Assembly (NCBI RefSeq): GCF_019059575.1
Contig: NW_024882778.1
Coordinates: 62,001 to 126,000 of the forward strand
Origin: Amphibalanus amphitrite
Lineage: Eukaryota; Arthropoda; Thecostraca; Balanomorpha; Balanidae
Direction: 5' to 3'
Length of the DNA: 64,000 bases
The notes under the pieces were generated by a model. The model did no database searches and had not been told where the DNA came from. It worked only from the letters and a program-made list of their open reading frames with translations. Shown here one piece after another: positions 1 through 64,000 of the stretch. Each line of letters opens with the position of its first letter. The stretch's first letter is position 1. Position numbers and translations under genes: made by a program.

Positions 1-2
1 AG

Positions 3-221
3 GAGATCTGCGAGCAGCTGCGCCGGCGCGCCGCCGCCGTGGACTCCGACAGTGGGGTCGAGGTGGAGGTGAGCGACGCGAAGGACGGCGCGGCCGGCGG
101 CGCCCCGTCCGCGTCCGGTGGCAGCGCGCTCAGCAAGCTCAACGAGGAGACTCACGCCTATTGCCGCGGCGCGGCCCCGCCGGCTGGTGACCGTCCGGAA
201 ACCCAAGCCGTTCATGGGTGA
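3..221 (+). CDS. C-terminal end of an unrecognised protein (terminal exon, partial)
   Basis: The frame is open from the window edge to a TGA at 219-221, giving about 72 codons with strongly G/C third positions. The peptide starts with a charged, helix-like piece (EICEQLRRRAAAVDSDSG), continues acidic, then is Gly/Ala/Ser-rich and low in complexity. No domain is recognised and the start lies outside the window. A second frame over the last 50 bases reads a basic tail (RLVTVRKPKPFMGD) that also stops at about the same place, so a frame shift or alternative end cannot be excluded. An AATAAA 320 bases downstream fits a 3' UTR. It may converge with the minus-strand exon at 721-955. The coding nature is inferred from composition and the polyadenylation signal. 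Confidence 0.45.
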   Translation, partial: EICEQLRRRAAAVDSDSGVEVEVSDAKDGAAGGAPSASGGSALSKLNEETHAYCRGAAPPAGDRPETQAVHG

Positions 222-539
222 CTGAGTGAAACGAATGGACGTGCATGTGCGTTTTTGTTCTGTGTATGCGTGCGTTTGGAAATGGCGTCTCTATGTGCGT
301 GCTTGTTTTGTAGAAGCGCTAGCGGTGCCGACGGACCCAGCGATGGCGCGGAGGGCTTTGATGTACCGTGTGTCTTTGATGTTGATGCATTCTCGTGTTT
401 TGTTGGTCGCGCGCCCAGCAGCACCGTGTACATAGCCGGGGGCGTTTCTGCTCGACGCCACGTTCTGTTCGTTGTATCTCAGTGCCAGCTTTTTGCTCCA
501 AGTCCCGCTCGTGGAACACGCGACTCGCTCGATTCAAAT

Positions 540-545
540 AATAAA
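540..545 (+). terminator. Polyadenylation signal AATAAA
   Basis: An AATAAA hexamer lies 320 bases after the stop at 219-221 and is followed by a T/C-rich stretch (CTCTCTCCTCTC). It is the likely 3' end signal of the plus-strand gene. Bases 222-539 would be the 3' UTR. Confidence 0.4.
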
Positions 546-720
546 TATACACTGCATTCTCTAACAACCTGATGTCCTCTCTCTCCTCTCTCCTCTCTCC
601 ATATAAAAAAATACGGCCACGGTGAGTAGGTGCCGGCCGGCGGTAACTGCCTCCGGCCGGACGGTTCTCATTTGATATGTGACAACAGTTAGGAATGTAC
701 CACCGCCATAGTACCCTCCA

Positions 721-955
721 TCACTGCCGGGCGCGGCGGTCCCCGCACACAGGACCGGCGGGGGGGGGGGGGGGGGTAGCGACCGCCGCCGGCTGCTGGC
801 CGCCCATCAGCTGCAACACCAGCTGCTGCAGATGGACAAGCTGCTGGCGGTCCTCGTTTAGCGCGATCAGCTCCTGTTCGCGCGCCGCCGACACAGCGTT
901 CACAGCGCCGCCGCCGATGAATTGCTGCAGCCGCGCGCGCAGCTCCTTTCGCTCT
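721..955 (-). CDS. Candidate terminal exon, coiled-coil-like, unrecognised
   Basis: Read on the minus strand, a pyrimidine-rich stretch ending CATCAG (AG at 957-956) is followed by an open frame of about 77 codons to a TGA at 723-721. The peptide begins ERKELRARLQQFIGGG. Its middle has a heptad-like helix rich in Leu, Gln and Glu (REQELIALNEDRQQL, then LQQLVLQLM). It ends in a proline run encoded by a long C tract and a basic tail, RRARQ. Third positions are G/C-rich as in the other genes here. No family is recognised. Upstream on this strand lies a decayed retroelement, so the previous exon would be beyond it. The open frame also continues upstream of the proposed acceptor, so the border is an inference. 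Confidence 0.35.
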
Positions 956-1084
956 CTGATGAGACTGAGACTGAGCCAGCCAGAGCCAGAGTCGAGACTG
1001 AGCCAGCTGAGTCTTGACAGACCGGACAACACACAAGGCGCCAAAAACGAAGCAACATGATTGGTCGACACATCGAACCGTCTG

Positions 1085-1760
1085 TCACAGCGACTGTGCT
1101 TGGACCACGGCCATCCCGCAATAGTGACAAGACAAGGCATTATCCTGAACACGCGCAGAATCACGTCCAAAGTCAATCGACACACCAAGAAACGTAAAAA
1201 CATGCGACGGAACGAGAACTAATTTATTGAAATTAATACACAACCCAACACTAGTCAGAAACGCAGCGATACCATTCAGCGTCCTTGGACATAAAAAGAA
1301 AATCATCTAAATACGCCAAACACCTCACACCTGACGTTAAATCTCGACTCTACAAGTTCACTGAAAGCATCTGTTAGGTACTGCTGCAGTACCTAACTGC
1401 ATCTCCTTCAGTACCTAATAATGCAGTACCTAATAATGGTACTGCATCTCTACCTAATAATGCAGGAGATGCAGTACCTAATAGGGCCCATTGATAACAG
1501 AGAAAATGTATAAGCACGTTTTACAATCATACAAAACACCAAAAGGACGTGTGGAATGTGATGAAATCCATCTTTTAAATCAATCTTGATACCGGTATAA
1601 AACCCCAAAACGATAACTCTAACGCATCCTCAATAGACGGCAAAGAGCACGGCCGGCACGGCAAGAGGGGCGTAAGCACTGACAAATCGTATACCAGTCT
1701 GGCCACAGTCGCACTTTTTGGCACAGCAAAGCCTGTAGCAGGCCAACTAAACAGCGACTC
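1085..1760 (-). mobile_element. Reverse transcriptase fossil of an LTR/DIRS-like element
   Basis: Minus-strand translations contain separate pieces of a retroelement reverse transcriptase. These include a KIDLKDGFHHIP-like block typical of RT domain A and an FLGVSID block typical of the region after the active site. The style (PSHVFTFLGVSID) fits Ty3-like or DIRS-like elements rather than LINEs. It is clearly broken in several places and carries a later tandem repeat inside. No terminal repeats were found. It looks old. Confidence 0.5.
1378..1485. repeat. Short degenerate tandem repeat, CAGTACCTAATAATG-like
   Basis: Variants of GCAGTACCTAATAATG and GGAGATGCAGTACC recur about six times in both orientations, so the stretch can fold on itself. 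It lies within the reverse transcriptase fossil. Confidence 0.6.
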
Positions 1761-1992
1761 GCTCGCGACCGGTGCCGACGGCAATGAAGATTCGTCGTCA
1801 CCAGCGTCCTCCCGAGGCGCGCTGCCGACGGGGCACGCCGCCACCGGCCCGCCAGCATCACCGTCGACCGATGCCGTCTTCAAAGAAGAGCCGCTCCCCT
1901 CAGTGGCGGCAGCAGAAGAGACCGCAGGCGGCGGGGACCCGGAGCAGGGCACAGAGACGGTGCCCCCCGCCGCGCCTCAAACGCCGACCTAA
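1741..1992 (+). CDS. GC-rich possible coding exon, unrecognised
   Basis: An open frame with G/C-rich third positions runs to TAA at 1990-1992. It encodes a Ser/Pro/Ala/Glu-rich, probably disordered peptide (for example NSDSLATGADGNEDSSSP, then AVFKEEPLPSVAAAEE). A possible acceptor (TAGCAG) sits just before 1741. The GC-rich block goes on to about 2095, where another frame is basic and a donor-like GGTGAG occurs near 2085. The same DNA is open on the minus strand too, so the frame choice is uncertain. No family is recognised. Confidence 0.25.
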   Translation, partial: GQLNSDSLATGADGNEDSSSPASSRGALPTGHAATGPPASPSTDAVFKEEPLPSVAAAEETAGGGDPEQGTETVPPAAPQTPT

Positions 1993-2419
1993 GCCGGACG
2001 TCTCGGCGAGCCGGGCCCGCGGCGCGCGGCGGAGCGCGCAGGCTGGACGGCCAGGCGGGGCGCGGGCGTCGCCGGCTCCGCCGCCGGGTGAGCTCCGGGA
2101 ATGATGATGGAGAATGATGGAAGGATGATGTCATGGAGCCGCGGATGCTGCTCCATGGCAGAAATCATCTCTGCAGCTGCGCCGTGCGGATGTTGGTGGC
2201 GAACGCCCTCTGGGCTCTGCGTCAGCTGGCTGGTGGCTTGCGCGCTCTGTGGGAGAGCAGGACAAGGTGTAAAATGCTGCTACGGGACACGTAAGCAGAT
2301 GTAATACCTCTGCTGGAGCTACCACACGCAGATAAGACTAAAGTCAGTTCCATTTCAAGCTTGCAGCCGAAGTACCATGCTGTAAACAACACATGCTTTA
2401 TGTGTGCATAGCTCCTACA

Positions 2420-2745
2420 TTAACTTTTCATAACACGGCCTGGCAGGGGGGGGGGTTGATGCGACCCCCCTCGCGATTGGCTCCTATGGCACCTAGAAAC
2501 ACCAAATTTGGTAGGTAGGTGGGACCCCTGGAGTTCTCGCCCCTATGCAAATTTGGTTGCTCTAGGTCAATATTTAGGGGGGTTTTGGGAGATATAAATG
2601 TAAAATTTTTGCTAAAAACAGGTCAAAAGTTTTTCGCTTATAACTTTTGATCCAATTAAGATAGAGAAAAGAAAAGCACCAGTGAAATCAGCACGTCAAG
2701 GCGCGTCGAATGATATACTTTGTACCAGGGACCATCCATCAGACT
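2420..2745. mobile_element. Fragment of a piggyBac-like TTAA MITE, one end only
   Basis: The sequence CATAACACGGCCTGGCAGG followed by a G-tract, the loop TTGATGCGA and a C-tract matches the inverted end at 48380-48450. The interior has the usual text of the family ('GTCAAGGCGCGTCGAATGATA', compare 44700-44735). The outer CCC word present at 48447 is missing here, so the end is worn, and no partner end is visible. Confidence 0.55.
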
Positions 2746-3494
2746 ATGATATACCAGGCGCCGTGATTGGACGGCGGCTTGCTGGGAACGCCGCCGTCTT
2801 TTCTTGGCCGATTCGGTCCTGCATTTTGGAAATGAATCGATATGTAGCTTATGTGTGCTGTGAGGTTAATATGTGTGAGCGGCGGCCCAGCCGTACGAAT
2901 CGGGCGGTCACACGAGCGGTCACACGACCGGCACACACTAAACACAACAAACGCCGCTCACAGCAATGTGAATGCAGCTGTCTGCCAGCATAACAATAAA
3001 AGTCAAATTTTTAGATCTTACTCAATTCAATACATACAGATTGTGGATTGTGCAGCTAAGTTATGCATACGACGAAATCGTGTAAAGTGCTCTGGCGATG
3101 AACATGATCAACAGTTTCTTCTGAAATGACTTTATCCTTGATTTGTTTTTGAAAAAAAGAAACATTTACAGCTAACAAGTACATTCTTTGGGGTAAATTT
3201 TTGAACAATTTTCATATGAATAAATGATGACAGGTGGCATGATTATGCAGTATGCTCGAGGAACGCGCATGGTCAAAATAATAGATAAAGCCCAATTTGA
3301 ATAATTCTAGCAGAAAGACACCAGAAGCATCCCTCAAGCAAAAAAAGAAAAGTTTGTCATAAATAGGTTCCCAGTTCTCACCTGCTTCCACTCCACCGCC
3401 GTTTACCAGCTCGCAGCTGGTGTCCATGCGGTGTTGACACCAGCGGCGCAGGTGACGTCGCCGTCGTCTCCGGCACTGGCAGAGTCGACGCCAT
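2746..3494. other. No gene seen
   Basis: AT-rich unique-looking DNA with a small GC-rich patch (2876-2960) that includes a duplicated 'GGTCACACGA' motif. No convincing coding frame, tRNA or element ends were recognised. Confidence 0.5.
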
Positions 3495-3980
3495 GGCCGT
3501 CGCTGGATGGTCCAGTGCCGCGGATGGTCCAGCTGGTAGCGGCGTCACGGCCGTCGCTGGATGGTCCAGGGCCGCGGATGGTCCAGCTGGTGGCGGCGTC
3601 ACGGCCGTCGCTGGATGGTCCAAAGCCGCGGATGGTCCAGCTGGTGACGGCGTCACGGCCGTCGCTGGATGGTCCAAAGCCGCGGATGGTCCAGCTGGTG
3701 ACGGCGTCACGGCCGTCGCTGGATGGTCCAGTGCCGCGGATGGTCCAGCTGGTGGCGGCGTCACGGCCGTCGCTGGATGGTCCAGGGCCGCGGATGGTCC
3801 AGCTGGTGACGGTGTCACGGCCGTCGCTGGATGGTCCAGGGCCGCGGATGGTCCAGCTGGTGACGGCGTCACGGCCGTCGCTGGATGGTCCAGGGCCGCG
3901 GATGGTCCAGCTGGTGACGGCGTCACGGCCGTCGCTGGATGGTCCAGGGCCGCGGATGGTCCAGCTGGTGACGGCGTCAG
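3495..3980. repeat. Minisatellite, 54-bp unit, nine copies
   Basis: Nine tandem copies of a 54-bp unit begin GCCGTCGCTGGATGGTCCAG. Differences between units are few and mostly at the same positions (for example CAGTGCC / CAGGGCC / CAAAGCC). Because 54 is a multiple of three, several frames on both strands stay open across the array (for example an 18-residue GWSRAADGPAG repeat). These frames have no flanking gene signals and are probably by-products. Flanking DNA contains GGTGACGTCGCCGTC on both sides (3450 and 4003). Confidence 0.9.
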
Positions 3981-4519
3981 GGGTTCCGCGGAACTCGCAG
4001 GTGACGTCGCCGTCGCAGGTGACGTACCAAGGTTCTGAAATCACAGTGCAGAGAGAGGTTGGTGAACTACCAGTGTGTTTACCCGTGCCCTGCTGGGGGG
4101 GGGGGGGGTGCCAAAAATGTCTATTTGTTCCAATGGGGCGGATTTGCAAGCCTTCGCCCCATCAAAAGACGGCACAATTACAAAACAACGCACAACGTCA
4201 TAACGTCACAGGCACTCATCTCCATACTATTGACTGACGCACCACCCCAAGGTCACATGCACTTGGCCCATGCCGAAAAAAAAGATATTATAACATTAGA
4301 ACACATTGTGTCACATTATAAGCGTCCTTCTCTTTGTCAGTGGCGCCCAGCTCTGCACCATATACCGCCCCATGGGTAAGCCGCCTCTCACTCAGACAAA
4401 CAATAGAACCACCCCACCGGCACGCGATTACGCGTTCGAACAAAATATGGCCGTCCGCACCAACGGCTTTCGCGTCTAACACTACCGCTGGAATTCTCTC
4501 GGCCACGGAGCGCGCTTAC
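3981..4519. other. Downstream of the THAP exon; no further exon recognised
   Basis: Contains a G13 run (about 4095-4107) after TTTACCCGTGCCCTGCTGG, which loosely resembles the end of a TTAA MITE but lacks the C-tract. The third exon of the THAP gene should lie left of 4519, but none could be picked out. Confidence 0.4.
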
Positions 4520-4673
4520 CTTCGAGGGTACAGCCTCCGGCTGGAGGAAGCGATTTGGGGTGTAATCGCTGTCAACAAAATGCATGCTGCACACGAAGAG
4601 AGTCTTATCGGCCGATGGGAGACCCAAGGCATCCAGCCACGCCTGGCGCCTGCTGTCTCCAGCCTTGGGCATC
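4520..4673 (-). CDS. THAP zinc-finger protein, exon 2 (residues 31-81)
   Basis: This exon carries the C-terminal half of a THAP domain: residues HRMPKAGDSRRQAWLDALG, then VCSMHF with the Cys58-x2-His61 pair of the C2CH zinc site, and the closing AVPS box (EAVPSK). The acceptor is CCATAG|G and the donor is AAG|GTAAGC. Joined to the exon at 5159-5071, the phase fits exactly (CAC AG|G ATG). The family binds DNA through this domain and occurs in transcription regulators and in P-element-type transposases. With only the domain visible, the two cannot be told apart. The reading beyond 4520 is in phase 0 and the next exon was not found. Confidence 0.8.
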
Positions 4674-5070
4674 CTATGGAGCAAAGGAGCAGGACACAAT
4701 GCATCTCAGATAATTTTTCTGAAAAAGTCAATTTCTAATACTCTGCCACAATGAAGACAAATTCTTGGTAATAAAGCAGGTGGTTTCTCTGTGCATTTAC
4801 ATTTGTGCCACAATAAATGGCGACAGCCTACATAGGTTGTTACGAGCGAGCAAGCGAAGCGAAGTCTTTTCAATACTAGATGCAGGCAGCGCTCGTGCGT
4901 TGCCTTGGGCCAGAATTGGAGGGATGGTGCCGAGAGCATGCTGGGCCAGAGAAAAAACAATAAGTTAGGTCTTGGGGGTAGACTGAAAGATAACCGAGGC
5001 CTCATGATAAAATATAACCCTCATGATACTGCATTTCAAATACTGCAATGACGGTGGCGCGATCACATAC

Positions 5071-5159
5071 CTGTGTAGTTTCCATTTTGCACCCTGCTTA
5101 TGTTGGGGCTTGTAATCAAAGTGTTGCTTGCATGTCTTGACACAACGACGGTTTACCAT
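5071..5159 (-). CDS. THAP zinc-finger protein, exon 1 (residues 1-30)
   Basis: The exon begins ATG at 5159 in a good context (CAGCAACATGG). It encodes MVNRRCVKTCKQHF, which gives the first zinc pair of the C2CH THAP finger (Cys6, Cys10), then a basic stretch ending WKLHR where the family has a conserved FHRFP-type motif. The donor CACAG|GTATGTG follows. Exons 1 and 2 together give 81 residues, almost exactly one THAP domain, at the N terminus as usual in the family. A pyrimidine tract ending TTTACAG lies 8 bases before the ATG, so there may be an upstream 5' UTR exon. Confidence 0.8.
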
Positions 5160-5450
5160 GTTGCTGCTGTAAAAGAGAAGCTGTATTTGTCATTTAAAGT
5201 TGTTATACAATTAATATTAAGAGGTGCAGCATGACAGCTTTCAGCATGACTGGAAAACGTGGCTGCCACGTTTTTCAGACTGGGTCAGGTCAACGGTCGC
5301 TGAATGGTGATTGACAAATACTAATTTTTTATAACTATTTATAATTATAAGCATTCATATTTAAATTATTTATTCCTGGTTTGGTCATAGCCCTGCTCAC
5401 TTCAACTGTTTATTGGTCGATCAATATTTGGATTTGCGCCTAGTAGTTTC

Positions 5451-6390
5451 CCAGTCTGCTAAGTATTGCAATTTTGACAAAAGCTCGTCGGTGCAGGCTT
5501 GTTCAGCTGGTGCTGATCTGATGCGGCGTGGTGTGGATTTGGCTGGTGGGGTGCAGATCTAGTGTAGCCCAGTGTCCCAAGATTTGGGTGGAAAGTGAAA
5601 TCCTTGTGAAATTGAATAGTCCACTCGGTCCACTCTCACCTTTAATTTTCCAGGACAATTTTCCCTCCCAACTTTAACAACTAAGATCATCCGCATGTAC
5701 ATTTGCTGGCTGGCTTGTACCTACATTCAAATTCCATTGAATTATCGTAGCTTCCACATCCTGCAACATTCACATAGAAAATGGTGATCATGTTTTCATT
5801 CTTCTTTGTATCTTTCTGACTGGCAATTTTCCACTTTCAGTCCTCTTTGTAGTGAGGAATTTTACCCTCGAACACCCAAGCCAAAATATCCCTAATTTTG
5901 GGACACTGGTGTAGCACATTGCAGATTTGGCTTGTTGATGGACATGACAGACCAGACGAGATATATGAGGAAAATTGAAAAACATTGCTGAAGCTGAAGC
6001 CATACTTTGCAGCCGTGCTGCAAAGTATCGCTTGCATGTCGACAAAGCGCACTAGCCCAAGTTCAAAATCCGCACCAACCCTTCAAAACTGGAAAATCCA
6101 CCCCAATGCGGGCTGAGGGTAAAAGATCCGCACAGAACCCATACCCAAAAATGACCAGCAGTTGCACACTCATTTAAACCCAGGGGACACTGAATTACAC
6201 ATAAAAGCTCCAGCAATGTTTTTCGATTTGCCTCATCAATATCGTCTTGTCCGTCAAGTCCATCACCAAGCCAAATCTGCACTGTGATCCACTAAATCCG
6301 CACACCAAGCGAAATCCGCACCATGACGCAACAGCTGAACAAGCCTGCACCGACCAGATCTTGTCAAAATTGCCATACCTTGCAGACTGG
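5451..6390. mobile_element. Foldback element with about 110-bp inverted arms
   Basis: The left arm (5451-5560) and right arm (about 6280-6390, reversed) share CAGTCTGC, GCAATTTTGACA and a 20-base core, GGTGCAGGCTTGTTCAGCTG, with scattered changes. The inside is non-coding. No clear target duplication was seen, so the class is unknown. Confidence 0.65.
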
Positions 6391-7500
6391 CAGTTTCCAT
6401 CATGGGTAGTTTCCCCAAGTCATTTGTATAAATTTGAATTTTGGCATGCTCATCCTCAATTGCATGATTATTCACTATGCCAGCATTTGTATTTATAACT
6501 TCAAGTTCAAAAAAGAGATAATCGATCTTTTTGCAAAACTAAGTGCACACCCGTTACTTGTTACTTGATAGATTCCGGCACCGTTGTATATCAACTTACC
6601 GCGCACAGAGACCGTAGAAATGAGGATGGAACCACTTTCAGCATCGCCTATGAATTAGCAATACATTTGACACGTGCCCGAAAAAGTCTTCAATTTTATC
6701 GCGTCGTGTTTGAAACAGAGGTGGAAACATGCAGAACATGGTAGCAAACAAAAAATCCTTTACCACTTACCTTTGTCATATGGTCTGTTCCCTTCACTAG
6801 TGTTGAAGAGATCGGACCTCAGGTCTTCCCTTTACCACTTCCCTTCAAGTAAAAAAAGCATTGTCTTCTACCACAAATTTGATAATTAACAATTTATGGC
6901 CTTTGAATTGAATATGTGTGAATAAGAAAAGATAAATAAAACCCTTTTGACCAGTTTTTCCTTAAAAATTATATAAAATGCTCTTAATTAAAATCGACAA
7001 AGTTTTTCCTTTCCCTGAAATCCTTCACAATGCTAAGAGATCGGCCTTTTTTCATGCTAGTATACTAGGAAACCTTCGACATTAATTTACTAAATGTACG
7101 TCTTTGCTGTTGAAATTAATATTGGTATTACGAAATTTGTCACAACATTCAAGAAAAATAACAATGAATCTCTATGATGCAAAAATGTAATGAAAAGTGT
7201 CATACATGCTATCGATATTAACCTAGTGAAGAGCATTTTCACCGGCGAAAAAGATGGCATCAAATGGAACTTTGGGAGGCGATTGCGCGTTACAGGGTGA
7301 GGATAACGGAAAATGGACTGGACATCTGTGGTGAGGGCGGGCACCTGCTACGAAAACCGGTAAGTGAAAAAAAGGTGACAGTCTACCTTTAACCGACTGG
7401 TAATATCACAATAAATGTCACATAGTAAACTATTGTTTTACGATGGTTGGCCAGCAAAGCAAAGCTGGTATCCAGATGACAAAAGGATGGTTTTACCATG
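6391..7500. other. AT-rich DNA, one orphan TTAA-element end
   Basis: No gene seen. The text GTGACAGTCTACCTTTAA at 7376-7393 resembles the AGGTAG-type end of the TTAA element at 49249-50335 and may be a leftover end. Confidence 0.4.
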
Positions 7501-7504
7501 ATAA

Positions 7505-8015
7505 GTCATTAGTAAGCATTACCAGGGAGTAGCTAACGATAGTAAAGTCCTAGTTTCGTGCTAGTATCACGTGGCTTTTGGGCATGGTATGACGACATAT
7601 AGTTACCGTGTTAATACCATGGTAATTTTTACTGGCATTGGTATTCACATGGTTTTACATTCATATTAGGCCTAGTATTTGGGTCGTAAGTTAGTTTACC
7701 ATAGGTAAGAGGCTGTTCAAAATATGACCACCACTCGAAAACTAACTAGGGTGGTATTTTTCTTAGTAGGCGGTACCAGGATAATACTAGCGTTAGTAGA
7801 GCTTTGGTTTCTTATTAGTTATGCTTTAGTTTCAAGGTAGTATGATGAAAAAATATTACCGTACTAAGACCATGGTATTTTGATGAGCATTGGTAGTTGC
7901 ATAGTATTCCTTTGATATTGGGCCTAGTATTTGGATCGTAAACTGGTTTACCATAAGTAAAAGGCTGTTCAAAATATGACCACCACCCAAAAACTAACTA
8001 GGGTGGTATTTTTTT
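7505..8015. repeat. Diverged tandem duplication, about 252-bp unit
   Basis: The segment ending GAAAACTAACTAGGGTGGTA (about 7760) is repeated with changes 252 bases later, ending near 8014. Both copies contain CCATA(G/A)GTAA(G/A)AGGCTGTTC and TATGACCACCAC. Confidence 0.75.
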
Positions 8016-8059
8016 CTTTCAGTGTAGCTTCATTCCTTCTACCAAGTATTGGACTATTC

Positions 8060-8500
8060 CCGATGCATGTGGGTGACCCCTTATGCACGTGCCACGTGCA
8101 AAACGAAGAGGTGTCACTTTTGTAATTGTTGCAATATCTCGGCAACTATTTGGCCGATTGCGCTGAAAGTTGGCATGTAGGTAGGCACCCACTAGGCAAT
8201 GCATATCCATGTGCCAGAGTTGGGGTGCTGCTGCACGTGCGCACGTGCAGGGGTCGATTCCAGATCTCGAGAACGGCTGGACCGATGGCGCTCAAATTTG
8301 GTACATGGATAGGGACCGGTTAGTAGGGTGCCGTGCAAAAGTCAGTTGGGACCCATTTTGCACGTGCGCACGTGCAGGGTGCCGCTTCCAGATCTCGAGA
8401 ACGGCTGGGCCGATTGTGCTCAAATTTGGCACATCGCTAGAGACCGGTTAGTAGGGTGCCGTGCACAAGTCAGCTGGAGGTACCCCCTCGAAATTTTGCA
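8060..8500. repeat. Degenerate 127-bp tandem repeat with palindromic E-box cores
   Basis: About three diverged units with a 127-base period share CCAGATCTCGAGAACGGCTG and ACCGGTTAGTAGGGTGCCGT. Two units carry the perfect 18-base palindrome TGCACGTGCGCACGTGCA (8232-8249 and 8359-8376), with two CACGTG sites each. The 'CTCGAGAAC' text recalls the interior of the TTAA MITEs, so this may be a tandemly expanded piece of one. Confidence 0.75.
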
Positions 8501-10266
8501 CGTGCAAGGCTCACCCTCTCGCTCGCTCCGTTAGTCGCCCCAAAAGGCGTTATACTGGTTATCTAACGCATCACACTGCTATATCGTATGCCATTGTGTC
8601 CACTTCTGCCACCACTGTTTGCGGCTAAGAGATATAATGCAGCTTATTTTAGCACGACCTTTGAAAGGCAGCGTTCCAGACATATCGAAGGACTCTGTTT
8701 CGCTGTACTGAACAGGGTTCTTCACTTTAAGCCTAATGCTACTGGCGAGTGTCAATCAATAGTTGGTGGGTCACCACAATGCTAAAAAGGTGTGCCGAGC
8801 ATACTTACGGAATACCTACTGGGAAGTGGGAAGTGCTACAAACAGTAGCAGGCATTCATAAGTTTAAATGAGTAATGCATCTATTCACAGCTAACATTAA
8901 TTCAATCATTAATTCAGAAATTGTGTTTTTGTGGGTAAATGCGGTGTTATGATGCACAATGCACTTAGCAAGTCAAGTCACTAATACAATCCCAAGGATA
9001 ATAAAGACGGTATGTATCCAAAGTTCAGTTTCAAACTTTTCATTGCTAACTTATTACAATTATGGCTTAGAATGTTTTAGTGTAGACTCACTTAGCTGCA
9101 AAATTCTGACATTTTCATTCGTACCACGTCTGCCCACTTCCCATCGCACCCCACTAACCATGCCTCGACAGCAGGGTCTCTGCCGCACCCATCATGGCCC
9201 GGCCCCAGCAGTGACTGGCACCGGACCGTACTGTTGGCCGAGCTAATTGCAGCTCCTCGGCGCACATTTGCTCAATCAGCGGGCTTGTTAGAGCCGGTTC
9301 AGGTCCGTGACAGTCAGTACGAGCTGCACTGGTCACCTTCCCCGTGTAAAGGCCAGCCGAAACGACTCTCAAAATTGTCTCTCGAAAGCCTCCTCACCGA
9401 AAGTGTCAAAAAAGGTGTGTCTGCAAAAATGTTTCGAAAAAGCGCCTGGTATCATGGCCATATATAGGCCTGGTATATAGCACTGGAGACTTCTAAGTAG
9501 ACGTATTCGGCGCGGTGAATGTGCTAGGTTTCATGCGGCCAAGCAGGTAGAAACACAATGAAGGCATACCATTGAGTTCTCCGTGGAATTTCATACCATC
9601 ACAGAGGGCCCATTGTTTCGCGCCAGCGCGACGCGGCGTTCGTAGCGACCCCACGACTGGGCGTCTCGCAGCTCTCCTCATTTCACTGCCGCCACCGCGC
9701 GGTCTGTGGACTGGAGCTGCCGTCCGGGGGCCCGACGATACCGTCTGTTTGACCTGCAATCGTCTGCGTATCAGCGCAAACAGCGCCAGTAAAATGAAGT
9801 GCACCGAGCTACGGTCTTCATAGAATCCATAGAATCGACGCGGCGCCGTGGCACTTGGCGGGGGTCGGTGACGATAACTCAAACGGGTGAGGTGGGGGGG
9901 GGGGGGGGGAGGAGAGAGTGTAAAAGGATCAAACGGTCACCCGCTGCATAGTTGGTGTTGGTAAGTCCCGCACATATTGGCAGTGGTCCTTATTTACAAA
10001 TGCATACTAATGCTGGTTATGTTACTGTTACAACTAAAAATGAGAACAAATAACCATTATCATCAGCACCAGCAACAGCACCAGCAGCAGAAGCACAAGC
10101 AACAACAGCAGCAGCAGCAACAGCAACATGGAGCAGCCAATCAGTACATCCGAGCTTACAAACAACAGGGTGCAGACATCACGGTTTCATAATACCTATA
10201 CATACACGTACATACGTTGGACTGAAGTCATTTATTTTTTACAGGCGAAGTTCGAGCCAAGGATTA
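8501..10266. other. No gene recognised; GC patch and CAG/CAA repeats
   Basis: 9590-9870 is GC-rich and open on both strands, but neither peptide resembles a known family. A G-run of about 17 bases lies near 9894. At 10059-10128 there is an imperfect CAG/CAA triplet tract that would encode polyglutamine but has no gene signals around it. Confidence 0.4.
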
Positions 10267-13031
10267 TTAAAGGGACCCTCCCACCTTCAAAAAAGTTAAT
10301 GAATTGGCATAAAAGTGATGTAGCGTGAATCAAAAAGAGCGAAAATGAACATCTACCAAATTTTACCGGAAAATATTCAACCGTTTTCGAGATATAAGAC
10401 TTTTATTTTTGTTTACTTTTTGGGAACTCCGCTGTTTCTATGACGTCACATAAAGGTTTTCTTTACATCGGCATTTGGAAGCAATAATTTGGTATCAAAG
10501 TGCGACAAATATTGCGCGAATGATGCGTTTATCTTATCAAGGTCAATATATGATGGCCAACAAAGGATTCCAGGACAATTCTTCTTATGGCATTTTTTCG
10601 TATCGCAATTCTTCGTCTGCAAATCTTCGTCAGGGCATTTATTCGTATCGCATTACTTTGTCTCGCATCAGGGTATATGAAAATCGGCTCGCATTTCTTC
10701 TTCAACGCAAATATATGCAAGAGTAAGCATTGATGGACAAATAAATGCACCGACGAAGATTTGTAGACGAAGAAATGCGGACGAAGAAATGTCATGCGAG
10801 GATTCGTTCGGGTACCATGACATTTATGTGATTTCAAAGTCAAGGTTCACAGCTGATCTGCTAAATCAAGCCAAGAATCCAAACTATCAAAAAACTATAA
10901 ATATTTGTTTGTCTGTCACAGAGGTCTCAAGCAATATAAGGTTGACATATGTTGAAGCAAAAATCTACTGCCACAACTCACATCTCCTGCCTTAGTTTAT
11001 CATTGTTGTTTTAACTTGCTTTCAAGAGAAACAGAAGCCAGTATCTGATATCACTTCAGATGAGTGTTTCAAGATCTGAGTTCAAATGGAATTAAAAGCA
11101 AGATCAAGATGAAACAGGGATTATTGCTGTTAAAGTAGTTTGGCCATGATACAACAGGCACATAAATCATTAGCCAAATCAAATACTGGTTGGTTTGTCA
11201 AGATGTTTGTTGTCTGTCGAGCTGCTATGAACACTGAACGCTCTCACTCTTACTTCAAAGAGAGTAGTTTAAGTTGAATGGTAGTGAGCTGTAATTAGAC
11301 AAAGCAGCTATTCAGTGCTCACATCAAGCCAGGCTAGGAAATGGCATCAACTGTGGTGGGAGGAAGCAGGTTCGGCAGGCCTATGTTGTAAACTTCTGTT
11401 GTGTCTTGTGTTTGATCAACTGATGTTTTCTGCTCTGTTTTGTGCAGTGATAGTAGCAGGTAACTGCATGCTTGTCAAATTATGTGAATAAACGAATTCA
11501 TAACATTGCATTTTTCTCTCCATGCAAGGAACAAGTAAGATGTTGTAGAAAATGTAATAGAGGGCTGCATTGCTGATTTCATGCACTTTATCAGAGCTTT
11601 ATTTAGAATTGCGTTCCTGAAAGCTACACACAGGCCACAGCACTGAAATTCACAATGTCATAGCTTTTGGCAGAAAAAAAGAAAAGACTTGCCTAGGTAA
11701 AATTGGCTGAAAGTATGGCAGAGCAGGTCTTGATGCGTATGCCCATCCGTGTGCTTGCCGAAGCCGAACTGACTGCAACACATTAACTCTGACCCACCAT
11801 GGTGGCTGGCATATCCTGAACTTTCACCACTCTAAACAAGACAACTTTCAGCCCTCAGCATTGTATTAAAACACTGTACATGGCAGTTGACACTCAAAAT
11901 TTGTTTCAGTGCCATCCACGGACAACATCAGTCGCCATTCACCAGGCCAGTAAAAACAGAATAGATAATAGCTTCAAACCCATGTAGTCAGAGTTACTAG
12001 GTCTGCAACTCAAAACAAAATCCAGGTGACATTCACCACGCCAGTAAAAAAACAGGTAGGTACTTAGGTAACGTAACAGCTTCAAATCTGGTAGCATGTT
12101 GGTCGGACTTAACACTACCATATGTACATGGAATAATATGATACCAAACAATAGTGCAACCATTCTGGACAACAAAAGTGTATGATAAAATTAATTTAGA
12201 ATACTTTGGCAGCATGATTTACGAGCACAGGCAGGTGTTACCTACCAGCCTTCTCAATGCTCGTAAAACCAACATTGTAGTTTTGATTTTACCTTACATG
12301 ATAACACACTTGGCTGCAATGGCACATTTAATTTAACACTGTGAAAAGACCAGTTATAACCACTTCACAAGCACAATTGCACCTCATGCCGACATCCTTT
12401 TCCAAAGACAGTCAGCAGCGTCTTTCGTCAAAACTGGAAGATCAATCCCCTTTCAACTGTTAACATCAAAAATATTTCTTCATGGTGTGATCTCCTATGG
12501 AAACCTTGCGGGAAAAGAATTAATGTCAATTGTCAGCTCTTCAAATTTCTTTGGACTTAAACTTGCAGTACCATATCCAGTTTGCTTTGATATTTTGTTT
12601 TTCATTCCATGTTGAAGTTGAACACCAAGCTCCAGATATAGCAGGCAGCTTGATCATCTTCGGCCTTGGTATAATATCAGTCCAAGTTCCAGTGGTGGGT
12701 ATCTTCTAATATTCAAATTAAAATGAAAAGCAATAGGCTTTCTCAGCGCCGACGACGGATTTCACGTTGATAAAAAAGGGAGCTCAAGGTCAGCAAAACT
12801 CGGGTTCAAGGAATGGCGGGCGTTGAAATGACTGCTGACGTCATCAACAAACCGCTAATGGTTAAGAGATAGGGACTAAGCTGGTCCCACCCTGCAAGTA
12901 AAGGGAAGAAATTTCTTGAACACCATAAAGCTGCGGGGGTTGCGACCAGGATAAATGGTGGTTTCTGAGCCTGGCCGCAAACTTAGCTATCTCAACTCAA
13001 AACTAATGTTAAGGTGGGATGGTCCCTTTAA
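10267..13031. mobile_element. TTAA element, family with AGGGACCCTCCCACC ends, long copy
   Basis: TTAA at 10267-10270 is followed by AGGGACCCTCCCACCTT. The reverse of this (AAGGTGGGATGGTCCCT) precedes TTAA at 13028-13031. The first 170 bases and last 60 match the short copy at 55242-55716 closely. TTAA duplication is the mark of piggyBac-type transposition (known for that family). No transposase frame is visible in the 2.7 kb inside, so it is non-autonomous or the two ends bracket later insertions. The interior holds a foldback (10588-10795) and a diverged direct duplication near 11930-12115 (CATTCACCA-GCCAGTAAAAA). Confidence 0.7.
10588..10795. repeat. Inverted repeat with TTCTTCGTC motifs
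   Basis: The left arm has CGCAATTCTTCGTCTGCAAA and TCTTCGTC, plus GCATTTATTCGT. The right arm, reversed, reads GCATTTCTTCGTCTACAAAT and GCATTTATTTGT. The arms are about 60-80 bases long with a loop of about 90. It lies inside the TTAA element. Confidence 0.65.
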
Positions 13032-13346
13032 AGAGAATTTGTGTGAAAAAAGAACTGCTTTAGCACTTGCAAACTGGAGCTATGATATACAAAGGTTTGC
13101 GCGTAAATTAAATGCGTGGAACCGGGATAGCGACTGTGTTGTTGCTAACTGCTACGGGACATGTAAGAGGAGAAAAATAATTGCCTATAAAACAGTGCAG
13201 GGATGCTATGTCATCAGATGCATTCCACACGATTGCACACATACAGCTAATAACTGACCAAAAAATAAAGCCTTTTCGTTAAATGAAAGCATGCCGTTAC
13301 GAAGCATATACGATATTGGATGCGCATTTATTGCGTGATAATTGAG

Positions 13347-14230
13347 TTAGCCCGCGCCCCGTTGGGCTCTGCCGAGCAACGCGCCCCGTTGGGGGGGGGG
13401 GAATTTGGCCCCCCTAAGATCTCGAGAACCACGCAACCTAGCGACAAGCGGCAAACGGTGATAGATAGCCCTATCAGGAAACTACCTTGTGACCCAATTT
13501 TATTGACCTAGGTCAAACCGATGACGTCACAGGTCAGGTCAAAGGTCAAATTTTCACCGTTTACAGGCATTTCAAGAAATGCGTTGTATAATCGAGTAAA
13601 ATGCATTTCATTGAAAATCATCGATGGGAAAATGTTCTTCAAACACATATTTTGCTATTTGAGGTCACTGATACCAGGTCAGGTCACAGAGTTCAGGTCA
13701 CTGGGGGGGGGGGGGGGTCACAGTATTGAAGTGTCGTGTGATACATGTTTTATGGTCCATTTTACATGACAAATGCGATTATGTGGGTCAAGCAGACTTT
13801 TGGGCCAGCTTAGGTCACGTTTTGGTCAAGGTCAGGTCAAGGTCAGGTCAAGGTCAGGTCAAGGTCAGGTCAAGGTCAGGTCAAGGTCAGGTCAAGGTCA
13901 GGTCAAGGTCAGGTCAAATTAGGTCAACTTTCAAAGTTGATATTTTGCATAAAATGGGTATCGATTCGATGCAGCTCGTCACGGGGAGTTCAATGGTGGT
14001 CTTTGTTTTGCCCTACGTGGTCAAGAATCGCTAAAAATTGAGTTCAAAGATTTGACGTCATCATTTTTGAACAGTTTTTTTTCGCTATAACTTGGCCAAA
14101 AAACGAGATATCGATCTGAAATTTGGTATGTATATAGAAGAGCACAGGGACTATCATATATTTCCGTTTTTTGGATTTTTTTTTTGGATTTTTTTTTAGT
14201 TTTTCTAAAAAAAAATCAATTTTAAACGGT
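13347..14230. mobile_element. piggyBac-like MITE, CGCCCCGTTGG subfamily, one end lost
   Basis: TTAG is followed by CCCGCGCCCCGTTGG, a spacer, then CGCGCCCCGTTGG again before the G-tract / AATTT loop / C-tract. This is the two-word end. The text then follows the copy at 19137 almost base for base until near 14220, where it stops matching, so the single-word end is missing. An 11-bp tandem repeat is expanded inside (13824-13916). Confidence 0.8.
13824..13916. repeat. 11-bp tandem repeat GGTCAAGGTCA, about eight units
   Basis: GGTCAAGGTCA is repeated about 8.5 times without a break. Every unit contains TCAAGGTCA, the extended half-site known to be bound by FTZ-F1/SF-1 and ERR type nuclear receptors, and overlapping AGGTCA direct repeats. 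The sister copy (19608-19646) has only about three units. Binding is inferred from sequence alone. Confidence 0.85.
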
Positions 14231-15480
14231 GAATGGATAATTACTCGGCCGATAAAATGTCCAAAAGTAGCGTGGTAGCTGCTACATTCGAATAGGGTTG
14301 CGCTGGGGTTGCAGAAGTTGTTGGGTGATATCGTATGCAGCGCCTGTGGCCCAGGCCTCATCGTGACGTCATTAAGATAAAACAGGGTCGCGGCAATCCC
14401 CGAAAAGATAGCCTTAAACTATGAACACTTGCCGGCTATCTTTATTGCCCGGTATCGTAACGGTAAATATTCCTATCGTGTAGTTTAGCTACGTTGCAAA
14501 TCAATTTCGGAGCTCAGCATTTATCGGATCTCGGCAGCATTTTTCATGATCAAGAAGTTTGGCGTAAAATTTTGCAAGTGCAAGCTATTTTCTAATAAAA
14601 AGCGATTTATCTGTTGAATTTGTCTGTTGAATATGAAAATGTGCTATGCTGAAACAAGAAACAAAAAAGCACCAATATCTGGTTGTTTCTGAGTTCTGAC
14701 CTGCATATTGGCTACAGCTCATTGCATAACATGTGACGCAATTTTAAAACGCATGCCACAATGATAATGAGTTGAGTCATAAACATGACCATGAAACAGC
14801 GAAAGCAAGACGGAGATGGAAGCATTGTGAGTATTGACAAGCAGCATTGATTACGGCAGCTGTAAAAATACCAACATTTATTTCAAGGCATTTTAATTGG
14901 GACATTCTCTTTGCCATATTATCTGCTTCATCATTTTTGAAACCCGTAGCCCTTAAAATCTGCCTTCGCCCGCCACGCCAGTGTTGACGGTGTCGTCGAC
15001 ACCGTCGTGGGGGGGGGGGCGACGTCCACGTCGACGGCGCACGAAGACTTATGTAAACACATTCCCACCAAACCGAACTGTGGCAATGCTGGCACGCCTG
15101 TCTGCATCGTCGGCTGGCTGTATTAATGTCAGAAATTGTACCGTGTAAAATGTCCGAGATTGTACGGTTGTGCCGGCCGCCCGACCGAGGCGCCACCTAC
15201 AGTCGACCACCGCGCCGACTCGCAGCCGGACTGTCAGTCACTCAGTCTTGAGCCTTGCTTGTGTCAGTCACGGACCCGTCGACGCGATCATGATGCAGTC
15301 CCAGTCCCAGTCTGATACGCTTCAGTCGCGCACAGAGAGTCACGTTTGATTCGCGCTCGCAGTCGCGCTTCAGTCGCGTTCGCAGTCACAGTCAGGCGCG
15401 GTTAGTCACGCTTGAGTCTACGCGCTCGCTGACATCCTCATCGATCGGACTTCGTGTGGAATGCAAAAGTGCCAGAACCT
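14231..15480. other. No gene recognised; CAGTC-rich patch
   Basis: 14990-15010 holds the near-palindrome ACGGTGTCGTCGACACCGTC before a G-run. 15220-15430 is a GC-rich stretch of irregular CAGTC/CAGTCGCG repeats. There is no convincing coding frame. Confidence 0.4.
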
Positions 15481-16290
15481 GAACCCTTTCGTTGACTCGC
15501 GCCCTGCTGGGGGCTGTTTGAACACGCCCCCCTGTTTTTTTTTTTTTTGGCAGGCCTTATCACACATCTTTTCTGCACATGTTGAGAACATTTTAGACCC
15601 AGGTCACCAGGTCACTCAAGGGCAGGTCACCAGATCACGTCAAATGACCACACCTTATAAAAATTTCAATATCTGCCATAGCTACACCGATTGGCCGAAC
15701 GCTTTGAAACTTTCAGCGATTGACAAGTGTAGTAGTAGTATATGTAAGTACAAAATGTATGTCTCGGAATTTGTATATCCGTGACCTAAGGACAGGCCAA
15801 TTTTGCGGCCTCTCAGTTGATAGTCAATTGGAAAAAATAAATGCGCCTATTTTTGACGCACGTCATTCTAAAACTGGAAACTGGCGACCTTGACCCCTCT
15901 TTAGTTCCCTGAGATCATCCCAGGTCACGACTGGTATCTAACGTTTTTTTGCGAATAACTTTTGATAGAGGCAGTTAGAGCTTAGAGTGATGAAAACGCC
16001 TTAGAAGTGTTCCGCTCGGCGATACGGATCGTCTGACATAACATGATGTTGCAACATGACCTTTTCGGTCAGGTCATGATCCTGACCTGAGATCAAATTT
16101 TCAAGTTGACCTTTCAAGGTCAAATTATCGTTCATTCGATTGGCCTTGACGAGAAGAACATGATGCCGGTAAAAGTAAGCTCGTGCAAGGGTTGAGTCAA
16201 AAGTTATTGCAGAAAAACTGTTTCCGCAAAAATCGTCTATTTTGGCAGCTTTTGCACCCCTGCCTTACAGACAAAACCATTGATCTTAGG
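15481..16290. mobile_element. Diverged AGGTCA-rich TTAA MITE fragment
   Basis: CGCGCCCTGCTGGGGG, the loop CTGTTTGAACACG and a C-tract form a single-word end. The following text (CTCGGAATTTGTATATCCG, GTGACCTAAGG) matches the interior of the copies at 44117 and 54156. The TTAA flank and the second end were not found. AGGTCA and TGACCT sites are frequent. Confidence 0.6.
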
Positions 16291-16559
16291 TCAACTCTGA
16301 GATTGAGAGAATTACTCAGAAAGAGCATTAAGAGGGCTATCAAATGCGCTTCTCAGCGGCGCCGTAGCGCCGCGTGCAGCTTGGCGCGGCCACATGCGCG
16401 TTCCGCTGTGGACCAAAGTATTGTTGTAAGTACCAGCGATGACTACATACAATTTCATCGTGGTGAAACGTGTCACTGAGGGCTCATCAAAAAATAAAAA
16501 TGTCGGGTGTCGAGTGGAGTGGAGTGAAAAGGACATAAGAAAAGACAGGAGAGAGATAG

Positions 16560-17664
<1,105 letters not shown>

Positions 17665-18300
17665 TTAACCCGGCAGTTGCTGGGGTATTTCGCCAACCGC
17701 CGTTTGCAGGGGGGGGGGGGGTGCGTTAAACGCCCCCAGCCTCGAGAACCAATAGGCGCATGGCGAAACGCACGAGGCGGCAAACGAAAAAAAGCGATGA
17801 GACGCTTCAGATGAGTACTTAAAGGTTGAATTTCGAGGTCACAGGTCGGGTGAAGGTCAGGTCAAACACCTGAAATAAGGCTTTCAGTAGCATGGACTTC
17901 AGATGTTGAACGTTCATTGTGACATGTATGATTAGATAAGTGAAACTTTTCAATATAAAGGTACTGTATTACAGAAAGCCTTCGCAAAACCAGGTTTTGC
18001 GAAGGCTTTCAATAATACAGTACTTTTATATTTAAAAAGTTTCACTTATCTAATATCTAGTCATAAATGGTCTTCAGAACCTCGTAATGGGTGCCTCTCG
18101 TGATACACTCTGTCAAAACTGCTCACAATCCTTCATAAAAGGCCTAAAGAGTGTCAGATCTATGTATGGGTCAGTCAAACATAAGCCAGGGTCAAGGTCA
18201 GGTCAATCAGGTAGGCACATATCCCCGAAAATCAAAACTGGTATTCGCAGTCTATGACACATGTTTTATGGGTAATTTGGGGCGTAGAACATGATAGTGG
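17665..18300. mobile_element. piggyBac-like MITE, GGCAGTTGCTGG subfamily, one end
   Basis: TTAA at 17665-17668 is followed by CCCGGCAGTTGCTGGGG, a spacer, CCGCCGTTTGCAGG, then a G-tract, the loop TGCGTTAAACG and a C-tract. This is a two-word end. AGGTCA repeats follow. The text fades near 18300 and no partner end is visible. A palindromic element sits inside at 17931-18054. Confidence 0.65.
17931..18054. mobile_element. 124-bp near-perfect palindrome (foldback insertion)
   Basis: ATTAGATAAGTGAAACTTTT and, reversed, AAAAGTTTCACTTATCTAAT border arms of about 60 bases that meet at GCAAAACC/AGGTTTTGC. Only a few mismatches break the symmetry. It interrupts the MITE at 17665 and is probably a tiny foldback transposon. 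Confidence 0.8.
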
Positions 18301-18466
18301 CATTCTTTTTATTATACGAGAGGCTCGAGGGAACAACAAAGATCCCTCCGTTTCGTTGTAAGATCGGATTATCACCAATTCGCCACGGCGCGGCATTTCG
18401 TGATCATTTTCAAGGGTTCATGAAGGATAGGTAACTGTGTTGTCTTTCTGTCTTGAACGTCCCTAG

Positions 18467-19014
18467 TAGAGGTGGCAAAATGTGGACCCGAGGGGCGAGG
18501 ACCCGGTTCCTGAAAATTTTCTGACGGGCCCAACCGGGTCTTACCATAAACCATACCTACATCTTGTACACTACGCTTGATTGCAAAATATGAAGTGAAT
18601 GGAAAGAAAACATTTTCTTATGTATGTTCCTTTCCACACTGTAGCTCATAAGTATTCCCAGAGGGAAAAAGGCTGTTTTACATGATGCAACTAATGATTT
18701 CTACAAATGCTTTGTATTAATGATAATAAATCGTTTAGCGGACTGACTCTGGGTGTAAAGAAGCTATTTTTCCCTGTACTTCGACCTTTATTGACAGGTC
18801 TTCAAAGGGGCAATGCGATTCAAAAAACAATGATCTGATCTGATCTGAAACAATGAATGATCACAACCAGATGCTTTGTATTAATTGAATTTTGGGGAAC
18901 GGGTCCAACTGATTCCGATTCCAACAATTATACCGGGTCTGACTGGTTCCAGAAATGTCCAGCCGGGTCTGGTTCGAGTCTGGTTCCCAAAATTTTCACC
19001 TTTTGCCACCTCTA
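18467..19014. mobile_element. hAT-type MITE with 8-bp target duplication
   Basis: The ends are TAGAGGTGGCAAAA and its reverse (TTTTGCCACCTCTA). Both are flanked by the perfect 8-base duplication GTCCCTAG (18459-18466 and 19015-19022). An 8-base duplication and this type of terminal sequence are known marks of hAT elements. The 548-bp interior has no transposase and contains many GGGTC(T/C)GG and GGTTCC words. It is non-autonomous. Confidence 0.9.
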
Positions 19015-19136
19015 GTCCCTAGTCCTGTCTGCTGGTGTGAAACTTTAAAAGCCCTCAGTACATCGCAGAAATCTCAAAATTGAAATGCAGGAATGCTGAA
19101 CAGTTTGAATAACCTTATCCAAATTAAACTCGAGTG

Positions 19137-20317
19137 TTAGCCCGCGCCCCGTTGGGCTCTGCCGAGCAACGCGCCCGGTTGGGGGGGGGGCCATTTTGGC
19201 CCCCCCCCTAAGATCTCGAGAACCACGCAACATAGCGACAAGCGGTAAACGGCGTTGGATAGCCCCAACGGGGAACTACCTTGTGACCCAATTTTATTGA
19301 CCTAGGTCAAACCGATGACGTCACAGGTCAGGTCAAAGGTCCAATTTTCACCGTTTACAGGCACTTCAAGAAATGCGTTATAAAATCGAGTAAAATGCAT
19401 TTCATTGAAAATCATCGATGGGGAAATGTTCTTCAAACACATATTTTGCTATTTGAGGTCACTGATACCAGGTCAGGTCACAGAGGTCAGGTCACGGGGG
19501 GTCACAATATGAAAGTGTCGTGTGATACATGTTTTATGGTCCATTTTACATGACAAATGCGATTATATGGGTCAGGCAGCCTTTGGGGCCAGCTTAGATC
19601 ACGTTTTGGTCAAGGTCAGGTCAAGGTCAGGTCAAGGTCAGGTCAAATTAGGTCAAATTTCAAAGTTAATATTTTTGCATAAAATGGGTATCGAATCGAT
19701 GCAGCTCGTCACGGGGAGTTCAATGGTGGTCTTTGTTTTGCCGTACGTGGTCTAGAATTGCTAAAAATTGAGTTCAAAAATTTGACGTCATCATTTTTGA
19801 ACAGTTTTTTCGCTATAACTTGGCCAAAAAACGAGATATCGATCTGAAATTTGGTATGTATATAGAAGAGCGCTGGGACTATCACATATATTCCGGTTTT
19901 TTCGAAATTCGGAAAATTTTGGATTTTTTCAAAGTTTTTCTAAAAAAATCAATTTTTTGAATTTTTTTTGGTCAAAAACCAAAAATTTTGAAAATCCGAG
20001 ATAGCAGTTTTGTAGCGCCGCTTTTTGTCTACTAGACCATATAAAGAACTTTGAAATTGCTTGATAACTGTAGATTTGGTGAGCGTTTCAAGATTGCATG
20101 TTTTTTGCTCATTTTTGCTCGAACATGACCTCAGTTTGACCTCAATAACTCCTGACCTAAGGTGACCTAAGACTTGAAATTTGGTGTGAAGGTGTCAAAT
20201 TGATGCCCGGGAAGGTACTGAAAATTTGGCGGCGCTGCGCGCCGCCGTTTTCTTGCTATTCAGGAAAAACCACAGGGGGGGGCCAAAATGGCCCCCCCCC
20301 AACGGGGCGAGGGTTAG
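19137..20317. mobile_element. piggyBac-like MITE, CGCCCCGTTGG subfamily, complete
   Basis: TTAG at both ends (19137-19140 and 20314-20317) takes the place of TTAA. The left end is the two-word type: CCCGCGCCCCGTTGG, spacer, CGCGCCCGGTTGG, G-tract, CCATTTTGG, C-tract. The right end, reversed, is single-word: CCCTCGCCCCGTTGG, G-tract, CCATTTTGG, C-tract. The interior has about three GGTCAAGGTCA units and TGACGTCA. There is no coding frame. It is nearly identical to the copy at 13347 over their shared part, so it is probably young. Confidence 0.88.
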
Positions 20318-20718
20318 TATTGTGTTTCCCGGCTTGACCGATAAAGGCACGCCAAGCTCCGTCTCTTCTGCAATCGCCGTTATTGCATTTCTTTGCAGCC
20401 TCGAATGCAGTGATGCAATATCGGATGCGTGTGATAAGCACGGCTTCGATCAACAGATGACGCGTATAACTTTGAAATTTGTTTTAAACTTCATCAAACT
20501 TTTAAGAATAAGATTGCAATTTCGGATGAAGAAGGTAATGTGTGATTACTAATATAGACGGAATGGAACGGTTTGCAAGAGAGCGCTGTAACGCTTGATT
20601 TGTCGTAGGGAAGAAAGTGGATGTTGGGGTTAAGTGAGCTTTGCGAGGCATTATTGTGGGGGTTGATCTTCATTCAGCACCGGACAAATCATTCCAAGCC
20701 CAGAGACCTTACACGAGA
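20318..20718. other. Short spacer between two MITEs
   Basis: No gene or repeat recognised in these 400 bases. Confidence 0.4.
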
Positions 20719-21621
20719 TTAACCCTCGCATGTGTAGGGGGGGGGGGGGGTCGGATGGACCCCCCCATGGTTTTTCGCGAATAACTCGCGTAAAAAGCGG
20801 CCGATCGCGACGAAACTTTCAGTACCCTCGCATTGATCAATTTTACACCTACCCTGAAAATTTCATGACCCTGACTTAAATGACCTTTGACCTGTGACCT
20901 CTTTTCCGAGACCATGTTTGGCCGGAATCGCGATTTGGCGTACGTCGGCTCGCATTAGCCGCGCGTTTGCAAGCTTTTCGTGGTTTCAAACGTTCAAACA
21001 TGTGATGTGATGTTGCTCCCATGCATTAGGGTGGGTGTCAAGGTCACCTGAAGGTCAGGTCAGGTCATTGACCTTTGGTGACCTCGGGTGACCTCGGTTA
21101 ACTTTTTCGAGTTTTACATGTTTCTAGGCTAGTTTTTGGAGCTGAATTCGAATTTAGCAACCATTTGAACATTTACGAAGTAGTTTTGGTGCCTTCGTAA
21201 CATGTTACGAAGCTGTCAGAGGCGGTTGACACGTACTACGAATACCCGTCACGACGCCTACTGGTTGACCTGACCTGACCTGACCCGACCTGGTCTAAAT
21301 TCTTAAAGACATCATCTGTGATCAAAACTAACACGATATTCGTGATCAGCACCCCGAAAAACCCCTTAGCAGCCACACTTTACGACTTTCTAATAGGTCC
21401 CGATTTTCCCGACTTTGGGTCATTGACCTGACCTGGAAGGTTAACCAATGACCTAGGACCGTAAAATTGGGTATCATCGGCTTCCTCTCGTCACGGGCAA
21501 CACGCTCGTTTTTTCCGCGAAGCTCTAGCTCGATCAGGGGCCAAACGGCAAGGGGGGGGGGTCCAACCGACCCCCCCTACACATTAGAAGCTGGAAAACG
21601 CCGCACACATGCGAGGGTTAA
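20719..21621. mobile_element. piggyBac-like MITE, CGCATGTGTAGG subfamily, complete
   Basis: TTAA lies at both ends (20719-20722 and 21618-21621). The left end is CCCTCGCATGTGTA, G-tract, TCGGATGGA, C-tract. The right end, reversed, is CCCTCGCATGTGTGCGGCG, spacer, ATGTGTA, G-tract, TCGGTTGGA, C-tract. The first 13 bases of the ends are identical. The interior carries many AGGTCA/TGACCT sites, including a TGACCTGACCTGACC run. It has no coding capacity. The copy at 62441 is nearly identical. Confidence 0.92.
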
Positions 21622-22699
21622 GAAGGAGCTTCAATGTTTCGGTGTCAGGCTACAAGTGTGAATACTGAATACTGAATTATGCCCAGATAATTGACGGTGT
21701 AGGAGTGTAAACTACATGCCCTTGCTCTCAGTCTGCCTATAATTGTTCCCCTGACCCTCCTATCGGCTGCTTCCCATGCTCCCAATAGTTGGACTACTAC
21801 GGCAGCCTGCCCGAAGATATACACATGTGACATAAAGTACATAGGTGAAAACGTTTAATCCCATTTCCCCGAAGTCGATCAGAAAGGCTAAAGAGTTTGT
21901 TACGCTATATAGTTACGGTACACCAATCCTTGATCATCTTGTTTTGACTGAGATGTTACCGTCAGAACTTATTCAAACACCAGACTTTCCAAGAAAATGG
22001 TAAGAAGAGTATGCATCGGTATTCGGTTTCGCGTAGCTTGTGAAATTATAGACATTGCTGTCCGTCTTTGGCCTCAGTCCATTCAAACATTCGAGCGAAT
22101 TTTTTTCAGTTGTATTATCCCAGCATTCTATATATATTCTATATATGGCACAAGGATAAACAAATCTCACACCAACAACAGTTAGTAACCTAGTTGTAGG
22201 TATCACATGACACTCTTGATTGACTGCCTGCCGACTTGTGCTCCTGAACTCTGAAGGTGCCAAGCGGTCCAGTCGCCCAGCCGAGAACTATGCCGCTTTA
22301 CTGTCACCTCTACGCGAGCTCCCATACTACTAGTTCTCCCGATGGCTGGTAGGTGGCAGCCTAGTTCGTGCGCGGCGCCGCATCATCACGGACTCCTCGG
22401 ATCTGATGGAAGCAATGAATGGTGACTGGGATGGGAGACCAGTGATCTGTGGATAAGATATAGCAGTAAAGGAACTTTCAGAATAGGGACGAAGGTTCGG
22501 GGAGCCAGGAGAGATATCAATAGCAACTCTCGCCAGAGCTGCCCGAATTAGGCGAACAAATTATCTGAGGGCTTAAACGGCTTAACGCGCTCTGAATACC
22601 GCAATACATCAGGTGTACTATCAATCAAACTCTCGGTAGAACACACCTGTCCGTGCTTCTATCCTCAGGATACTGAAATCCTTCTCCTCCACGCCACAA
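21622..22699. other. No gene recognised
   Basis: Mixed-composition unique-looking DNA. A short patch near 22420-22440 (GATGGGAGACC) resembles a 5S rRNA phrase, but the rest of that gene is absent. Confidence 0.4.
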
Positions 22700-22967
22700 C
22701 CCCCTTCCGGGCTGGGCAGGCAACTTTATCTCATGCGGGCTGCTCCCTTGGAGCGGCACCGTTGCTCCTGAGGGAGCGCACCCCGTAGCCGGGTGCAGTG
22801 AGTGCCTTGGGGCTGGGTGGCCTGTCCTTTGGACGGGCTCAGCCCCGGCGACTCACTAGGGTGCCTGCCCAGACCAATGTCTCCCCCTAATTCCTATCAT
22901 CCTTCCGGCTCTGCAATGGTCTTGTCGACCGAAAGGGCCTAACCCAACAAAACAAACAAACAAATCG
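22700..22967 (+). mobile_element. Possible retroposon 3' end with (AAAC)n tail
   Basis: A GC-rich, hairpin-forming stretch (GCTGGGCAGGCA near 22709 pairs with TGCCTGCCCAG near 22861; GGGCTGGG pairs with CAGCCC) is followed by a non-coding stretch and a tail of AAAACAAACAAACAAAT at 22951-22967. The layout fits the 3' end of a LINE or SINE. The family was not identified. Confidence 0.4.
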
Positions 22968-23799
22968 GTAGAACATACTTTGGTCACCAAGCTGAGGTAT
23001 GCAGCCTGACCTCAGGGAAAACAATTGCCATAGGTTGTCAGTGGTTAGTGTGATCCGTGCACGCGTATAGCGTCTTTCAAACAAGACATTCTCGCCGGCA
23101 TAAATTTCGCCGGGTCCTACGGGATAAATAATGATTGTGACTGTGAGACGTTAAAATACCACAGCTGGTCTTGCCGCATCGCCTGCGCCGGAAAAAATGC
23201 CCTAACTGCTGGAAAAAACTTCCCTCTATCTGTCAGATTCAACCAGCAGGCCCTATTTTGTTCATGTCTCGTGGCTCCATCAGAATCAGGTGCATAATGA
23301 AATGTTCTGACGCGCCTCGTATGCGTTTGAGGTATGCCGTTTATGGAATTTAGGGTATCTAGCGCTCTCTTTGGTGTCTTCCAATGTCAACAGCGCCTCA
23401 AAGCTCTGCGACCCCTTTCCTTCCATTAGTTATGGATTATGGTATCACGGCTTTACGAAAATTTGAATGTAACTAAATTGCAAGCAAATCCAACAGCATA
23501 CCTTTATTCCACATATCTGCAATTTAATTTTCTAAATACCTATGGCGGTATTCATATAGAGTACTGCATAAGGTCGTAAGGATTTAATCACTGCATAGAC
23601 TGTGCTGAGGTCACTTTGTTCGATTTTTGAGAGAGCATGAAGATGTTGCTAATTGCTATAGACTTCATTAAACCTGAGTCCAAGGTTCAGCCTGCAGGAA
23701 ATTTCCCAGCAATGAACTTTCTGTCAGCGTGTCACTCAGCATCTGTTAGGGTGCAGAGAGTCGGTGCAGGCGAACATTCGTAAGGTCGCGCCTAAATGG

Positions 23800-24222
23800 T
23801 ATAGTTCGTTTTTCTTAAGTTTGCCCCTCACTGTAAATGTCTTTTTGAACACAGCACGAGAATTGCTAGCTGAATTACTGAGAAAACTGGTTGGCGCACA
23901 TTGTATTGTAGATATGAATAATATTTTCAAAATAAGCTTTGAACACCGACGATTTAACGTTATGTTAAGCGCCGTGCAATTTATTTATTAGTTCAGACAT
24001 AATTCCTGAGAAGTCGTCTATCCCTGTGGGGCTGTAGGTATTGGCAAATACGAGCTACGAGTCTGTGAAATAGTAAATAAATTTGATCAAATTGATCGTC
24101 TGTCAAATCTGGTCAAATCAATGTGCGCCAACCAGTTTTCTAAGGAATTCAGCTAGCAATTCTCGTGCTATGTTCAAAAAGACGTTTACAGTGAGGGGTT
24201 AACTTAAGAAAAACGAACTATA
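23800..24222. mobile_element. Inverted-repeat MITE, about 104-bp arms, TA-flanked
   Basis: It begins TATAGTTCGTTTTTCTTAAG and ends with the reverse, CTTAAGAAAAACGAACTATA. Arms of about 104 bases differ at only a handful of positions (left 23800-23903, right 24119-24222). The TA at the borders suggests a Tc1/mariner-type target duplication, but this is a guess because the ends are symmetrical. The loop of about 215 bases has no coding frame. Confidence 0.8.
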
Positions 24223-25570
24223 GGCATCCAGCATGATGGATCAGGTTTCAAAGCTATCCGTGGTAATTAGCTTCGAACAAAGAAGAACCAATGTAGCATA
24301 TTGTATATTGTATGTATATCTTATGCTGTACTATGACTCATCATATTGTACTCGCGCCGTACGCACATGTCTGCCAGTCGCAGCCCTATGAACTCGCCTG
24401 ATACGTTATCGTGTGCTCGATCATGCGTGGATATCATGTTCGGAAATCTGAGCTGTTCATCAGTCATAAATTCTATCGCAGCTTCCAAACTTTATGGCTG
24501 TCATTTCGATAGGCGCGCTATGTACTCAGGTTTGCAATATAAGATATCATCTATCGACCAATGTGTTAACAGAAAGTGTGAAGTAAAGCATCCGTAAGGA
24601 AGCCCGACACTATTGAAGCTTTCCTCTCCTCTCCGTTGCCGGGCGGAGCGCACCGCACATCACAAACTTTTCACGGCTTTCCCGCAGCACAATGTCCGCT
24701 AGGAGTCCAGTTAGCCCCCAGTTTGCTCGTTCGTAACCTCCCCACGCTATTGACGTCTGAACTTGTCGGTGAGAAGTTTTATGATCTAACGAGTCGATGG
24801 GAACGGAATTCACACCGGTAGTAACAGGGAGCGTCAGACTCGGAAAATAAAGCGTGGGTCACGAAAACCACGTTGGAGCAAGGAAGTAAACGGTGTATCG
24901 CCGCGCTGCAGTCAGGTCCTGTTAGAGGCTGGCCCACTACATCAACTGTCACGACTCGTGATGATAATTGATCGTTCAGCAAGAGGCGTCTTTCCAATGA
25001 CACCAACCGTATACGGGCTAACTATCGATGACACCAATAATGATACGGTAGTTTGCTGTAAACAACAAACTGTAAACGCCGAAAAAGATGTCCTTTGTTG
25101 AGCAACTGCAGTCACTGCGACCGGACGGCAATTCCTTATGTTATTCTTGGCGTCGAGCTTCGCAGAAAAACACGGCGAGGTCGAACGGTGTTTACCTCCG
25201 TTTAGGATATTCCGGACTCCGAAATGTGCTTTCTCGTTTACGCGTTCAACGCAGTGAGCCATGGAAGAGCAGAAACGACGAGATTGGATTTTCACCAGAT
25301 ACGGGATTTTCGGCATTCAATCGGACTTATTTCTGCCACCGGCTGCTGCCGAACGAAAATCATTTATGCATCACCTACTTACCATATTCGCTGGGAGCTA
25401 CTTTACCTTACGAATGTGAGGCTACGCTGGTGACGAGTATATCAAGGGACTCACATTGTGTTTCGACTTGCCAATTAAAAAAAAAGATAATTATACGGTG
25501 GCCAGGCGTGTGTCAACAGTGGCAGCTATGCAAAAAGCTATGAAATCCAGACTGCCACACTGGTACTCAC
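24223..25570. other. Presumed intron of the guanylate cyclase gene; no exon found
   Basis: This should follow exon 3 of the minus-strand receptor. A moderately GC-rich, partly open stretch (24900-25480) does not resemble the receptor family in any frame. The next exon was not identified. Confidence 0.35.
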
Positions 25571-25776
25571 TGCCATAGTCCAGGCCGATTTTGGAGCGCA
25601 GGTTGTCCCTCAGGGTGAAGCGCCGATTCTGACCGAGGTCGAACGTGCCGTAAGAGACGTTGTTGGTCTTGAGCAGGCCGATCAGACTTGACATTGCCAA
25701 GTAGCAAGTGTGGTGGCCGGCCACAGACTCGTAGGCATCCCGGTCGAACAGTAGCAACACCTTGCGCCAGTTGAAC
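25571..25776 (-). CDS. Receptor guanylate cyclase / natriuretic-peptide-receptor-like, exon 3 (residues 213-280)
   Basis: After the acceptor ACCCTCAG|G the frame reads KFNWRKVLLLFDRDAYESVA, then TCYLAMSSLIGLL and NNVSYGTFDLG. This is the conserved middle of the ANF-receptor ligand-binding fold found in receptor guanylate cyclases and natriuretic peptide receptors. The first base completes the Lys codon left open by exon 2 (AAC AA|G TTC), which supports the join. The donor is GGCA|GTGAGT and leaves phase 1. One N-glycosylation site (N251-V-S) is present. A TTAA MITE starts only 43 bases upstream of the acceptor. The following exons (rest of the ectodomain, membrane segment, kinase-like and cyclase domains) were not found to the left. 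Confidence 0.88.
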
Positions 25777-25818
25777 CTGAGGGTTAGCGAACACGGTAAG
25801 TGAGGTGTTGGAATGCAG

Positions 25819-26770
25819 TTAACCCTCGCCCATGTAGGGGGGGGGTTGGTGCAACCCCCCCCTGAGGTTTTTCGGAAATAGTGCAAAAACGGCGGCGCGC
25901 AGCGCCGCCAAATTTTGGGTACCTTATGGGGCAAACCTTGTGCATCTTTTGATAAAAAAAAAAATTTGACCGGGTCATGTCAGGTCACGGAGTTATGACG
26001 TCACAAAGGGAACAGCCTCCGGCCGGATTTTCGCAAACTGAGTGCCAACGCCCGAGGTTTCCTGCCCGTGGTACGGACATCGGTTGATGGATCGTGATGA
26101 AACTTCCCATGCATGTTGGGGCAAGTATTGGCTATCATATGGTATAAGAAACTTGACCGGGTCAGGTCAGGTTACGGAGCTATGACGTCACAAGAGGAAC
26201 AGCGTCCGGTACTATTTTTGAAAAGCGCCCGAACCACTATTTTGCTAATTCTTGTCACCTCGATGGGAATATGCAGCAATATTAGCTTCTATAGGGAGCA
26301 AATGGACCTCCCAAATCCAAAAATACAATCAGATTTCAAAAATTTAAATTTTGATTTTTCGAATTTCTGCCGCCGACTGTGACCTTGCCGACTTCCGGCG
26401 CTCCCAACGCGCCATTTTTAGAGCTAGGGAAACGAAATACATACCAAACGATAGAGAATTGATAAAGGAACACGAAAGTGAAGGTTTCAAGTCGATATCT
26501 CCCACCGCTTTGCCGCAATCGCCGCGGAAAGTTGAAAAAGTCTATTTTTCCGAAAAATTTGACCTTTGACCGGTCAAAAGTAGGTCAAATGTTGACCTAG
26601 GACCAAAAAATATACCACCAATCGCGAGATCTCGGCGAGAGCAATCCGTTGGTTTTTTCCGCTAAGCTCTACAACGCTCCGTTTTCAAACGCCAAGGGGG
26701 GGGGGTCGCACCAACCCCCCCCCCCTGCATGGGCGAAGGTGGCAGATCGCCGTTTACGGGCGAGGGTTAA
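25819..26770. mobile_element. piggyBac-like MITE, CGCCCATGTAGG subfamily, complete
   Basis: TTAA at 25819-25822 and 26767-26770. The left end is single-word: CCCTCGCCCATGTA, G-tract, TTGGTGCAA, C-tract. The right end, reversed, is two-word: CCCTCGCCCGTAAACGGCGA, spacer, CGCCCATGCA, G-tract, TTGGTGCGA, C-tract. The inside has a 186-base-spaced direct duplication (GACCGGGTCA(T/G)GTCAGGT, then TATGACGTCACAA). It lies in the receptor intron, 43 bases from the exon 3 acceptor. Confidence 0.9.
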
Positions 26771-27580
26771 ATGACCGTTGGTGAGAAGGAATGTCATGAC
26801 AGTGAGTGAGATGAGCAGTAACTATTGACGCCGGCAGAAGCTAGAATGGAAGGTGCGTCTGATTTTTAAGTGGGGGAGCTTCACGACATGCCGACTTCTG
26901 TTGACCGGTTTCGCCTGCTGTCCACTCTCGAGACGTTGCTACCGTCCTTGCTGAAGCCGTGTGAGGTGCGCCCGTCGCCGGCTGCGGGTGTGTAACTGCT
27001 ACCCCGCTGATCTCTTGCCTCCCTCCCCCCCCCTCCCCGTCGCTAAAGCCCATCGAATGTTTTCTCTCTCTCCCATCCCCAAAACCACATCACCGCTATG
27101 ATTCCGTGAATGCGTCGTTTCCTCTACTGCTGCTTAGCTCCTGCCAGAGTGTTTTGTTACGTTTATGCTGCGCCAGATCCATCATTTTGAGCTGAAATAA
27201 ATGAATGAAAAAACTTATTTAGCGATGTTACATTATACCTTCAGCAATGTATCATGGACGGATCTTGCTTGCCTCTTCTTTAGAACGGCATATTAGCAGG
27301 TCAATAACGTTGATTGGGAGGATGATATTTTTCTGTCAACATTCCTGTATACGGGACCCAAGATCTGTGCTGGTTGGATGAGGCGTTCTAACAACTCTCA
27401 TCGCTTAAAGGACTGGAAAACGTAAGATTTGTAAATTAATCTGCGAAGCCCTGTTTCTAATTCAGTCTGCTCGTGGCTGGTCCATGATAAGTTCTTGGCG
27501 GAGAAGCTAAGTGCGCCAATTAACATTTGTGTTCAAGCTACGTGTGATAAAAATAGTTTCACAGCAGCCGCATGCATTCC
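26771..27580. other. Intron DNA, possible worn retroposon tail
   Basis: C/T-rich DNA near 27010-27080, then an AATAAATGAATGAAAAAAC stretch (27196-27214) that could be the 3' end of an old retroposon. No coding frame. Confidence 0.3.
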
Positions 27581-27892
27581 TTAAAGGAAATAGTTCACAT
27601 TTTAACATGGGTTTTGAACTGGAATAGCAGTTCCGTAGCTTGGGCTGAGACGAGCATAAATCAGGAGCTTTTACAGCCCAACGATCACCCTAGGCAAAGA
27701 TATTCTATTTCTCGTCCCGAAAAATGTGTCTTGCGTTGAGGATGTGTGCCTTGCATATATTCGCATCCAGTATGAAACGAGCATGGGTCCCGAAAATTCT
27801 TCAGAAACTAGAGAAATTATCTACGAGAACTCTAGAGAAATTCGCTCCAGTGAGGCGCTCCAGTAACAAAAGCACGAGCAGATCGCCCAAAT

Positions 27893-27935
<43 letters not shown>
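27893..27935. repeat. (GATA)n microsatellite, tail of the LINE
   Basis: About ten GATA units. Read on the minus strand this is (TATC)n at the 3' end of the LINE at 28045-29009, as expected for LINEs that end in simple repeats. Confidence 0.9.
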
Positions 27936-28044
27936 TTGTATTTCAGACTAACAGTCCATTGCTATGAGTTGATGATGGATGTACCAGATGGATGATGGAT
28001 GAGCAACAAACATCGATTAAGGCACACTCCCAGTCGATGCACAT

Positions 28045-29009
28045 TCAATGTAGCACAGCATGACAATAGAGCTTACTGAGCCAAAAGCGTCTCAGTTTTG
28101 ATCTGAAACGGAGATCCCCTGAATTGATTGCTTCAATGATGCTATTGGGGCTTTGTTCAAGTCTTCTCAGAAACTTATAAATAAGTTTCCTGAACACGCT
28201 TTCACAATTCAGCACTCTAAAATATGCACATGTCATACTCGTACTCTCAAATTTCGATAACCCGATAAGTCGTTTAAGAAGGTTGTGATAGCTCACAATG
28301 AGTCGATTCATAGTTGCCTTCCTATAGTTCCACCACAGGTGTGCACAGTACATCGATGAACAGTAAGTCTCAAATAGTTTCAGTTTGACATCTACAGTAC
28401 ACATGTGAAACATCCTTATGATCATATTCCCTCTGACAAATAAACCTTTGTTCTGATTGGCAATATCTAGATCATCAGTCATGTCTTCCTCTATGATATG
28501 CCCAAGATATTTAACTTTATCAACACATACTAACGGCATGGGTCCTAACATAAAATCAGGTATTTTGACATTCCTCATCCCCTTCGATCTACATGACATT
28601 GCAACACTTTTTGAACTATTATACACAACATCATTTGCCATACCAAATTCATGGCACACATTCAACAGTTTTTGCATCCCTGCACTTGATGGAGAGATAA
28701 GCACCACATCATCAGCATACATCAGGTGATTGACCAATTTCCGACCTATAAGACAACCTATGCCCATTTCATTTAATCTGCTAGACAACTCATCTATAAA
28801 CACGTTGAAAAGGGGAGGTGACAAGATACCTCCCTGCCGGACACCATTGGACACTTTAAACTTTTCTGAAAAAGTGGATCCCCATTTAATGACCATTTCC
28901 TGCTCTTGGTACCAGAACGCAAGCAATCTTAGGTACACATAAGGAACACCTCTCTCTGAAAGCCTCTGAAAGAGAATTTTATGATTAACACGGTCAAACG
29001 CCTTGCTGC
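28045..29009 (-). mobile_element. 5'-truncated LINE, reverse transcriptase C-terminal part
   Basis: The minus-strand frame begins in the middle of the RT (KAFDRVNHKILFQRLSERGV at 29004) and runs uninterrupted to a stop at 28045. It passes NGVRQGGILSPPLFNVFIDE, the catalytic MYADDVVLISPS and the thumb-like region. The endonuclease and the first RT blocks are missing because of 5' truncation, which is common for LINEs. A 3' UTR of about 110 bases and a TATC tail follow. The clade is not assigned (CR1/Jockey-like by feel). It is inserted in the TTAA element and has no stops, so it is fairly young. Confidence 0.88.
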
Positions 29010-29232
29010 GATAATTTCTCTAGTTTCTGAAGAATTTTCGGGACCCATGCTCTTTTCATACTGGATCGCGTGTGCCTTACAGAAACTGAAAAGTTCTTCC
29101 TATATCAAAAATATAGAAGATAATTTTTTGTTATAAAAAGGTTTTATTTTCTTTTCTGATCATTTTGAACATAAAAAATCACAAATCCATTGCAAGAAAA
29201 ATAATTTCGTGAAAGTGAACTATTTCCTTTAA

Positions 29233-31640
29233 CGCCAAATAAAAGTGGAATTACATAAATCTAACCCTTATATTTCGAATAGATCTATGACACGTGAACT
29301 TCGAAGGAAACAGTAAAACAAACAATGCTCGATTGATTTGTAGTGTGAAGCTTTTGACAGATGCGTCCGAATTCTGGTGGAAGTTTGAAAACATTGGTCA
29401 CTCGCTGAGATTAAAAGCAAACTTGTCTGAATGAGGGTACTGTTTAAGCGATGAATAATTGCCGTTCGACTGTTCAGGAATGGCACCATCGACCAGTGTG
29501 TGCAAACTATATTTGTGCTTGTTTACCTGGCTTGTTTACCTGGCTTCTGGGTGCGCCCACCCAGAAGCGTACCCAAAAGCTGGTGATTAAAAACAAATAC
29601 ATGTAAAGCACGGCGCCTCCTGCAACGAAAAACAAGTCTAGAACTTCTTAATGAGCTCCGGTAAATTTCCTTTGGTATAAGGCGAGACAGCTTTGGCGCA
29701 GTATTTGGTCACCTATGAGCTTCAAGTTAATTTTGGTAGAAGTTCAACGTAAAAAGCAGGCATGCATGCAATCATTGCCTACTATGACATTTGTTAATTA
29801 AATCACCGATTATAAATTTCCTTACAATTTTAGAATACCCTCACTGGATATGTTATCGTAAGTTGGATAAAAAATGAGCGTAAATTTTCAGGCTAAAAAT
29901 AATCTTGCAGAGAGTGTTTAGAAAATCTACAAACATTTTTCGTATCGGTCTTAGATAAATTTCGAAATTCGAATCCCGATAATTTAAGCTCTGATTAAAA
30001 CCCTATTATAGGAGTGAGTGGTAATAAACACCACTGCACTGGTGGCTACTGAAACGATAAAAAAAACAGCCGTGGCAAGTGGAAATCCCCTTTCTCTACC
30101 TCTCCCACCCCCTCCCGCCTGACGACTCTCATAACACGAAACACTCCGACACAAAAAATCGCCCCCGTGGCATCCGGCGCGGTGGAGTCATCGCCTGTTT
30201 CTTGTCCGTGTCAGTCTCGTGCTATTGTTCGCGAGGGGAACAGCGGCTCGGTGGGCGCCAAACAGCGATCTTCTCACAGAGAGCCGACTGGCCCCCCGCC
30301 GGGCCGCGGCGTATACTGACAAGGAAGATCGTCCCGGGGGGCCGGCGTCCAACACGCAGGCTCAGGGAGGGGTGCGGTCACTCAGCAGGGCAGTGGTGAT
30401 CGGCTATCATATACTGGGGAGCTTGTCTGTTTTCGTACTGAGCGAACAGCCCTGTCAAGTGAGCTACGGCATGTTGAAGGCGATGTGAGCAGGCACGGGC
30501 AAATATCGCTCGCCCTCATGACCATTTAAAAAGGCACAAGTAAAGCTAATCAATTTAATTTACTCCTTTGTTTTACACATGAGGCAAAGAAGTAGCTTTT
30601 ATTGCTAATTTGAAATTTTTAATGTCAAATAAATGGTATTCAAATACATATAACTGGCGATCTTTTTACTCAAAATACTTATTGACCTTTTTGCTGACCT
30701 TTTTGTTACTCCTTGAGTGATATTGATATTTTCTGAACCAGTGTTCAGAGATATGAGGAACGTACAACAAGCTGATATAGGTATTGACCGATTTCGAGCA
30801 AAACGCGCAATTTGAAAAAGCTTTCGCACGCAGTATGATCAACGTATGTCGAATCACATCGAAACCAAAGCTTGACCAATTGATCGCAGAATGCTGAGCT
30901 TCCGAACGCACCCTTCCTAACGCAACATCTGCCCATATGTCACTGAGACACATGGCTAGCTGAGCCCTACATATGTCGGTCCTGTTATTACGCATGAGTC
31001 CCTGTCCATGATTTCTGCCACATTTCATCATCAGCTGCACCTGAGATCTACATTTGAACCTAATGACGGACCAGGATATCAGAAACTTAAATCCTTGCCA
31101 AAACTTTGTCACAGTGCTCATCTTCTGAGTGTATCGAAAAGAAAACAGCCTTAAATTAGTTGTTAAACATCAACATTACAGACAATGCACCATTATGAAC
31201 ATTCAGAAAAGTTAAGCTTATGTATGTATATGGTAATTTCGTGAAACATATAGGCAGGTGCAGGGGATAACGGCGTGCTAGACGATATCAAACCTGCTGC
31301 TTTATTCCATAAAAATATAGATCATTTTTATATCCACTTATTGCTTGCACAAACAACGCGTGAGTAAACGTCGACACTATTCAAATTTGTTGACACCTGT
31401 TCCAGTGAATCTCCGTCATACACAGAACAAACATTGGGTAATGCGTTATGTAAGGGGCGTCGTGCATATAGATAATTGCTACATACTGACGTAACCCTCA
31501 CTTGGCATTCCCATTGTGGCCATTATAATGCGACGGGTGTCGAGTGCTAAATAAACAACGCAGTGTACCCGTCCACCCCAAAAGAAGTGGACGGGTATCT
31601 CGTGTACATTATACATACGCGAGAAACGCGGGTCAAACAA
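29233..31640. other. Intron DNA; GC-rich patch, no gene recognised
   Basis: 29545-29568 holds a small hairpin (CTTCTGGGTG/CACCCAGAAG). 30150-30490 is GC-rich with an open plus-strand frame of about 89 codons whose peptide is not recognised. The rest is AT-rich. 31552-31600 carries the hairpin (CCCGTCCAC/GTGGACGGG) that belongs to the SINE-like unit to its right. Confidence 0.4.
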
Positions 31641-31712
31641 CGTGCGGCCCCCGGTCGCGAACTCGCTGCCGTCGACTGTTAGGAGACGGACGCCTTATCC
31701 ACCAGGCCAATT
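31552..31712 (-). mobile_element. tRNA-like SINE head
   Basis: On the minus strand TGGCCTGGTGGATAAGGCG resembles a tRNA D arm / A box, followed by CTCCTAA like an Arg anticodon loop and GAGTTCGCGACC like a B box. The anticodon stem is distorted and the acceptor stem is missing, so this is not a working tRNA. A 3' body with a strong hairpin (CCCGTCCAC...GTGGACGGG) follows. It fits a tRNA-derived SINE, probably from tRNA-Arg. Confidence 0.45.
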
Positions 31713-32369
31713 GCAAGACATTTCACTTCCAATGCAAGTCATTTAAATGTGAGGAATATTAAATATGCACCGACCCAATGACCGTATAAATCAGTTAAAA
31801 CCTAGCTGTTACCGACCGGGGCGGCGGTTTCAGAAATCTAAAACCACCGTCACGTACGCGATCCCATTTCACCAATTGCTGAAATTGCTTCCTGAGCCGT
31901 GGCGCTGAAAGGCTATTTGGATCGGACCGACAACTTGACATGGTGTGAAGGGCGAATCTCCAACGAGGAAACCATTAACTGGGTCGACAGCGCTCTGTCG
32001 TTTTCCACTGGTTGAGATTGCCTGACAGCTGAAGTGTTGTTGCGACAGTTCATAATGCGGGAAGGTTCAGAGTGGTGACCGGAGTGGCAGTGCAATGACA
32101 GCAGCTCCCATATCAGACAGTTCAGCAAGGAGGATGAATGTCAGCGACGGCAGTTCCCAGTGCAGGCAGTTGGGTGCTGATTGAGTGACGTTTAATTGAT
32201 GCCAGTTCCGGTCCACACCAGGGAGTGCAGCAGCCATGAATGACAAATCCGTGATGACAGTTTCTTCCCAGACAATCAAATTCGCTTTTATCAGTTTACA
32301 ATTAAAACTGCTAGTCCTGTGTTATCCTGTGGTCCTGTGCTGTCCATGCAAAGAGGATCTTGCTGTATT
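31713..32369. other. Intron DNA, nothing recognised
   Basis: Mixed-composition stretch with scattered short CAG(T/C) words. No element ends or coding frame were supported. Confidence 0.35.
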
Positions 32370-32783
32370 TTAACTCATTAACGCCGAGTGGCAACTATAG
32401 TTGCCATCTACAAAAACCTACTGCTGAAGGCAAGTTAATGACGTCAGAACAGCATTTGTGGGATGCCTAATCAGCATAGTCCCTTCTCATCATGATCAGA
32501 CGGTTTTAGTCACGTCCTGTGCGCAACATGCTTCACAAATCAAGAAATAGTCAGACGTTGCAGAGACGGCCGCCATATTGGCTTGACGGTCCCGAAGAAA
32601 ACGACGCTGTTTTTCCAGAGTGTCCGGTATTTCCGAGCATTTTCGGCTTATTTTGATCCAGAAAGGATGTAGGCAGGCTACCAGTGTCTCAAAACTTGAA
32701 AGCACTCTACTCATTTGTAGTTATTTGTACTAGATTTGTACTTGGCAACTATAGTTGCCACTCGGCGTTGGCGTAGTCAAAAA
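32370..32783. mobile_element. Small element with TGGCAACTATAGTTGCCA palindromes at both ends
   Basis: The left end TTAACTCATTAACGCCGAG runs into the perfect 18-base palindrome at 32389-32406. The right end has the same palindrome at 32743-32760 followed by CTCGGCGTTGGCGTAGTCAA. A shorter relative in the opposite orientation lies at 39932-40105. The inside is non-coding. Confidence 0.7.
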
Positions 32784-33078
32784 TATGAGCGGTTCATAGT
32801 TAAATAGTTGTATTTACGGATATACTGTAACGAAACATATGTTATTCAACCAGACTGTCCCCGTGTATACCTTGGGACATAGTTACATGGACTTTTGCAA
32901 ATAAATTAACAATTAAGGCAGAAATTAATTAAAAAATACATGCATGTCTATACATTACCATAGTGAACCCTACCCCCATCCATTGTTTTCTTGGTCTATT
33001 CTCGACATTGTTAAATCTGTTTATGTTTATCATCTACTGAAGATATTTTTGTGGAATGGGATGCAATCTCGCTTTCTC

Positions 33079-33170
<92 letters not shown>

Positions 33171-33746
33171 CTCTTTCCCTGTTCCTCCACTGGCGGATGC
33201 AGGAAACATTACGGACATTCATAGCTCACAGAGTCCGACTTGCCCGATTTTGTTTCGTTTTCTTTGTAAAGAAAGAGAACTAAAACGGCATTTATACGAT
33301 AAAGATTGCCTACGATTGCACAGTAATGCATTTATAACAAACCGAAATCCGAGAAGTTTAGGTACGAGAATTTTCAAACCCTGCTGCGTGTGATATCACC
33401 TATCACCTTTCTGGATAAACCAGAGTCGCTCTCGCTTTCTATGTCGAAGACTATGCTTTGCTGGTTTTTCCTAGCGTTCGTTAGTCGCGCCACTTGCAGT
33501 ATGCATAACCAAACTCAGGCATGCTCATCTGCAGGCACCGTGCCATGATGCTAAATCGTGTGACCAGCTCGTGTTTCAATTTGGAGGGGCACGTAGGTAT
33601 TAAGCCTATTTGCAACAACAAATTAAGTTTTTAGCATCGTAAAGACGCTGTATGACGTTTACAAACAGGGACCCATAAACGAAAGCTCCCCCACCTCCTC
33701 CGCTGAGCTCCCATTGACGCCGATTATGACCTTGACACAGTCGTGA
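32784..33746. other. Intron DNA with a CT microsatellite
   Basis: AT-rich, no gene. The (CT)n tract is listed separately. Frames across it are repeat artefacts. Confidence 0.4.
33085..33174. repeat. (CT)n microsatellite, about 90 bp
   Basis: About 42 CT units with a single CG break near the end. Confidence 0.97.
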
Positions 33747-33985
33747 TACACTCAGAAAACACTTTGAGAACATTTTTGAATAAGGGCTCATATGAGTGCC
33801 AAAACAGGGCTCAAATCTGTATGATTTTAAAATCGGGATCAGTTAGGCGCCCTTTTCGGGCTCAAAGTACATTAGCCCCGAAAGCGGCATCAGTTCGTCT
33901 TCCTTTTCGGGCTCAATTCGAGCTGCGTTTTAGGGCTCCATACGACATTCCGCCATTCCGTCTTTTGCTGTTTTCAGTGCCATGT
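33747..33985. mobile_element. Left end of an element with TACACTSAGAAAAC terminus
   Basis: TACACTCAGAAAAC is followed by repeats of GGGCTCA and TTTTCGGGCTC. The reversed end at 38763-38776 (TACACTGAGAAAAC) has the same style of text. The two could be ends of one element of about 5 kb or of two separate copies. The target looks like TA. Confidence 0.5.
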
Positions 33986-35149
33986 GTTGGTGTACCTACC
34001 GCCGTGATTTCAAAATGAATGGTAAGTTATTAGTTATCAGTTATCGCTATCTTTTATAAAAAATCAAGATGTTGATGCTCATGCCATTTTAATCCCTTAT
34101 CAATTAAAATTGTGGTGGCATTTGTTCAGAAAAGGTCTGATCTACAATTGTGGCGCCGTTGATACGAATACGCACGGGTTTGATTATTCGTTTTTCTTGT
34201 ATTTGCGCCACATGAAAGCATCATATCTGGATTCAGGATGTCAAATAGTGTAAGAATGTGCAAAATTTTTGTCTGGTTCTTCGTGATGATGTGATTGAAG
34301 TAATGCTTTCAAGGGTAGGTAAGGATTTTGTTACTTGTTCGTAATGGTTATCTTGATGCTCAACTAAAATTAATCCTAACCTTGCCTACTAACCTATTAA
34401 GTTAAACTTAGTACCAATACCTACCAACCTACAACCTATTTGGATCTTTCATATACTTATAACATGCTGCTGCTTCTGCTAACATGCTGCGGAATGCTGG
34501 TTGACATGATGGAATGCTGGTATGACAGTGTTCCATGTTTCAGAATTTTAGGTGAATAACCACACATGATGGGGAAAATGTTTTCATCCTAAAAATATGA
34601 CAAGTGGCTTTATTTCATCTTTGCTAAAAAAAAAAAATATGTCAAAAGTTTGATTCAACAGCCAGCTGCCAGGTTACGCATGACTTGACAGTTGATGCAT
34701 CTACTCTACATCATTTCATTTCAGATCCTGTGAAGGTTCTGACAAAATCTGAGGTAAAAATGGCATTATGCAGTTTTGCGGAAAGACTAAATCTATCTCA
34801 TTTTGTCTTCAGATTTTTTTTTATTGGGACACCCAATTGAAATCCAATTTTAGAACACTGTGACACCATGCCTGTGTGCCAAGTAAGAGGAAGGGTCTAC
34901 AAGTATACATCAAGATAACCAATTATGGACAAGTTGAGACTTGAGTCATGAGCTCTTATTTGTGGTTACAATACCTTCAACTGCATGATTTTGCACAACT
35001 TCCATACAGGCATCCAGACTGGAAAAGGTTCAAGTCCATACTTATTCTGGTGCTTGAATATGGCAGTTCAAAGATGGAAGGCATATGATGCTACAAAATG
35101 AAAAAAAAATAATTCAACTTACAAAAAATAGGTATTCATATCTATCCTA
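33986..35149. other. AT-rich DNA, nothing recognised
   Basis: No coding frame. An A/T-rich stretch with small words such as AACATGCTGC repeated near 34465-34495. Confidence 0.35.
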
Positions 35150-35285
35150 AACTAAACTAACCTAAACTTACCTAACCTAATCCAACCCAACCCAACCACC
35201 CCAACCAGCCCAGCCCAGCCCAACCCAGCCCAGCCCAGCCCAGCCCAGCCCAGCCCAGCCCAGCCCAGCCCAACCCAACCCAAAA
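35150..35285. repeat. CCTAA/CCCAACC/CCCAG degenerate tandem repeat
   Basis: The run starts with CTAAACTAAACTAACCTAA and ACCTAACCTAATCC, then becomes CCAACC and finally about a dozen CCCAG units. The CCTAA words equal the arthropod telomere repeat TTAGG read from the other strand, but no perfect telomere array is present. Confidence 0.75.
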
Positions 35286-35659
35286 CCTACAGTCTAAAAC
35301 CTAGAGCTAAAACCTGCAGCCCAAACTGGAAAACATCCATATGGTACGCCGGACGCCCGTGAAGCCGTCATGCGCCGAAGTTCGGCGCAAGCTATTTTGC
35401 AATTTGCGCTGAACTTTCTGCATTATTTGCGCCGAAGGTTAGTGCCCTTTTGCGTCAAAATTAAGCCACTTATACAAAAAGCACGTTTACATCTGCTGGC
35501 CAAGGTTTTATAAACCAGACAGAACGCTCTGGGCCTTAACCACTCCTGACTCCCATGTTTGAGCGTCCAAATTAGTTGATGTTTCCATGGAAGCTGAATA
35601 CCACAATACGTGTAGCGCACTGTAGCATCGTGCCGTGAAATAAGGCTCGGGACGGAAGT

Positions 35660-36660
35660 TCCGGGGTCACAAAAATTGGTGTGGCGGTGTTGTCGCGGCT
35701 GGCGGGCTCCAGCAAGGGGTTTAAGTTTACGACACCACTCTTGTTTCAGGAGAGGTGTCAGCGATTCGAGACTACTTGGGCATGCGGGCAGCGGGGTCGG
35801 CGTGGCTGCCTGCGGCTGCGGCCACACATCTTGGCGTCCTGGAGGCGGAGATGCTGATGGTGGCATGAGTCATCACTGGCTGCCCGATTTCCATGCTCCA
35901 AGACTCGCCGTGAGGGCCGAGGCGGGCGTCGTGCCGATGGAGAGATGAGGAGGGATGCGCTGGCATCGCGCCTACTGGCGAAGGCGCTCTCCCTCCCGTC
36001 GGAGGACCCGCCGCGTCGTGGCGGAAGCCCCCCCCCCCCCAACCGTGACTGAAGTCAGTGACCGGCTGGAGAGAGCGCGGGGGAGCGGTGTGGGACCACT
36101 GGAGTGGCGCTGCCCGCCGAGGCGCGCTTATCCACGAGACTGCCCCCGTAGACGCCAACAGACGGCGTCACGGTCCACCTGGACCTGCTGCCGATCGGGG
36201 CGTCCGCGACAGCGAGGAGGAGTGCTGCGGAGGCGTGACTGGGAGCGCTCCCCCAGCGTGCGACGTGGGCCTGGGTCGACGGGTCTGCGACCGGGGGAGT
36301 AATAGGAAGGCGGCGCTGGGGTCCTCACCGAGCACCCAGACAGTACAACATTGGTACTGCGGGAGGCGGCGGGGAGGATTTGCTCCATTTACCGATCTGA
36401 GATGGTGGCGCCCAAAACGGCAAAGCAACATCTCCTGAAGCACCCGTCCTTCGAGGAAGACCCCATAATCATTTGCTCCGACTCGCAGGCGTCGCTGGCG
36501 ACGCCACGAGGTGGACAAGTGGCCCAGACACACCCCCCCCCCCTCATCCCCTAGGTGCCGCAATCTGGGAGTATATGATGGCCCTAGTGGCTGTAGGGGG
36601 CCGAAGAATCCACCATAGAAGGAGGGCGGCGATAGCCCGATTAAGCTGGGCGTCCAGTGG
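35660..36660 (+). mobile_element. Decayed LINE, RT thumb to RNase H region
   Basis: Plus-strand frames read, in order, a LINE-type block (AWLPAAAATHLGVLEAEM then VITGCPISMLQDSP), a segment like SVTGWRERGGAVWDHW, and an RNase H block (DPIIICSDSQASLATPR, later LGAAIWEYMMALVAVGGRRI). This order and style fit LINEs of the I/Jockey group that carry RNase H. The frame changes several times (about 35875, about 36030, about 36300 and about 36550), and the last RNase H motifs are missing. It is an old, dead copy lying in the receptor intron. Confidence 0.7.
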
Positions 36661-37727
36661 AGCCTCGGCTCTATCATGGGCATTGGGCAAGGACTCTGCG
36701 AGCACCCCCGTCTCCTCCATCTTCGACGGCACTCCAGTCAGAAAGCTGTCCCCACCCGAGTTTCCCAGCAGCATGGGCCACATGAAACCGAACAGCGCCG
36801 AGCCGCTCGACGCTGAGGACCAGGCGAGAGTAACAGTGAAAAGGTGAAACGCTCGAAACGGCGCGCGCCGCCGGCCGAGGGCGCCGAGCCGGCCCAGGCC
36901 GGCTGCGGGTCAAACAGAAGCCGTCTCCGCGGCGGCCGCCCAGTGACAGCGACTCGGACTGACGTCGAGGCACCGCTGCCGCCTCCGCCGACCAACCCGC
37001 CGCCCAGCAAGGGCAGTTTGAAGGCGGCTGCGCCGGTGAAGGTGGCGCGGCCTGGCAGGGGCCGCGGCCGGCCCACTCCCAGCTACCCGTCCCGCGAGGT
37101 GCTCAGTACCACCGACTCGTCCGATTCTGAGGCAGCGCCGTCGGCGGGCCGCCGCCAGCAGTGACGACGACCGGCTGGCGGCGTTCGCGCGGGACTTGTC
37201 CGACTCCTGGTACTCGGACTTGCCGCCCAAACTGGACGCCGGCGGCGTGAGCACCAGCAACGCCAATAAAAAGTCCACCTTCATCCGGCTCTTCTCGCAC
37301 CGTGTCAAAAGGACTACGCCGCGCGGCCGGCCGGCCAACTCGAATGAGCGCAGCGAAGGGCACACGTCCCCGACGGCGGCACTGGCGCCTCCCGCCGCGC
37401 CGCTGCCGGCGTTGCTGGCAACGCCGATCCAGGCCCATCGATTTCTACTGTTTTGTTGCCTACGTGCCGCTGCCGCCGCTCAGCCAGCACAATGGCGTGC
37501 CGGTGTTGCGCTGTCGGATCGAAAAGCGGCTCGTGCAGCGGACGGACGGGTGCGGCCCGCGCGATGAGCCGCCGCCGCACACCGAGCTGCGCCGCACGGA
37601 CGTGAAGGTGGAGCTGGCAGCGGCCTGCTCAGTCCCCTCAACGGCGTCGACCGGCTCTCCGGCGATTTGCGGTCAGAAACGCCGCCGCTTCTGGGACCAA
37701 GGTGTCAGAGCGCGGCGCTGCCCGTGA
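36660..37727 (+). pseudogene. GC-rich gene piece with frame changes, unrecognised
   Basis: Third-position GC bias and sensible peptides suggest host protein sequence: SIFDGTPVRKLSPPEFPSSM, then KRSKRRAPPAEGAEP, SPRRPPSDSDSD, PTPSYPSREVLSTTDSSDSE, DDDRLAAFARDLSDSWYSDL, and YVPLPPLSQHNGVPVL before a TGA at 37725-37727. The reading frame shifts about five times (about 36845, 36905, 36960, 37140-37160 and 37430). An AATAAA lies at 37907. The protein is basic, Ser/Asp/Pro-rich and probably nuclear, but no family was recognised with confidence. It could be a pseudogene, several exons, or a gene with sequencing errors. It lies antisense in the receptor intron. Confidence 0.4.
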
Positions 37728-37906
37728 GACGTTAAGTTAGCACAGGCAATGTCGTCTGCACTCCTTGCAGTTCATGTTGAATACACAACCATGTTGCGAA
37801 GTAATAGGCGCCGGGTTTTTCAGTTCATAGAACTTTTTCCCTGGCTATTACACCCCACAACCGAACACTGACACCTTGCACAAGTATGACTGTGTGTATG
37901 AATGTT

Positions 37907-37912
37907 AATAAA
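37907..37912 (+). terminator. Polyadenylation signal AATAAA
   Basis: AATAAA lies 180 bases after the stop at 37725-37727, fitting the 3' end of the GC-rich plus-strand gene piece. No poly(A) run follows, which argues against a simple processed copy. Confidence 0.35.
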
Positions 37913-38449
37913 TACATGAACCAATGTTGTGTTTTCGGTTCCAGTACCTTCTTTGGGCACCTCGGCAACAAGTAAGTAATCCGTTAGCTTTGCCACACCT
38001 AAGATAGGCTCCCACGTTGTTATTTGCTCCCGGGTTAACATAAACCGGTTTAACGTAACTTTTGCATCCCGGCCAAAATTGCCGGTTAACTGTCCCACCG
38101 CTCGAGACTGGCGCTAGGCTGGCCGAGCAAAAAAAAAGTTTGTCCGCGGCTTCGTCTTATTCGCAGCTGCTGGACACGGGGGAGGGGGGAGGAGGGGCTG
38201 CATCGGACGAAAAGCGGGCTCTGGTATTAACTGGATTTTTTGCCAGCTGGCGCCGTATGGTGGCGCTAGCAGAGCTTCTTACATATCAATGCTAGATATA
38301 AAAGAATGAATATTTACCAATCAATTTTTCATTTAAAGCCATTTGAAATATTTATGTCCATCCTACTACCGCGCTTAGGTATATCTAAAATTAAATACCT
38401 TTCGTGCGTCGCCAGCTGGCCAGCCAGCTGACGCAATCCAGCTTTTACC
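37913..38449. other. No gene recognised
   Basis: Contains two CCAGCTGGCG-type patches (38244, 38410) in opposite surroundings that may be worn inverted ends, but the match is too short to call. Confidence 0.35.
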
Positions 38450-38776
38450 AAAGCCCCGAAAAGCGATGACGTGAGCCCTAATATTGGCTTCACCACACAA
38501 TTTGAGCCCTCAAACTGGAATCAGGTGAGCTCGAAAATGGGGATCAGGCTGAAAACTGGTATCATAGTGAGACTAGTTTTAGAGCTTGACACCGATAATG
38601 GGTACTGACTGAGCTCTGTTTCTGCGATCAATGATACCGATTTAAGGGATCGTATGAGCCCATGTGGCGCTAGCTCAGAAAGTATTCTCGAAATGTGCTG
38701 TCTGTTTTGAATATGGTACATTAGCCCGAAAACTGTTCTCTGAGCCCGAAAATCGGGACACTGTTTTCTCAGTGTA
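38450..38776. mobile_element. Right end of an element with TACACTSAGAAAAC terminus
   Basis: Ends GTTTTCTCAGTGTA (38763-38776), the reverse of the left end at 33747 with one change. It is full of GAGCCC, GAGCTC and GGGATCAGG words that mirror the GGGCTCA text of the left piece. Confidence 0.5.
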
Positions 38777-39931
38777 CCGAATTGATTCCGATGAAGCTGC
38801 TTGCTATCTGAACTTTCACAGCAGATGCTGGTGATTCAGCTGAATGAGACGGTGGAGGCGGCTTTGTGCTTTGGGTTTCGTGCGAGGATAACAGCACACG
38901 AAACTTTAGGTTACGATCACGTAGCTGATGTTGTCTCATGGGACTGAATGAAAATTGTGAACCAAAGGCGAGACATCGCCTGACTTGGGGCAGTGCTGAT
39001 TCCTGGCACTGCCAGCTGGAAACGAGGAAATGGGGATTCAGGTGGTAGAAAATATGTGGGCCTGTTCAGTTGTCCTAAACTAGATGAAATTGAACTATAT
39101 TTTTATGACACGTGGAATGTGTTCAAGTGCAAGTAGTGGTGGTCGCCTTGTACTTACACCACTTTTACTCGTCAATCAACATATCCCCCTTCTTATTCTG
39201 AAGTACAACCGCCAGTGTGTGCTCGAGTCGTGATCACGAAAGGGATCCAATTTGTCCAGACTCTCGTCCGAACAGTCTAAAAAACATTCGAAGGCGAACG
39301 GATTTACTGGTTAGGTAAGGACAGCAGAAGTACGTACGTATGCGGGAATCAGAAATATACTATACAATTCCATGGCTCCGGTAGGCCTGTAATCAGCGTG
39401 CTCGCAAATAGGCATGAATAATCGAGTTGCTTTGTACCCCGAGTTTTTACAAATGTATCATACCCGGTAGAAAGTTTTGTGATAGGACGGTATACCTGCC
39501 ATCAACCATGTACGAGTAAATAGGGATCTGGTGAGAACTACGTATGAGATAGTATGCATTCTTTGTTGAATTGTTTTCGAGCAGATTTTATTTATGCATG
39601 TCAAGATAAATGGTTAAAAAGGACTGGTAAAGAGCATCTGCTTTGGTACAGAAAAACACTTATTGATGGATAAATGAACTGTGTTTCCTGGATACCAAGG
39701 ACTGCAGCTGCTTTGGGCACAGGCTACAGGCTTATACCATAGGGCATAGTGTAGATTCCACTACTTAGACGTAATCAATATAAATTAAAAAATTTATATT
39801 GAAGTGGCGTAACCACTTTTTTCTGTTTGGAAATTGGATTAAGGCTCGTGGGGGATAAGTTGGGACATAAATAGATTCAATGCATCCCGGCGATTAGTAT
39901 TTGTTTAATGAAAAGTTACGATAGCGGCAAT
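38777..39931. other. Intron DNA, nothing recognised
   Basis: AT-rich, no coding frame. A small self-complementary patch, ATATAAATTAAAAAATTTATAT, sits near 39779-39800. Confidence 0.4.
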
Positions 39932-40105
39932 TTTTGACTACGCCAACGCCGAGTGGCAACTATAGTTGCCAGTCCAGAAATATATGTTAAAAATATTTTT
40001 ATTTTTCAATACACCGTATGTGCATTTCTAGTGCATGTAGAAGCACAGGGCATCAAGAAAAACTGCCGAAATTTGCCCACGGAATTATCGTCGTTAATGA
40101 GTTAA
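39932..40105. mobile_element. Short relative of the TGGCAACTATAGTTGCCA element
   Basis: TTTTTGACTACGCCAACGCC then the palindrome at 39955-39972. It ends CGTTAATGAGTTAA, the reverse of the left end at 32370. Its last TTAA (40102-40105) is also the first TTAA of the next element. Confidence 0.65.
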
Positions 40106-41294
40106 CCTTCCAGGCGGTGGGGGGGCATTTTTTTGCCCCCCTTTAGTTTTTTCAATATATCTCGAGAACCGCTGCGCCGATCGTCACCAAACTTTCGGTA
40201 CCCTCCCGAGAGCAGCTAGCGCACATGGTGACCAAAAATTTTTCCAAAGGCTATGATAGGTTGGCCGCTAATGACGTCAGAGTGACGTCATTTTTGCCAT
40301 TTTCGACCAAAAAAAAGGTTTCGCGGGAAGAGCTGTCAGGCCTACAGCTTTAGAGATACAGAAAAATGTTTCAGACATAAAAGGTGTGGAATCAAAAGAG
40401 CTACAAAACTGCTATTTCGGTTTTTCAATTTTTTTGGGTTTTGACCCCAAAAATCAAAAAATAGATTTTTTGAATATAATAGCCAAAAAATCCAAACAGT
40501 TTTTTGAATTTCGAAAAAACCGGAATATATGTGATAGTCCCTACCGCCTTCTATCTACATACCAAATTTGAGATCGATACCTCTTTTTTTTGGCCAAGTT
40601 ATAGCGAAAAAACTGTTCAAAATTGATGACTTCAAATTTTCAAACTCAATTTTTAGCAATTCTAGACCTCGTAGCGCAAAACAAAGACCACCATTAGACT
40701 CCCCGTGACGAGCTGCATCGAATCAATACCCATTTTATGCAAAACTATCAACTTTAAAATTTGACCTTTTTTGGCCTGACCTTGACCTGACCTCCACCAG
40801 AAAGTGACCTAAACCGTACCTGATGGTCGTATAAACAACACCATTGAGTTGGAAATGAAAAACTGGCCATAAAACATGCATCGCATAACCTTAGTAAAGT
40901 TGGGCTCATGTGGTGACCCTTGGTGACCTTTGGTGACCTGACCTGTGACCTGACCTGGTATGACCAGTGACCTCTAATAGCAACATATGTACTAGACAAC
41001 TGACGCCTTATCGCTGATTTTCGACAAAATGCGTTTTACTCGGTGTTATAGCGCTTTCCCTAGAAGCCCCGTGAACGGTGAAACATTTTATCTTTGACCT
41101 GACCTGTGACGTCATCGGTGACCCCGAGGTCAATAAAATTTGGTTTCCTTCGACAAATTTGGCAGGGCCATCGAACGCCGTTTGAATTTTCCGGATCCGT
41201 CCAGTAGTTTCGGAGATACGGGGGGGGGGCAAAAAATGCCCCCCCCCCCCACCGCGCGGAAGGTGGCTGGTAGGCCCACCGCCTACCGGGTTAA
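40102..41294. mobile_element. piggyBac-like MITE, GGCGGTGG subfamily, complete
   Basis: TTAA at 40102-40105 and 41291-41294. The left end is single-word: CCTTCCAGGCGGTGG, G-tract, CATTTTTTTG, C-tract. The right end, reversed, is two-word: CCCGGTAGGCGGTGGG, spacer, CGCGCGGTGG, G-tract, CATTTTTTG, C-tract. The interior has ATGACGTCAGAGTGACGTCA and many TGACCT sites. No coding frame. It lies in the receptor intron, about 480 bases from exon 2. Confidence 0.88.
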
Positions 41295-41778
41295 TCACTT
41301 TGATACTGCATAAGTGCACCGGCCAACAAAGCTCAATTATTGTGAGGTCAACGCGTTCACAACTCGTTATATAATCAGCTCACCTATAAAGAAATACCAT
41401 TACTTTGCTGTACTCACGCGTGACAATGGAAATGAATCAAACTTTTGTGAATCGCCAGAGGTAAAATAATGCTGAAGCAGACAGAAAACAGGGTCATTGA
41501 CAAGCGCATCAGGGGACAAGCCCGTCAATAAAATCGTCAAATGGAGACGCAGCTTTCGGCGGAATATTCCGTTCTATCAGCGTACGTTTATGTTTGACCT
41601 AAGAGAAAATATATCGAAGCATTAATGTAAAAAATCAATGTACTTTTCAGAACATTGGTATGCGACAGGAAAGGTGTTATAGGTATTGATTATGTAAGTG
41701 CAGAAAGACCGAGGAAAAGGTTGAAAGCGACCTTAATCTAAACGCAGTCCAACCTATAAATGTTATCGAAGTACTCAC
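41295..41778. other. Intron DNA just downstream of receptor exon 2
   Basis: No element or coding frame recognised. Confidence 0.45.
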
Positions 41779-41950
41779 TTGTTGAGAACTTCGGAGATGG
41801 TTGTCGCAATGCCAGCGAAGCTGAAGCCAGTCCTCGTCGTCATATAGAACTCATTTTCTGGATTCGTCTTGGGCTTTGTGAAGTCGTATGAGAATCCTCC
41901 GGCCGTTATGAGAGGCACGTTCCAGAATTTCACCAAGCGAGCGACGGGCG
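41779..41950 (-). CDS. Receptor guanylate cyclase / natriuretic-peptide-receptor-like, exon 2 (residues 155-212)
   Basis: Acceptor TTGTTTTTCAG|CG and donor ACAA|GTGAGT border a frame reading APVARLVKFWNVPLITAGGF, then YDFTKPKTNP and MTTRTGFSFAGIATTISEVL. This is one of the best conserved parts of the ANF-receptor ligand-binding fold (the APVARxxxxWxxPxxTAG motif). The Ala155 codon is completed across the intron (TTA G|CG), and the last codon is completed by exon 3. The intron to exon 3 is about 16 kb and holds most of the transposons between 25.8 and 41.3 kb. Confidence 0.9.
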
Positions 41951-42422
41951 CTGAAAAACAATAGACGTTCTGCTTTAGTCCGACCCGTTTCATTTAGATA
42001 CTTCACAATGCATGGGTGGCCCCATATTTAAAGCGATAGATAAAGACGACATTCAGCGCGGGCCTATTCCAGTATGCTAAGACCGTTCTACGAAAGACGC
42101 AGACGCTCGATTAGTTCGCATTGGGTCGTTCGACACAGAAGATTGCTCTGTGGATCTTTGGGTTAGTGTAACAGATACGAGCGTTTCCACGACGCTGACG
42201 GCAATAAACTCCACTGAGCCGGTGTAAAGTTCAGGTGAGTCCCATGAACCGGACGGCCAAAATCAATACGCTGCAGAGCTTATGCGCTTTGGCATTACAA
42301 AGAGTCCCAATCGCTGCTACCCCATACCCTTCCGCTGCCCGTACCCGACACCAGCGTTCGGCATCCATATTCCGCACTCAGACCCGCCTTCCATGGGGCC
42401 TGCATCTCATTGATCATCTCAC

Positions 42423-42885
42423 CTAATCCGAAGTCGCAGTAGGGGCCGAGCAGTAGCTCGACCCGGTCGGTGAAGTAGGACTGCACCGCGTGCGCCGGTG
42501 CGTAGATGCTCGAGCAGCGGGTGTCACGCACGTGCAGCGTGAACGTCCTGTCGAGCAGCAGTCGTCGCTGCCGCAGCTGACGGAGCGCCATCACCACTGC
42601 CGGCAGCACGCGCTGCAGGCTGCCCTCGTAGGCGTCACTGGCCGGCAGGAGGACAGCCAGCTCCAGGGAGCCGCCGCCGCCTCTGGCTGTCGAGCAGACG
42701 TCCTGACGCGCCTCCTCATCGGCAAGTGTGTGACACTGGATGGTGACCAGCGGCCGGCCGAAGTCGTCGGTGACCTGTCGGGACCGACACGGCCAGGAGG
42801 CGCCCTCGGCGGCAGGCGGGGAGCCGGTGGAGCCGTGTAGTTGGAAGGAGAGCAGCAGCACCATCAGCAGCCGGCGAACGGACAT
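42423..42885 (-). CDS. Receptor guanylate cyclase / natriuretic-peptide-receptor-like, exon 1 (residues 1-154)
   Basis: The ATG at 42885 starts MSVRRLLMVLLLSFQLHGST, a clear signal peptide. After a Cys-containing linker (Cys33, 51, 64) the extracellular ligand-binding domain begins: LELAVLLPASDAYEGSLQRV, then LPAVVMALRQLRQRR and DRVELLLGPYCDFGL (residues 74-154), as in natriuretic peptide receptors and insect/crustacean receptor guanylate cyclases. Such proteins sit in the plasma membrane and, if the cyclase domain is present, make cGMP on ligand binding. An NPR-C-like form without cyclase cannot be excluded. The donor is TTAG|GTGAGA; the intron to exon 2 is 472 bp. A longer open frame runs upstream of this ATG, but the signal peptide fixes the start. 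The rest of the gene was not found in the window. Confidence 0.88.
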
Positions 42886-44116
42886 GACAGCTGCAGATCT
42901 GTGACGGAAAGAGAACAAACGGGCATTGGTTAGTTGTAATGCTTTACGCAGTCGTGTTTTTACAAAATATAGGCAACTTATTGGGCTGCAGCAGTTGATT
43001 ATCATTTGATAGAAAAGGATACGAAGAACATTTTCAAGTTTAAACATTAGATGTTTCATTATGCTGTTTTATATTCATTAGTTTAACTTACTGTGAATTA
43101 AACTACTTCTTTGACAAACTCTACACACGTTTACCGTATCAGCCCAAGATTTTATCAGACAGCTACTGCAATAACTTTCTTTCCAAACATTGAGCGAACA
43201 GTTCTACAAATTGCTGAAAAACAGCTTTGCGCTAAAGCTTTAAGGGTAAAACCATGTTATCTGCGTAGTTTTGTTTTCTTCCTTTACATATTGCACATCC
43301 TGCAGGCTGCAGGGCAAACTTAGGTTGAGTAATTACTAATGAGCATCTAGAAGTTCGTAGTTCCTCTTCACTATACACTATACAGTGGAGCATAGACCAC
43401 TATATATCGGTATGTAGTGGTCTATTGGTGTGTGTTAGTGCAGTGTTCGCCTACAGAGCCATGCAAAGCCACCAAGCTAAATGTTAGCATGTTGGTATGA
43501 GCACCTCACCCTCTTGAGATTATAGCGCTCTCAGTAAATATTCATAACCGAAATTCGATGCACTTCTAGGAATTCCGACTCATATCAGTTTTCTGTGGTA
43601 GCGTTTTATAGTGGTACGCTTACTTCAGAAATTCCTTATTACAAGTGCAATGAAGACGCGGAACCCCAACAATCTCTTGGTTTTTCTTGCTTTTACTTCT
43701 GAGATTCTTAGTTACAAGTGCGATGAAGACGCGAAACCACAACAGACTCCGGTCAACTAAGCTTATATGAAAAATGAGTGCCTACCTACTCGTATTACCA
43801 ATTATCAAGGAAGTAACGTTATTTCCGCCTAATGACAGCCAGCATTTGTTAAATGTAGTCATTCTGATGAGATATTTATTAAGTTGTTGAGGACGATTAT
43901 CATGCTGGACACTCATGCGAAAGCGCTTCGAAGGCCATGGTTGGCCTTGTCTCACCAAATCATTAATCACCAATCATCACTGGACGATTCCGTGCAGCGA
44001 GCAGCTGTGACAGGTGCCTATAACAATTATTCAAATTATCAAACAGAGTCTCATTCGGAAGTTATCCCATGGCTGTTTGATTTCGCATTTTAGTGTCTCA
44101 TAAAGTTGAAGAGAAC
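42886..44116. other. Upstream region of the receptor gene; small repeats
   Basis: 43390-43426 is a hairpin (ATAGACCACTA...TAGTGGTCTAT). 43623-43745 is a diverged tandem duplication of about 75 bases (ACAAGTGC(A/G)ATGAAGACGCG). No clear promoter motif or upstream exon could be assigned. Confidence 0.45.
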
Positions 44117-45135
44117 TTAACCCGCGCACCGACGGGGGGGCGGATATCCGCCCCCCCCTGAGGTTTTTCGCGAATAGCGGGAAAACCGCGGCGCGTAGCG
44201 CCGCGAAATTTGGTATGACTATTCCCTCATCAATTTTACACATGGTGTGCAAGGTTGAACCTCCTACCTTTCAAGGTCAGGTCATCAGGTCACTTTGAAT
44301 GACCCAACCTCAAGTCACTTTTTTGCAACTTTGTCACCGTGCCAGAGCTACAGTAGATGTCGGAGGCCTTTGAAAGTCGCAGGATGTTATTAGGTCATTA
44401 GTAGCTACAATTTGTATATCTCGGAATTTTGATATCGGTGACCTAAGGTCAGGTCAATTTCGCGACCTCCCCATTATAAGTCAATGGGGGAAAACTCAAC
44501 TCTCTGTTTTTACCACTAAAACGGGTCGGAATGGCCCCATATACCATATATGACTTCATATACGATCAACCTTCACTACCTTGAGGTCTGTTTTGCTGTT
44601 GGGCAGCTGTGAGGTCATGTGACGTCATCAAAGGTCACCAAAGGTTTTTGGCCAATAACTCCGTACAGGAACAAGGTACAGACGCGTGGATGGTCTCATT
44701 GTGTTCAGCTCGTCAAGACGCATCGAATGATATACATGATGACCTCGAGGTCACGTGACCTGAGGTCAACCTTTGACCTTGACCTTTCGAGGTCAACATA
44801 TATATCATTCGATGCGGATTGACGAGAGGATTACGATGATGCCCTTAGTTTGTTCCTATCTTGACTGATTCCAAAGTTATTCGAGAACAACTCTCTCCAT
44901 ATCTAGCGCCGGGCCCGCCGCCATTTTGACTTTTTCGACCCCTGTGACGTCATCTTTGACCTGACCTGAAAATGACCTTAGTAAAAATTGTAGATCTTGA
45001 CCGTGCGTATCCGATGCCGTTTACCGCTTGTCGCTATCTTGCTTCGTTCTCGAGATCTCAGGGGGGGGGCGGTCATCCGCCCCCCCCCCGTCGGTGCGAA
45101 GTTGGCGCAGACCCCCGTCGGTGCGCGCGGGTTAA
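44117..45135. mobile_element. piggyBac-like MITE, CGCACCGACGG subfamily, complete
   Basis: TTAA at 44117-44120 and 45132-45135. The left end is single-word: CCCGCGCACCGACGG, G-tract, CGGATATCCG, C-tract. The right end, reversed, is two-word: CCCGCGCGCACCGACGGGGG, spacer, CGCACCGACGG, G-tract, CGGATGACCG, C-tract. The interior is rich in AGGTCA/TGACCT and TGACGTCA. An older relative is at 54156. Confidence 0.9.
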
Positions 45136-46197
45136 AATGTTCCATTTATTTGCAAACATACACTCTCTATGTAGAACCCTGTATTTTTATTTTCCACGTA
45201 TCTACATGTTTAGATGCATTAACCTCTGAACACCAAAGGCTTTAAGAGGTTAATGTTAGCTGATATCTTATGGTGGAATAATCACGTAAATACTGCACAC
45301 TCATAAGAGCGTCTTCCGTAGCTGAAAAACAGTTTGTGGGCATTGTTCTAGTTCACAATGTTTCCCAATTACTGATACAACTTCCTGACAGACCGTTCTT
45401 GTAAAACGATAGCATTGTGTCCGGCCGACCACGGTTATGCCGTGTTGTCTCGCAAATAGTGTTCACTAAAGCAGAAGCCATGAACAGTAAACACGATGTC
45501 ATGTTGTGGGGACCGAAGAATCTTGGTGGGGACATGATCCTGCCAAGTGCCAACATCGGCTCCTCTTTGTATTGAGATGGTCAAATGAAAATAGGCTGCT
45601 TTTCAGCCATTCCGACCTTGTATCTAATTGTTCATTTTCCTTGCGCAGTTAGCGTCATGACCCGTTAAGGCAACACGCAAATACACGTCGTTAATTGAGG
45701 ACTCTGGATGATTCCCTTCCTGTTTGCAACTGCGGAAAACAACGCCATGGCGCTATCGTTGCCATTTTTAGGCGAGCGCGTTCGCATGAGGTGCCTTTCC
45801 TGATCAGTTCTCACAGCGAGCGGCGCGCGAACCAGGCCGGTTTTAGGTCAAACAAACACAGTAGCGACACTGGCTGGACCGTACATAAGCGAGACACAGG
45901 GCTCCGATGAGTCAGATTGTCCTGTGACCGTCAGAGAGGCTGTTTGTCCGCTGTGTTGTGCACTGAACAGTGAACAGGATATACCTGCAGAAGAGGAGAA
46001 TTAAAAGGAAGAAGGCGTAGCTTCAAACGAAGACACAGAAAAAAAACACAAAGAAGTAATCAACGAGGAAGCAAGAGAAAGAAAACGCAAAAAATACAAA
46101 TTGAACAAAAAAGAAGCGAAGAAAAAGAAAGCAGCAGTTTTACATTAGCGGAGCCCGTCTGCAACACTCCAGCCCCTGATAGTCACCGCCGTCCGTG
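45136..46197. other. Upstream region of the carbonic anhydrase gene
   Basis: No coding exon recognised. 45990-46140 is A-rich (AAAAAGAAGCGAAGAAAAAG) and probably 5' UTR or promoter-proximal. No clear TATA box could be assigned. Confidence 0.4.
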
Positions 46198-47127
46198 ATG
46201 TCTCAGCCGCTGCCCGCGCGGCAGCTGGTGCTGTCCCTGCTGCTGGCGGCCTCCGTGGTCGGCCAGGAGGCGCCGGTGGACCTGTGGAGCTACAGCAGCC
46301 CGGCCAGCTGGGGGCGCACGTTCCCGTTCTGCTCTGCCCCGCTGCACCTGCAGTCGCCGATCGCGCTCACCGTGGACCGCGTGGTGCTGACGCCACCGCT
46401 GAAGGTGATTGCCGACCCCGGCGCGCACGACTGGGTGGTCGAGGTCGGTAACGATGGTCGCCGGCTCGAGCTGAACGTTACCATGGACCCACGCGCGCGT
46501 GGGGCTTCACCTACTTACCCCATTCAACTGGTGATCGATAACGCGCCGCTCCGGGGGACCTACAACCTCACGATGCTGCACTTCCACTGGGGTGATCAGT
46601 TCGGGTCGCCCGGCTCCGAACACGCGGCCGGCGACAAGTTCTTCGACGCTGAGGCGCACTTCGTCTTCTTCGACGCGTCGTTCCCGAACCTGGAGGCGGC
46701 GCAAGAGGTGCCCGGCAAGGTGGCAGTCGTTGCTGTCCTCCTGAATCGCGAGGGCAACTTCAGCGGGCCGACGTTCCCGACGTTCGGCTTGCAGAACAAC
46801 ATGGATCAGCTGGCGACCCGTGACAGTCACTTCTCGTTCCGCGCCGACCTGCGACAGCTGCAGGCGCTGCTGCGCGTCGTGCTCTCCCGCATGTTCACCT
46901 ACTTCGGCAGCCTGACGACGCCCCCGTGCACTCCGGGCGTGGTGTGGATGGTCTCCAGCGTGGAGACCGACATCAGCGGGAACTTCCTAGACTGTCTGAC
47001 CACTCAGGTGTACCAGGACCGCTTCAGGCTGCAGCGCCTCGTCAACAACCGACGTCCGCTGCAGCAGAGGTCCAACCGAGTCGTCTTCAAGCAGATCAGC
47101 CTCGGCTCGGATGGTCTGCTAGCTTAG
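46198..47127 (+). CDS. Secreted alpha-carbonic anhydrase, single exon
   Basis: 309 residues from ATG to TAG. An in-frame GTG lies directly before the ATG and was not used as the start. Residues 1-22 are a signal peptide. The alpha-CA fold follows: WSYSSPASWG, LQSPI, the LHFHWGDQFG block, DAEAHFVFFD, FGSLTTPPCTPGVVWMV and NNRRPLQ. The three zinc ligands are His128, His130 and His154; the gatekeeper pair Glu141/Thr240 is present. Cys45 and Cys244 fit the disulphide of secreted CAs. The enzyme interconverts CO2 and bicarbonate outside the cell. Oddities: the His proton-shuttle position reads Arg (NDGRRLEL), and Thr-Pro-Gly follows the PPC motif. N-glycosylation motifs lie at 93, 123 and 187. There is no transmembrane tail. 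A gene without introns is unusual for this family and suggests a retrocopy, but the frame is intact. Confidence 0.93.
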   Translation: MSQPLPARQLVLSLLLAASVVGQEAPVDLWSYSSPASWGRTFPFCSAPLHLQSPIALTVDRVVLTPPLKVIADPGAHDWVVEVGNDGRRLELNVTMDPRARGASPTYPIQLVIDNAPLRGTYNLTMLHFHWGDQFGSPGSEHAAGDKFFDAEAHFVFFDASFPNLEAAQEVPGKVAVVAVLLNREGNFSGPTFPTFGLQNNMDQLATRDSHFSFRADLRQLQALLRVVLSRMFTYFGSLTTPPCTPGVVWMVSSVETDISGNFLDCLTTQVYQDRFRLQRLVNNRRPLQQRSNRVVFKQISLGSDGLLA

Positions 47128-47297
47128 ATACTCATCTCATGTGCGATGTGAGAGACCTTTGATAATGGTGCCTGCATGCCCGCTGGCGGTCAATACCGGT
47201 GGATGAGAGATGTGTGTTGTAAATAGGGTTGCTCGAAGAATCCACCTGTGTTCAATTAATGCGTTAGAAGAAAGCTGGATGCAACGTCAACTTTTTT

Positions 47298-47303
47298 AAT
47301 AAA
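47298..47303 (+). terminator. Polyadenylation signal of the carbonic anhydrase gene
   Basis: AATAAA 170 bases after the stop codon, in an AT-rich setting. Confidence 0.6.
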
Positions 47304-47907
47304 CACTGCTTTCGTGTTCCTCGATATTTGTGTCATTTTTCGTGTAGCAATCAGTAGTAAGTTTTATGAGCTGTATTGTATTCAGCTTTATTGAGATGTT
47401 ATGATTTTTTTGTGGATCTGAGTAGATTGTACGCAGGGGTGTCGTTTTCCGAAAATGATTGGTAGTGCCCAAAGGCGGCGGCTGGCCATATATGAGGGGG
47501 CTTACAAGGTAGGGTACCCCCAAATCTGCCTTTCTCATCGGATTTCGGCCACTTATTTTTCGCCCTGGTCATTGACAAGACTAACCGAAATCTAAAAAAA
47601 CACAAAAAAAAAACTTTGGAAATCTGGGTCCACACCGGACGCCATGCACAAAACGTGCAGTTATATAGGCAATAGTGTCGGAGGAATGCACGCCATTCTG
47701 AAAGAGGCCCACATAGACTTAAAAGGACGGCTGTGCTGAAAGGGGACAGGAACAGCTTTGAGGGCCCAAGCCGACTAAAAAAGACGGCTGCGGGGCCAGG
47801 AACGGTTTTGAAGACCCACGCCAATTGAAGGGTTCGACAACTAACGAGGACTGGAAACACAACGATAGTTAGAAAGACCTGCTTGCCAAAATAAAAGGAT
47901 GACAGTA

Positions 47908-48701
47908 CGAGGGGCGTTCAGAAAGCTACGGGCCCGACCATGAAGGAGCAGAGAGATACAGCATCGACTCATAAGTTCATTTATTCAAATAAACACCGTT
48001 AAGACAAACACATTTCGCGCAGCGCTTCGCGAGAGCCCTCAAGGCCTCCATAACCAAGTGGGTTTTGGACCCATCCTGCACGTCCAAGACGGCTGATTTC
48101 GTCTCCCTGCTGTTAGCGAGGTTGCCGCTGCTAATTTTCTTATGTTGGGGAAGAGGTGGCAACCACTAACCGGAGTGTGCAAGGTTCGGAGAGAAAAAAG
48201 TGGATGCGACAACAACTCGAAGCTCATCGCTTCACTGTTCGTCATCCCGCCCATGTACGCAGGTGCGTGGTCGCGGATCAGGTGCACACTTTACGTCAGC
48301 TTCCCTATAGCCTCTCCTCGATGTTTATCGAATGGACGCACATCATCAATTGTGTGCCCCTGTTTTGGAAAGTTGACGAGCGGAGGGGGGTCGCATCGAC
48401 CCCTCCCCCTGCCAGGCCGTGTTATGAAAAATGCCCAGGGCGAGGGTTAACGCTTGGTGCCTTTTCTGCACTAACTACTATGAAACGAATCACTGCTCTC
48501 TTCTGGGCGTCGCCCATCCTATCCGAAATGGCGAACTATGCTACGAATAGAAGCCCGAATCAATCACAGAAGAGAATTAATGGCCACTTACTTAATTTGC
48601 GTAAGTGGACATCCCAATAACACATCATTTAACACACCGCCTTGCAGGCCAAAATTCCAACTCCTTCATTGTTCGGCCCGAAACTTTTTGAACGCCCCTC
48701 G
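47908..48701 (-). mobile_element. Internally deleted mariner, nested in the hAT element
   Basis: The ends CGAGGGGCGTTCAGAAAG and, reversed, CGAGGGGCGTTCAAAAAG are flanked by TA (47906-47907 and 48702-48703). On the minus strand an ATG at 48517 starts MGDAQKRAVIRFIVVSAEKA, like mariner N termini. Further on comes a C-terminal block (HPLFSLRTLHTPVSGCHLFP) that resembles the HPPYSPDLAPSDYHLFP region around the catalytic Asp. The middle of the transposase is lost: full elements are about 1.3 kb, this one is 794 bp including a later insertion. The frame is also shifted between the pieces. It is dead. Confidence 0.85.
48345..48450. mobile_element. TTAA MITE end nested in the mariner
   Basis: Reversed, it reads TTAACCCTCGCCCTGGGCA, spacer, ACGGCCTGGCAGG, G-tract, GTCGATGCGA, C-tract. 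This is a two-word end of the same subfamily as the fragment at 2420. Only one end is present, so either a one-ended fragment was captured or the rest was deleted together with the middle of the mariner. Confidence 0.7.
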
Positions 48702-49248
48702 TAGTTACGAGCTTCAGTTTTCGGGGTCTGATGCGGTAATGACCTGGCGTTGAATCCTGGGGAATCAGGCTGCATCACCCACTCAAATCAATATACCTAT
48801 GGCCTATTCTGGAGCACCGCGGCACCTTCCGAAGTCGGTGTAGGGCCTCCAGCGGCTGGTGTGGAGACGGATCGGGGTCTATTAGGGGCGGTCGCGTGGT
48901 ATGCGGGACTCAGAGGCAGTTATGGACCTCTATAACCAATTGCGTTTTCGAGCCTCTTAAAATCCATTAAGGACCGGAGTCCTAGACACGTGAAACCTCA
49001 TTGTCAGCTACATGCACCTACTGTGGCTAGAACCTTATTTATTTACTTGCATATGTGCTTATTTAATATTTGCTTATCTGTTTATTTTGATTTTTTATCA
49101 ACTGATAAGTGACAAAAGATTGGTAGGGCTCAGCGAACATTGGTAGGGCCCAAATAAACATTGGTAAGGCTCGGGCCCTACCAGGCCTATACAAAACGAC
49201 GCCCCTGATTGTACGTAGATAAATAGCAAATGCAGCTTAACGTGATGT

Positions 49249-50335
49249 TTAAAGGTAGTGTGCCAGCTTTCCTGGACAGTATGGAGTTAATGGCCCAGAT
49301 AAGGAGAACCGGAATTTTAGAACTTATCCATACCTTCAAAACTCATGGAAACGTCTTAAATTCTTCAAATTTTGAGTACCCCAGTGCGAAATTCGCCCCG
49401 ACGGGTTGTCGGTCGTACCCCAACCACATTTCACACCACTATGAACAATAAATGCACACACTGAAATCGCTATTACCGATAGGCTCATCCAATCAAGTTT
49501 CGATAAACCCGTTCATCATCATCTCCTGCGGTTTCGAACACGCCTGTTAGGTGGTGCGGTAGACCGCGCCCAAAGCCAGGGCCCCGGTAACGTGAGGTAG
49601 CCGAGTCGGGGCAGCGTGCGCTGACCCTAGCCGGGGCCGCACGTCCTCCCGGTGTCATGTGATAGCCCGGGGCTGCCCGCGGGGATGCGGTAGACCGCGC
49701 CCAAAGCCGCGGCCCCGGCTTGGGTCAGCGCACGCTGCCCCGACTCGGCTACCTCACGTTACCGGGGCCCTGGCTTTGGGCGCGGCTTCTGCTTATACTT
49801 TGTGTGGTGCGGTGGTGGTGGCGGTGCGTCGGGCCGCGCGCTCTGACTTCGGCCAAGAAAAATGCGTCAGCTGATCATTGTCATTTCTGCCACTTTCATG
49901 TGGTGAGATGGGGTCATGACTTTAGAGACGGCTGTTTCATATCAATTATTTTACATGAAATAATATTTCAAACCATAAATTAATGTTCGACAGCCAAATT
50001 AAAGAAACAATACCAATACAGGCTTACAGTTTAAATTCGACATTGTGTTGTCTACGATTAGACAGCTGATAACTCATTCCCGTACGTCGTAACTCTATAA
50101 TGACCTTTGCTTATTGTCACATGTGCGCCGCATTCGTGATTGTTGCCGACGCCTGTTTGCAGGTCAGCCCACTACAGTTATTATGCATATCGAAAAACCG
50201 ATAAACTTTTAGGCGAAAAAAGCACTATTTTAGGCCCATTTTTGATTTTTTTTGCGATATTAAGTAAAAACAGAAGCTTCTTATCCTAGGAAAAATAAAA
50301 TGGGAAATCATTCGAAGGTGGCACACTACCTTTAA
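49249..50335. mobile_element. TTAA element with AGGTAGTGTGCCA ends
   Basis: TTAA (49249-49252) plus AGGTAGTGTGCCA is mirrored by TGGCACACTACCT plus TTAA (50332-50335). The interior has no transposase. A GC-rich palindrome (49564-49784) lies in it and differs sharply in composition from the rest. It is a further piggyBac-like non-autonomous family. Confidence 0.8.
49564..49784. repeat. GC-rich palindrome, 77-bp arms, 67-bp loop
   Basis: The left arm CCGCGCCCAAAGCCAGGGCC ... CCGGGGCCGC (49564-49640) is repeated reversed at 49708-49784 with only a few changes. The phrase GCGGTAGACCGCGCCCAAAG also occurs twice in direct orientation (49556 and 49687), so the loop carries part of the arm. It would form a very stable hairpin. 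Confidence 0.88.
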
Positions 50336-51949
50336 CAACTTTTAAAACAGGGACATTGCATTGGAATGAAGCTAGAAGCATTACACGATGGGAGGTACTA
50401 TTGCTTCCAAATTAAGCTTGATTCGCGTGTGGCTCTAGTACTGCATTGAATACCCTCCCGAGCCCCTCCCGTATAGCATCGCCAGGGTAGCTGTCCCGGT
50501 GAGGTGCGTGTCAGACTGAAGCAGTCCGTGGACCTTGTGACTGTCAGTCCGCGCCTGGGGCAGGGACACGGGTGTGACCTGTGATAATGGCGGGCACGTG
50601 AGCGTGACGCATAGCTGGGTCACATTCTATCCAATACCGAATCTTACCTACGCAAACAGTCATGCCTCTATTTCACGTTTGTTTACAAACCCATGATAAG
50701 CTTCGGGTAATAAATAATAGATAACTATCGCTAAATGTTCCATAATGAAAATGAGAGCCGCAATCCTGTATTTATTTCCAAGGTAGGAGGCAACTCCGTT
50801 CAATTGTCATTAACAAATAACGGTGCAAAACACGATGGAATAATGTCAAAGTTAAAGAATGGTCGTAACTCGTAAGCAGGCAACCGATAACCCGGCAGGC
50901 GGTGGGCCTCCCGGCCACCAACACTACTTGGCAGAAAAACGTTTACCAAAGAGTAAAGACCATGAAAAGGAATATTAGAACGAGCATCATGCTTATGTTA
51001 TCTGATGCCTTTTGTAACTTTTTACAGCACGTGAAATAAAAGCACGATGCAGTCAAAACTGAGACGTGAGCGAACATAGGAAAATACCCCGCGACATAGA
51101 TTGCAAAATAATTGTACAACAGATTGCTTTGAAAATATGTGCGCCAAAAAATAGGCGTCATACAAACAAAATCCTCAATGCTAATCGAGAATACCTATTG
51201 ACTGGATAGATAAGGAAATGCTTCAAAGTCTCATCGTTAAAGACGGTCGTATGTCCTACATCGTACTAAATAAATTACCTAATAGTTAGATATATCTATG
51301 AATGAATTTAGCAGGGGGATGTCGTCCCGGTTCTCCCCATGTATTATTCGCCAATCAGCTTAACACTACCAGTGACGTCACTGGTGGATCGCCAATCGGG
51401 GCCGTTTGGCCGGCCGGCCGGGCCGGGCCCGTAGAAGACCAAACGCAGACGTTTTCAGAAAAGCGTAAGCCGTATAGATACAGTCGTGGATGGAGTTTTG
51501 CTGTAATTCGGCTCTCCAAGAGTGCATCAGGGTACCCGGATAAAGGTCATAGTGAACCGGCATCTGATAAACCCCGCTCACGGCTTAGCAGCCGACTTCG
51601 ACCCTTCGCCCTCGTAAAGCACAAAAGCGCTTGCCGGTCATCAATCCACCTGCATCTCATTCTCCTCATCTGCTTACTGCCTATATCGACCAGATACTGC
51701 AGCCGTTTTGGAGCGGCTCACGGCCGATAACACGCCAGGCGTGCGCTAGCCGCCGGTGCTAAGCGTTAACCATTGAGTGCGCGTGCCGACTGCCGCCCCG
51801 ATGGCGCTGGCCCCCGGCACCGGCACCGGCGCGGCGCCCCTGACCCATGGGAGGGGGGCTGCTAATTATTTGAGCCGGAATTGGGATAGAAGCCGGTATG
51901 GGATTGGGATAGCAACTCAACGAGACTAAGGGATTGTGTTGTGCCTTCG
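50336..51949. other. No gene recognised; CRE palindrome
   Basis: 51368-51385 is the perfect palindrome ACCAGTGACGTCACTGGT, which contains the CREB/ATF octamer TGACGTCA. A GC-rich patch (51400-51430) follows. An open plus-strand frame of about 142 codons over 51302-51730 gives no recognisable protein. Confidence 0.45.
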
Positions 51950-52930
51950 GTAGGCCCCCAAAATTACCGGTGTAGTGCCCTCAGGGCCGCCGGTTATGAA
52001 GCCTTTGGAGGCACTGGTGTGGGCACTCACAGGTAGGTACCGGTGTGAGGCCCTCAGAGGCATTGGTGCGGGGCCCCCGAGGTGCCGCTGTAGGCCCTCT
52101 GAGGTGCTAGTGTGTGGCCCTCAGAGGCGCCGGTGAGGGTCCTCACAGTTGCCATTGTGGGCCCTCAGAGACACTGCAGTGTGGGGTCATCATCACAGTC
52201 GGGTGTGGGAGTTGGGACTCTTAGAGCTGCTGGCTCGAACCCTTAATAAGCCGACAGGGGCTCTCAGAGACCGACAAGGGGCCCTCAAGAGGTCTGCGGT
52301 GTCTTCAGGAGCCCTGTGGAGTCCTCAGAGACCAGCAAGGTACTCTCAGACGCCGGTGGGGGCCCTCAGAGTCGTCGGTGTGAGGCCCTCAAAAGTCACC
52401 GGTGAGTGGCCACTGGCCGTCCAATGCGAAGGTCCCGTCTGGGGCCGTCAGAGGCTCCGGCGTTCAGCCCTCAGAGCCGCCGATAAATACATGGCCAAGA
52501 AGCACTGGTTTGGGCCTTTGGGACTTCATTCAGGGGTGCCGGTTGAACTCAGAGGTGGCAGTGTGGGGCCCTCAGCTGGGCACCGGTTTGGGGCTTTCAC
52601 AGCCGCCGGTGAGGGCCCTCGCAGGCGCCGTTGTGGGGGCCATCAACCATTGGTTTAGGGGGTCATCACAGGTGTGTGTGGAACCCTTAGAGCTGCTGGT
52701 CCCTGATAGGCATAAGGGCCCTCAGAGGTCGCCAATGGGCCCTGAGAGGCCGGCGAGGGGCCCTCAAATGCCGACAAGGGACAATAAAAAGCCGGTGTGT
52801 GGTTCTTATGGAGAGAAGTGTGGCCATTCGGAGCACATAAGGTGTTCTTTCGAGCCCTGTGGGGCCCTTCTGAGTCGAAAATGCCAGCGTGGACCCTCAG
52901 CCGCCAATTGGCGTCGCAGGGCCCTCGGGC
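51950..52930. repeat. Degenerate GC-rich minisatellite
   Basis: Irregular units of about 25-35 bases built around GGCCCTCAGAGGC and GCCGGTGTG recur more than twenty times. Long frames on both strands (for example 52149-52658) are made of these repeats and have no gene signals. The spacing varies, so the array is old or repeatedly rearranged. Confidence 0.75.
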
Positions 52931-54155
52931 CCGAGAGGCCCCCTGATCCGATGGGGGCACGTGCCCCCTGCCCCCCTCCGGGTGCAGATAGAGAATGCAA
53001 TCGGCGGTGCGGGACACAACAATTGCAATCGTTCCTTCTCCCGTCGCGAGGTCGCCCATCCGACCCATATCCCAAGATTGTCAACCCTGGGGCTCGGGTC
53101 GGCAATGTATCGGCAAGTGAAGGAAATCAGCTTTAGGTGGGTAAAAAAGTTATTAAGAGTCATTAGTTGTCGTTACGTTCAGTAATAACAACGATAAAGT
53201 GCCAAATGTACCCGATATACGGCTTGGAGCCGGGCGCCGCGCGGTCTCCACCAGTGACGTCACGCTAATGCTTAGCGACCGGTCCATTGGAAATTGCGGG
53301 ATGATTCTACCTCTCTTATACGGCCTTGGAATTTAGCATATCTAGTGGCTGTTCTGTGTTGTGTTCGATGGACTATAGAGACATTCTTGCATGCCCCTAA
53401 AGGTAAGTCTGACTTCCTCGTCCTCAATAGCATCACCTTCTTGGAACAATGAAATATCTGGTATGTACAATTGTACATAACGAAGGAGTCGCCCAACATA
53501 TGGATACCGGTCTGAGTAAAATTGCTCCACTTCATCGCGGATTTTAGTGGAGCTGCTCATTAGTGACTAAACAAGCTGATGACGTTTGTTTCCTGCAGCT
53601 TTGCGCAGGCGAGAAGGAAAATATTGCTAATTGGTCGCCCCGCTACCACGCACAATGCGCATTTTCCTGTGAAAATAACGAGGGTGAATAAATAAAGCAG
53701 GCCATGTGTGCATATGAAACGTCATAAGTGATGTTCATCTACCTGGAAAAACCACTTAGCTTATCTTGAGCTATAAATATGCAATTCAACTGGAGCACCA
53801 TCTAGGCATCTAATGACTTCCATTGGCCATTTCACCAAGGACAAACAAAATGTAAACAGTATTGAACACGGACTTATTGACCTTCGCATTAAATAACGCA
53901 TTGAGGAAAGAATCTAGATTGAGACATCCTCAACAAGGAAGACGCCTTACTCCAGTCTTTTAGTGCGCAGGTTATTATAATCTAGTTTAAAGTGTAAAGA
54001 GGATGCACCAAAAACCGTTCCAATTATTTCAAACAAGTTATGGCCACACAGTCGGAATGTTCCGGCGTAAAAGTGTCTCGAAGTCAAAGTTGACGTGACT
54101 AGGGTCACATGGTTTGATTTTCCGCGCCAATCGATTGGTCTCAGGCATGGTATTA
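52931..54155. other. No gene recognised
   Basis: GC content falls to the genome background after about 53100. CACCAGTGACGTCAC at 53249-53263 resembles the CRE palindrome at 51368. The remaining frames are short and unrecognised. Confidence 0.4.
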
Positions 54156-55144
54156 TTAACCCACGCCTCCCTTTAACACACTTAAGGTTTTTCGTAAATA
54201 GCGGAAAGACTGCTGCGTGTGGCAACGCGAAATTTAGCAGGACCATTTCCCCATCAATGTTACACATTTTTTGCAAGTTTGAACCTCCTACCTTTCAAGG
54301 TCAAGTCACCAGATGACTTCGAATGACCCGACCTCAAATCATTTTTTTTTGCAACTTTGTCACCGTGTCAGAGCTACAATAGATGACAGAGTCCTGTGAA
54401 AGTTTCAGGATGTAATGAGGTCATTGGTAGCTACAATTATATTTCTCAGAATTTTGATAACGGTGACATAAAATCAGGTCAATTTCTTGACCTCCCCGTT
54501 AAAGGTAAGTCAATGGAAAAAAAACAACTGCCCGATTTTTTTCTTACTAAACCGCGTCGGAATGGCCTAATATACCATGAATGAGTTCATATACGCTAAC
54601 CTTGACTACCTTGAGGCCTTTTTTGCTCTTGGGCAACTGCAAGGTCATGTGACGTCATCAAAGGTTACCAAAGGTTTTTTTCTGCTAATAACTCCTTACA
54701 AGAACGAGATGCAGCCGCGTGGATGGTATTATTGTGTTCAGCTCGTCAAGGCACATCGAATGATATGCATGATGACCTTGAGGTTACGTAGGTCAACCTT
54801 TGACCTTAACCCTTCGAGGTCAACATTTATATGTTTCGATGCGGATCGACAAGAGCGGATCGATGATGCAATTAGGTTGTTCCTAACTTCCTAGCTTGTA
54901 TAATTCAAAAGTTACTGGACAATCTCTTCATAATAAGCGCCGCTATTTTGACTTCTTTGACCCATGTGACGTCATCTTTGACCTGACCTGAAAATGATCT
55001 CAGTAAAAATTGTAGACCTGGTCCGTGCGTACCCCGTGTCTTTTACCGCTTGTCGCTATTTTGCTTCGTTCTCGAGATCTTAGGGGGCGATTCCCTCCCC
55101 CCCCCCGTCGGAAACTATGGTGGTGCAGTCAGTGCGCGGTTTAA
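54156..55144. mobile_element. piggyBac-like MITE, old copy related to the one at 44117
   Basis: TTAA at 54156-54159 and 55141-55144. The left end is worn (CCCACGCCTCCC, no hairpin). The right end, reversed, keeps the two-word layout (ACCGCGCACTGACTG, spacer, CCGACGG, G-tract, C-tract). The interior aligns with 44117-45135 all along but with many changes, so it is older. AGGTCA-type sites are partly lost. Confidence 0.8.
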
Positions 55145-55241
55145 ACACAACATGCGTCTAGCTTGTTGCAAAATATGTGTTCCTTATTTATGTCGCAAAG
55201 TAGAAGTAATCATGCGCTCGTTTAATGGCAAAAGGCAGCTA

Positions 55242-55716
55242 TTAAAGGGACCCTCCCACCTTCAAAAAAGTTAATGAATTGGCATGAAAGTGATGTCGCT
55301 CGGTTCAGAAAGAGCAAAAATGAATATCTACCAAATTTCATCGAAAAATATTCACCGGTTTTCAAGATATTAGACTTTTACTTTTGTTTACTTTTTGGGA
55401 TCTCCGCTGTTCCTAGCGACTTTATTTGAAAGTGCGGCATTTGTTGCGCGCAAAGCAGCATATACCACCGCGTGCTGCCAAACGTTTTAGTAAAAGATTT
55501 AAAAATCGTTAGATCTCCGCTGACGTCACAAATTCTAAGGGGGCATACCAATGCATTAGCCCCTTAGAATCCGAAAACTGCAAGTTTGAAATTCGATATC
55601 TCCGAATTAAAGCATTTTTCGATGTTGTGAATGCCCAAACCGGTATTTTCAGGCCATGGCCACCAATTTGGCTATCTCAACTCAAAACTAATGTTAAGGT
55701 GGGAGGGTCCCTTTAA
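55242..55716. mobile_element. TTAA element, AGGGACCCTCCCACC family, short copy
   Basis: TTAA (55242-55245), AGGGACCCTCCCACCTT and, at the right, AAGGTGGGAGGGTCCCT, TTAA (55713-55716). 475 bp, non-coding. A 13-base inverted pair inside (AATTCTAAGGGGC / GCCCCTTAGAATC) lies near 55530-55570. The right TTAA is shared with the next element. Confidence 0.88.
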
Positions 55717-56896
55717 CCCGCGCCCCACTGGGGGGCTATTTATAGCCCCCCCTCCCGTTTTTCTGCAATAACTTCCAAACCGCTTGACGGATCGACGCCA
55801 AACTTTCAGTACCTTCGGCTGCATCAATTTGACACCTTGTGTCAAAATTTGAACTTCGTAGCTACCAGAGGTCGGCCGGAAATGACGTCAGAGTGACGTC
55901 ATGTTCGTCCGATTTCGACGCAAAACATTGAACCACGGCAATCGCTCCCAAGAGCTCAGTTTTTAAGCTAGATCCAATTTCTTTGCATGAAAGGACTCAG
56001 AATTGACCGCGGTACCAAACTGCCATCTCGGATTTTCAAAATTTTGAAAATTTCGAAAATCTTATATAATAATATTCAAAATTTATATTTTTACATTTTT
56101 TCAAAAAAATTTTGACTTTTCGAAAAAACCGGAATATATGTGACAGAACGCATGATTATGACTAACTCTAGCATGTTTTAGCTAAATATCTTCAAAAATG
56201 GCCAAATTATACGCATTATTGCAAAAAATTCACAATTATTAATTTTTCAAATCAATTTTTCAGTACGTATTTGACATCGTACACCAATATAAATGGCACC
56301 ATCGTGTTCCTGAGCTCAAACTGCATCCAATAGACACCTTTTTTCTTGACAAATTTTAACTTCAAAATTTGACCTTTTTTGACCTGAAAGTGACCTGACC
56401 TAAGCTAAATTCGACTCAAAATGACCTCGAATGACACAGATGACATCAAATTCGAAATCTATGGCCTAAATGGACCATAAAACATGTGTCACATGACCGA
56501 CGCATGATATAATATTTTCGTGACCTGTGATGACCTGACCCTGACCTGAAAATCAAAGTACAAGTTTGATACCCTCAAGGTATCTAGAGCATTTGTTCAC
56601 GAGTGTGGAAACCAAAAATGAGCCTGATCTGACTTGTAAGACGGCGGCCAGAGCCCAAAATGTGAACAAGCCAAAGTGCTAATAATTTTTACTTTGACCT
56701 GACCTGTGACGTCATCGGTGACCTCGAGGTCAATGAAATTAGGTTTCGCTCGACAGTTTTTTCGGGGCTATCAGACGCCGTTCGAATTTTGACGATCGGC
56801 CCAGTAGTTTCGGAGTTAGGAGGGGGGGGCTATGAATAGCCCCCCCCCCCCCCAGTAGGGCGTATTATACACAGACCCCAGTGGGGCGCGGGTTAA
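55713..56896. mobile_element. piggyBac-like MITE, CGCCCCACTGG subfamily, complete
   Basis: TTAA at 55713-55716 and 56893-56896. The left end is single-word: CCCGCGCCCCACTGG, G-tract, CTATTTATAG, C-tract. The right end, reversed, is two-word: CCCGCGCCCCACTGGGG, spacer, CGCCCTACTGG, G-tract, CTATTCATAG, C-tract. The interior is related to 40102-41294 (ATGACGTCAGAGTGACGTCA, AATATATGTGA). No coding frame. Confidence 0.9.
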
Positions 56897-57860
56897 GCAT
56901 AAAACAATGCACACTGAAATGATCTAGGCATCGCAGACTGGTTGATGCTTTAAGGCCGAGGCATAGACGCCTGTGTACCGATGCTTTAAAAAACAAGGCA
57001 TAGACCTCTGTTTATCGAGGCTCTTAAAACCAAGGCACTGCCTCTGCATACCGAGATTAATGGCTAAGGAGGCTAATGTATTGCCGTCGGATGTGTCATA
57101 AACCCCGCCGAAACTTCAAGGAAATGAATAAAACACGACAAACAAACAAAATAAGTAAGGCACCAGTTATGGTGCTTTCCGTTATTGCATTCCTAGCTAT
57201 ACCAATCTGCAATGTGTCATCTCTACAAATAACAGGCCCTAAATCATCTGTGTGTTGAGTTTCAACAAAGTAATAAACGGCCAGATTGATATCTGGCGCT
57301 AAGCCACAGACTTCAAATGTTTCGATGCAGCCCCCCCCCCCTCAAAGCATTAGCGCTGTCTACAGCGCATCGGTAACCCACTCACTCCAATCATCTCCCA
57401 GTGTGGATATCATATCACACTTATCATACCATATCATAGACACTATAAGATATAGACAGTGAAAAAATAGGGTATGATGTAGATAGTCGAACAGTAAAGG
57501 CAGATCAGATGGTATACAATATGCGATAATAAATAGACATTAATTATTTCGGAGTTAAATGAATTCAGAGACTTTAGACACTGCATTACAAAACCATTCC
57601 ATTCAGTTTGGTCAGATTATAGTTTTTTTTTTTTTGTAAGGCCATTTTCTGTCATCGACCTGTCGTGAATCGCGATCACGTTTGTCTAAGATTAAACGCC
57701 TGATGTGGTCCAAGCCTGGTCGTAAAAATAGAACTCTGGCAGGAAATATATTTACACGCCCCTTAAGCCCTGAATCAGCTTAACCCTTTCTAAAAACGCG
57801 AACAAGTCAGGGGAGTTAAGATGACCCCCCCGCCCCTCCCAACGTTTGTTCCTGTGACAA
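56897..57860. other. No gene recognised; short tandem repeat
   Basis: 56950-57060 holds three diverged units of about 40 bases (GAGGCATAGACGCCTGTGTA-like). The rest is AT-rich with TATCATA words (57405-57500). No coding frame supported. Confidence 0.45.
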
Positions 57861-60800
57861 TAGCCGCGTTTACATAGGGTTAGTTGCCAGATAGATAGTG
57901 GAATTACGATACCGAGACACTTATTCCACTAACGAGACATTTCAGGCACATTCCGCTGGTTCTGACGACTTATGCGGCCTTCTGGCCGGATAGGTCGTCA
58001 GAACTAGCGGAATGTGCCTGAAATGTCTCGTTATTGGAATAAATGTCTCGGTATCGGAATTCCACTACCTGGCAACTAACCCTATCATCATCATCATCAT
58101 CATATTTATTTGACATCCTTTGAGGACAAAACAAGGAGAACATATCTTCATAACATAACCGTGACACATGAAGATACAAACACAGCACGGCACAACAAAG
58201 TCACGTTTGCAAAGCACGGGCAGCTTTTTACATCAGGCGGACTAGGAGAATCAGTTTGGATGTATTGTTACAAGCAGCCTTACTAGCTGCCATGACTCGG
58301 CGCTGTTGCTTTCCATCAGCCAGCTGAGCGAGTCCGCAAGGCCACACTCGGGCCTGGGCGTGTGCACCCAGTCTCCGTGTATATGACCGCTGGCAGCCTC
58401 CATTACCCTCATGAAGTTTCCCCCACATAGCGACAGTAGATGGCACACAATAGAAGCAGATGTTTCCGCGAATCTCGCATTGGTCGCCAACTGGGCCAGG
58501 CTGCTCACCAGCACACAACGGAGGCGGTGCTGGCCACGAAAAGCGTTTTGAGTAGCGCGAAAAATAGACCGCCGAACGAGAGCTTGTACACTTGGGATGC
58601 GAAGTGCCGCCATTAGTGCGGAGTGGTGGGCAGTGCGCGGTAGGCGTAGCGCGCTTTTGACCGCCGAGGCTTGCCAGCCTTCGAGGCGAGCAATATCTCC
58701 AGAGCTTAAAAAACAGACCTCACATCCATAAATCAGAACAGGAGCGACAATCATCCGCCATAGAAATGCCTTATCAACAGCGGAGAGGTGCTGATTAAAC
58801 ATGCCGGCCGGCGTTAGGCCAAAGAACGCACCCCTGCTCCGCTGAATTCGGGCAGTCACCTGATCAGCACCGTGTAGTTGGGAGCGCAGCTCAACACCCA
58901 AGTGTGTGGTTTCCTGTCGGTGCTTCAGGATCTGTCCACATAGCTGCCACTGAGGCGTCCGAGAGAGGAACTCGGCCCCGAATATAAAGCTGTGACTCTT
59001 GGTCAAGCTTTGGTTCACATGTACAAAATCTATCCTCCACAACACTGAGAAGGAGGAGACGATATGAAGCATTGATTGAAGATCGCGTGCGCTACTAGAC
59101 ATAATCAGAATATCATCAGCATATGCAACTGCTGGGATGTGGTGGCCATACAGCGTGGCGCCCAAGCGACAGTCATCGAGCTGTTGGATGAGCGGGTATA
59201 AAAACATATTGGTGAGGCACGGCGATAAAAGCGCACCCTGTCTCACTCCTCGGCGCACACAGAAGGCGTCTGACAGCTTCCCACCAAAACGTACTCGGGC
59301 TGACAGGTGAGAGTACCAATAGGCCAGAAGCGCCCAGCTCCGGCGTGGGAGGTGCTCACTCGCTCGGAAGAGGACGCCATCATGCCACAAACGATCAAAA
59401 CATTTCCTAGCATCGAGGTTAGCTGCAAACAGCGGGAGTTTATGGCATAGGTAATGTTGCGCGGTCTCGTGTACAAGCATAGACGCTTCGCTGGTGCCCC
59501 TATGCCCTAAGAACCCAAACTGAAGTTCAGAGGCCTCAAATGACGTGTCGATCTCTTCCTGAAGGATCAGTTCCAGAAGTTTGGAGATAGTCGACACGAG
59601 AGAGATGGGGCGGTAGCTATCGGCAGAGTCGGGGTCCAGTCCGGTCTTCTTCATGATAGGCACCACTGTGCTGCATGTGAAACTGACAGGGACACGCATT
59701 TCAGCGAGGCAGGCAGAGAGTAGAGAGGCGATAGCCTCGTGCAGTGGTCCTGAAGAGCCGTAGACAAGATGCTCAGCGGTGACGCCGTCCGGTCCTGGTG
59801 ATGCGTTGCGGTTGATTTGCGGGATCAAGCGAGCTACATCTCCTGCAGTGACGCGCTTAGCGGGGCCAGGATCTGCTTTCGCCTGGGACAGCAGGGCTTC
59901 TACTCGGGTGCGCACATCATCTTGGGCTGCAGAGAGGGTGTCCTCGTCCGTATGAATGGGGCGGAAGTGGGCCTCGAGGCTGTCCGCCGTGAGCGAGGAG
60001 CGCAAGCCGCCCGAGCCACGTCGAGCCTGCTCTACACGGCGCCAGAACGAATTGATGTCCTTCTTCTGACGCAGCGATGACAGGAGATTTGCGCTGTTAT
60101 CAACCTGGGCACGTGCTGCATCGACCCGGGCCTGCCTGTATGAACGACGCGCAACTTTGAAGCAGTTGTGCAGGACCGTATTCCGTGGTCGGCCGGCGTG
60201 AGTCCAAATGCGATGCCACAGGCGCGCCCGGTCCCGTGCTGCCGACACTGGAGGGCTCCACCAGGACTTTGGCGGTCTTCGGGGCCGGGAGCAGCCGGCC
60301 TCAGCTGCAGCTTGATGGATGACTGACGTCAGGAGGCAGTCTATCTGATCGGCGCTGAGGTTTGGCTGGACCCCTGTCTCCAGCTGCGTGGAGAGCAGTT
60401 CACAGTACCTTTGATTCCTGTCGGAATTGTTCCAATCCAGTACCGTGCGGTGAGAACTGGAGTGGTCTCGCGGCGCTGGTCTTTCCCTCTCTTCGCCGTT
60501 TATTTGGAGCAGAAGAGTACATGTTATAGGCAGATGGGGGCTGAGGTTGTCATAAGAAGGCGGGATGATAGAACATGACAGAAGCTGTTCATCTGCAAGT
60601 TTGCCAGGCACGATGATGTGGTCGATGTGGGACGTGTGACCGCCGCGTTCATACGTGAAATTCACTGGCTGAGAGAAGCGGAACTCAGCGACTGTAAGGC
60701 TTCTTTCATCCAGAAGTCGCTGGAATGCTTGGCTGAAGGGGGTGAATCCGCGCAGCTTTGCCCACTGGCGAGGACGGGTTGCCGACGGGAGAGGACAGTT

Positions 60801-61182
60801 GAAGTCTCCGACTAGCATGAGCGGCGCGGAAAACCTATGCGTGTCTATGAGGGCTTCAAGACTAGCGCACAGGTCCATATAAAGTTCTAGTTGATCCGGA
60901 GTCCCAGTGAAGTAGGGCATGTAGCAGCCAACTATGGTGAGACGCGGTGCTCCGCCACACACCATCTGCACTGCTAAAAGTCTATCGTTCTCACACTGTA
61001 GTTGGGAGAATGAGAATCGGCTGTCTCGGCGGCATATCATGGCCGTCCCTCCATGCCGGCGCCCCTCGCCAGCCCCGGGTGGCAGCTCCATTGCAAATGT
61101 CTGAAAAATGTCAACGTCACCCACGCCAAAGCTCCCAAGAACACCACTCGGTAAAGTAAACGCGGCTATGTAAACGCGGCTA
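57861..61182. mobile_element. Foldback MITE with TAGCCGCGTTTACATAG ends, split by a LINE
   Basis: TAGCCGCGTTTACATAG (57861-57877) is matched reversed at 61166-61182. Next to the left end lies a hairpin of about 210 bases (about 57875-58086) whose arms run from ATAGGGTTAGTTGCCAG to the reverse CTGGCAACTAACCCTAT. Without the LINE these parts join into one short, fully self-complementary element of about 240 bp, so the LINE at 58087-61165 is a later insertion at its edge. Confidence 0.75.
58087..61165 (-). mobile_element. LINE with endonuclease and reverse transcriptase, 5'-truncated, frame intact
   Basis: One minus-strand frame runs about 970 codons without a break to the stop at 58251. Order: the rest of an APE-type endonuclease (LVGDFNC, about residue 128; SHIDHIIVPG, about 189), a linker, then RT with SPGPDGVTAEHL, SYRPISLVSTISKLLE, LDARKCFDRLW, RRGVRQGALLSP (about 648) and the catalytic YADD (about 692), then a C-terminal region. 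Numbering starts at a TTG at 61196 inside the flanking MITE; the true start codon and the first part of the endonuclease are missing. The 3' end has a TGA-repeat tail (58083-58102). The clade is unassigned (CR1/L2/Jockey group). The intact frame suggests a recent insertion. Confidence 0.92.
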
Positions 61183-62440
61183 ATGAAAAACACCAAACTT
61201 GTGCGATGGTATGTACAATGGTGGTATCGGTGGAATTGAGCAGAGTGTGTGGACGATCACACATAAAGTGGATTATAGTGGATTTATAGTGGATTCACCA
61301 AGTTGTCAGAGGTAGAACAGCTCATAAGAGGCTATTTTATTAAATGAAATTTGACAAATTCTCATTTCTGATTACTTACGAACTCTTTTCCTCGATCTCA
61401 TTAATCAAGATAGTTTAATTATGAAGGGAGCGCAAACTACTCATAAATCTCACTTAGAAAGTTTGGCTTTCATGGCTATTTATAATCCTTAATCAACAAC
61501 TAAGATTGCATCATCGAAGCATTTGCGTGTCTGGCACCCAATGTAGCACATCACACTGACCATCTATCATCCTTAATTATGCATTGTGTTCCTGCATCAC
61601 GACGGTCCATAATGACTGCAATTTGCAAGTAACCTATGATAAGTGCAGGCTAATATGTGTTGAAAGCAGAACAAAAAAAGTCAAGCATTATTGGGTTGGA
61701 AACCAACTGAAACAAATAACGCATGCATGTCAAATAAACGCCGCTGCCCGCTACGTTATGACCGTGGATAAAGTCTTGCATATCTAATGTATATGGCTAT
61801 TTTTTCTTTCGAGCATAAGGAACTATTGCTCACTTTAGTGCAAATGCCTGTGAACATCAGACAACAAACACAGTTCCTTTGAAGTTGAGTCAGCCATCTG
61901 TCACTGAAGCTGTGGACACATGAGCAGCATCTGTGAGCACGGCTGAACACCTGTATTAACGAGTACGGCTGTAGCTATCGGACCACTCCTGGTATTGTTA
62001 TCCCATTGTTCTGCCCATTGCTAATTACTATCGACCAGCATTCTGGGTAGGCATACCGTTAGCCAATGAGACAAAAGACAAGGCAGAAGCGGGAACCGGG
62101 CTGCTAGGTGAAACACCACCGCGCCGGTCCCGCCGAGTTTGACCGTCAGCGCCATCGGGCGCGATGTTTTTTTTTTTTTAGATAACGCTTCATTGCAACC
62201 CGATTATGTTTGTTATGCTAAAAGCAGGAAATGAAGCTCATTGGAATTGCAGCAGATTCCGGATCCATCTTAAAGTGATTGGTTGGTATAGTAGTATAAC
62301 GCTGACTCATTCAGTAGTATAAAAAAGAACTTTAAAACGTCTAACCGCTGATAGATGACGTCACTTATTTCCTTTAGTTCATCATCACTGTTTTAGCAGA
62401 GTATTATTTTAGAAAAAAAAGAAACACAAACGCACACATT
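61183..62440. other. No gene recognised
   Basis: AT-rich DNA with a GC-rich patch at 62085-62165 (CGCGCCGGTCCCGCCGAG). No element ends, tRNA or coding frame could be supported. Confidence 0.4.
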
Positions 62441-63761
62441 TTAACCCTCGCATGTGTAGGGGGGGTCGGATGGACCCCCCATGGTTTTTTGCGAATAACT
62501 CGCGTAAAAAGCGGCCGATCGCGACGACACTTTCAGTACCCTCGCATTGATCAATTTGACACCTACCCTGAAAATTTCATGACCCTGACCCAAATGACCT
62601 TTGGCCTGTGACCTCTTTTCCGAGACCATGTTTGGCCGGAATCGCGATTTCGCGTATGTCGGCTCGCACTAGCCGCGTGTTTGCAAGCTTTTCGTGGTTT
62701 CAAACGTTCAAACATGTGATTTGATGTTACTCCCGTGTGTGTCAAGGTCACCTGAAGGTCAGGTCAGGTCATTGACCTTTGGTGTCCTCGGGTGACCTCG
62801 GGTCACTTTTTCGAGTTTTACATGTTTCTAGGCTAGTTTTTGGAGCTGAATTCGAATTTAGCAACCATTTGAACATTTACGAAGTAGTTTTGGTGACTTC
62901 GTAACATGTTACGAAGCTGTCAGAGGCGGTTGACACGTACTACGAATACCCGTCACGACGCCTACTGGTTGACCTGACCTGACCTGACCCGACCTGGTCT
63001 AAATGCTTCAAGACATCATCTGTGATCAAAACTAACACGATATTCGTGATCAGCACCCCGAAAAACCCCTTAGCAGCTGTTAATTCCCTGGAGGGATCTT
63101 CTGGTACCGTTAATTATAAATATATAGTTTCTTTATATTTTCTTGTAGTCGGAGTCTTCTTGAGTCATAGAGAAAGAAAGGACATCTTCTACGGGGTTTA
63201 TTGCTTGAGTGACAATCTCATAGGCGGTATCTTAACGCAAAACATTACCGTTTCAATCGTGGTCACCAGCAATTCCTTATCGTAATATGCACTGTCTACA
63301 TTATATGAATATTTCTCTTTAATGTTTCATATTGGCTATTTCCTTAATATTTTCCCCCGTTACGAAGTTTTTGTCCTCCTTACTAACTAACTAAAAACCT
63401 TGACCTTTCTTCAATCAAAATATTTACAACAATTAAAACACTTCGCTCGCGTGATCATTTCCGGGAGCGCTCTCGGTAGAATATTCAACAGCAGTCACAC
63501 TTTACGACTTTCTAACAGGTCCCGATTTTCCCGACTTTGGGTCATTGACCTGACCTGGAAGGTCAACCAATGACCTAGGACCTTAAAATTGGGTATCATC
63601 GGCTTCCTCTCGTCACGGGCAACACGCTCGTTTTTTCCGCGAAGCTCTAGCTCGATCAGGGGCCAAACGGCAAGGGGGGGGGGGGTCCAACCGACCCCCC
63701 CCCCCCCTCCCCCCCCCTACACATTAGAAGCTGGCAAACGCCGCACACATGCGAGGGTTAA
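62441..63761. mobile_element. piggyBac-like MITE, CGCATGTGTAGG subfamily, split by an LTR-like insertion
   Basis: TTAA at 62441-62444 and 63758-63761. The ends and interior are nearly identical to the copy at 20719-21621, except for a 413-bp insertion at 63078-63490 and longer C/G runs at the right hairpin (63674-63718). Non-coding. Confidence 0.92.
63078..63490. mobile_element. Solo-LTR-like insertion (LTR retroelement fossil)
   Basis: Compared with the empty copy at 20719, this MITE has a 413-bp extra piece starting TGTTAATTCC and ending AATATTCAACA. Short 5-base repeats (GCAGC / GCAGT) lie at the borders. TGTT...AACA ends and a 5-base duplication fit an LTR of the BEL/Pao or Ty3 type. A TATA-like stretch lies near 63113. 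No internal genes are present, so it would be a solo LTR. It is younger than the MITE that holds it. Confidence 0.65.
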
Positions 63762-64000
63762 AGCAGCTTGTCTTCGGCGTGTATCTCTCCGTTTCACAGA
63801 CTCATGCATAAATGTTATTTAAATTTACAGTATGGTAATTCATCCCAGGGGAAAGGAATGACCCTAATCATGCGCTCTTCCGGTCTTCATCGGCACAGGC
63901 CTGCCGTAAACTGGATTATGTGTACCCTCGGTACTGGGACGGCGTGCAAACTGCTTTCAATTAGTCGACAACACATCGGTGAAATCGCGAATATCGGGAT
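63762..64000. other. Window end, nothing recognised
   Basis: No coding frame or repeat supported in the last 239 bases. Confidence 0.4.

Follow-up and report, generated by a model that had tools for sequence, protein, structure and literature searches.

Layout of the copies in the window

The window, a 64,000-nucleotide stretch of the genome of the barnacle Amphibalanus amphitrite (contig NW_024882778.1, positions 62,001 to 126,000), contains seven copies of a TTAA-flanked element group with both ends readable, together with a degenerate copy and lone ends (Table 1). We refer to the one-word end of each copy as LE and to the two-word end as RE. The common plan described in the first-pass annotation was recovered in all seven, each with one LE and one RE: the LE reads TTAA, CCC, a word and a palindrome, and in the RE the word is repeated and the palindrome lies about 27 bp deeper. 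The first G-run starts at bp 14-15 after TTAA in every LE and at bp 40-43 in every RE, which is an offset of 26-29 bp. The TTAA target-site duplication and CCC tips are those of the piggyBac superfamily, although the LE tip at 40102 (1 of 7) reads CCT. TTAA, which had been given for all copies, was found on both sides in six of the seven intact ones, while the 19137 copy has TTAG on both flanks, as read on the + strand, and the lone RE at 13347 also has TTAG. An Rfam scan of the window gave no match at gathering scores.

Table 1. Copies, lone ends and example palindromes in the window (cores are given as LE / RE where both are listed)
Feature	Position	Strand	Remarks
Copy, core CCATTTTGG	19137..20317	-	RE at 19137 (+), LE at 20317 (-); TTAG flanks
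Copy, core TCGGATGGA / TCGGTTGGA, word TCGCATGTGT	20719..21621	+	TTAA flanks
Copy, core TTGGTGCAA / TTGGTGCGA	25819..26770	+	80-88% identical to terminal regions of transposase-encoding element
Copy, core CATTTTTTTG / CATTTTTTG, word end GGCGGT	40102..41294	+	
Copy, core CGGATATCCG / CGGATGACCG, word GCGCACCGAC	44117..45135	+	2-bp insertion in RE outer word
Copy, core CTATTTATAG / CTATTCATAG, word GCGCCCCACT	55713..56896	+	
Copy no. 2 of TCGGATGGA / TCGGTTGGA subfamily	62441..63761	+	One A breaks RE G-run
Degenerate copy	54156..55144	+	LE palindrome lost, RE palindrome damaged, TTAA flanks retained
Lone RE, core AATTTGG, resembling damaged CCATTTTGG	13347..13414	+	TTAG; partner not found
Lone RE, word GTTGC/GTTTGC, core TGCGTTAAACG	17665..17737	+	Partner not found
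Lone RE, inner word CCTGGCA, core TCGATGCGA	48385..48450	-	Partner not found
Degenerate lone LE like TGTTTGAACA subfamily	15492..15532	+	TTGA start instead of TTAA
Palindrome from truncated RE, core TTGATGCGA	2446..2470	+	Outside the 13347..63761 span
LE palindrome of 20719 copy (example)	20737..20766	+	Putative CRD-dimer binding site, by position relative to piggyBac (PMC7351741)
RE palindrome of 20719 copy (example)	21552..21577	-	About 26 bp further from tip than LE palindrome

The segments between the G- and C-tracts, previously taken for hairpin loops, turned out to be the inner arms, or half-sites, of a single palindrome; the cores are themselves palindromic and family-specific. Among 20 LE cores, 52 of the 60 outer-three base pairs were complementary, compared with a mean of 16.7 and a maximum of 30 in letter shuffles (n = 5,000), and a mean of 21.0 and a maximum of 37 when right halves were dealt among subfamilies (n = 20,000). 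In piggyBac the internal repeat is described as a palindrome to which cysteine-rich domains (CRDs) bind as a dimer (PMC7351741), and an internal palindromic repeat at both, asymmetric ends, as found here, is the T. ni-type arrangement of the fourth structural group of piggyBac-like elements (group description in PMC8086355 and PMC7351741).

In the genome of 807.6 Mb, the LE pattern gave 17,776 forward matches and the pattern read backwards gave 0 (0 in reverse as well). The RE pattern gave 16,588 forward matches, compared with 0 forward and 2 reverse for its reversed control. With TTAG in place of TTAA the forward LE count was 323. The 84 LEs sampled on one contig carried 26 word spellings, some of them variants, so that roughly twenty codes are represented. 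The viral contigs searched for the 646-aa transposase described below contained no relative, and of the 33 stretches that fit the LE pattern there, none had a word and core of the group on inspection. The copies are MITEs in being non-coding, in their thousands of copies and in their ends, which are common to an autonomous element, a 948-bp copy consisting of that element's termini. The window copies, at 0.9-1.3 kb, are long for MITEs.

Matching of word and core between the two ends

The agreement between the ends of a copy, which the first-pass annotation had treated as a rule, was high but not perfect. The cores of the LE and RE were identical in one of the seven window copies and differed by 1-2 bases in the other six (e.g., TCGGATGGA/TCGGTTGGA). 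The RE outer word differed in part from the LE word in the 25819 and 40102 copies, by one base in 19137, and by a 2-bp insertion in 44117. Word and core agreed completely in several subfamilies, e.g., TAAATTTTA and TGTTTGAACA. Across 14 subfamilies, with the LE core of the TGGTTGCCA subfamily entered in shortened form from L067, the identity of the LE to its own RE was 0.90, 0.90 and 0.86 for outer word, inner word and core, compared with 0.54, 0.36 and 0.46 for other REs. The observed mean was reached in 0 of 20,000 permutations for each of the three. The own RE was the best or joint best match for the outer word in 14/14 subfamilies, and for the inner word and the core in 13/14 each. Redundant loci covering the same sites were skipped (L040-L043, L046, L051-L053, L055-L061, and L064), and L047, L054, L062, and L068 had no usable pair.

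Among the ends that could be paired, the random pairing that would have refuted the first-pass annotation was likewise not seen. In one subfamily, 76 LEs out of the first 100 in the list faced an RE of their own subfamily, in convergent orientation and within 6 kb, 93 of 100 listed REs having been entered (C1-C16). In a further tally for one subfamily, which used 45 REs (C1-C6), there were 37 convergent LE/RE pairs, no convergent LE/LE pair among 100 LEs and no RE/RE pair among 45 REs, so that the asymmetry is kept there. On contig C1, for which the tally took in 14 LEs of the initial 350 kb together with 15 of the 16 lettered REs, the word was common to both ends in 6/6 convergent pairs 1.0-1.2 kb apart; these pairs are sites of the fetched loci and are not independent of the 14-subfamily test.

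The similarity of word and core was separated from that of the neighbouring DNA in 13 of the 14 subfamilies, the TGGTTGCCA pair having been dropped because its RE was not parsed. Within a copy, the LE-RE identity was 0.91 for the word, 0.89 for the core and 0.52 for the subterminal DNA, compared with 0.57, 0.52 and 0.53 for other copies. Between subfamilies, the identity of the LE word (0.58) and core (0.50) was near the shuffled level (0.54 and 0.50), while the subterminal DNA stood at 0.71 (shuffled 0.54). This is a double dissociation: word and core are conserved within a copy, and the neighbouring DNA is conserved between subfamilies. The similarities of LE flanks and RE flanks are correlated (r 0.79), which reflects vertical descent.

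In three close subfamily pairs, the only ones with flank divergence below 0.15 and selected after the fact, word change outpaced flank change five- to sixfold. Flank divergence was below 0.27 in 129 of 176 between-subfamily comparisons of copies, a divergence of about 0.25 being near chance for the aligner used, and a significant excess of word change was absent in 8 of the 129 (A1-G1, A1-H1, A2-G1, A2-H1, A2-I2, E1-K2, G1-H1, and K2-E3). Inside the CGGATATCCG subfamily the word also differed more than the flanks (6/28 and 7/28; p 0.0008 and 0.01, respectively); most of the word excess in this subfamily is one 2-bp insertion under gap-free counting.

Transposase-encoding elements

A search for full-length transposases bordered by the same ends was successful for one subfamily, in which three loci of 3,971-3,977 bp are bounded by such ends. 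The encoded protein (646 aa in L071) matched DDE_Tnp_1_7 (PF13843) with 235 bits, and a mobilising transposase of this type was found for one subfamily only. It aligned with the Trichoplusia ni piggyBac transposase (PDB 6x67) over residues 89-638, CRD cysteines included, with an E value of 2e-78, and with piggyBat (9c0f) over residues 93-538 only (E 3e-30). As judged from the alignment, its C-terminal cysteine and histidine positions correspond to the C-terminus of 6x67, which suggests a T. ni-type CRD, and these positions are retained in two paralogues. These results support the likeness of the ends to piggyBac, which now rests on a protein, a piggyBac transposase of the T. ni type encoded between ends of this kind. 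The 948-bp copy with the same ends contains nothing but the encoding element's terminal parts, at 90-91% identity, and the window copy at 25819-26770 is 80 and 87.5% identical to these termini. The ends of the encoding element match in part: the LE word is AGAACGCCTA and the RE word CGCACGACCA, and the cores are TTGTATCAA and TTGTTACGA. This partial match in the one element linked to a transposase speaks against the reading of matched ends given below in its strict form, and strict equality of the ends is not needed.

Transposase paralogues at about 34-65% identity are present in the genome. Paralogous transposases lie at C778:132769-134649, C702:42168-44031, C53:656871-658307 and C542:118728-119793, and on C33, C257 and C431. 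Two of them, L036 and L079 (58 and 38% identical), had no such palindrome within about 1.1 kb on either side. The RE tip of the family is expected no more than about 0.6 kb from the stop, inside the distance read at these two loci, so that this result also counts against the reading given below. One truncated two-word tip lies at the edge of L036 and one LE at L074, both facing away from the gene. The strongest piggyBac matches in the genome (L009-L035) were rejected as partners, their readable tips being of other kinds without the G/C palindrome (TTAACCCATTA..., TTAACCCTTTA..., and TTAACCCAGATC...). Ends were not found for L011, L012, L017, L018, L020, L033, L034, and L036-L038. An end pair 3.8 kb apart at L028 was misleading, because an element of another kind encoding 604 aa is inserted there in a CCATTTTGG copy.

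Origin of the matched ends and known systems

We consider it very probable that the elements are non-autonomous members of the piggyBac superfamily whose ends are asymmetric in the T. ni manner and evolve together with the transposases, although on the protein side this is inferred. In piggyBac, the DNA-binding domain is reported to contact bp 7-16 and the CRD dimer to bind bp 17-33, RE bp 34-63 being nearly equal to LE bp 7-35; in cells, native LE/LE was inactive, and RE/RE was excised without integrating (PMC7351741). By analogy with the piggyBac complexes of known structure, the dimerisation and DNA-binding domain of the transposase core would read the word (bp 4-13), and the palindrome of G-tract, core and C-tract would, from its position, be bound by a CRD dimer. 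The LE has one word-plus-palindrome unit at its tip. The RE has a second word at the tip and its unit set back by about 27 bp, in a place where an additional, structural dimer would be expected. In each half-site the outer part, made of the G/C tracts, is constant, and the inner part, the core, is specific to the family. Since the two ends have to be bound by a single transposase, a change in its specificity would have to be matched at every word copy and at both palindromes, and this would keep the ends of one family similar while different families diverge.

The first-pass annotation had offered co-evolution with different transposases and gene conversion as two options, and the former fares better on the DNA side, while on the protein side one subfamily has been linked. 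Conversion, by which one end is copied onto the other and a changing transposase becomes unnecessary, would account for the subfamilies with complete agreement, and a converted stretch of 30-40 bp could leave the flanks unaffected. But LE and RE of one copy resemble each other in subterminal DNA no better than ends of different copies do (0.52 and 0.53), and two separate word patches would be required at the RE. Moreover, a fixed difference between the ends is maintained in the TCGCATGTGT subfamily, the one subfamily counted, for three of the four combinations of end and core: the LE pattern had 1,967 matches with TCGGATGGA and 1 with the RE's TCGGTTGGA (1,967/1,968 keep their own), and the RE pattern with TCGGTTGGA had 1,867. 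We therefore regard conversion as disfavoured and very improbable. It is unlikely that the subfamilies differ because existing interiors were taken over by new end modules, in the manner of coral CMITEs. The flanks are indeed conserved though the words differ, the homopolymer G/C tracts could serve as junctions, and PMC2872659 reports families of piggyBac-type MITEs that have an interior in common but different ends. In such an exchange, both tips and also the inner word of the RE would nevertheless need replacement, with the cores left in place, and core similarity tracks flank similarity (r 0.49-0.68) while the word is weakly linked to it (r 0.19-0.36). Because of this tracking, core and flank share descent.

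The palindromes might also be recognised as extruded hairpins or cruciforms instead of as double-stranded dimer sites. The inverted repeats are long with short centres, and the inner repeats of piggyBac-like elements have been proposed to act through secondary structure (PMC12324416); yet structure alone does not require family-specific cores matched between ends, and the CRD dimers of piggyBac and piggyBat are described as binding palindromes as bent duplex (PMC7351741; PMC11707139), which leaves this reading highly unlikely. Co-evolution with the transposases might further take the form of an arms race over the recognition code, in which transposase lineages keep switching the word and new elements escape the thousands of non-autonomous copies with the old code. 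The word would be the fast-changing key, altered jointly at the LE tip, the RE tip and the inner RE site, with the palindrome core and flanks slower to change, and every new code would breed its own non-autonomous family. We put this forward tentatively, as a possibility that may well prove wrong.

The elements record how DNA recognition by a transposase shifts while both ends remain in step. Roughly twenty codes on a constant scaffold, readable at both ends in one genome, form a natural dataset on which base changes in the word and half-site accompany which transposase changes. Mutual orthogonality of the families becomes testable, as does the driving of a transposase to new specificity by non-autonomous copies. 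piggyBac is in wide use for gene transfer, and the literature cited here gives structures of piggyBac and piggyBat only. Orthogonal pairs of CRD and palindrome are what designed two-protein transposases need, and PMC13405395 describes such a use of the piggyBac palindrome.

Like the CMITEs of Acropora, the barnacle copies are piggyBac-type and non-autonomous, with TTAA flanks and families with differing terminal repeats and related interiors. Unlike them, CMITEs are about 100 bp long, with an estimated 1,600 or so copies in A. millepora, and their account, as far as drawn on here, mentions neither a palindromic unit nor matched variation (PMC2872659). piggyBat of Myotis lucifugus belongs to the same superfamily and has LE palindromes bound by CRD dimers, but its RE is described as without a palindrome and its CRD fold as different (PMC11707139), whereas here both ends carry one and the match of the 646-aa protein to 9c0f does not extend into the CRD. 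T. ni piggyBac has terminal repeats of about 13 bp and a 19-bp internal repeat, separated from them by 3 nt at one end and 31 nt at the other, so that the offset is 28 (PMC12324416). The barnacle elements resemble this element (Ifp2, fourth group) in the TTAA target, CCC tips and terminal repeat of about 13 bp, in the palindromic repeat near the LE tip and about 28 bp deeper at the RE, with the motif duplicated there, and in a transposase with DDE_Tnp_1_7 and a CRD aligning with that of T. ni. They differ from it in that the palindrome begins 0-1 bp after the 13-bp repeat instead of 3 bp, and is made of G/C tracts and a family-specific core, in roughly twenty codes.

Layout and abundance of the element ends

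All seven copies for which the first-pass annotation had named two ends were found in place in the window. The one-word end (LE) of these copies begins with TTAA and CCC, followed by a family-specific word and then a core that lies between a G-run and a C-run (CCT replaces CCC in the copy starting at 40102), and the two-word end (RE) carries the word twice, with the G-run/core/C-run unit further inward. The first G lay at bp 14-15 after TTAA in every LE and at bp 40-43 in every RE, an offset of 26-29 bp. One degenerate copy and several single ends were also present in the window, and its other features are listed in the table.

Features of the window and copies with TTAG borders
Feature	Window position	Strand
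LINE-like element: 981-aa open frame, endonuclease and reverse transcriptase domains	58251-61196	-
Second reverse-transcriptase fragment, 297 aa	28045-28938	-
Eukaryotic-type carbonic anhydrase domain, nearly complete, one open frame, 310 aa	46195-47127	+
Frame with start of receptor ligand-binding (ANF_receptor) domain	42295-43059	-
Tandem repeat: nine 54-bp units, 97% similar to one another, several reading frames open	3495-3979	
(GA)n run, about 200 units	16549-16948	
Copy flanked by TTAG on both sides	19137-20317	
TTAG in place of TTAA	13347	

A pattern search of the genome gave 17,776 forward-strand matches for the LE and 16,588 for the RE, while the reversed-pattern controls gave 0 and 0 on the forward strand, and 0 (LE) and 2 (RE) on the reverse strand. 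The reverse-strand counts of 59,494 (LE) and 57,235 (RE) were excluded because single sites were repeated several times. The LE pattern of the TCGCATGTGT subfamily was nearly equal on both strands (969 and 998). Provided that the strands are alike, LEs and REs would each number about 33,000-35,000, and with copies of about 1.1 kb the elements would make up 4-5% of the 807.6 Mb genome. LEs with TTAG numbered 323 on the forward strand, compared with the 17,776 with TTAA. On contig C1, the 84 LE sites with letters contained 26 word spellings, and 75 of them carried the commonest core of their own word. At three fetched loci, neighbouring elements of the group had a single TTAA in common (L081:2515-2518; L072:3571-3574; L065:2679-2682), which is the insertion of one element exactly at the flank of another.

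Palindromic cores and agreement between the two ends

The bases between the G-run and C-run, previously taken for hairpin loops, are themselves palindromic. In 20 LE cores drawn from the window, the genome pattern listing and the fetched pairs, the outer three base pairs were complementary in 52 of 60 cases, compared with at most 30 in 5,000 letter shuffles and at most 37 when the right halves were re-dealt among subfamilies 20,000 times. The 17 RE cores gave 39 of 51 (shuffle maximum, 23). This complementarity of the core halves indicates that each end contains one palindrome, with a G/C tract as the outer half-site and a family-specific inner half-site. RE cores of the TCGC class often ended in ..CGA whatever their left half (TTGGTGCGA, TTGTTACGA, TTGGTACGA, and CGGGTACGA), and the LE cores were more symmetric than the RE cores. 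Recognition may differ at the inner RE half-site.

The proposed agreement of the two ends in word and core was confirmed with one pair for each of 14 subfamilies (6 from the window and 8 from fetched loci, mostly at the start of one contig, a non-random sample of one genome). The similarity of the LE word was 0.90 to its own RE outer word and 0.54 to others, and 0.90 and 0.36, respectively, for the inner word, while the cores gave 0.86 and 0.46. The observed means were not reached in any of 20,000 permutations. Among 14 LEs and 15 REs with letters on C1, the 6 convergent pairs 1.0-1.2 kb apart all had the word in common, and 5 of them the core as well, but these are fetched-locus sites and add no independent weight to the 14-subfamily test. 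A seventh "pair", 4 kb apart, joined two neighbouring copies and did not match. Among the first 100 LEs listed for the TCGCATGTGT subfamily, 24 had no exact partner and 76 faced a convergent RE of their own subfamily at a distance of up to 6 kb, which was 800-900 bp in 69 cases; 3 neighbours stood in other orientations. Convergent LE/LE pairs were absent among these 100 LEs, as were RE/RE pairs among 45 REs.

Variation of words, cores, and surroundings

The recognition parts and their surroundings behaved oppositely. Between 13 subfamilies, the LE word (0.58; shuffled, 0.54) and LE core (0.50; shuffled, 0.50) were hardly more alike than shuffled sequence, while the 40 bp inside the C-run were conserved (0.71; shuffled, 0.54). 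The RE values, which have no shuffled baseline, were 0.56 for the outer word, 0.54 for the core, 0.63 for the subterminal 40 bp and 0.64 for the spacer. Within a copy, LE and RE were alike in word (0.91) and core (0.89), whereas their subterminal 40 bp showed no agreement (0.52, against 0.53 for others). The similarity of LE flanks, the DNA neighbouring word and palindrome, correlated with that of RE flanks (r 0.79); core similarity followed flank similarity (r 0.49-0.68), and word similarity did so weakly (r 0.19-0.36). Word and core varied almost independently (r 0.18 in LE and 0.01 in RE), and each was matched between ends (r 0.85 and 0.79, respectively). Matched ends could come from co-evolution with the transposases or from conversion between ends, but conversion would wipe out small fixed differences between LE and RE, and the TCGCATGTGT subfamily keeps one: its LE pattern had 1,967 matches with TCGGATGGA and 1 with the TCGGTTGGA of the RE, and its RE pattern with TCGGTTGGA had 1,867. 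Conversion is therefore disfavoured, and co-evolution is the more likely reading.

Three subfamily pairs with close flanks differed strongly in the word, at 10/28 word sites versus 25/400 flank sites (p 2e-5; core, 0/18), 15/29 versus 41/390 (p 2e-7; core, 5/18), and 16/28 versus 37/392 (p 5e-9; core, 3/19). Of 14 within-subfamily pairs, 8 had an unchanged word and 3 a single change; the other three, all CGGATATCCG, had 2, 6, and 7 of 28 changes, mostly from one 2-bp insertion. A significant word excess was absent in 8 of 129 between-subfamily comparisons with flank divergence <0.27, most of these being too distant for informative flanks. The three close pairs, which are few, thus suggest bursts of word change from one family to another that affect all three positions of the word at once. 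Such bursts would result if the transposase were in an arms race with its own non-autonomous copies, and also if the specificity of a new lineage drifted.

The transposase and comparison with piggyBac

The genome contained at least 116 DDE_Tnp_1_7 matches, and the surroundings of 42 loci were read. The expectation of transposases bordered by such ends held in part: ends bounded the gene at 3 of the 42 loci, with a single code, so that one of roughly twenty codes has an assigned transposase. The encoding element (3,971-3,977 bp) has an LE upstream of the gene with the word AGAACGCCTA (in one copy AGAACGCTTA) and core TTGTATCAA, and an RE downstream with the word CGCACGACCA and core TTGTTACGA. 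The match between these two ends is only partial and makes the case for strict matching weaker. The 646-aa frame was open at locus L071; one of the other two loci carried a stop, and in the remaining one the C-terminal frame was changed. A 98%-identical copy on contig C171, of which only the gene was read, was open over its full length. Two paralogues had no palindrome within about 1.1 kb on either side.

A 948-bp copy adjoining one encoding element, with TTAA in common, corresponded to its termini 1-391 and 3657-3971 (90-91% identical), and the window copy 25819-26770 was 80% and 87.5% identical to these termini. Non-autonomous elements of the group are thus linked to a piggyBac transposase, both by ends and by descent. 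A second piggyBac family (loci L022-L032, e.g., on contigs C103, C188, C913, and C1226) had 604-aa open frames in elements of about 2,681 bp with tips TTAACCCATTAGTGCCC; its copies were 99.4-100% identical, and it looks recently spread or active. It was rejected as the partner since its tips are different.

The elements are of a known kind, namely non-autonomous copies of the piggyBac superfamily with T. ni-type ends. Coral CMITEs form families with differing tips and common interiors (PMC2872659). Among the papers listed by a literature search (titles and abstract openings, with subscription journals mostly outside its coverage), matched family-specific words and palindromes at both piggyBac-type ends were undescribed.

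In piggyBac complexes of known structure, the DNA-binding domain touches bp 7-16, a dimer of two cysteine-rich domains binds the palindrome at bp 17-33, and RE bp 34-63 are almost identical to LE bp 7-35; with the native enzyme in cells, LE/LE was inactive and RE/RE allowed excision without integration (PMC7351741). The internal repeats of piggyBac are placed 3 and 31 nt inside the terminal repeats (PMC12324416). The likeness to piggyBac ends noted in the first-pass annotation was borne out, since word, palindrome and LE/RE offset correspond in position and the 646-aa protein matched T. ni piggyBac (PDB 6x67) with E 2e-78 through the cysteine-rich domain; piggyBat (9c0f) matched with E 3e-30 only outside this domain. 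By their positions, the word in these elements would be read by the transposase core and the palindrome by dimers of the cysteine-rich domain, and the LE/RE asymmetry of piggyBac was kept in the counted copies.
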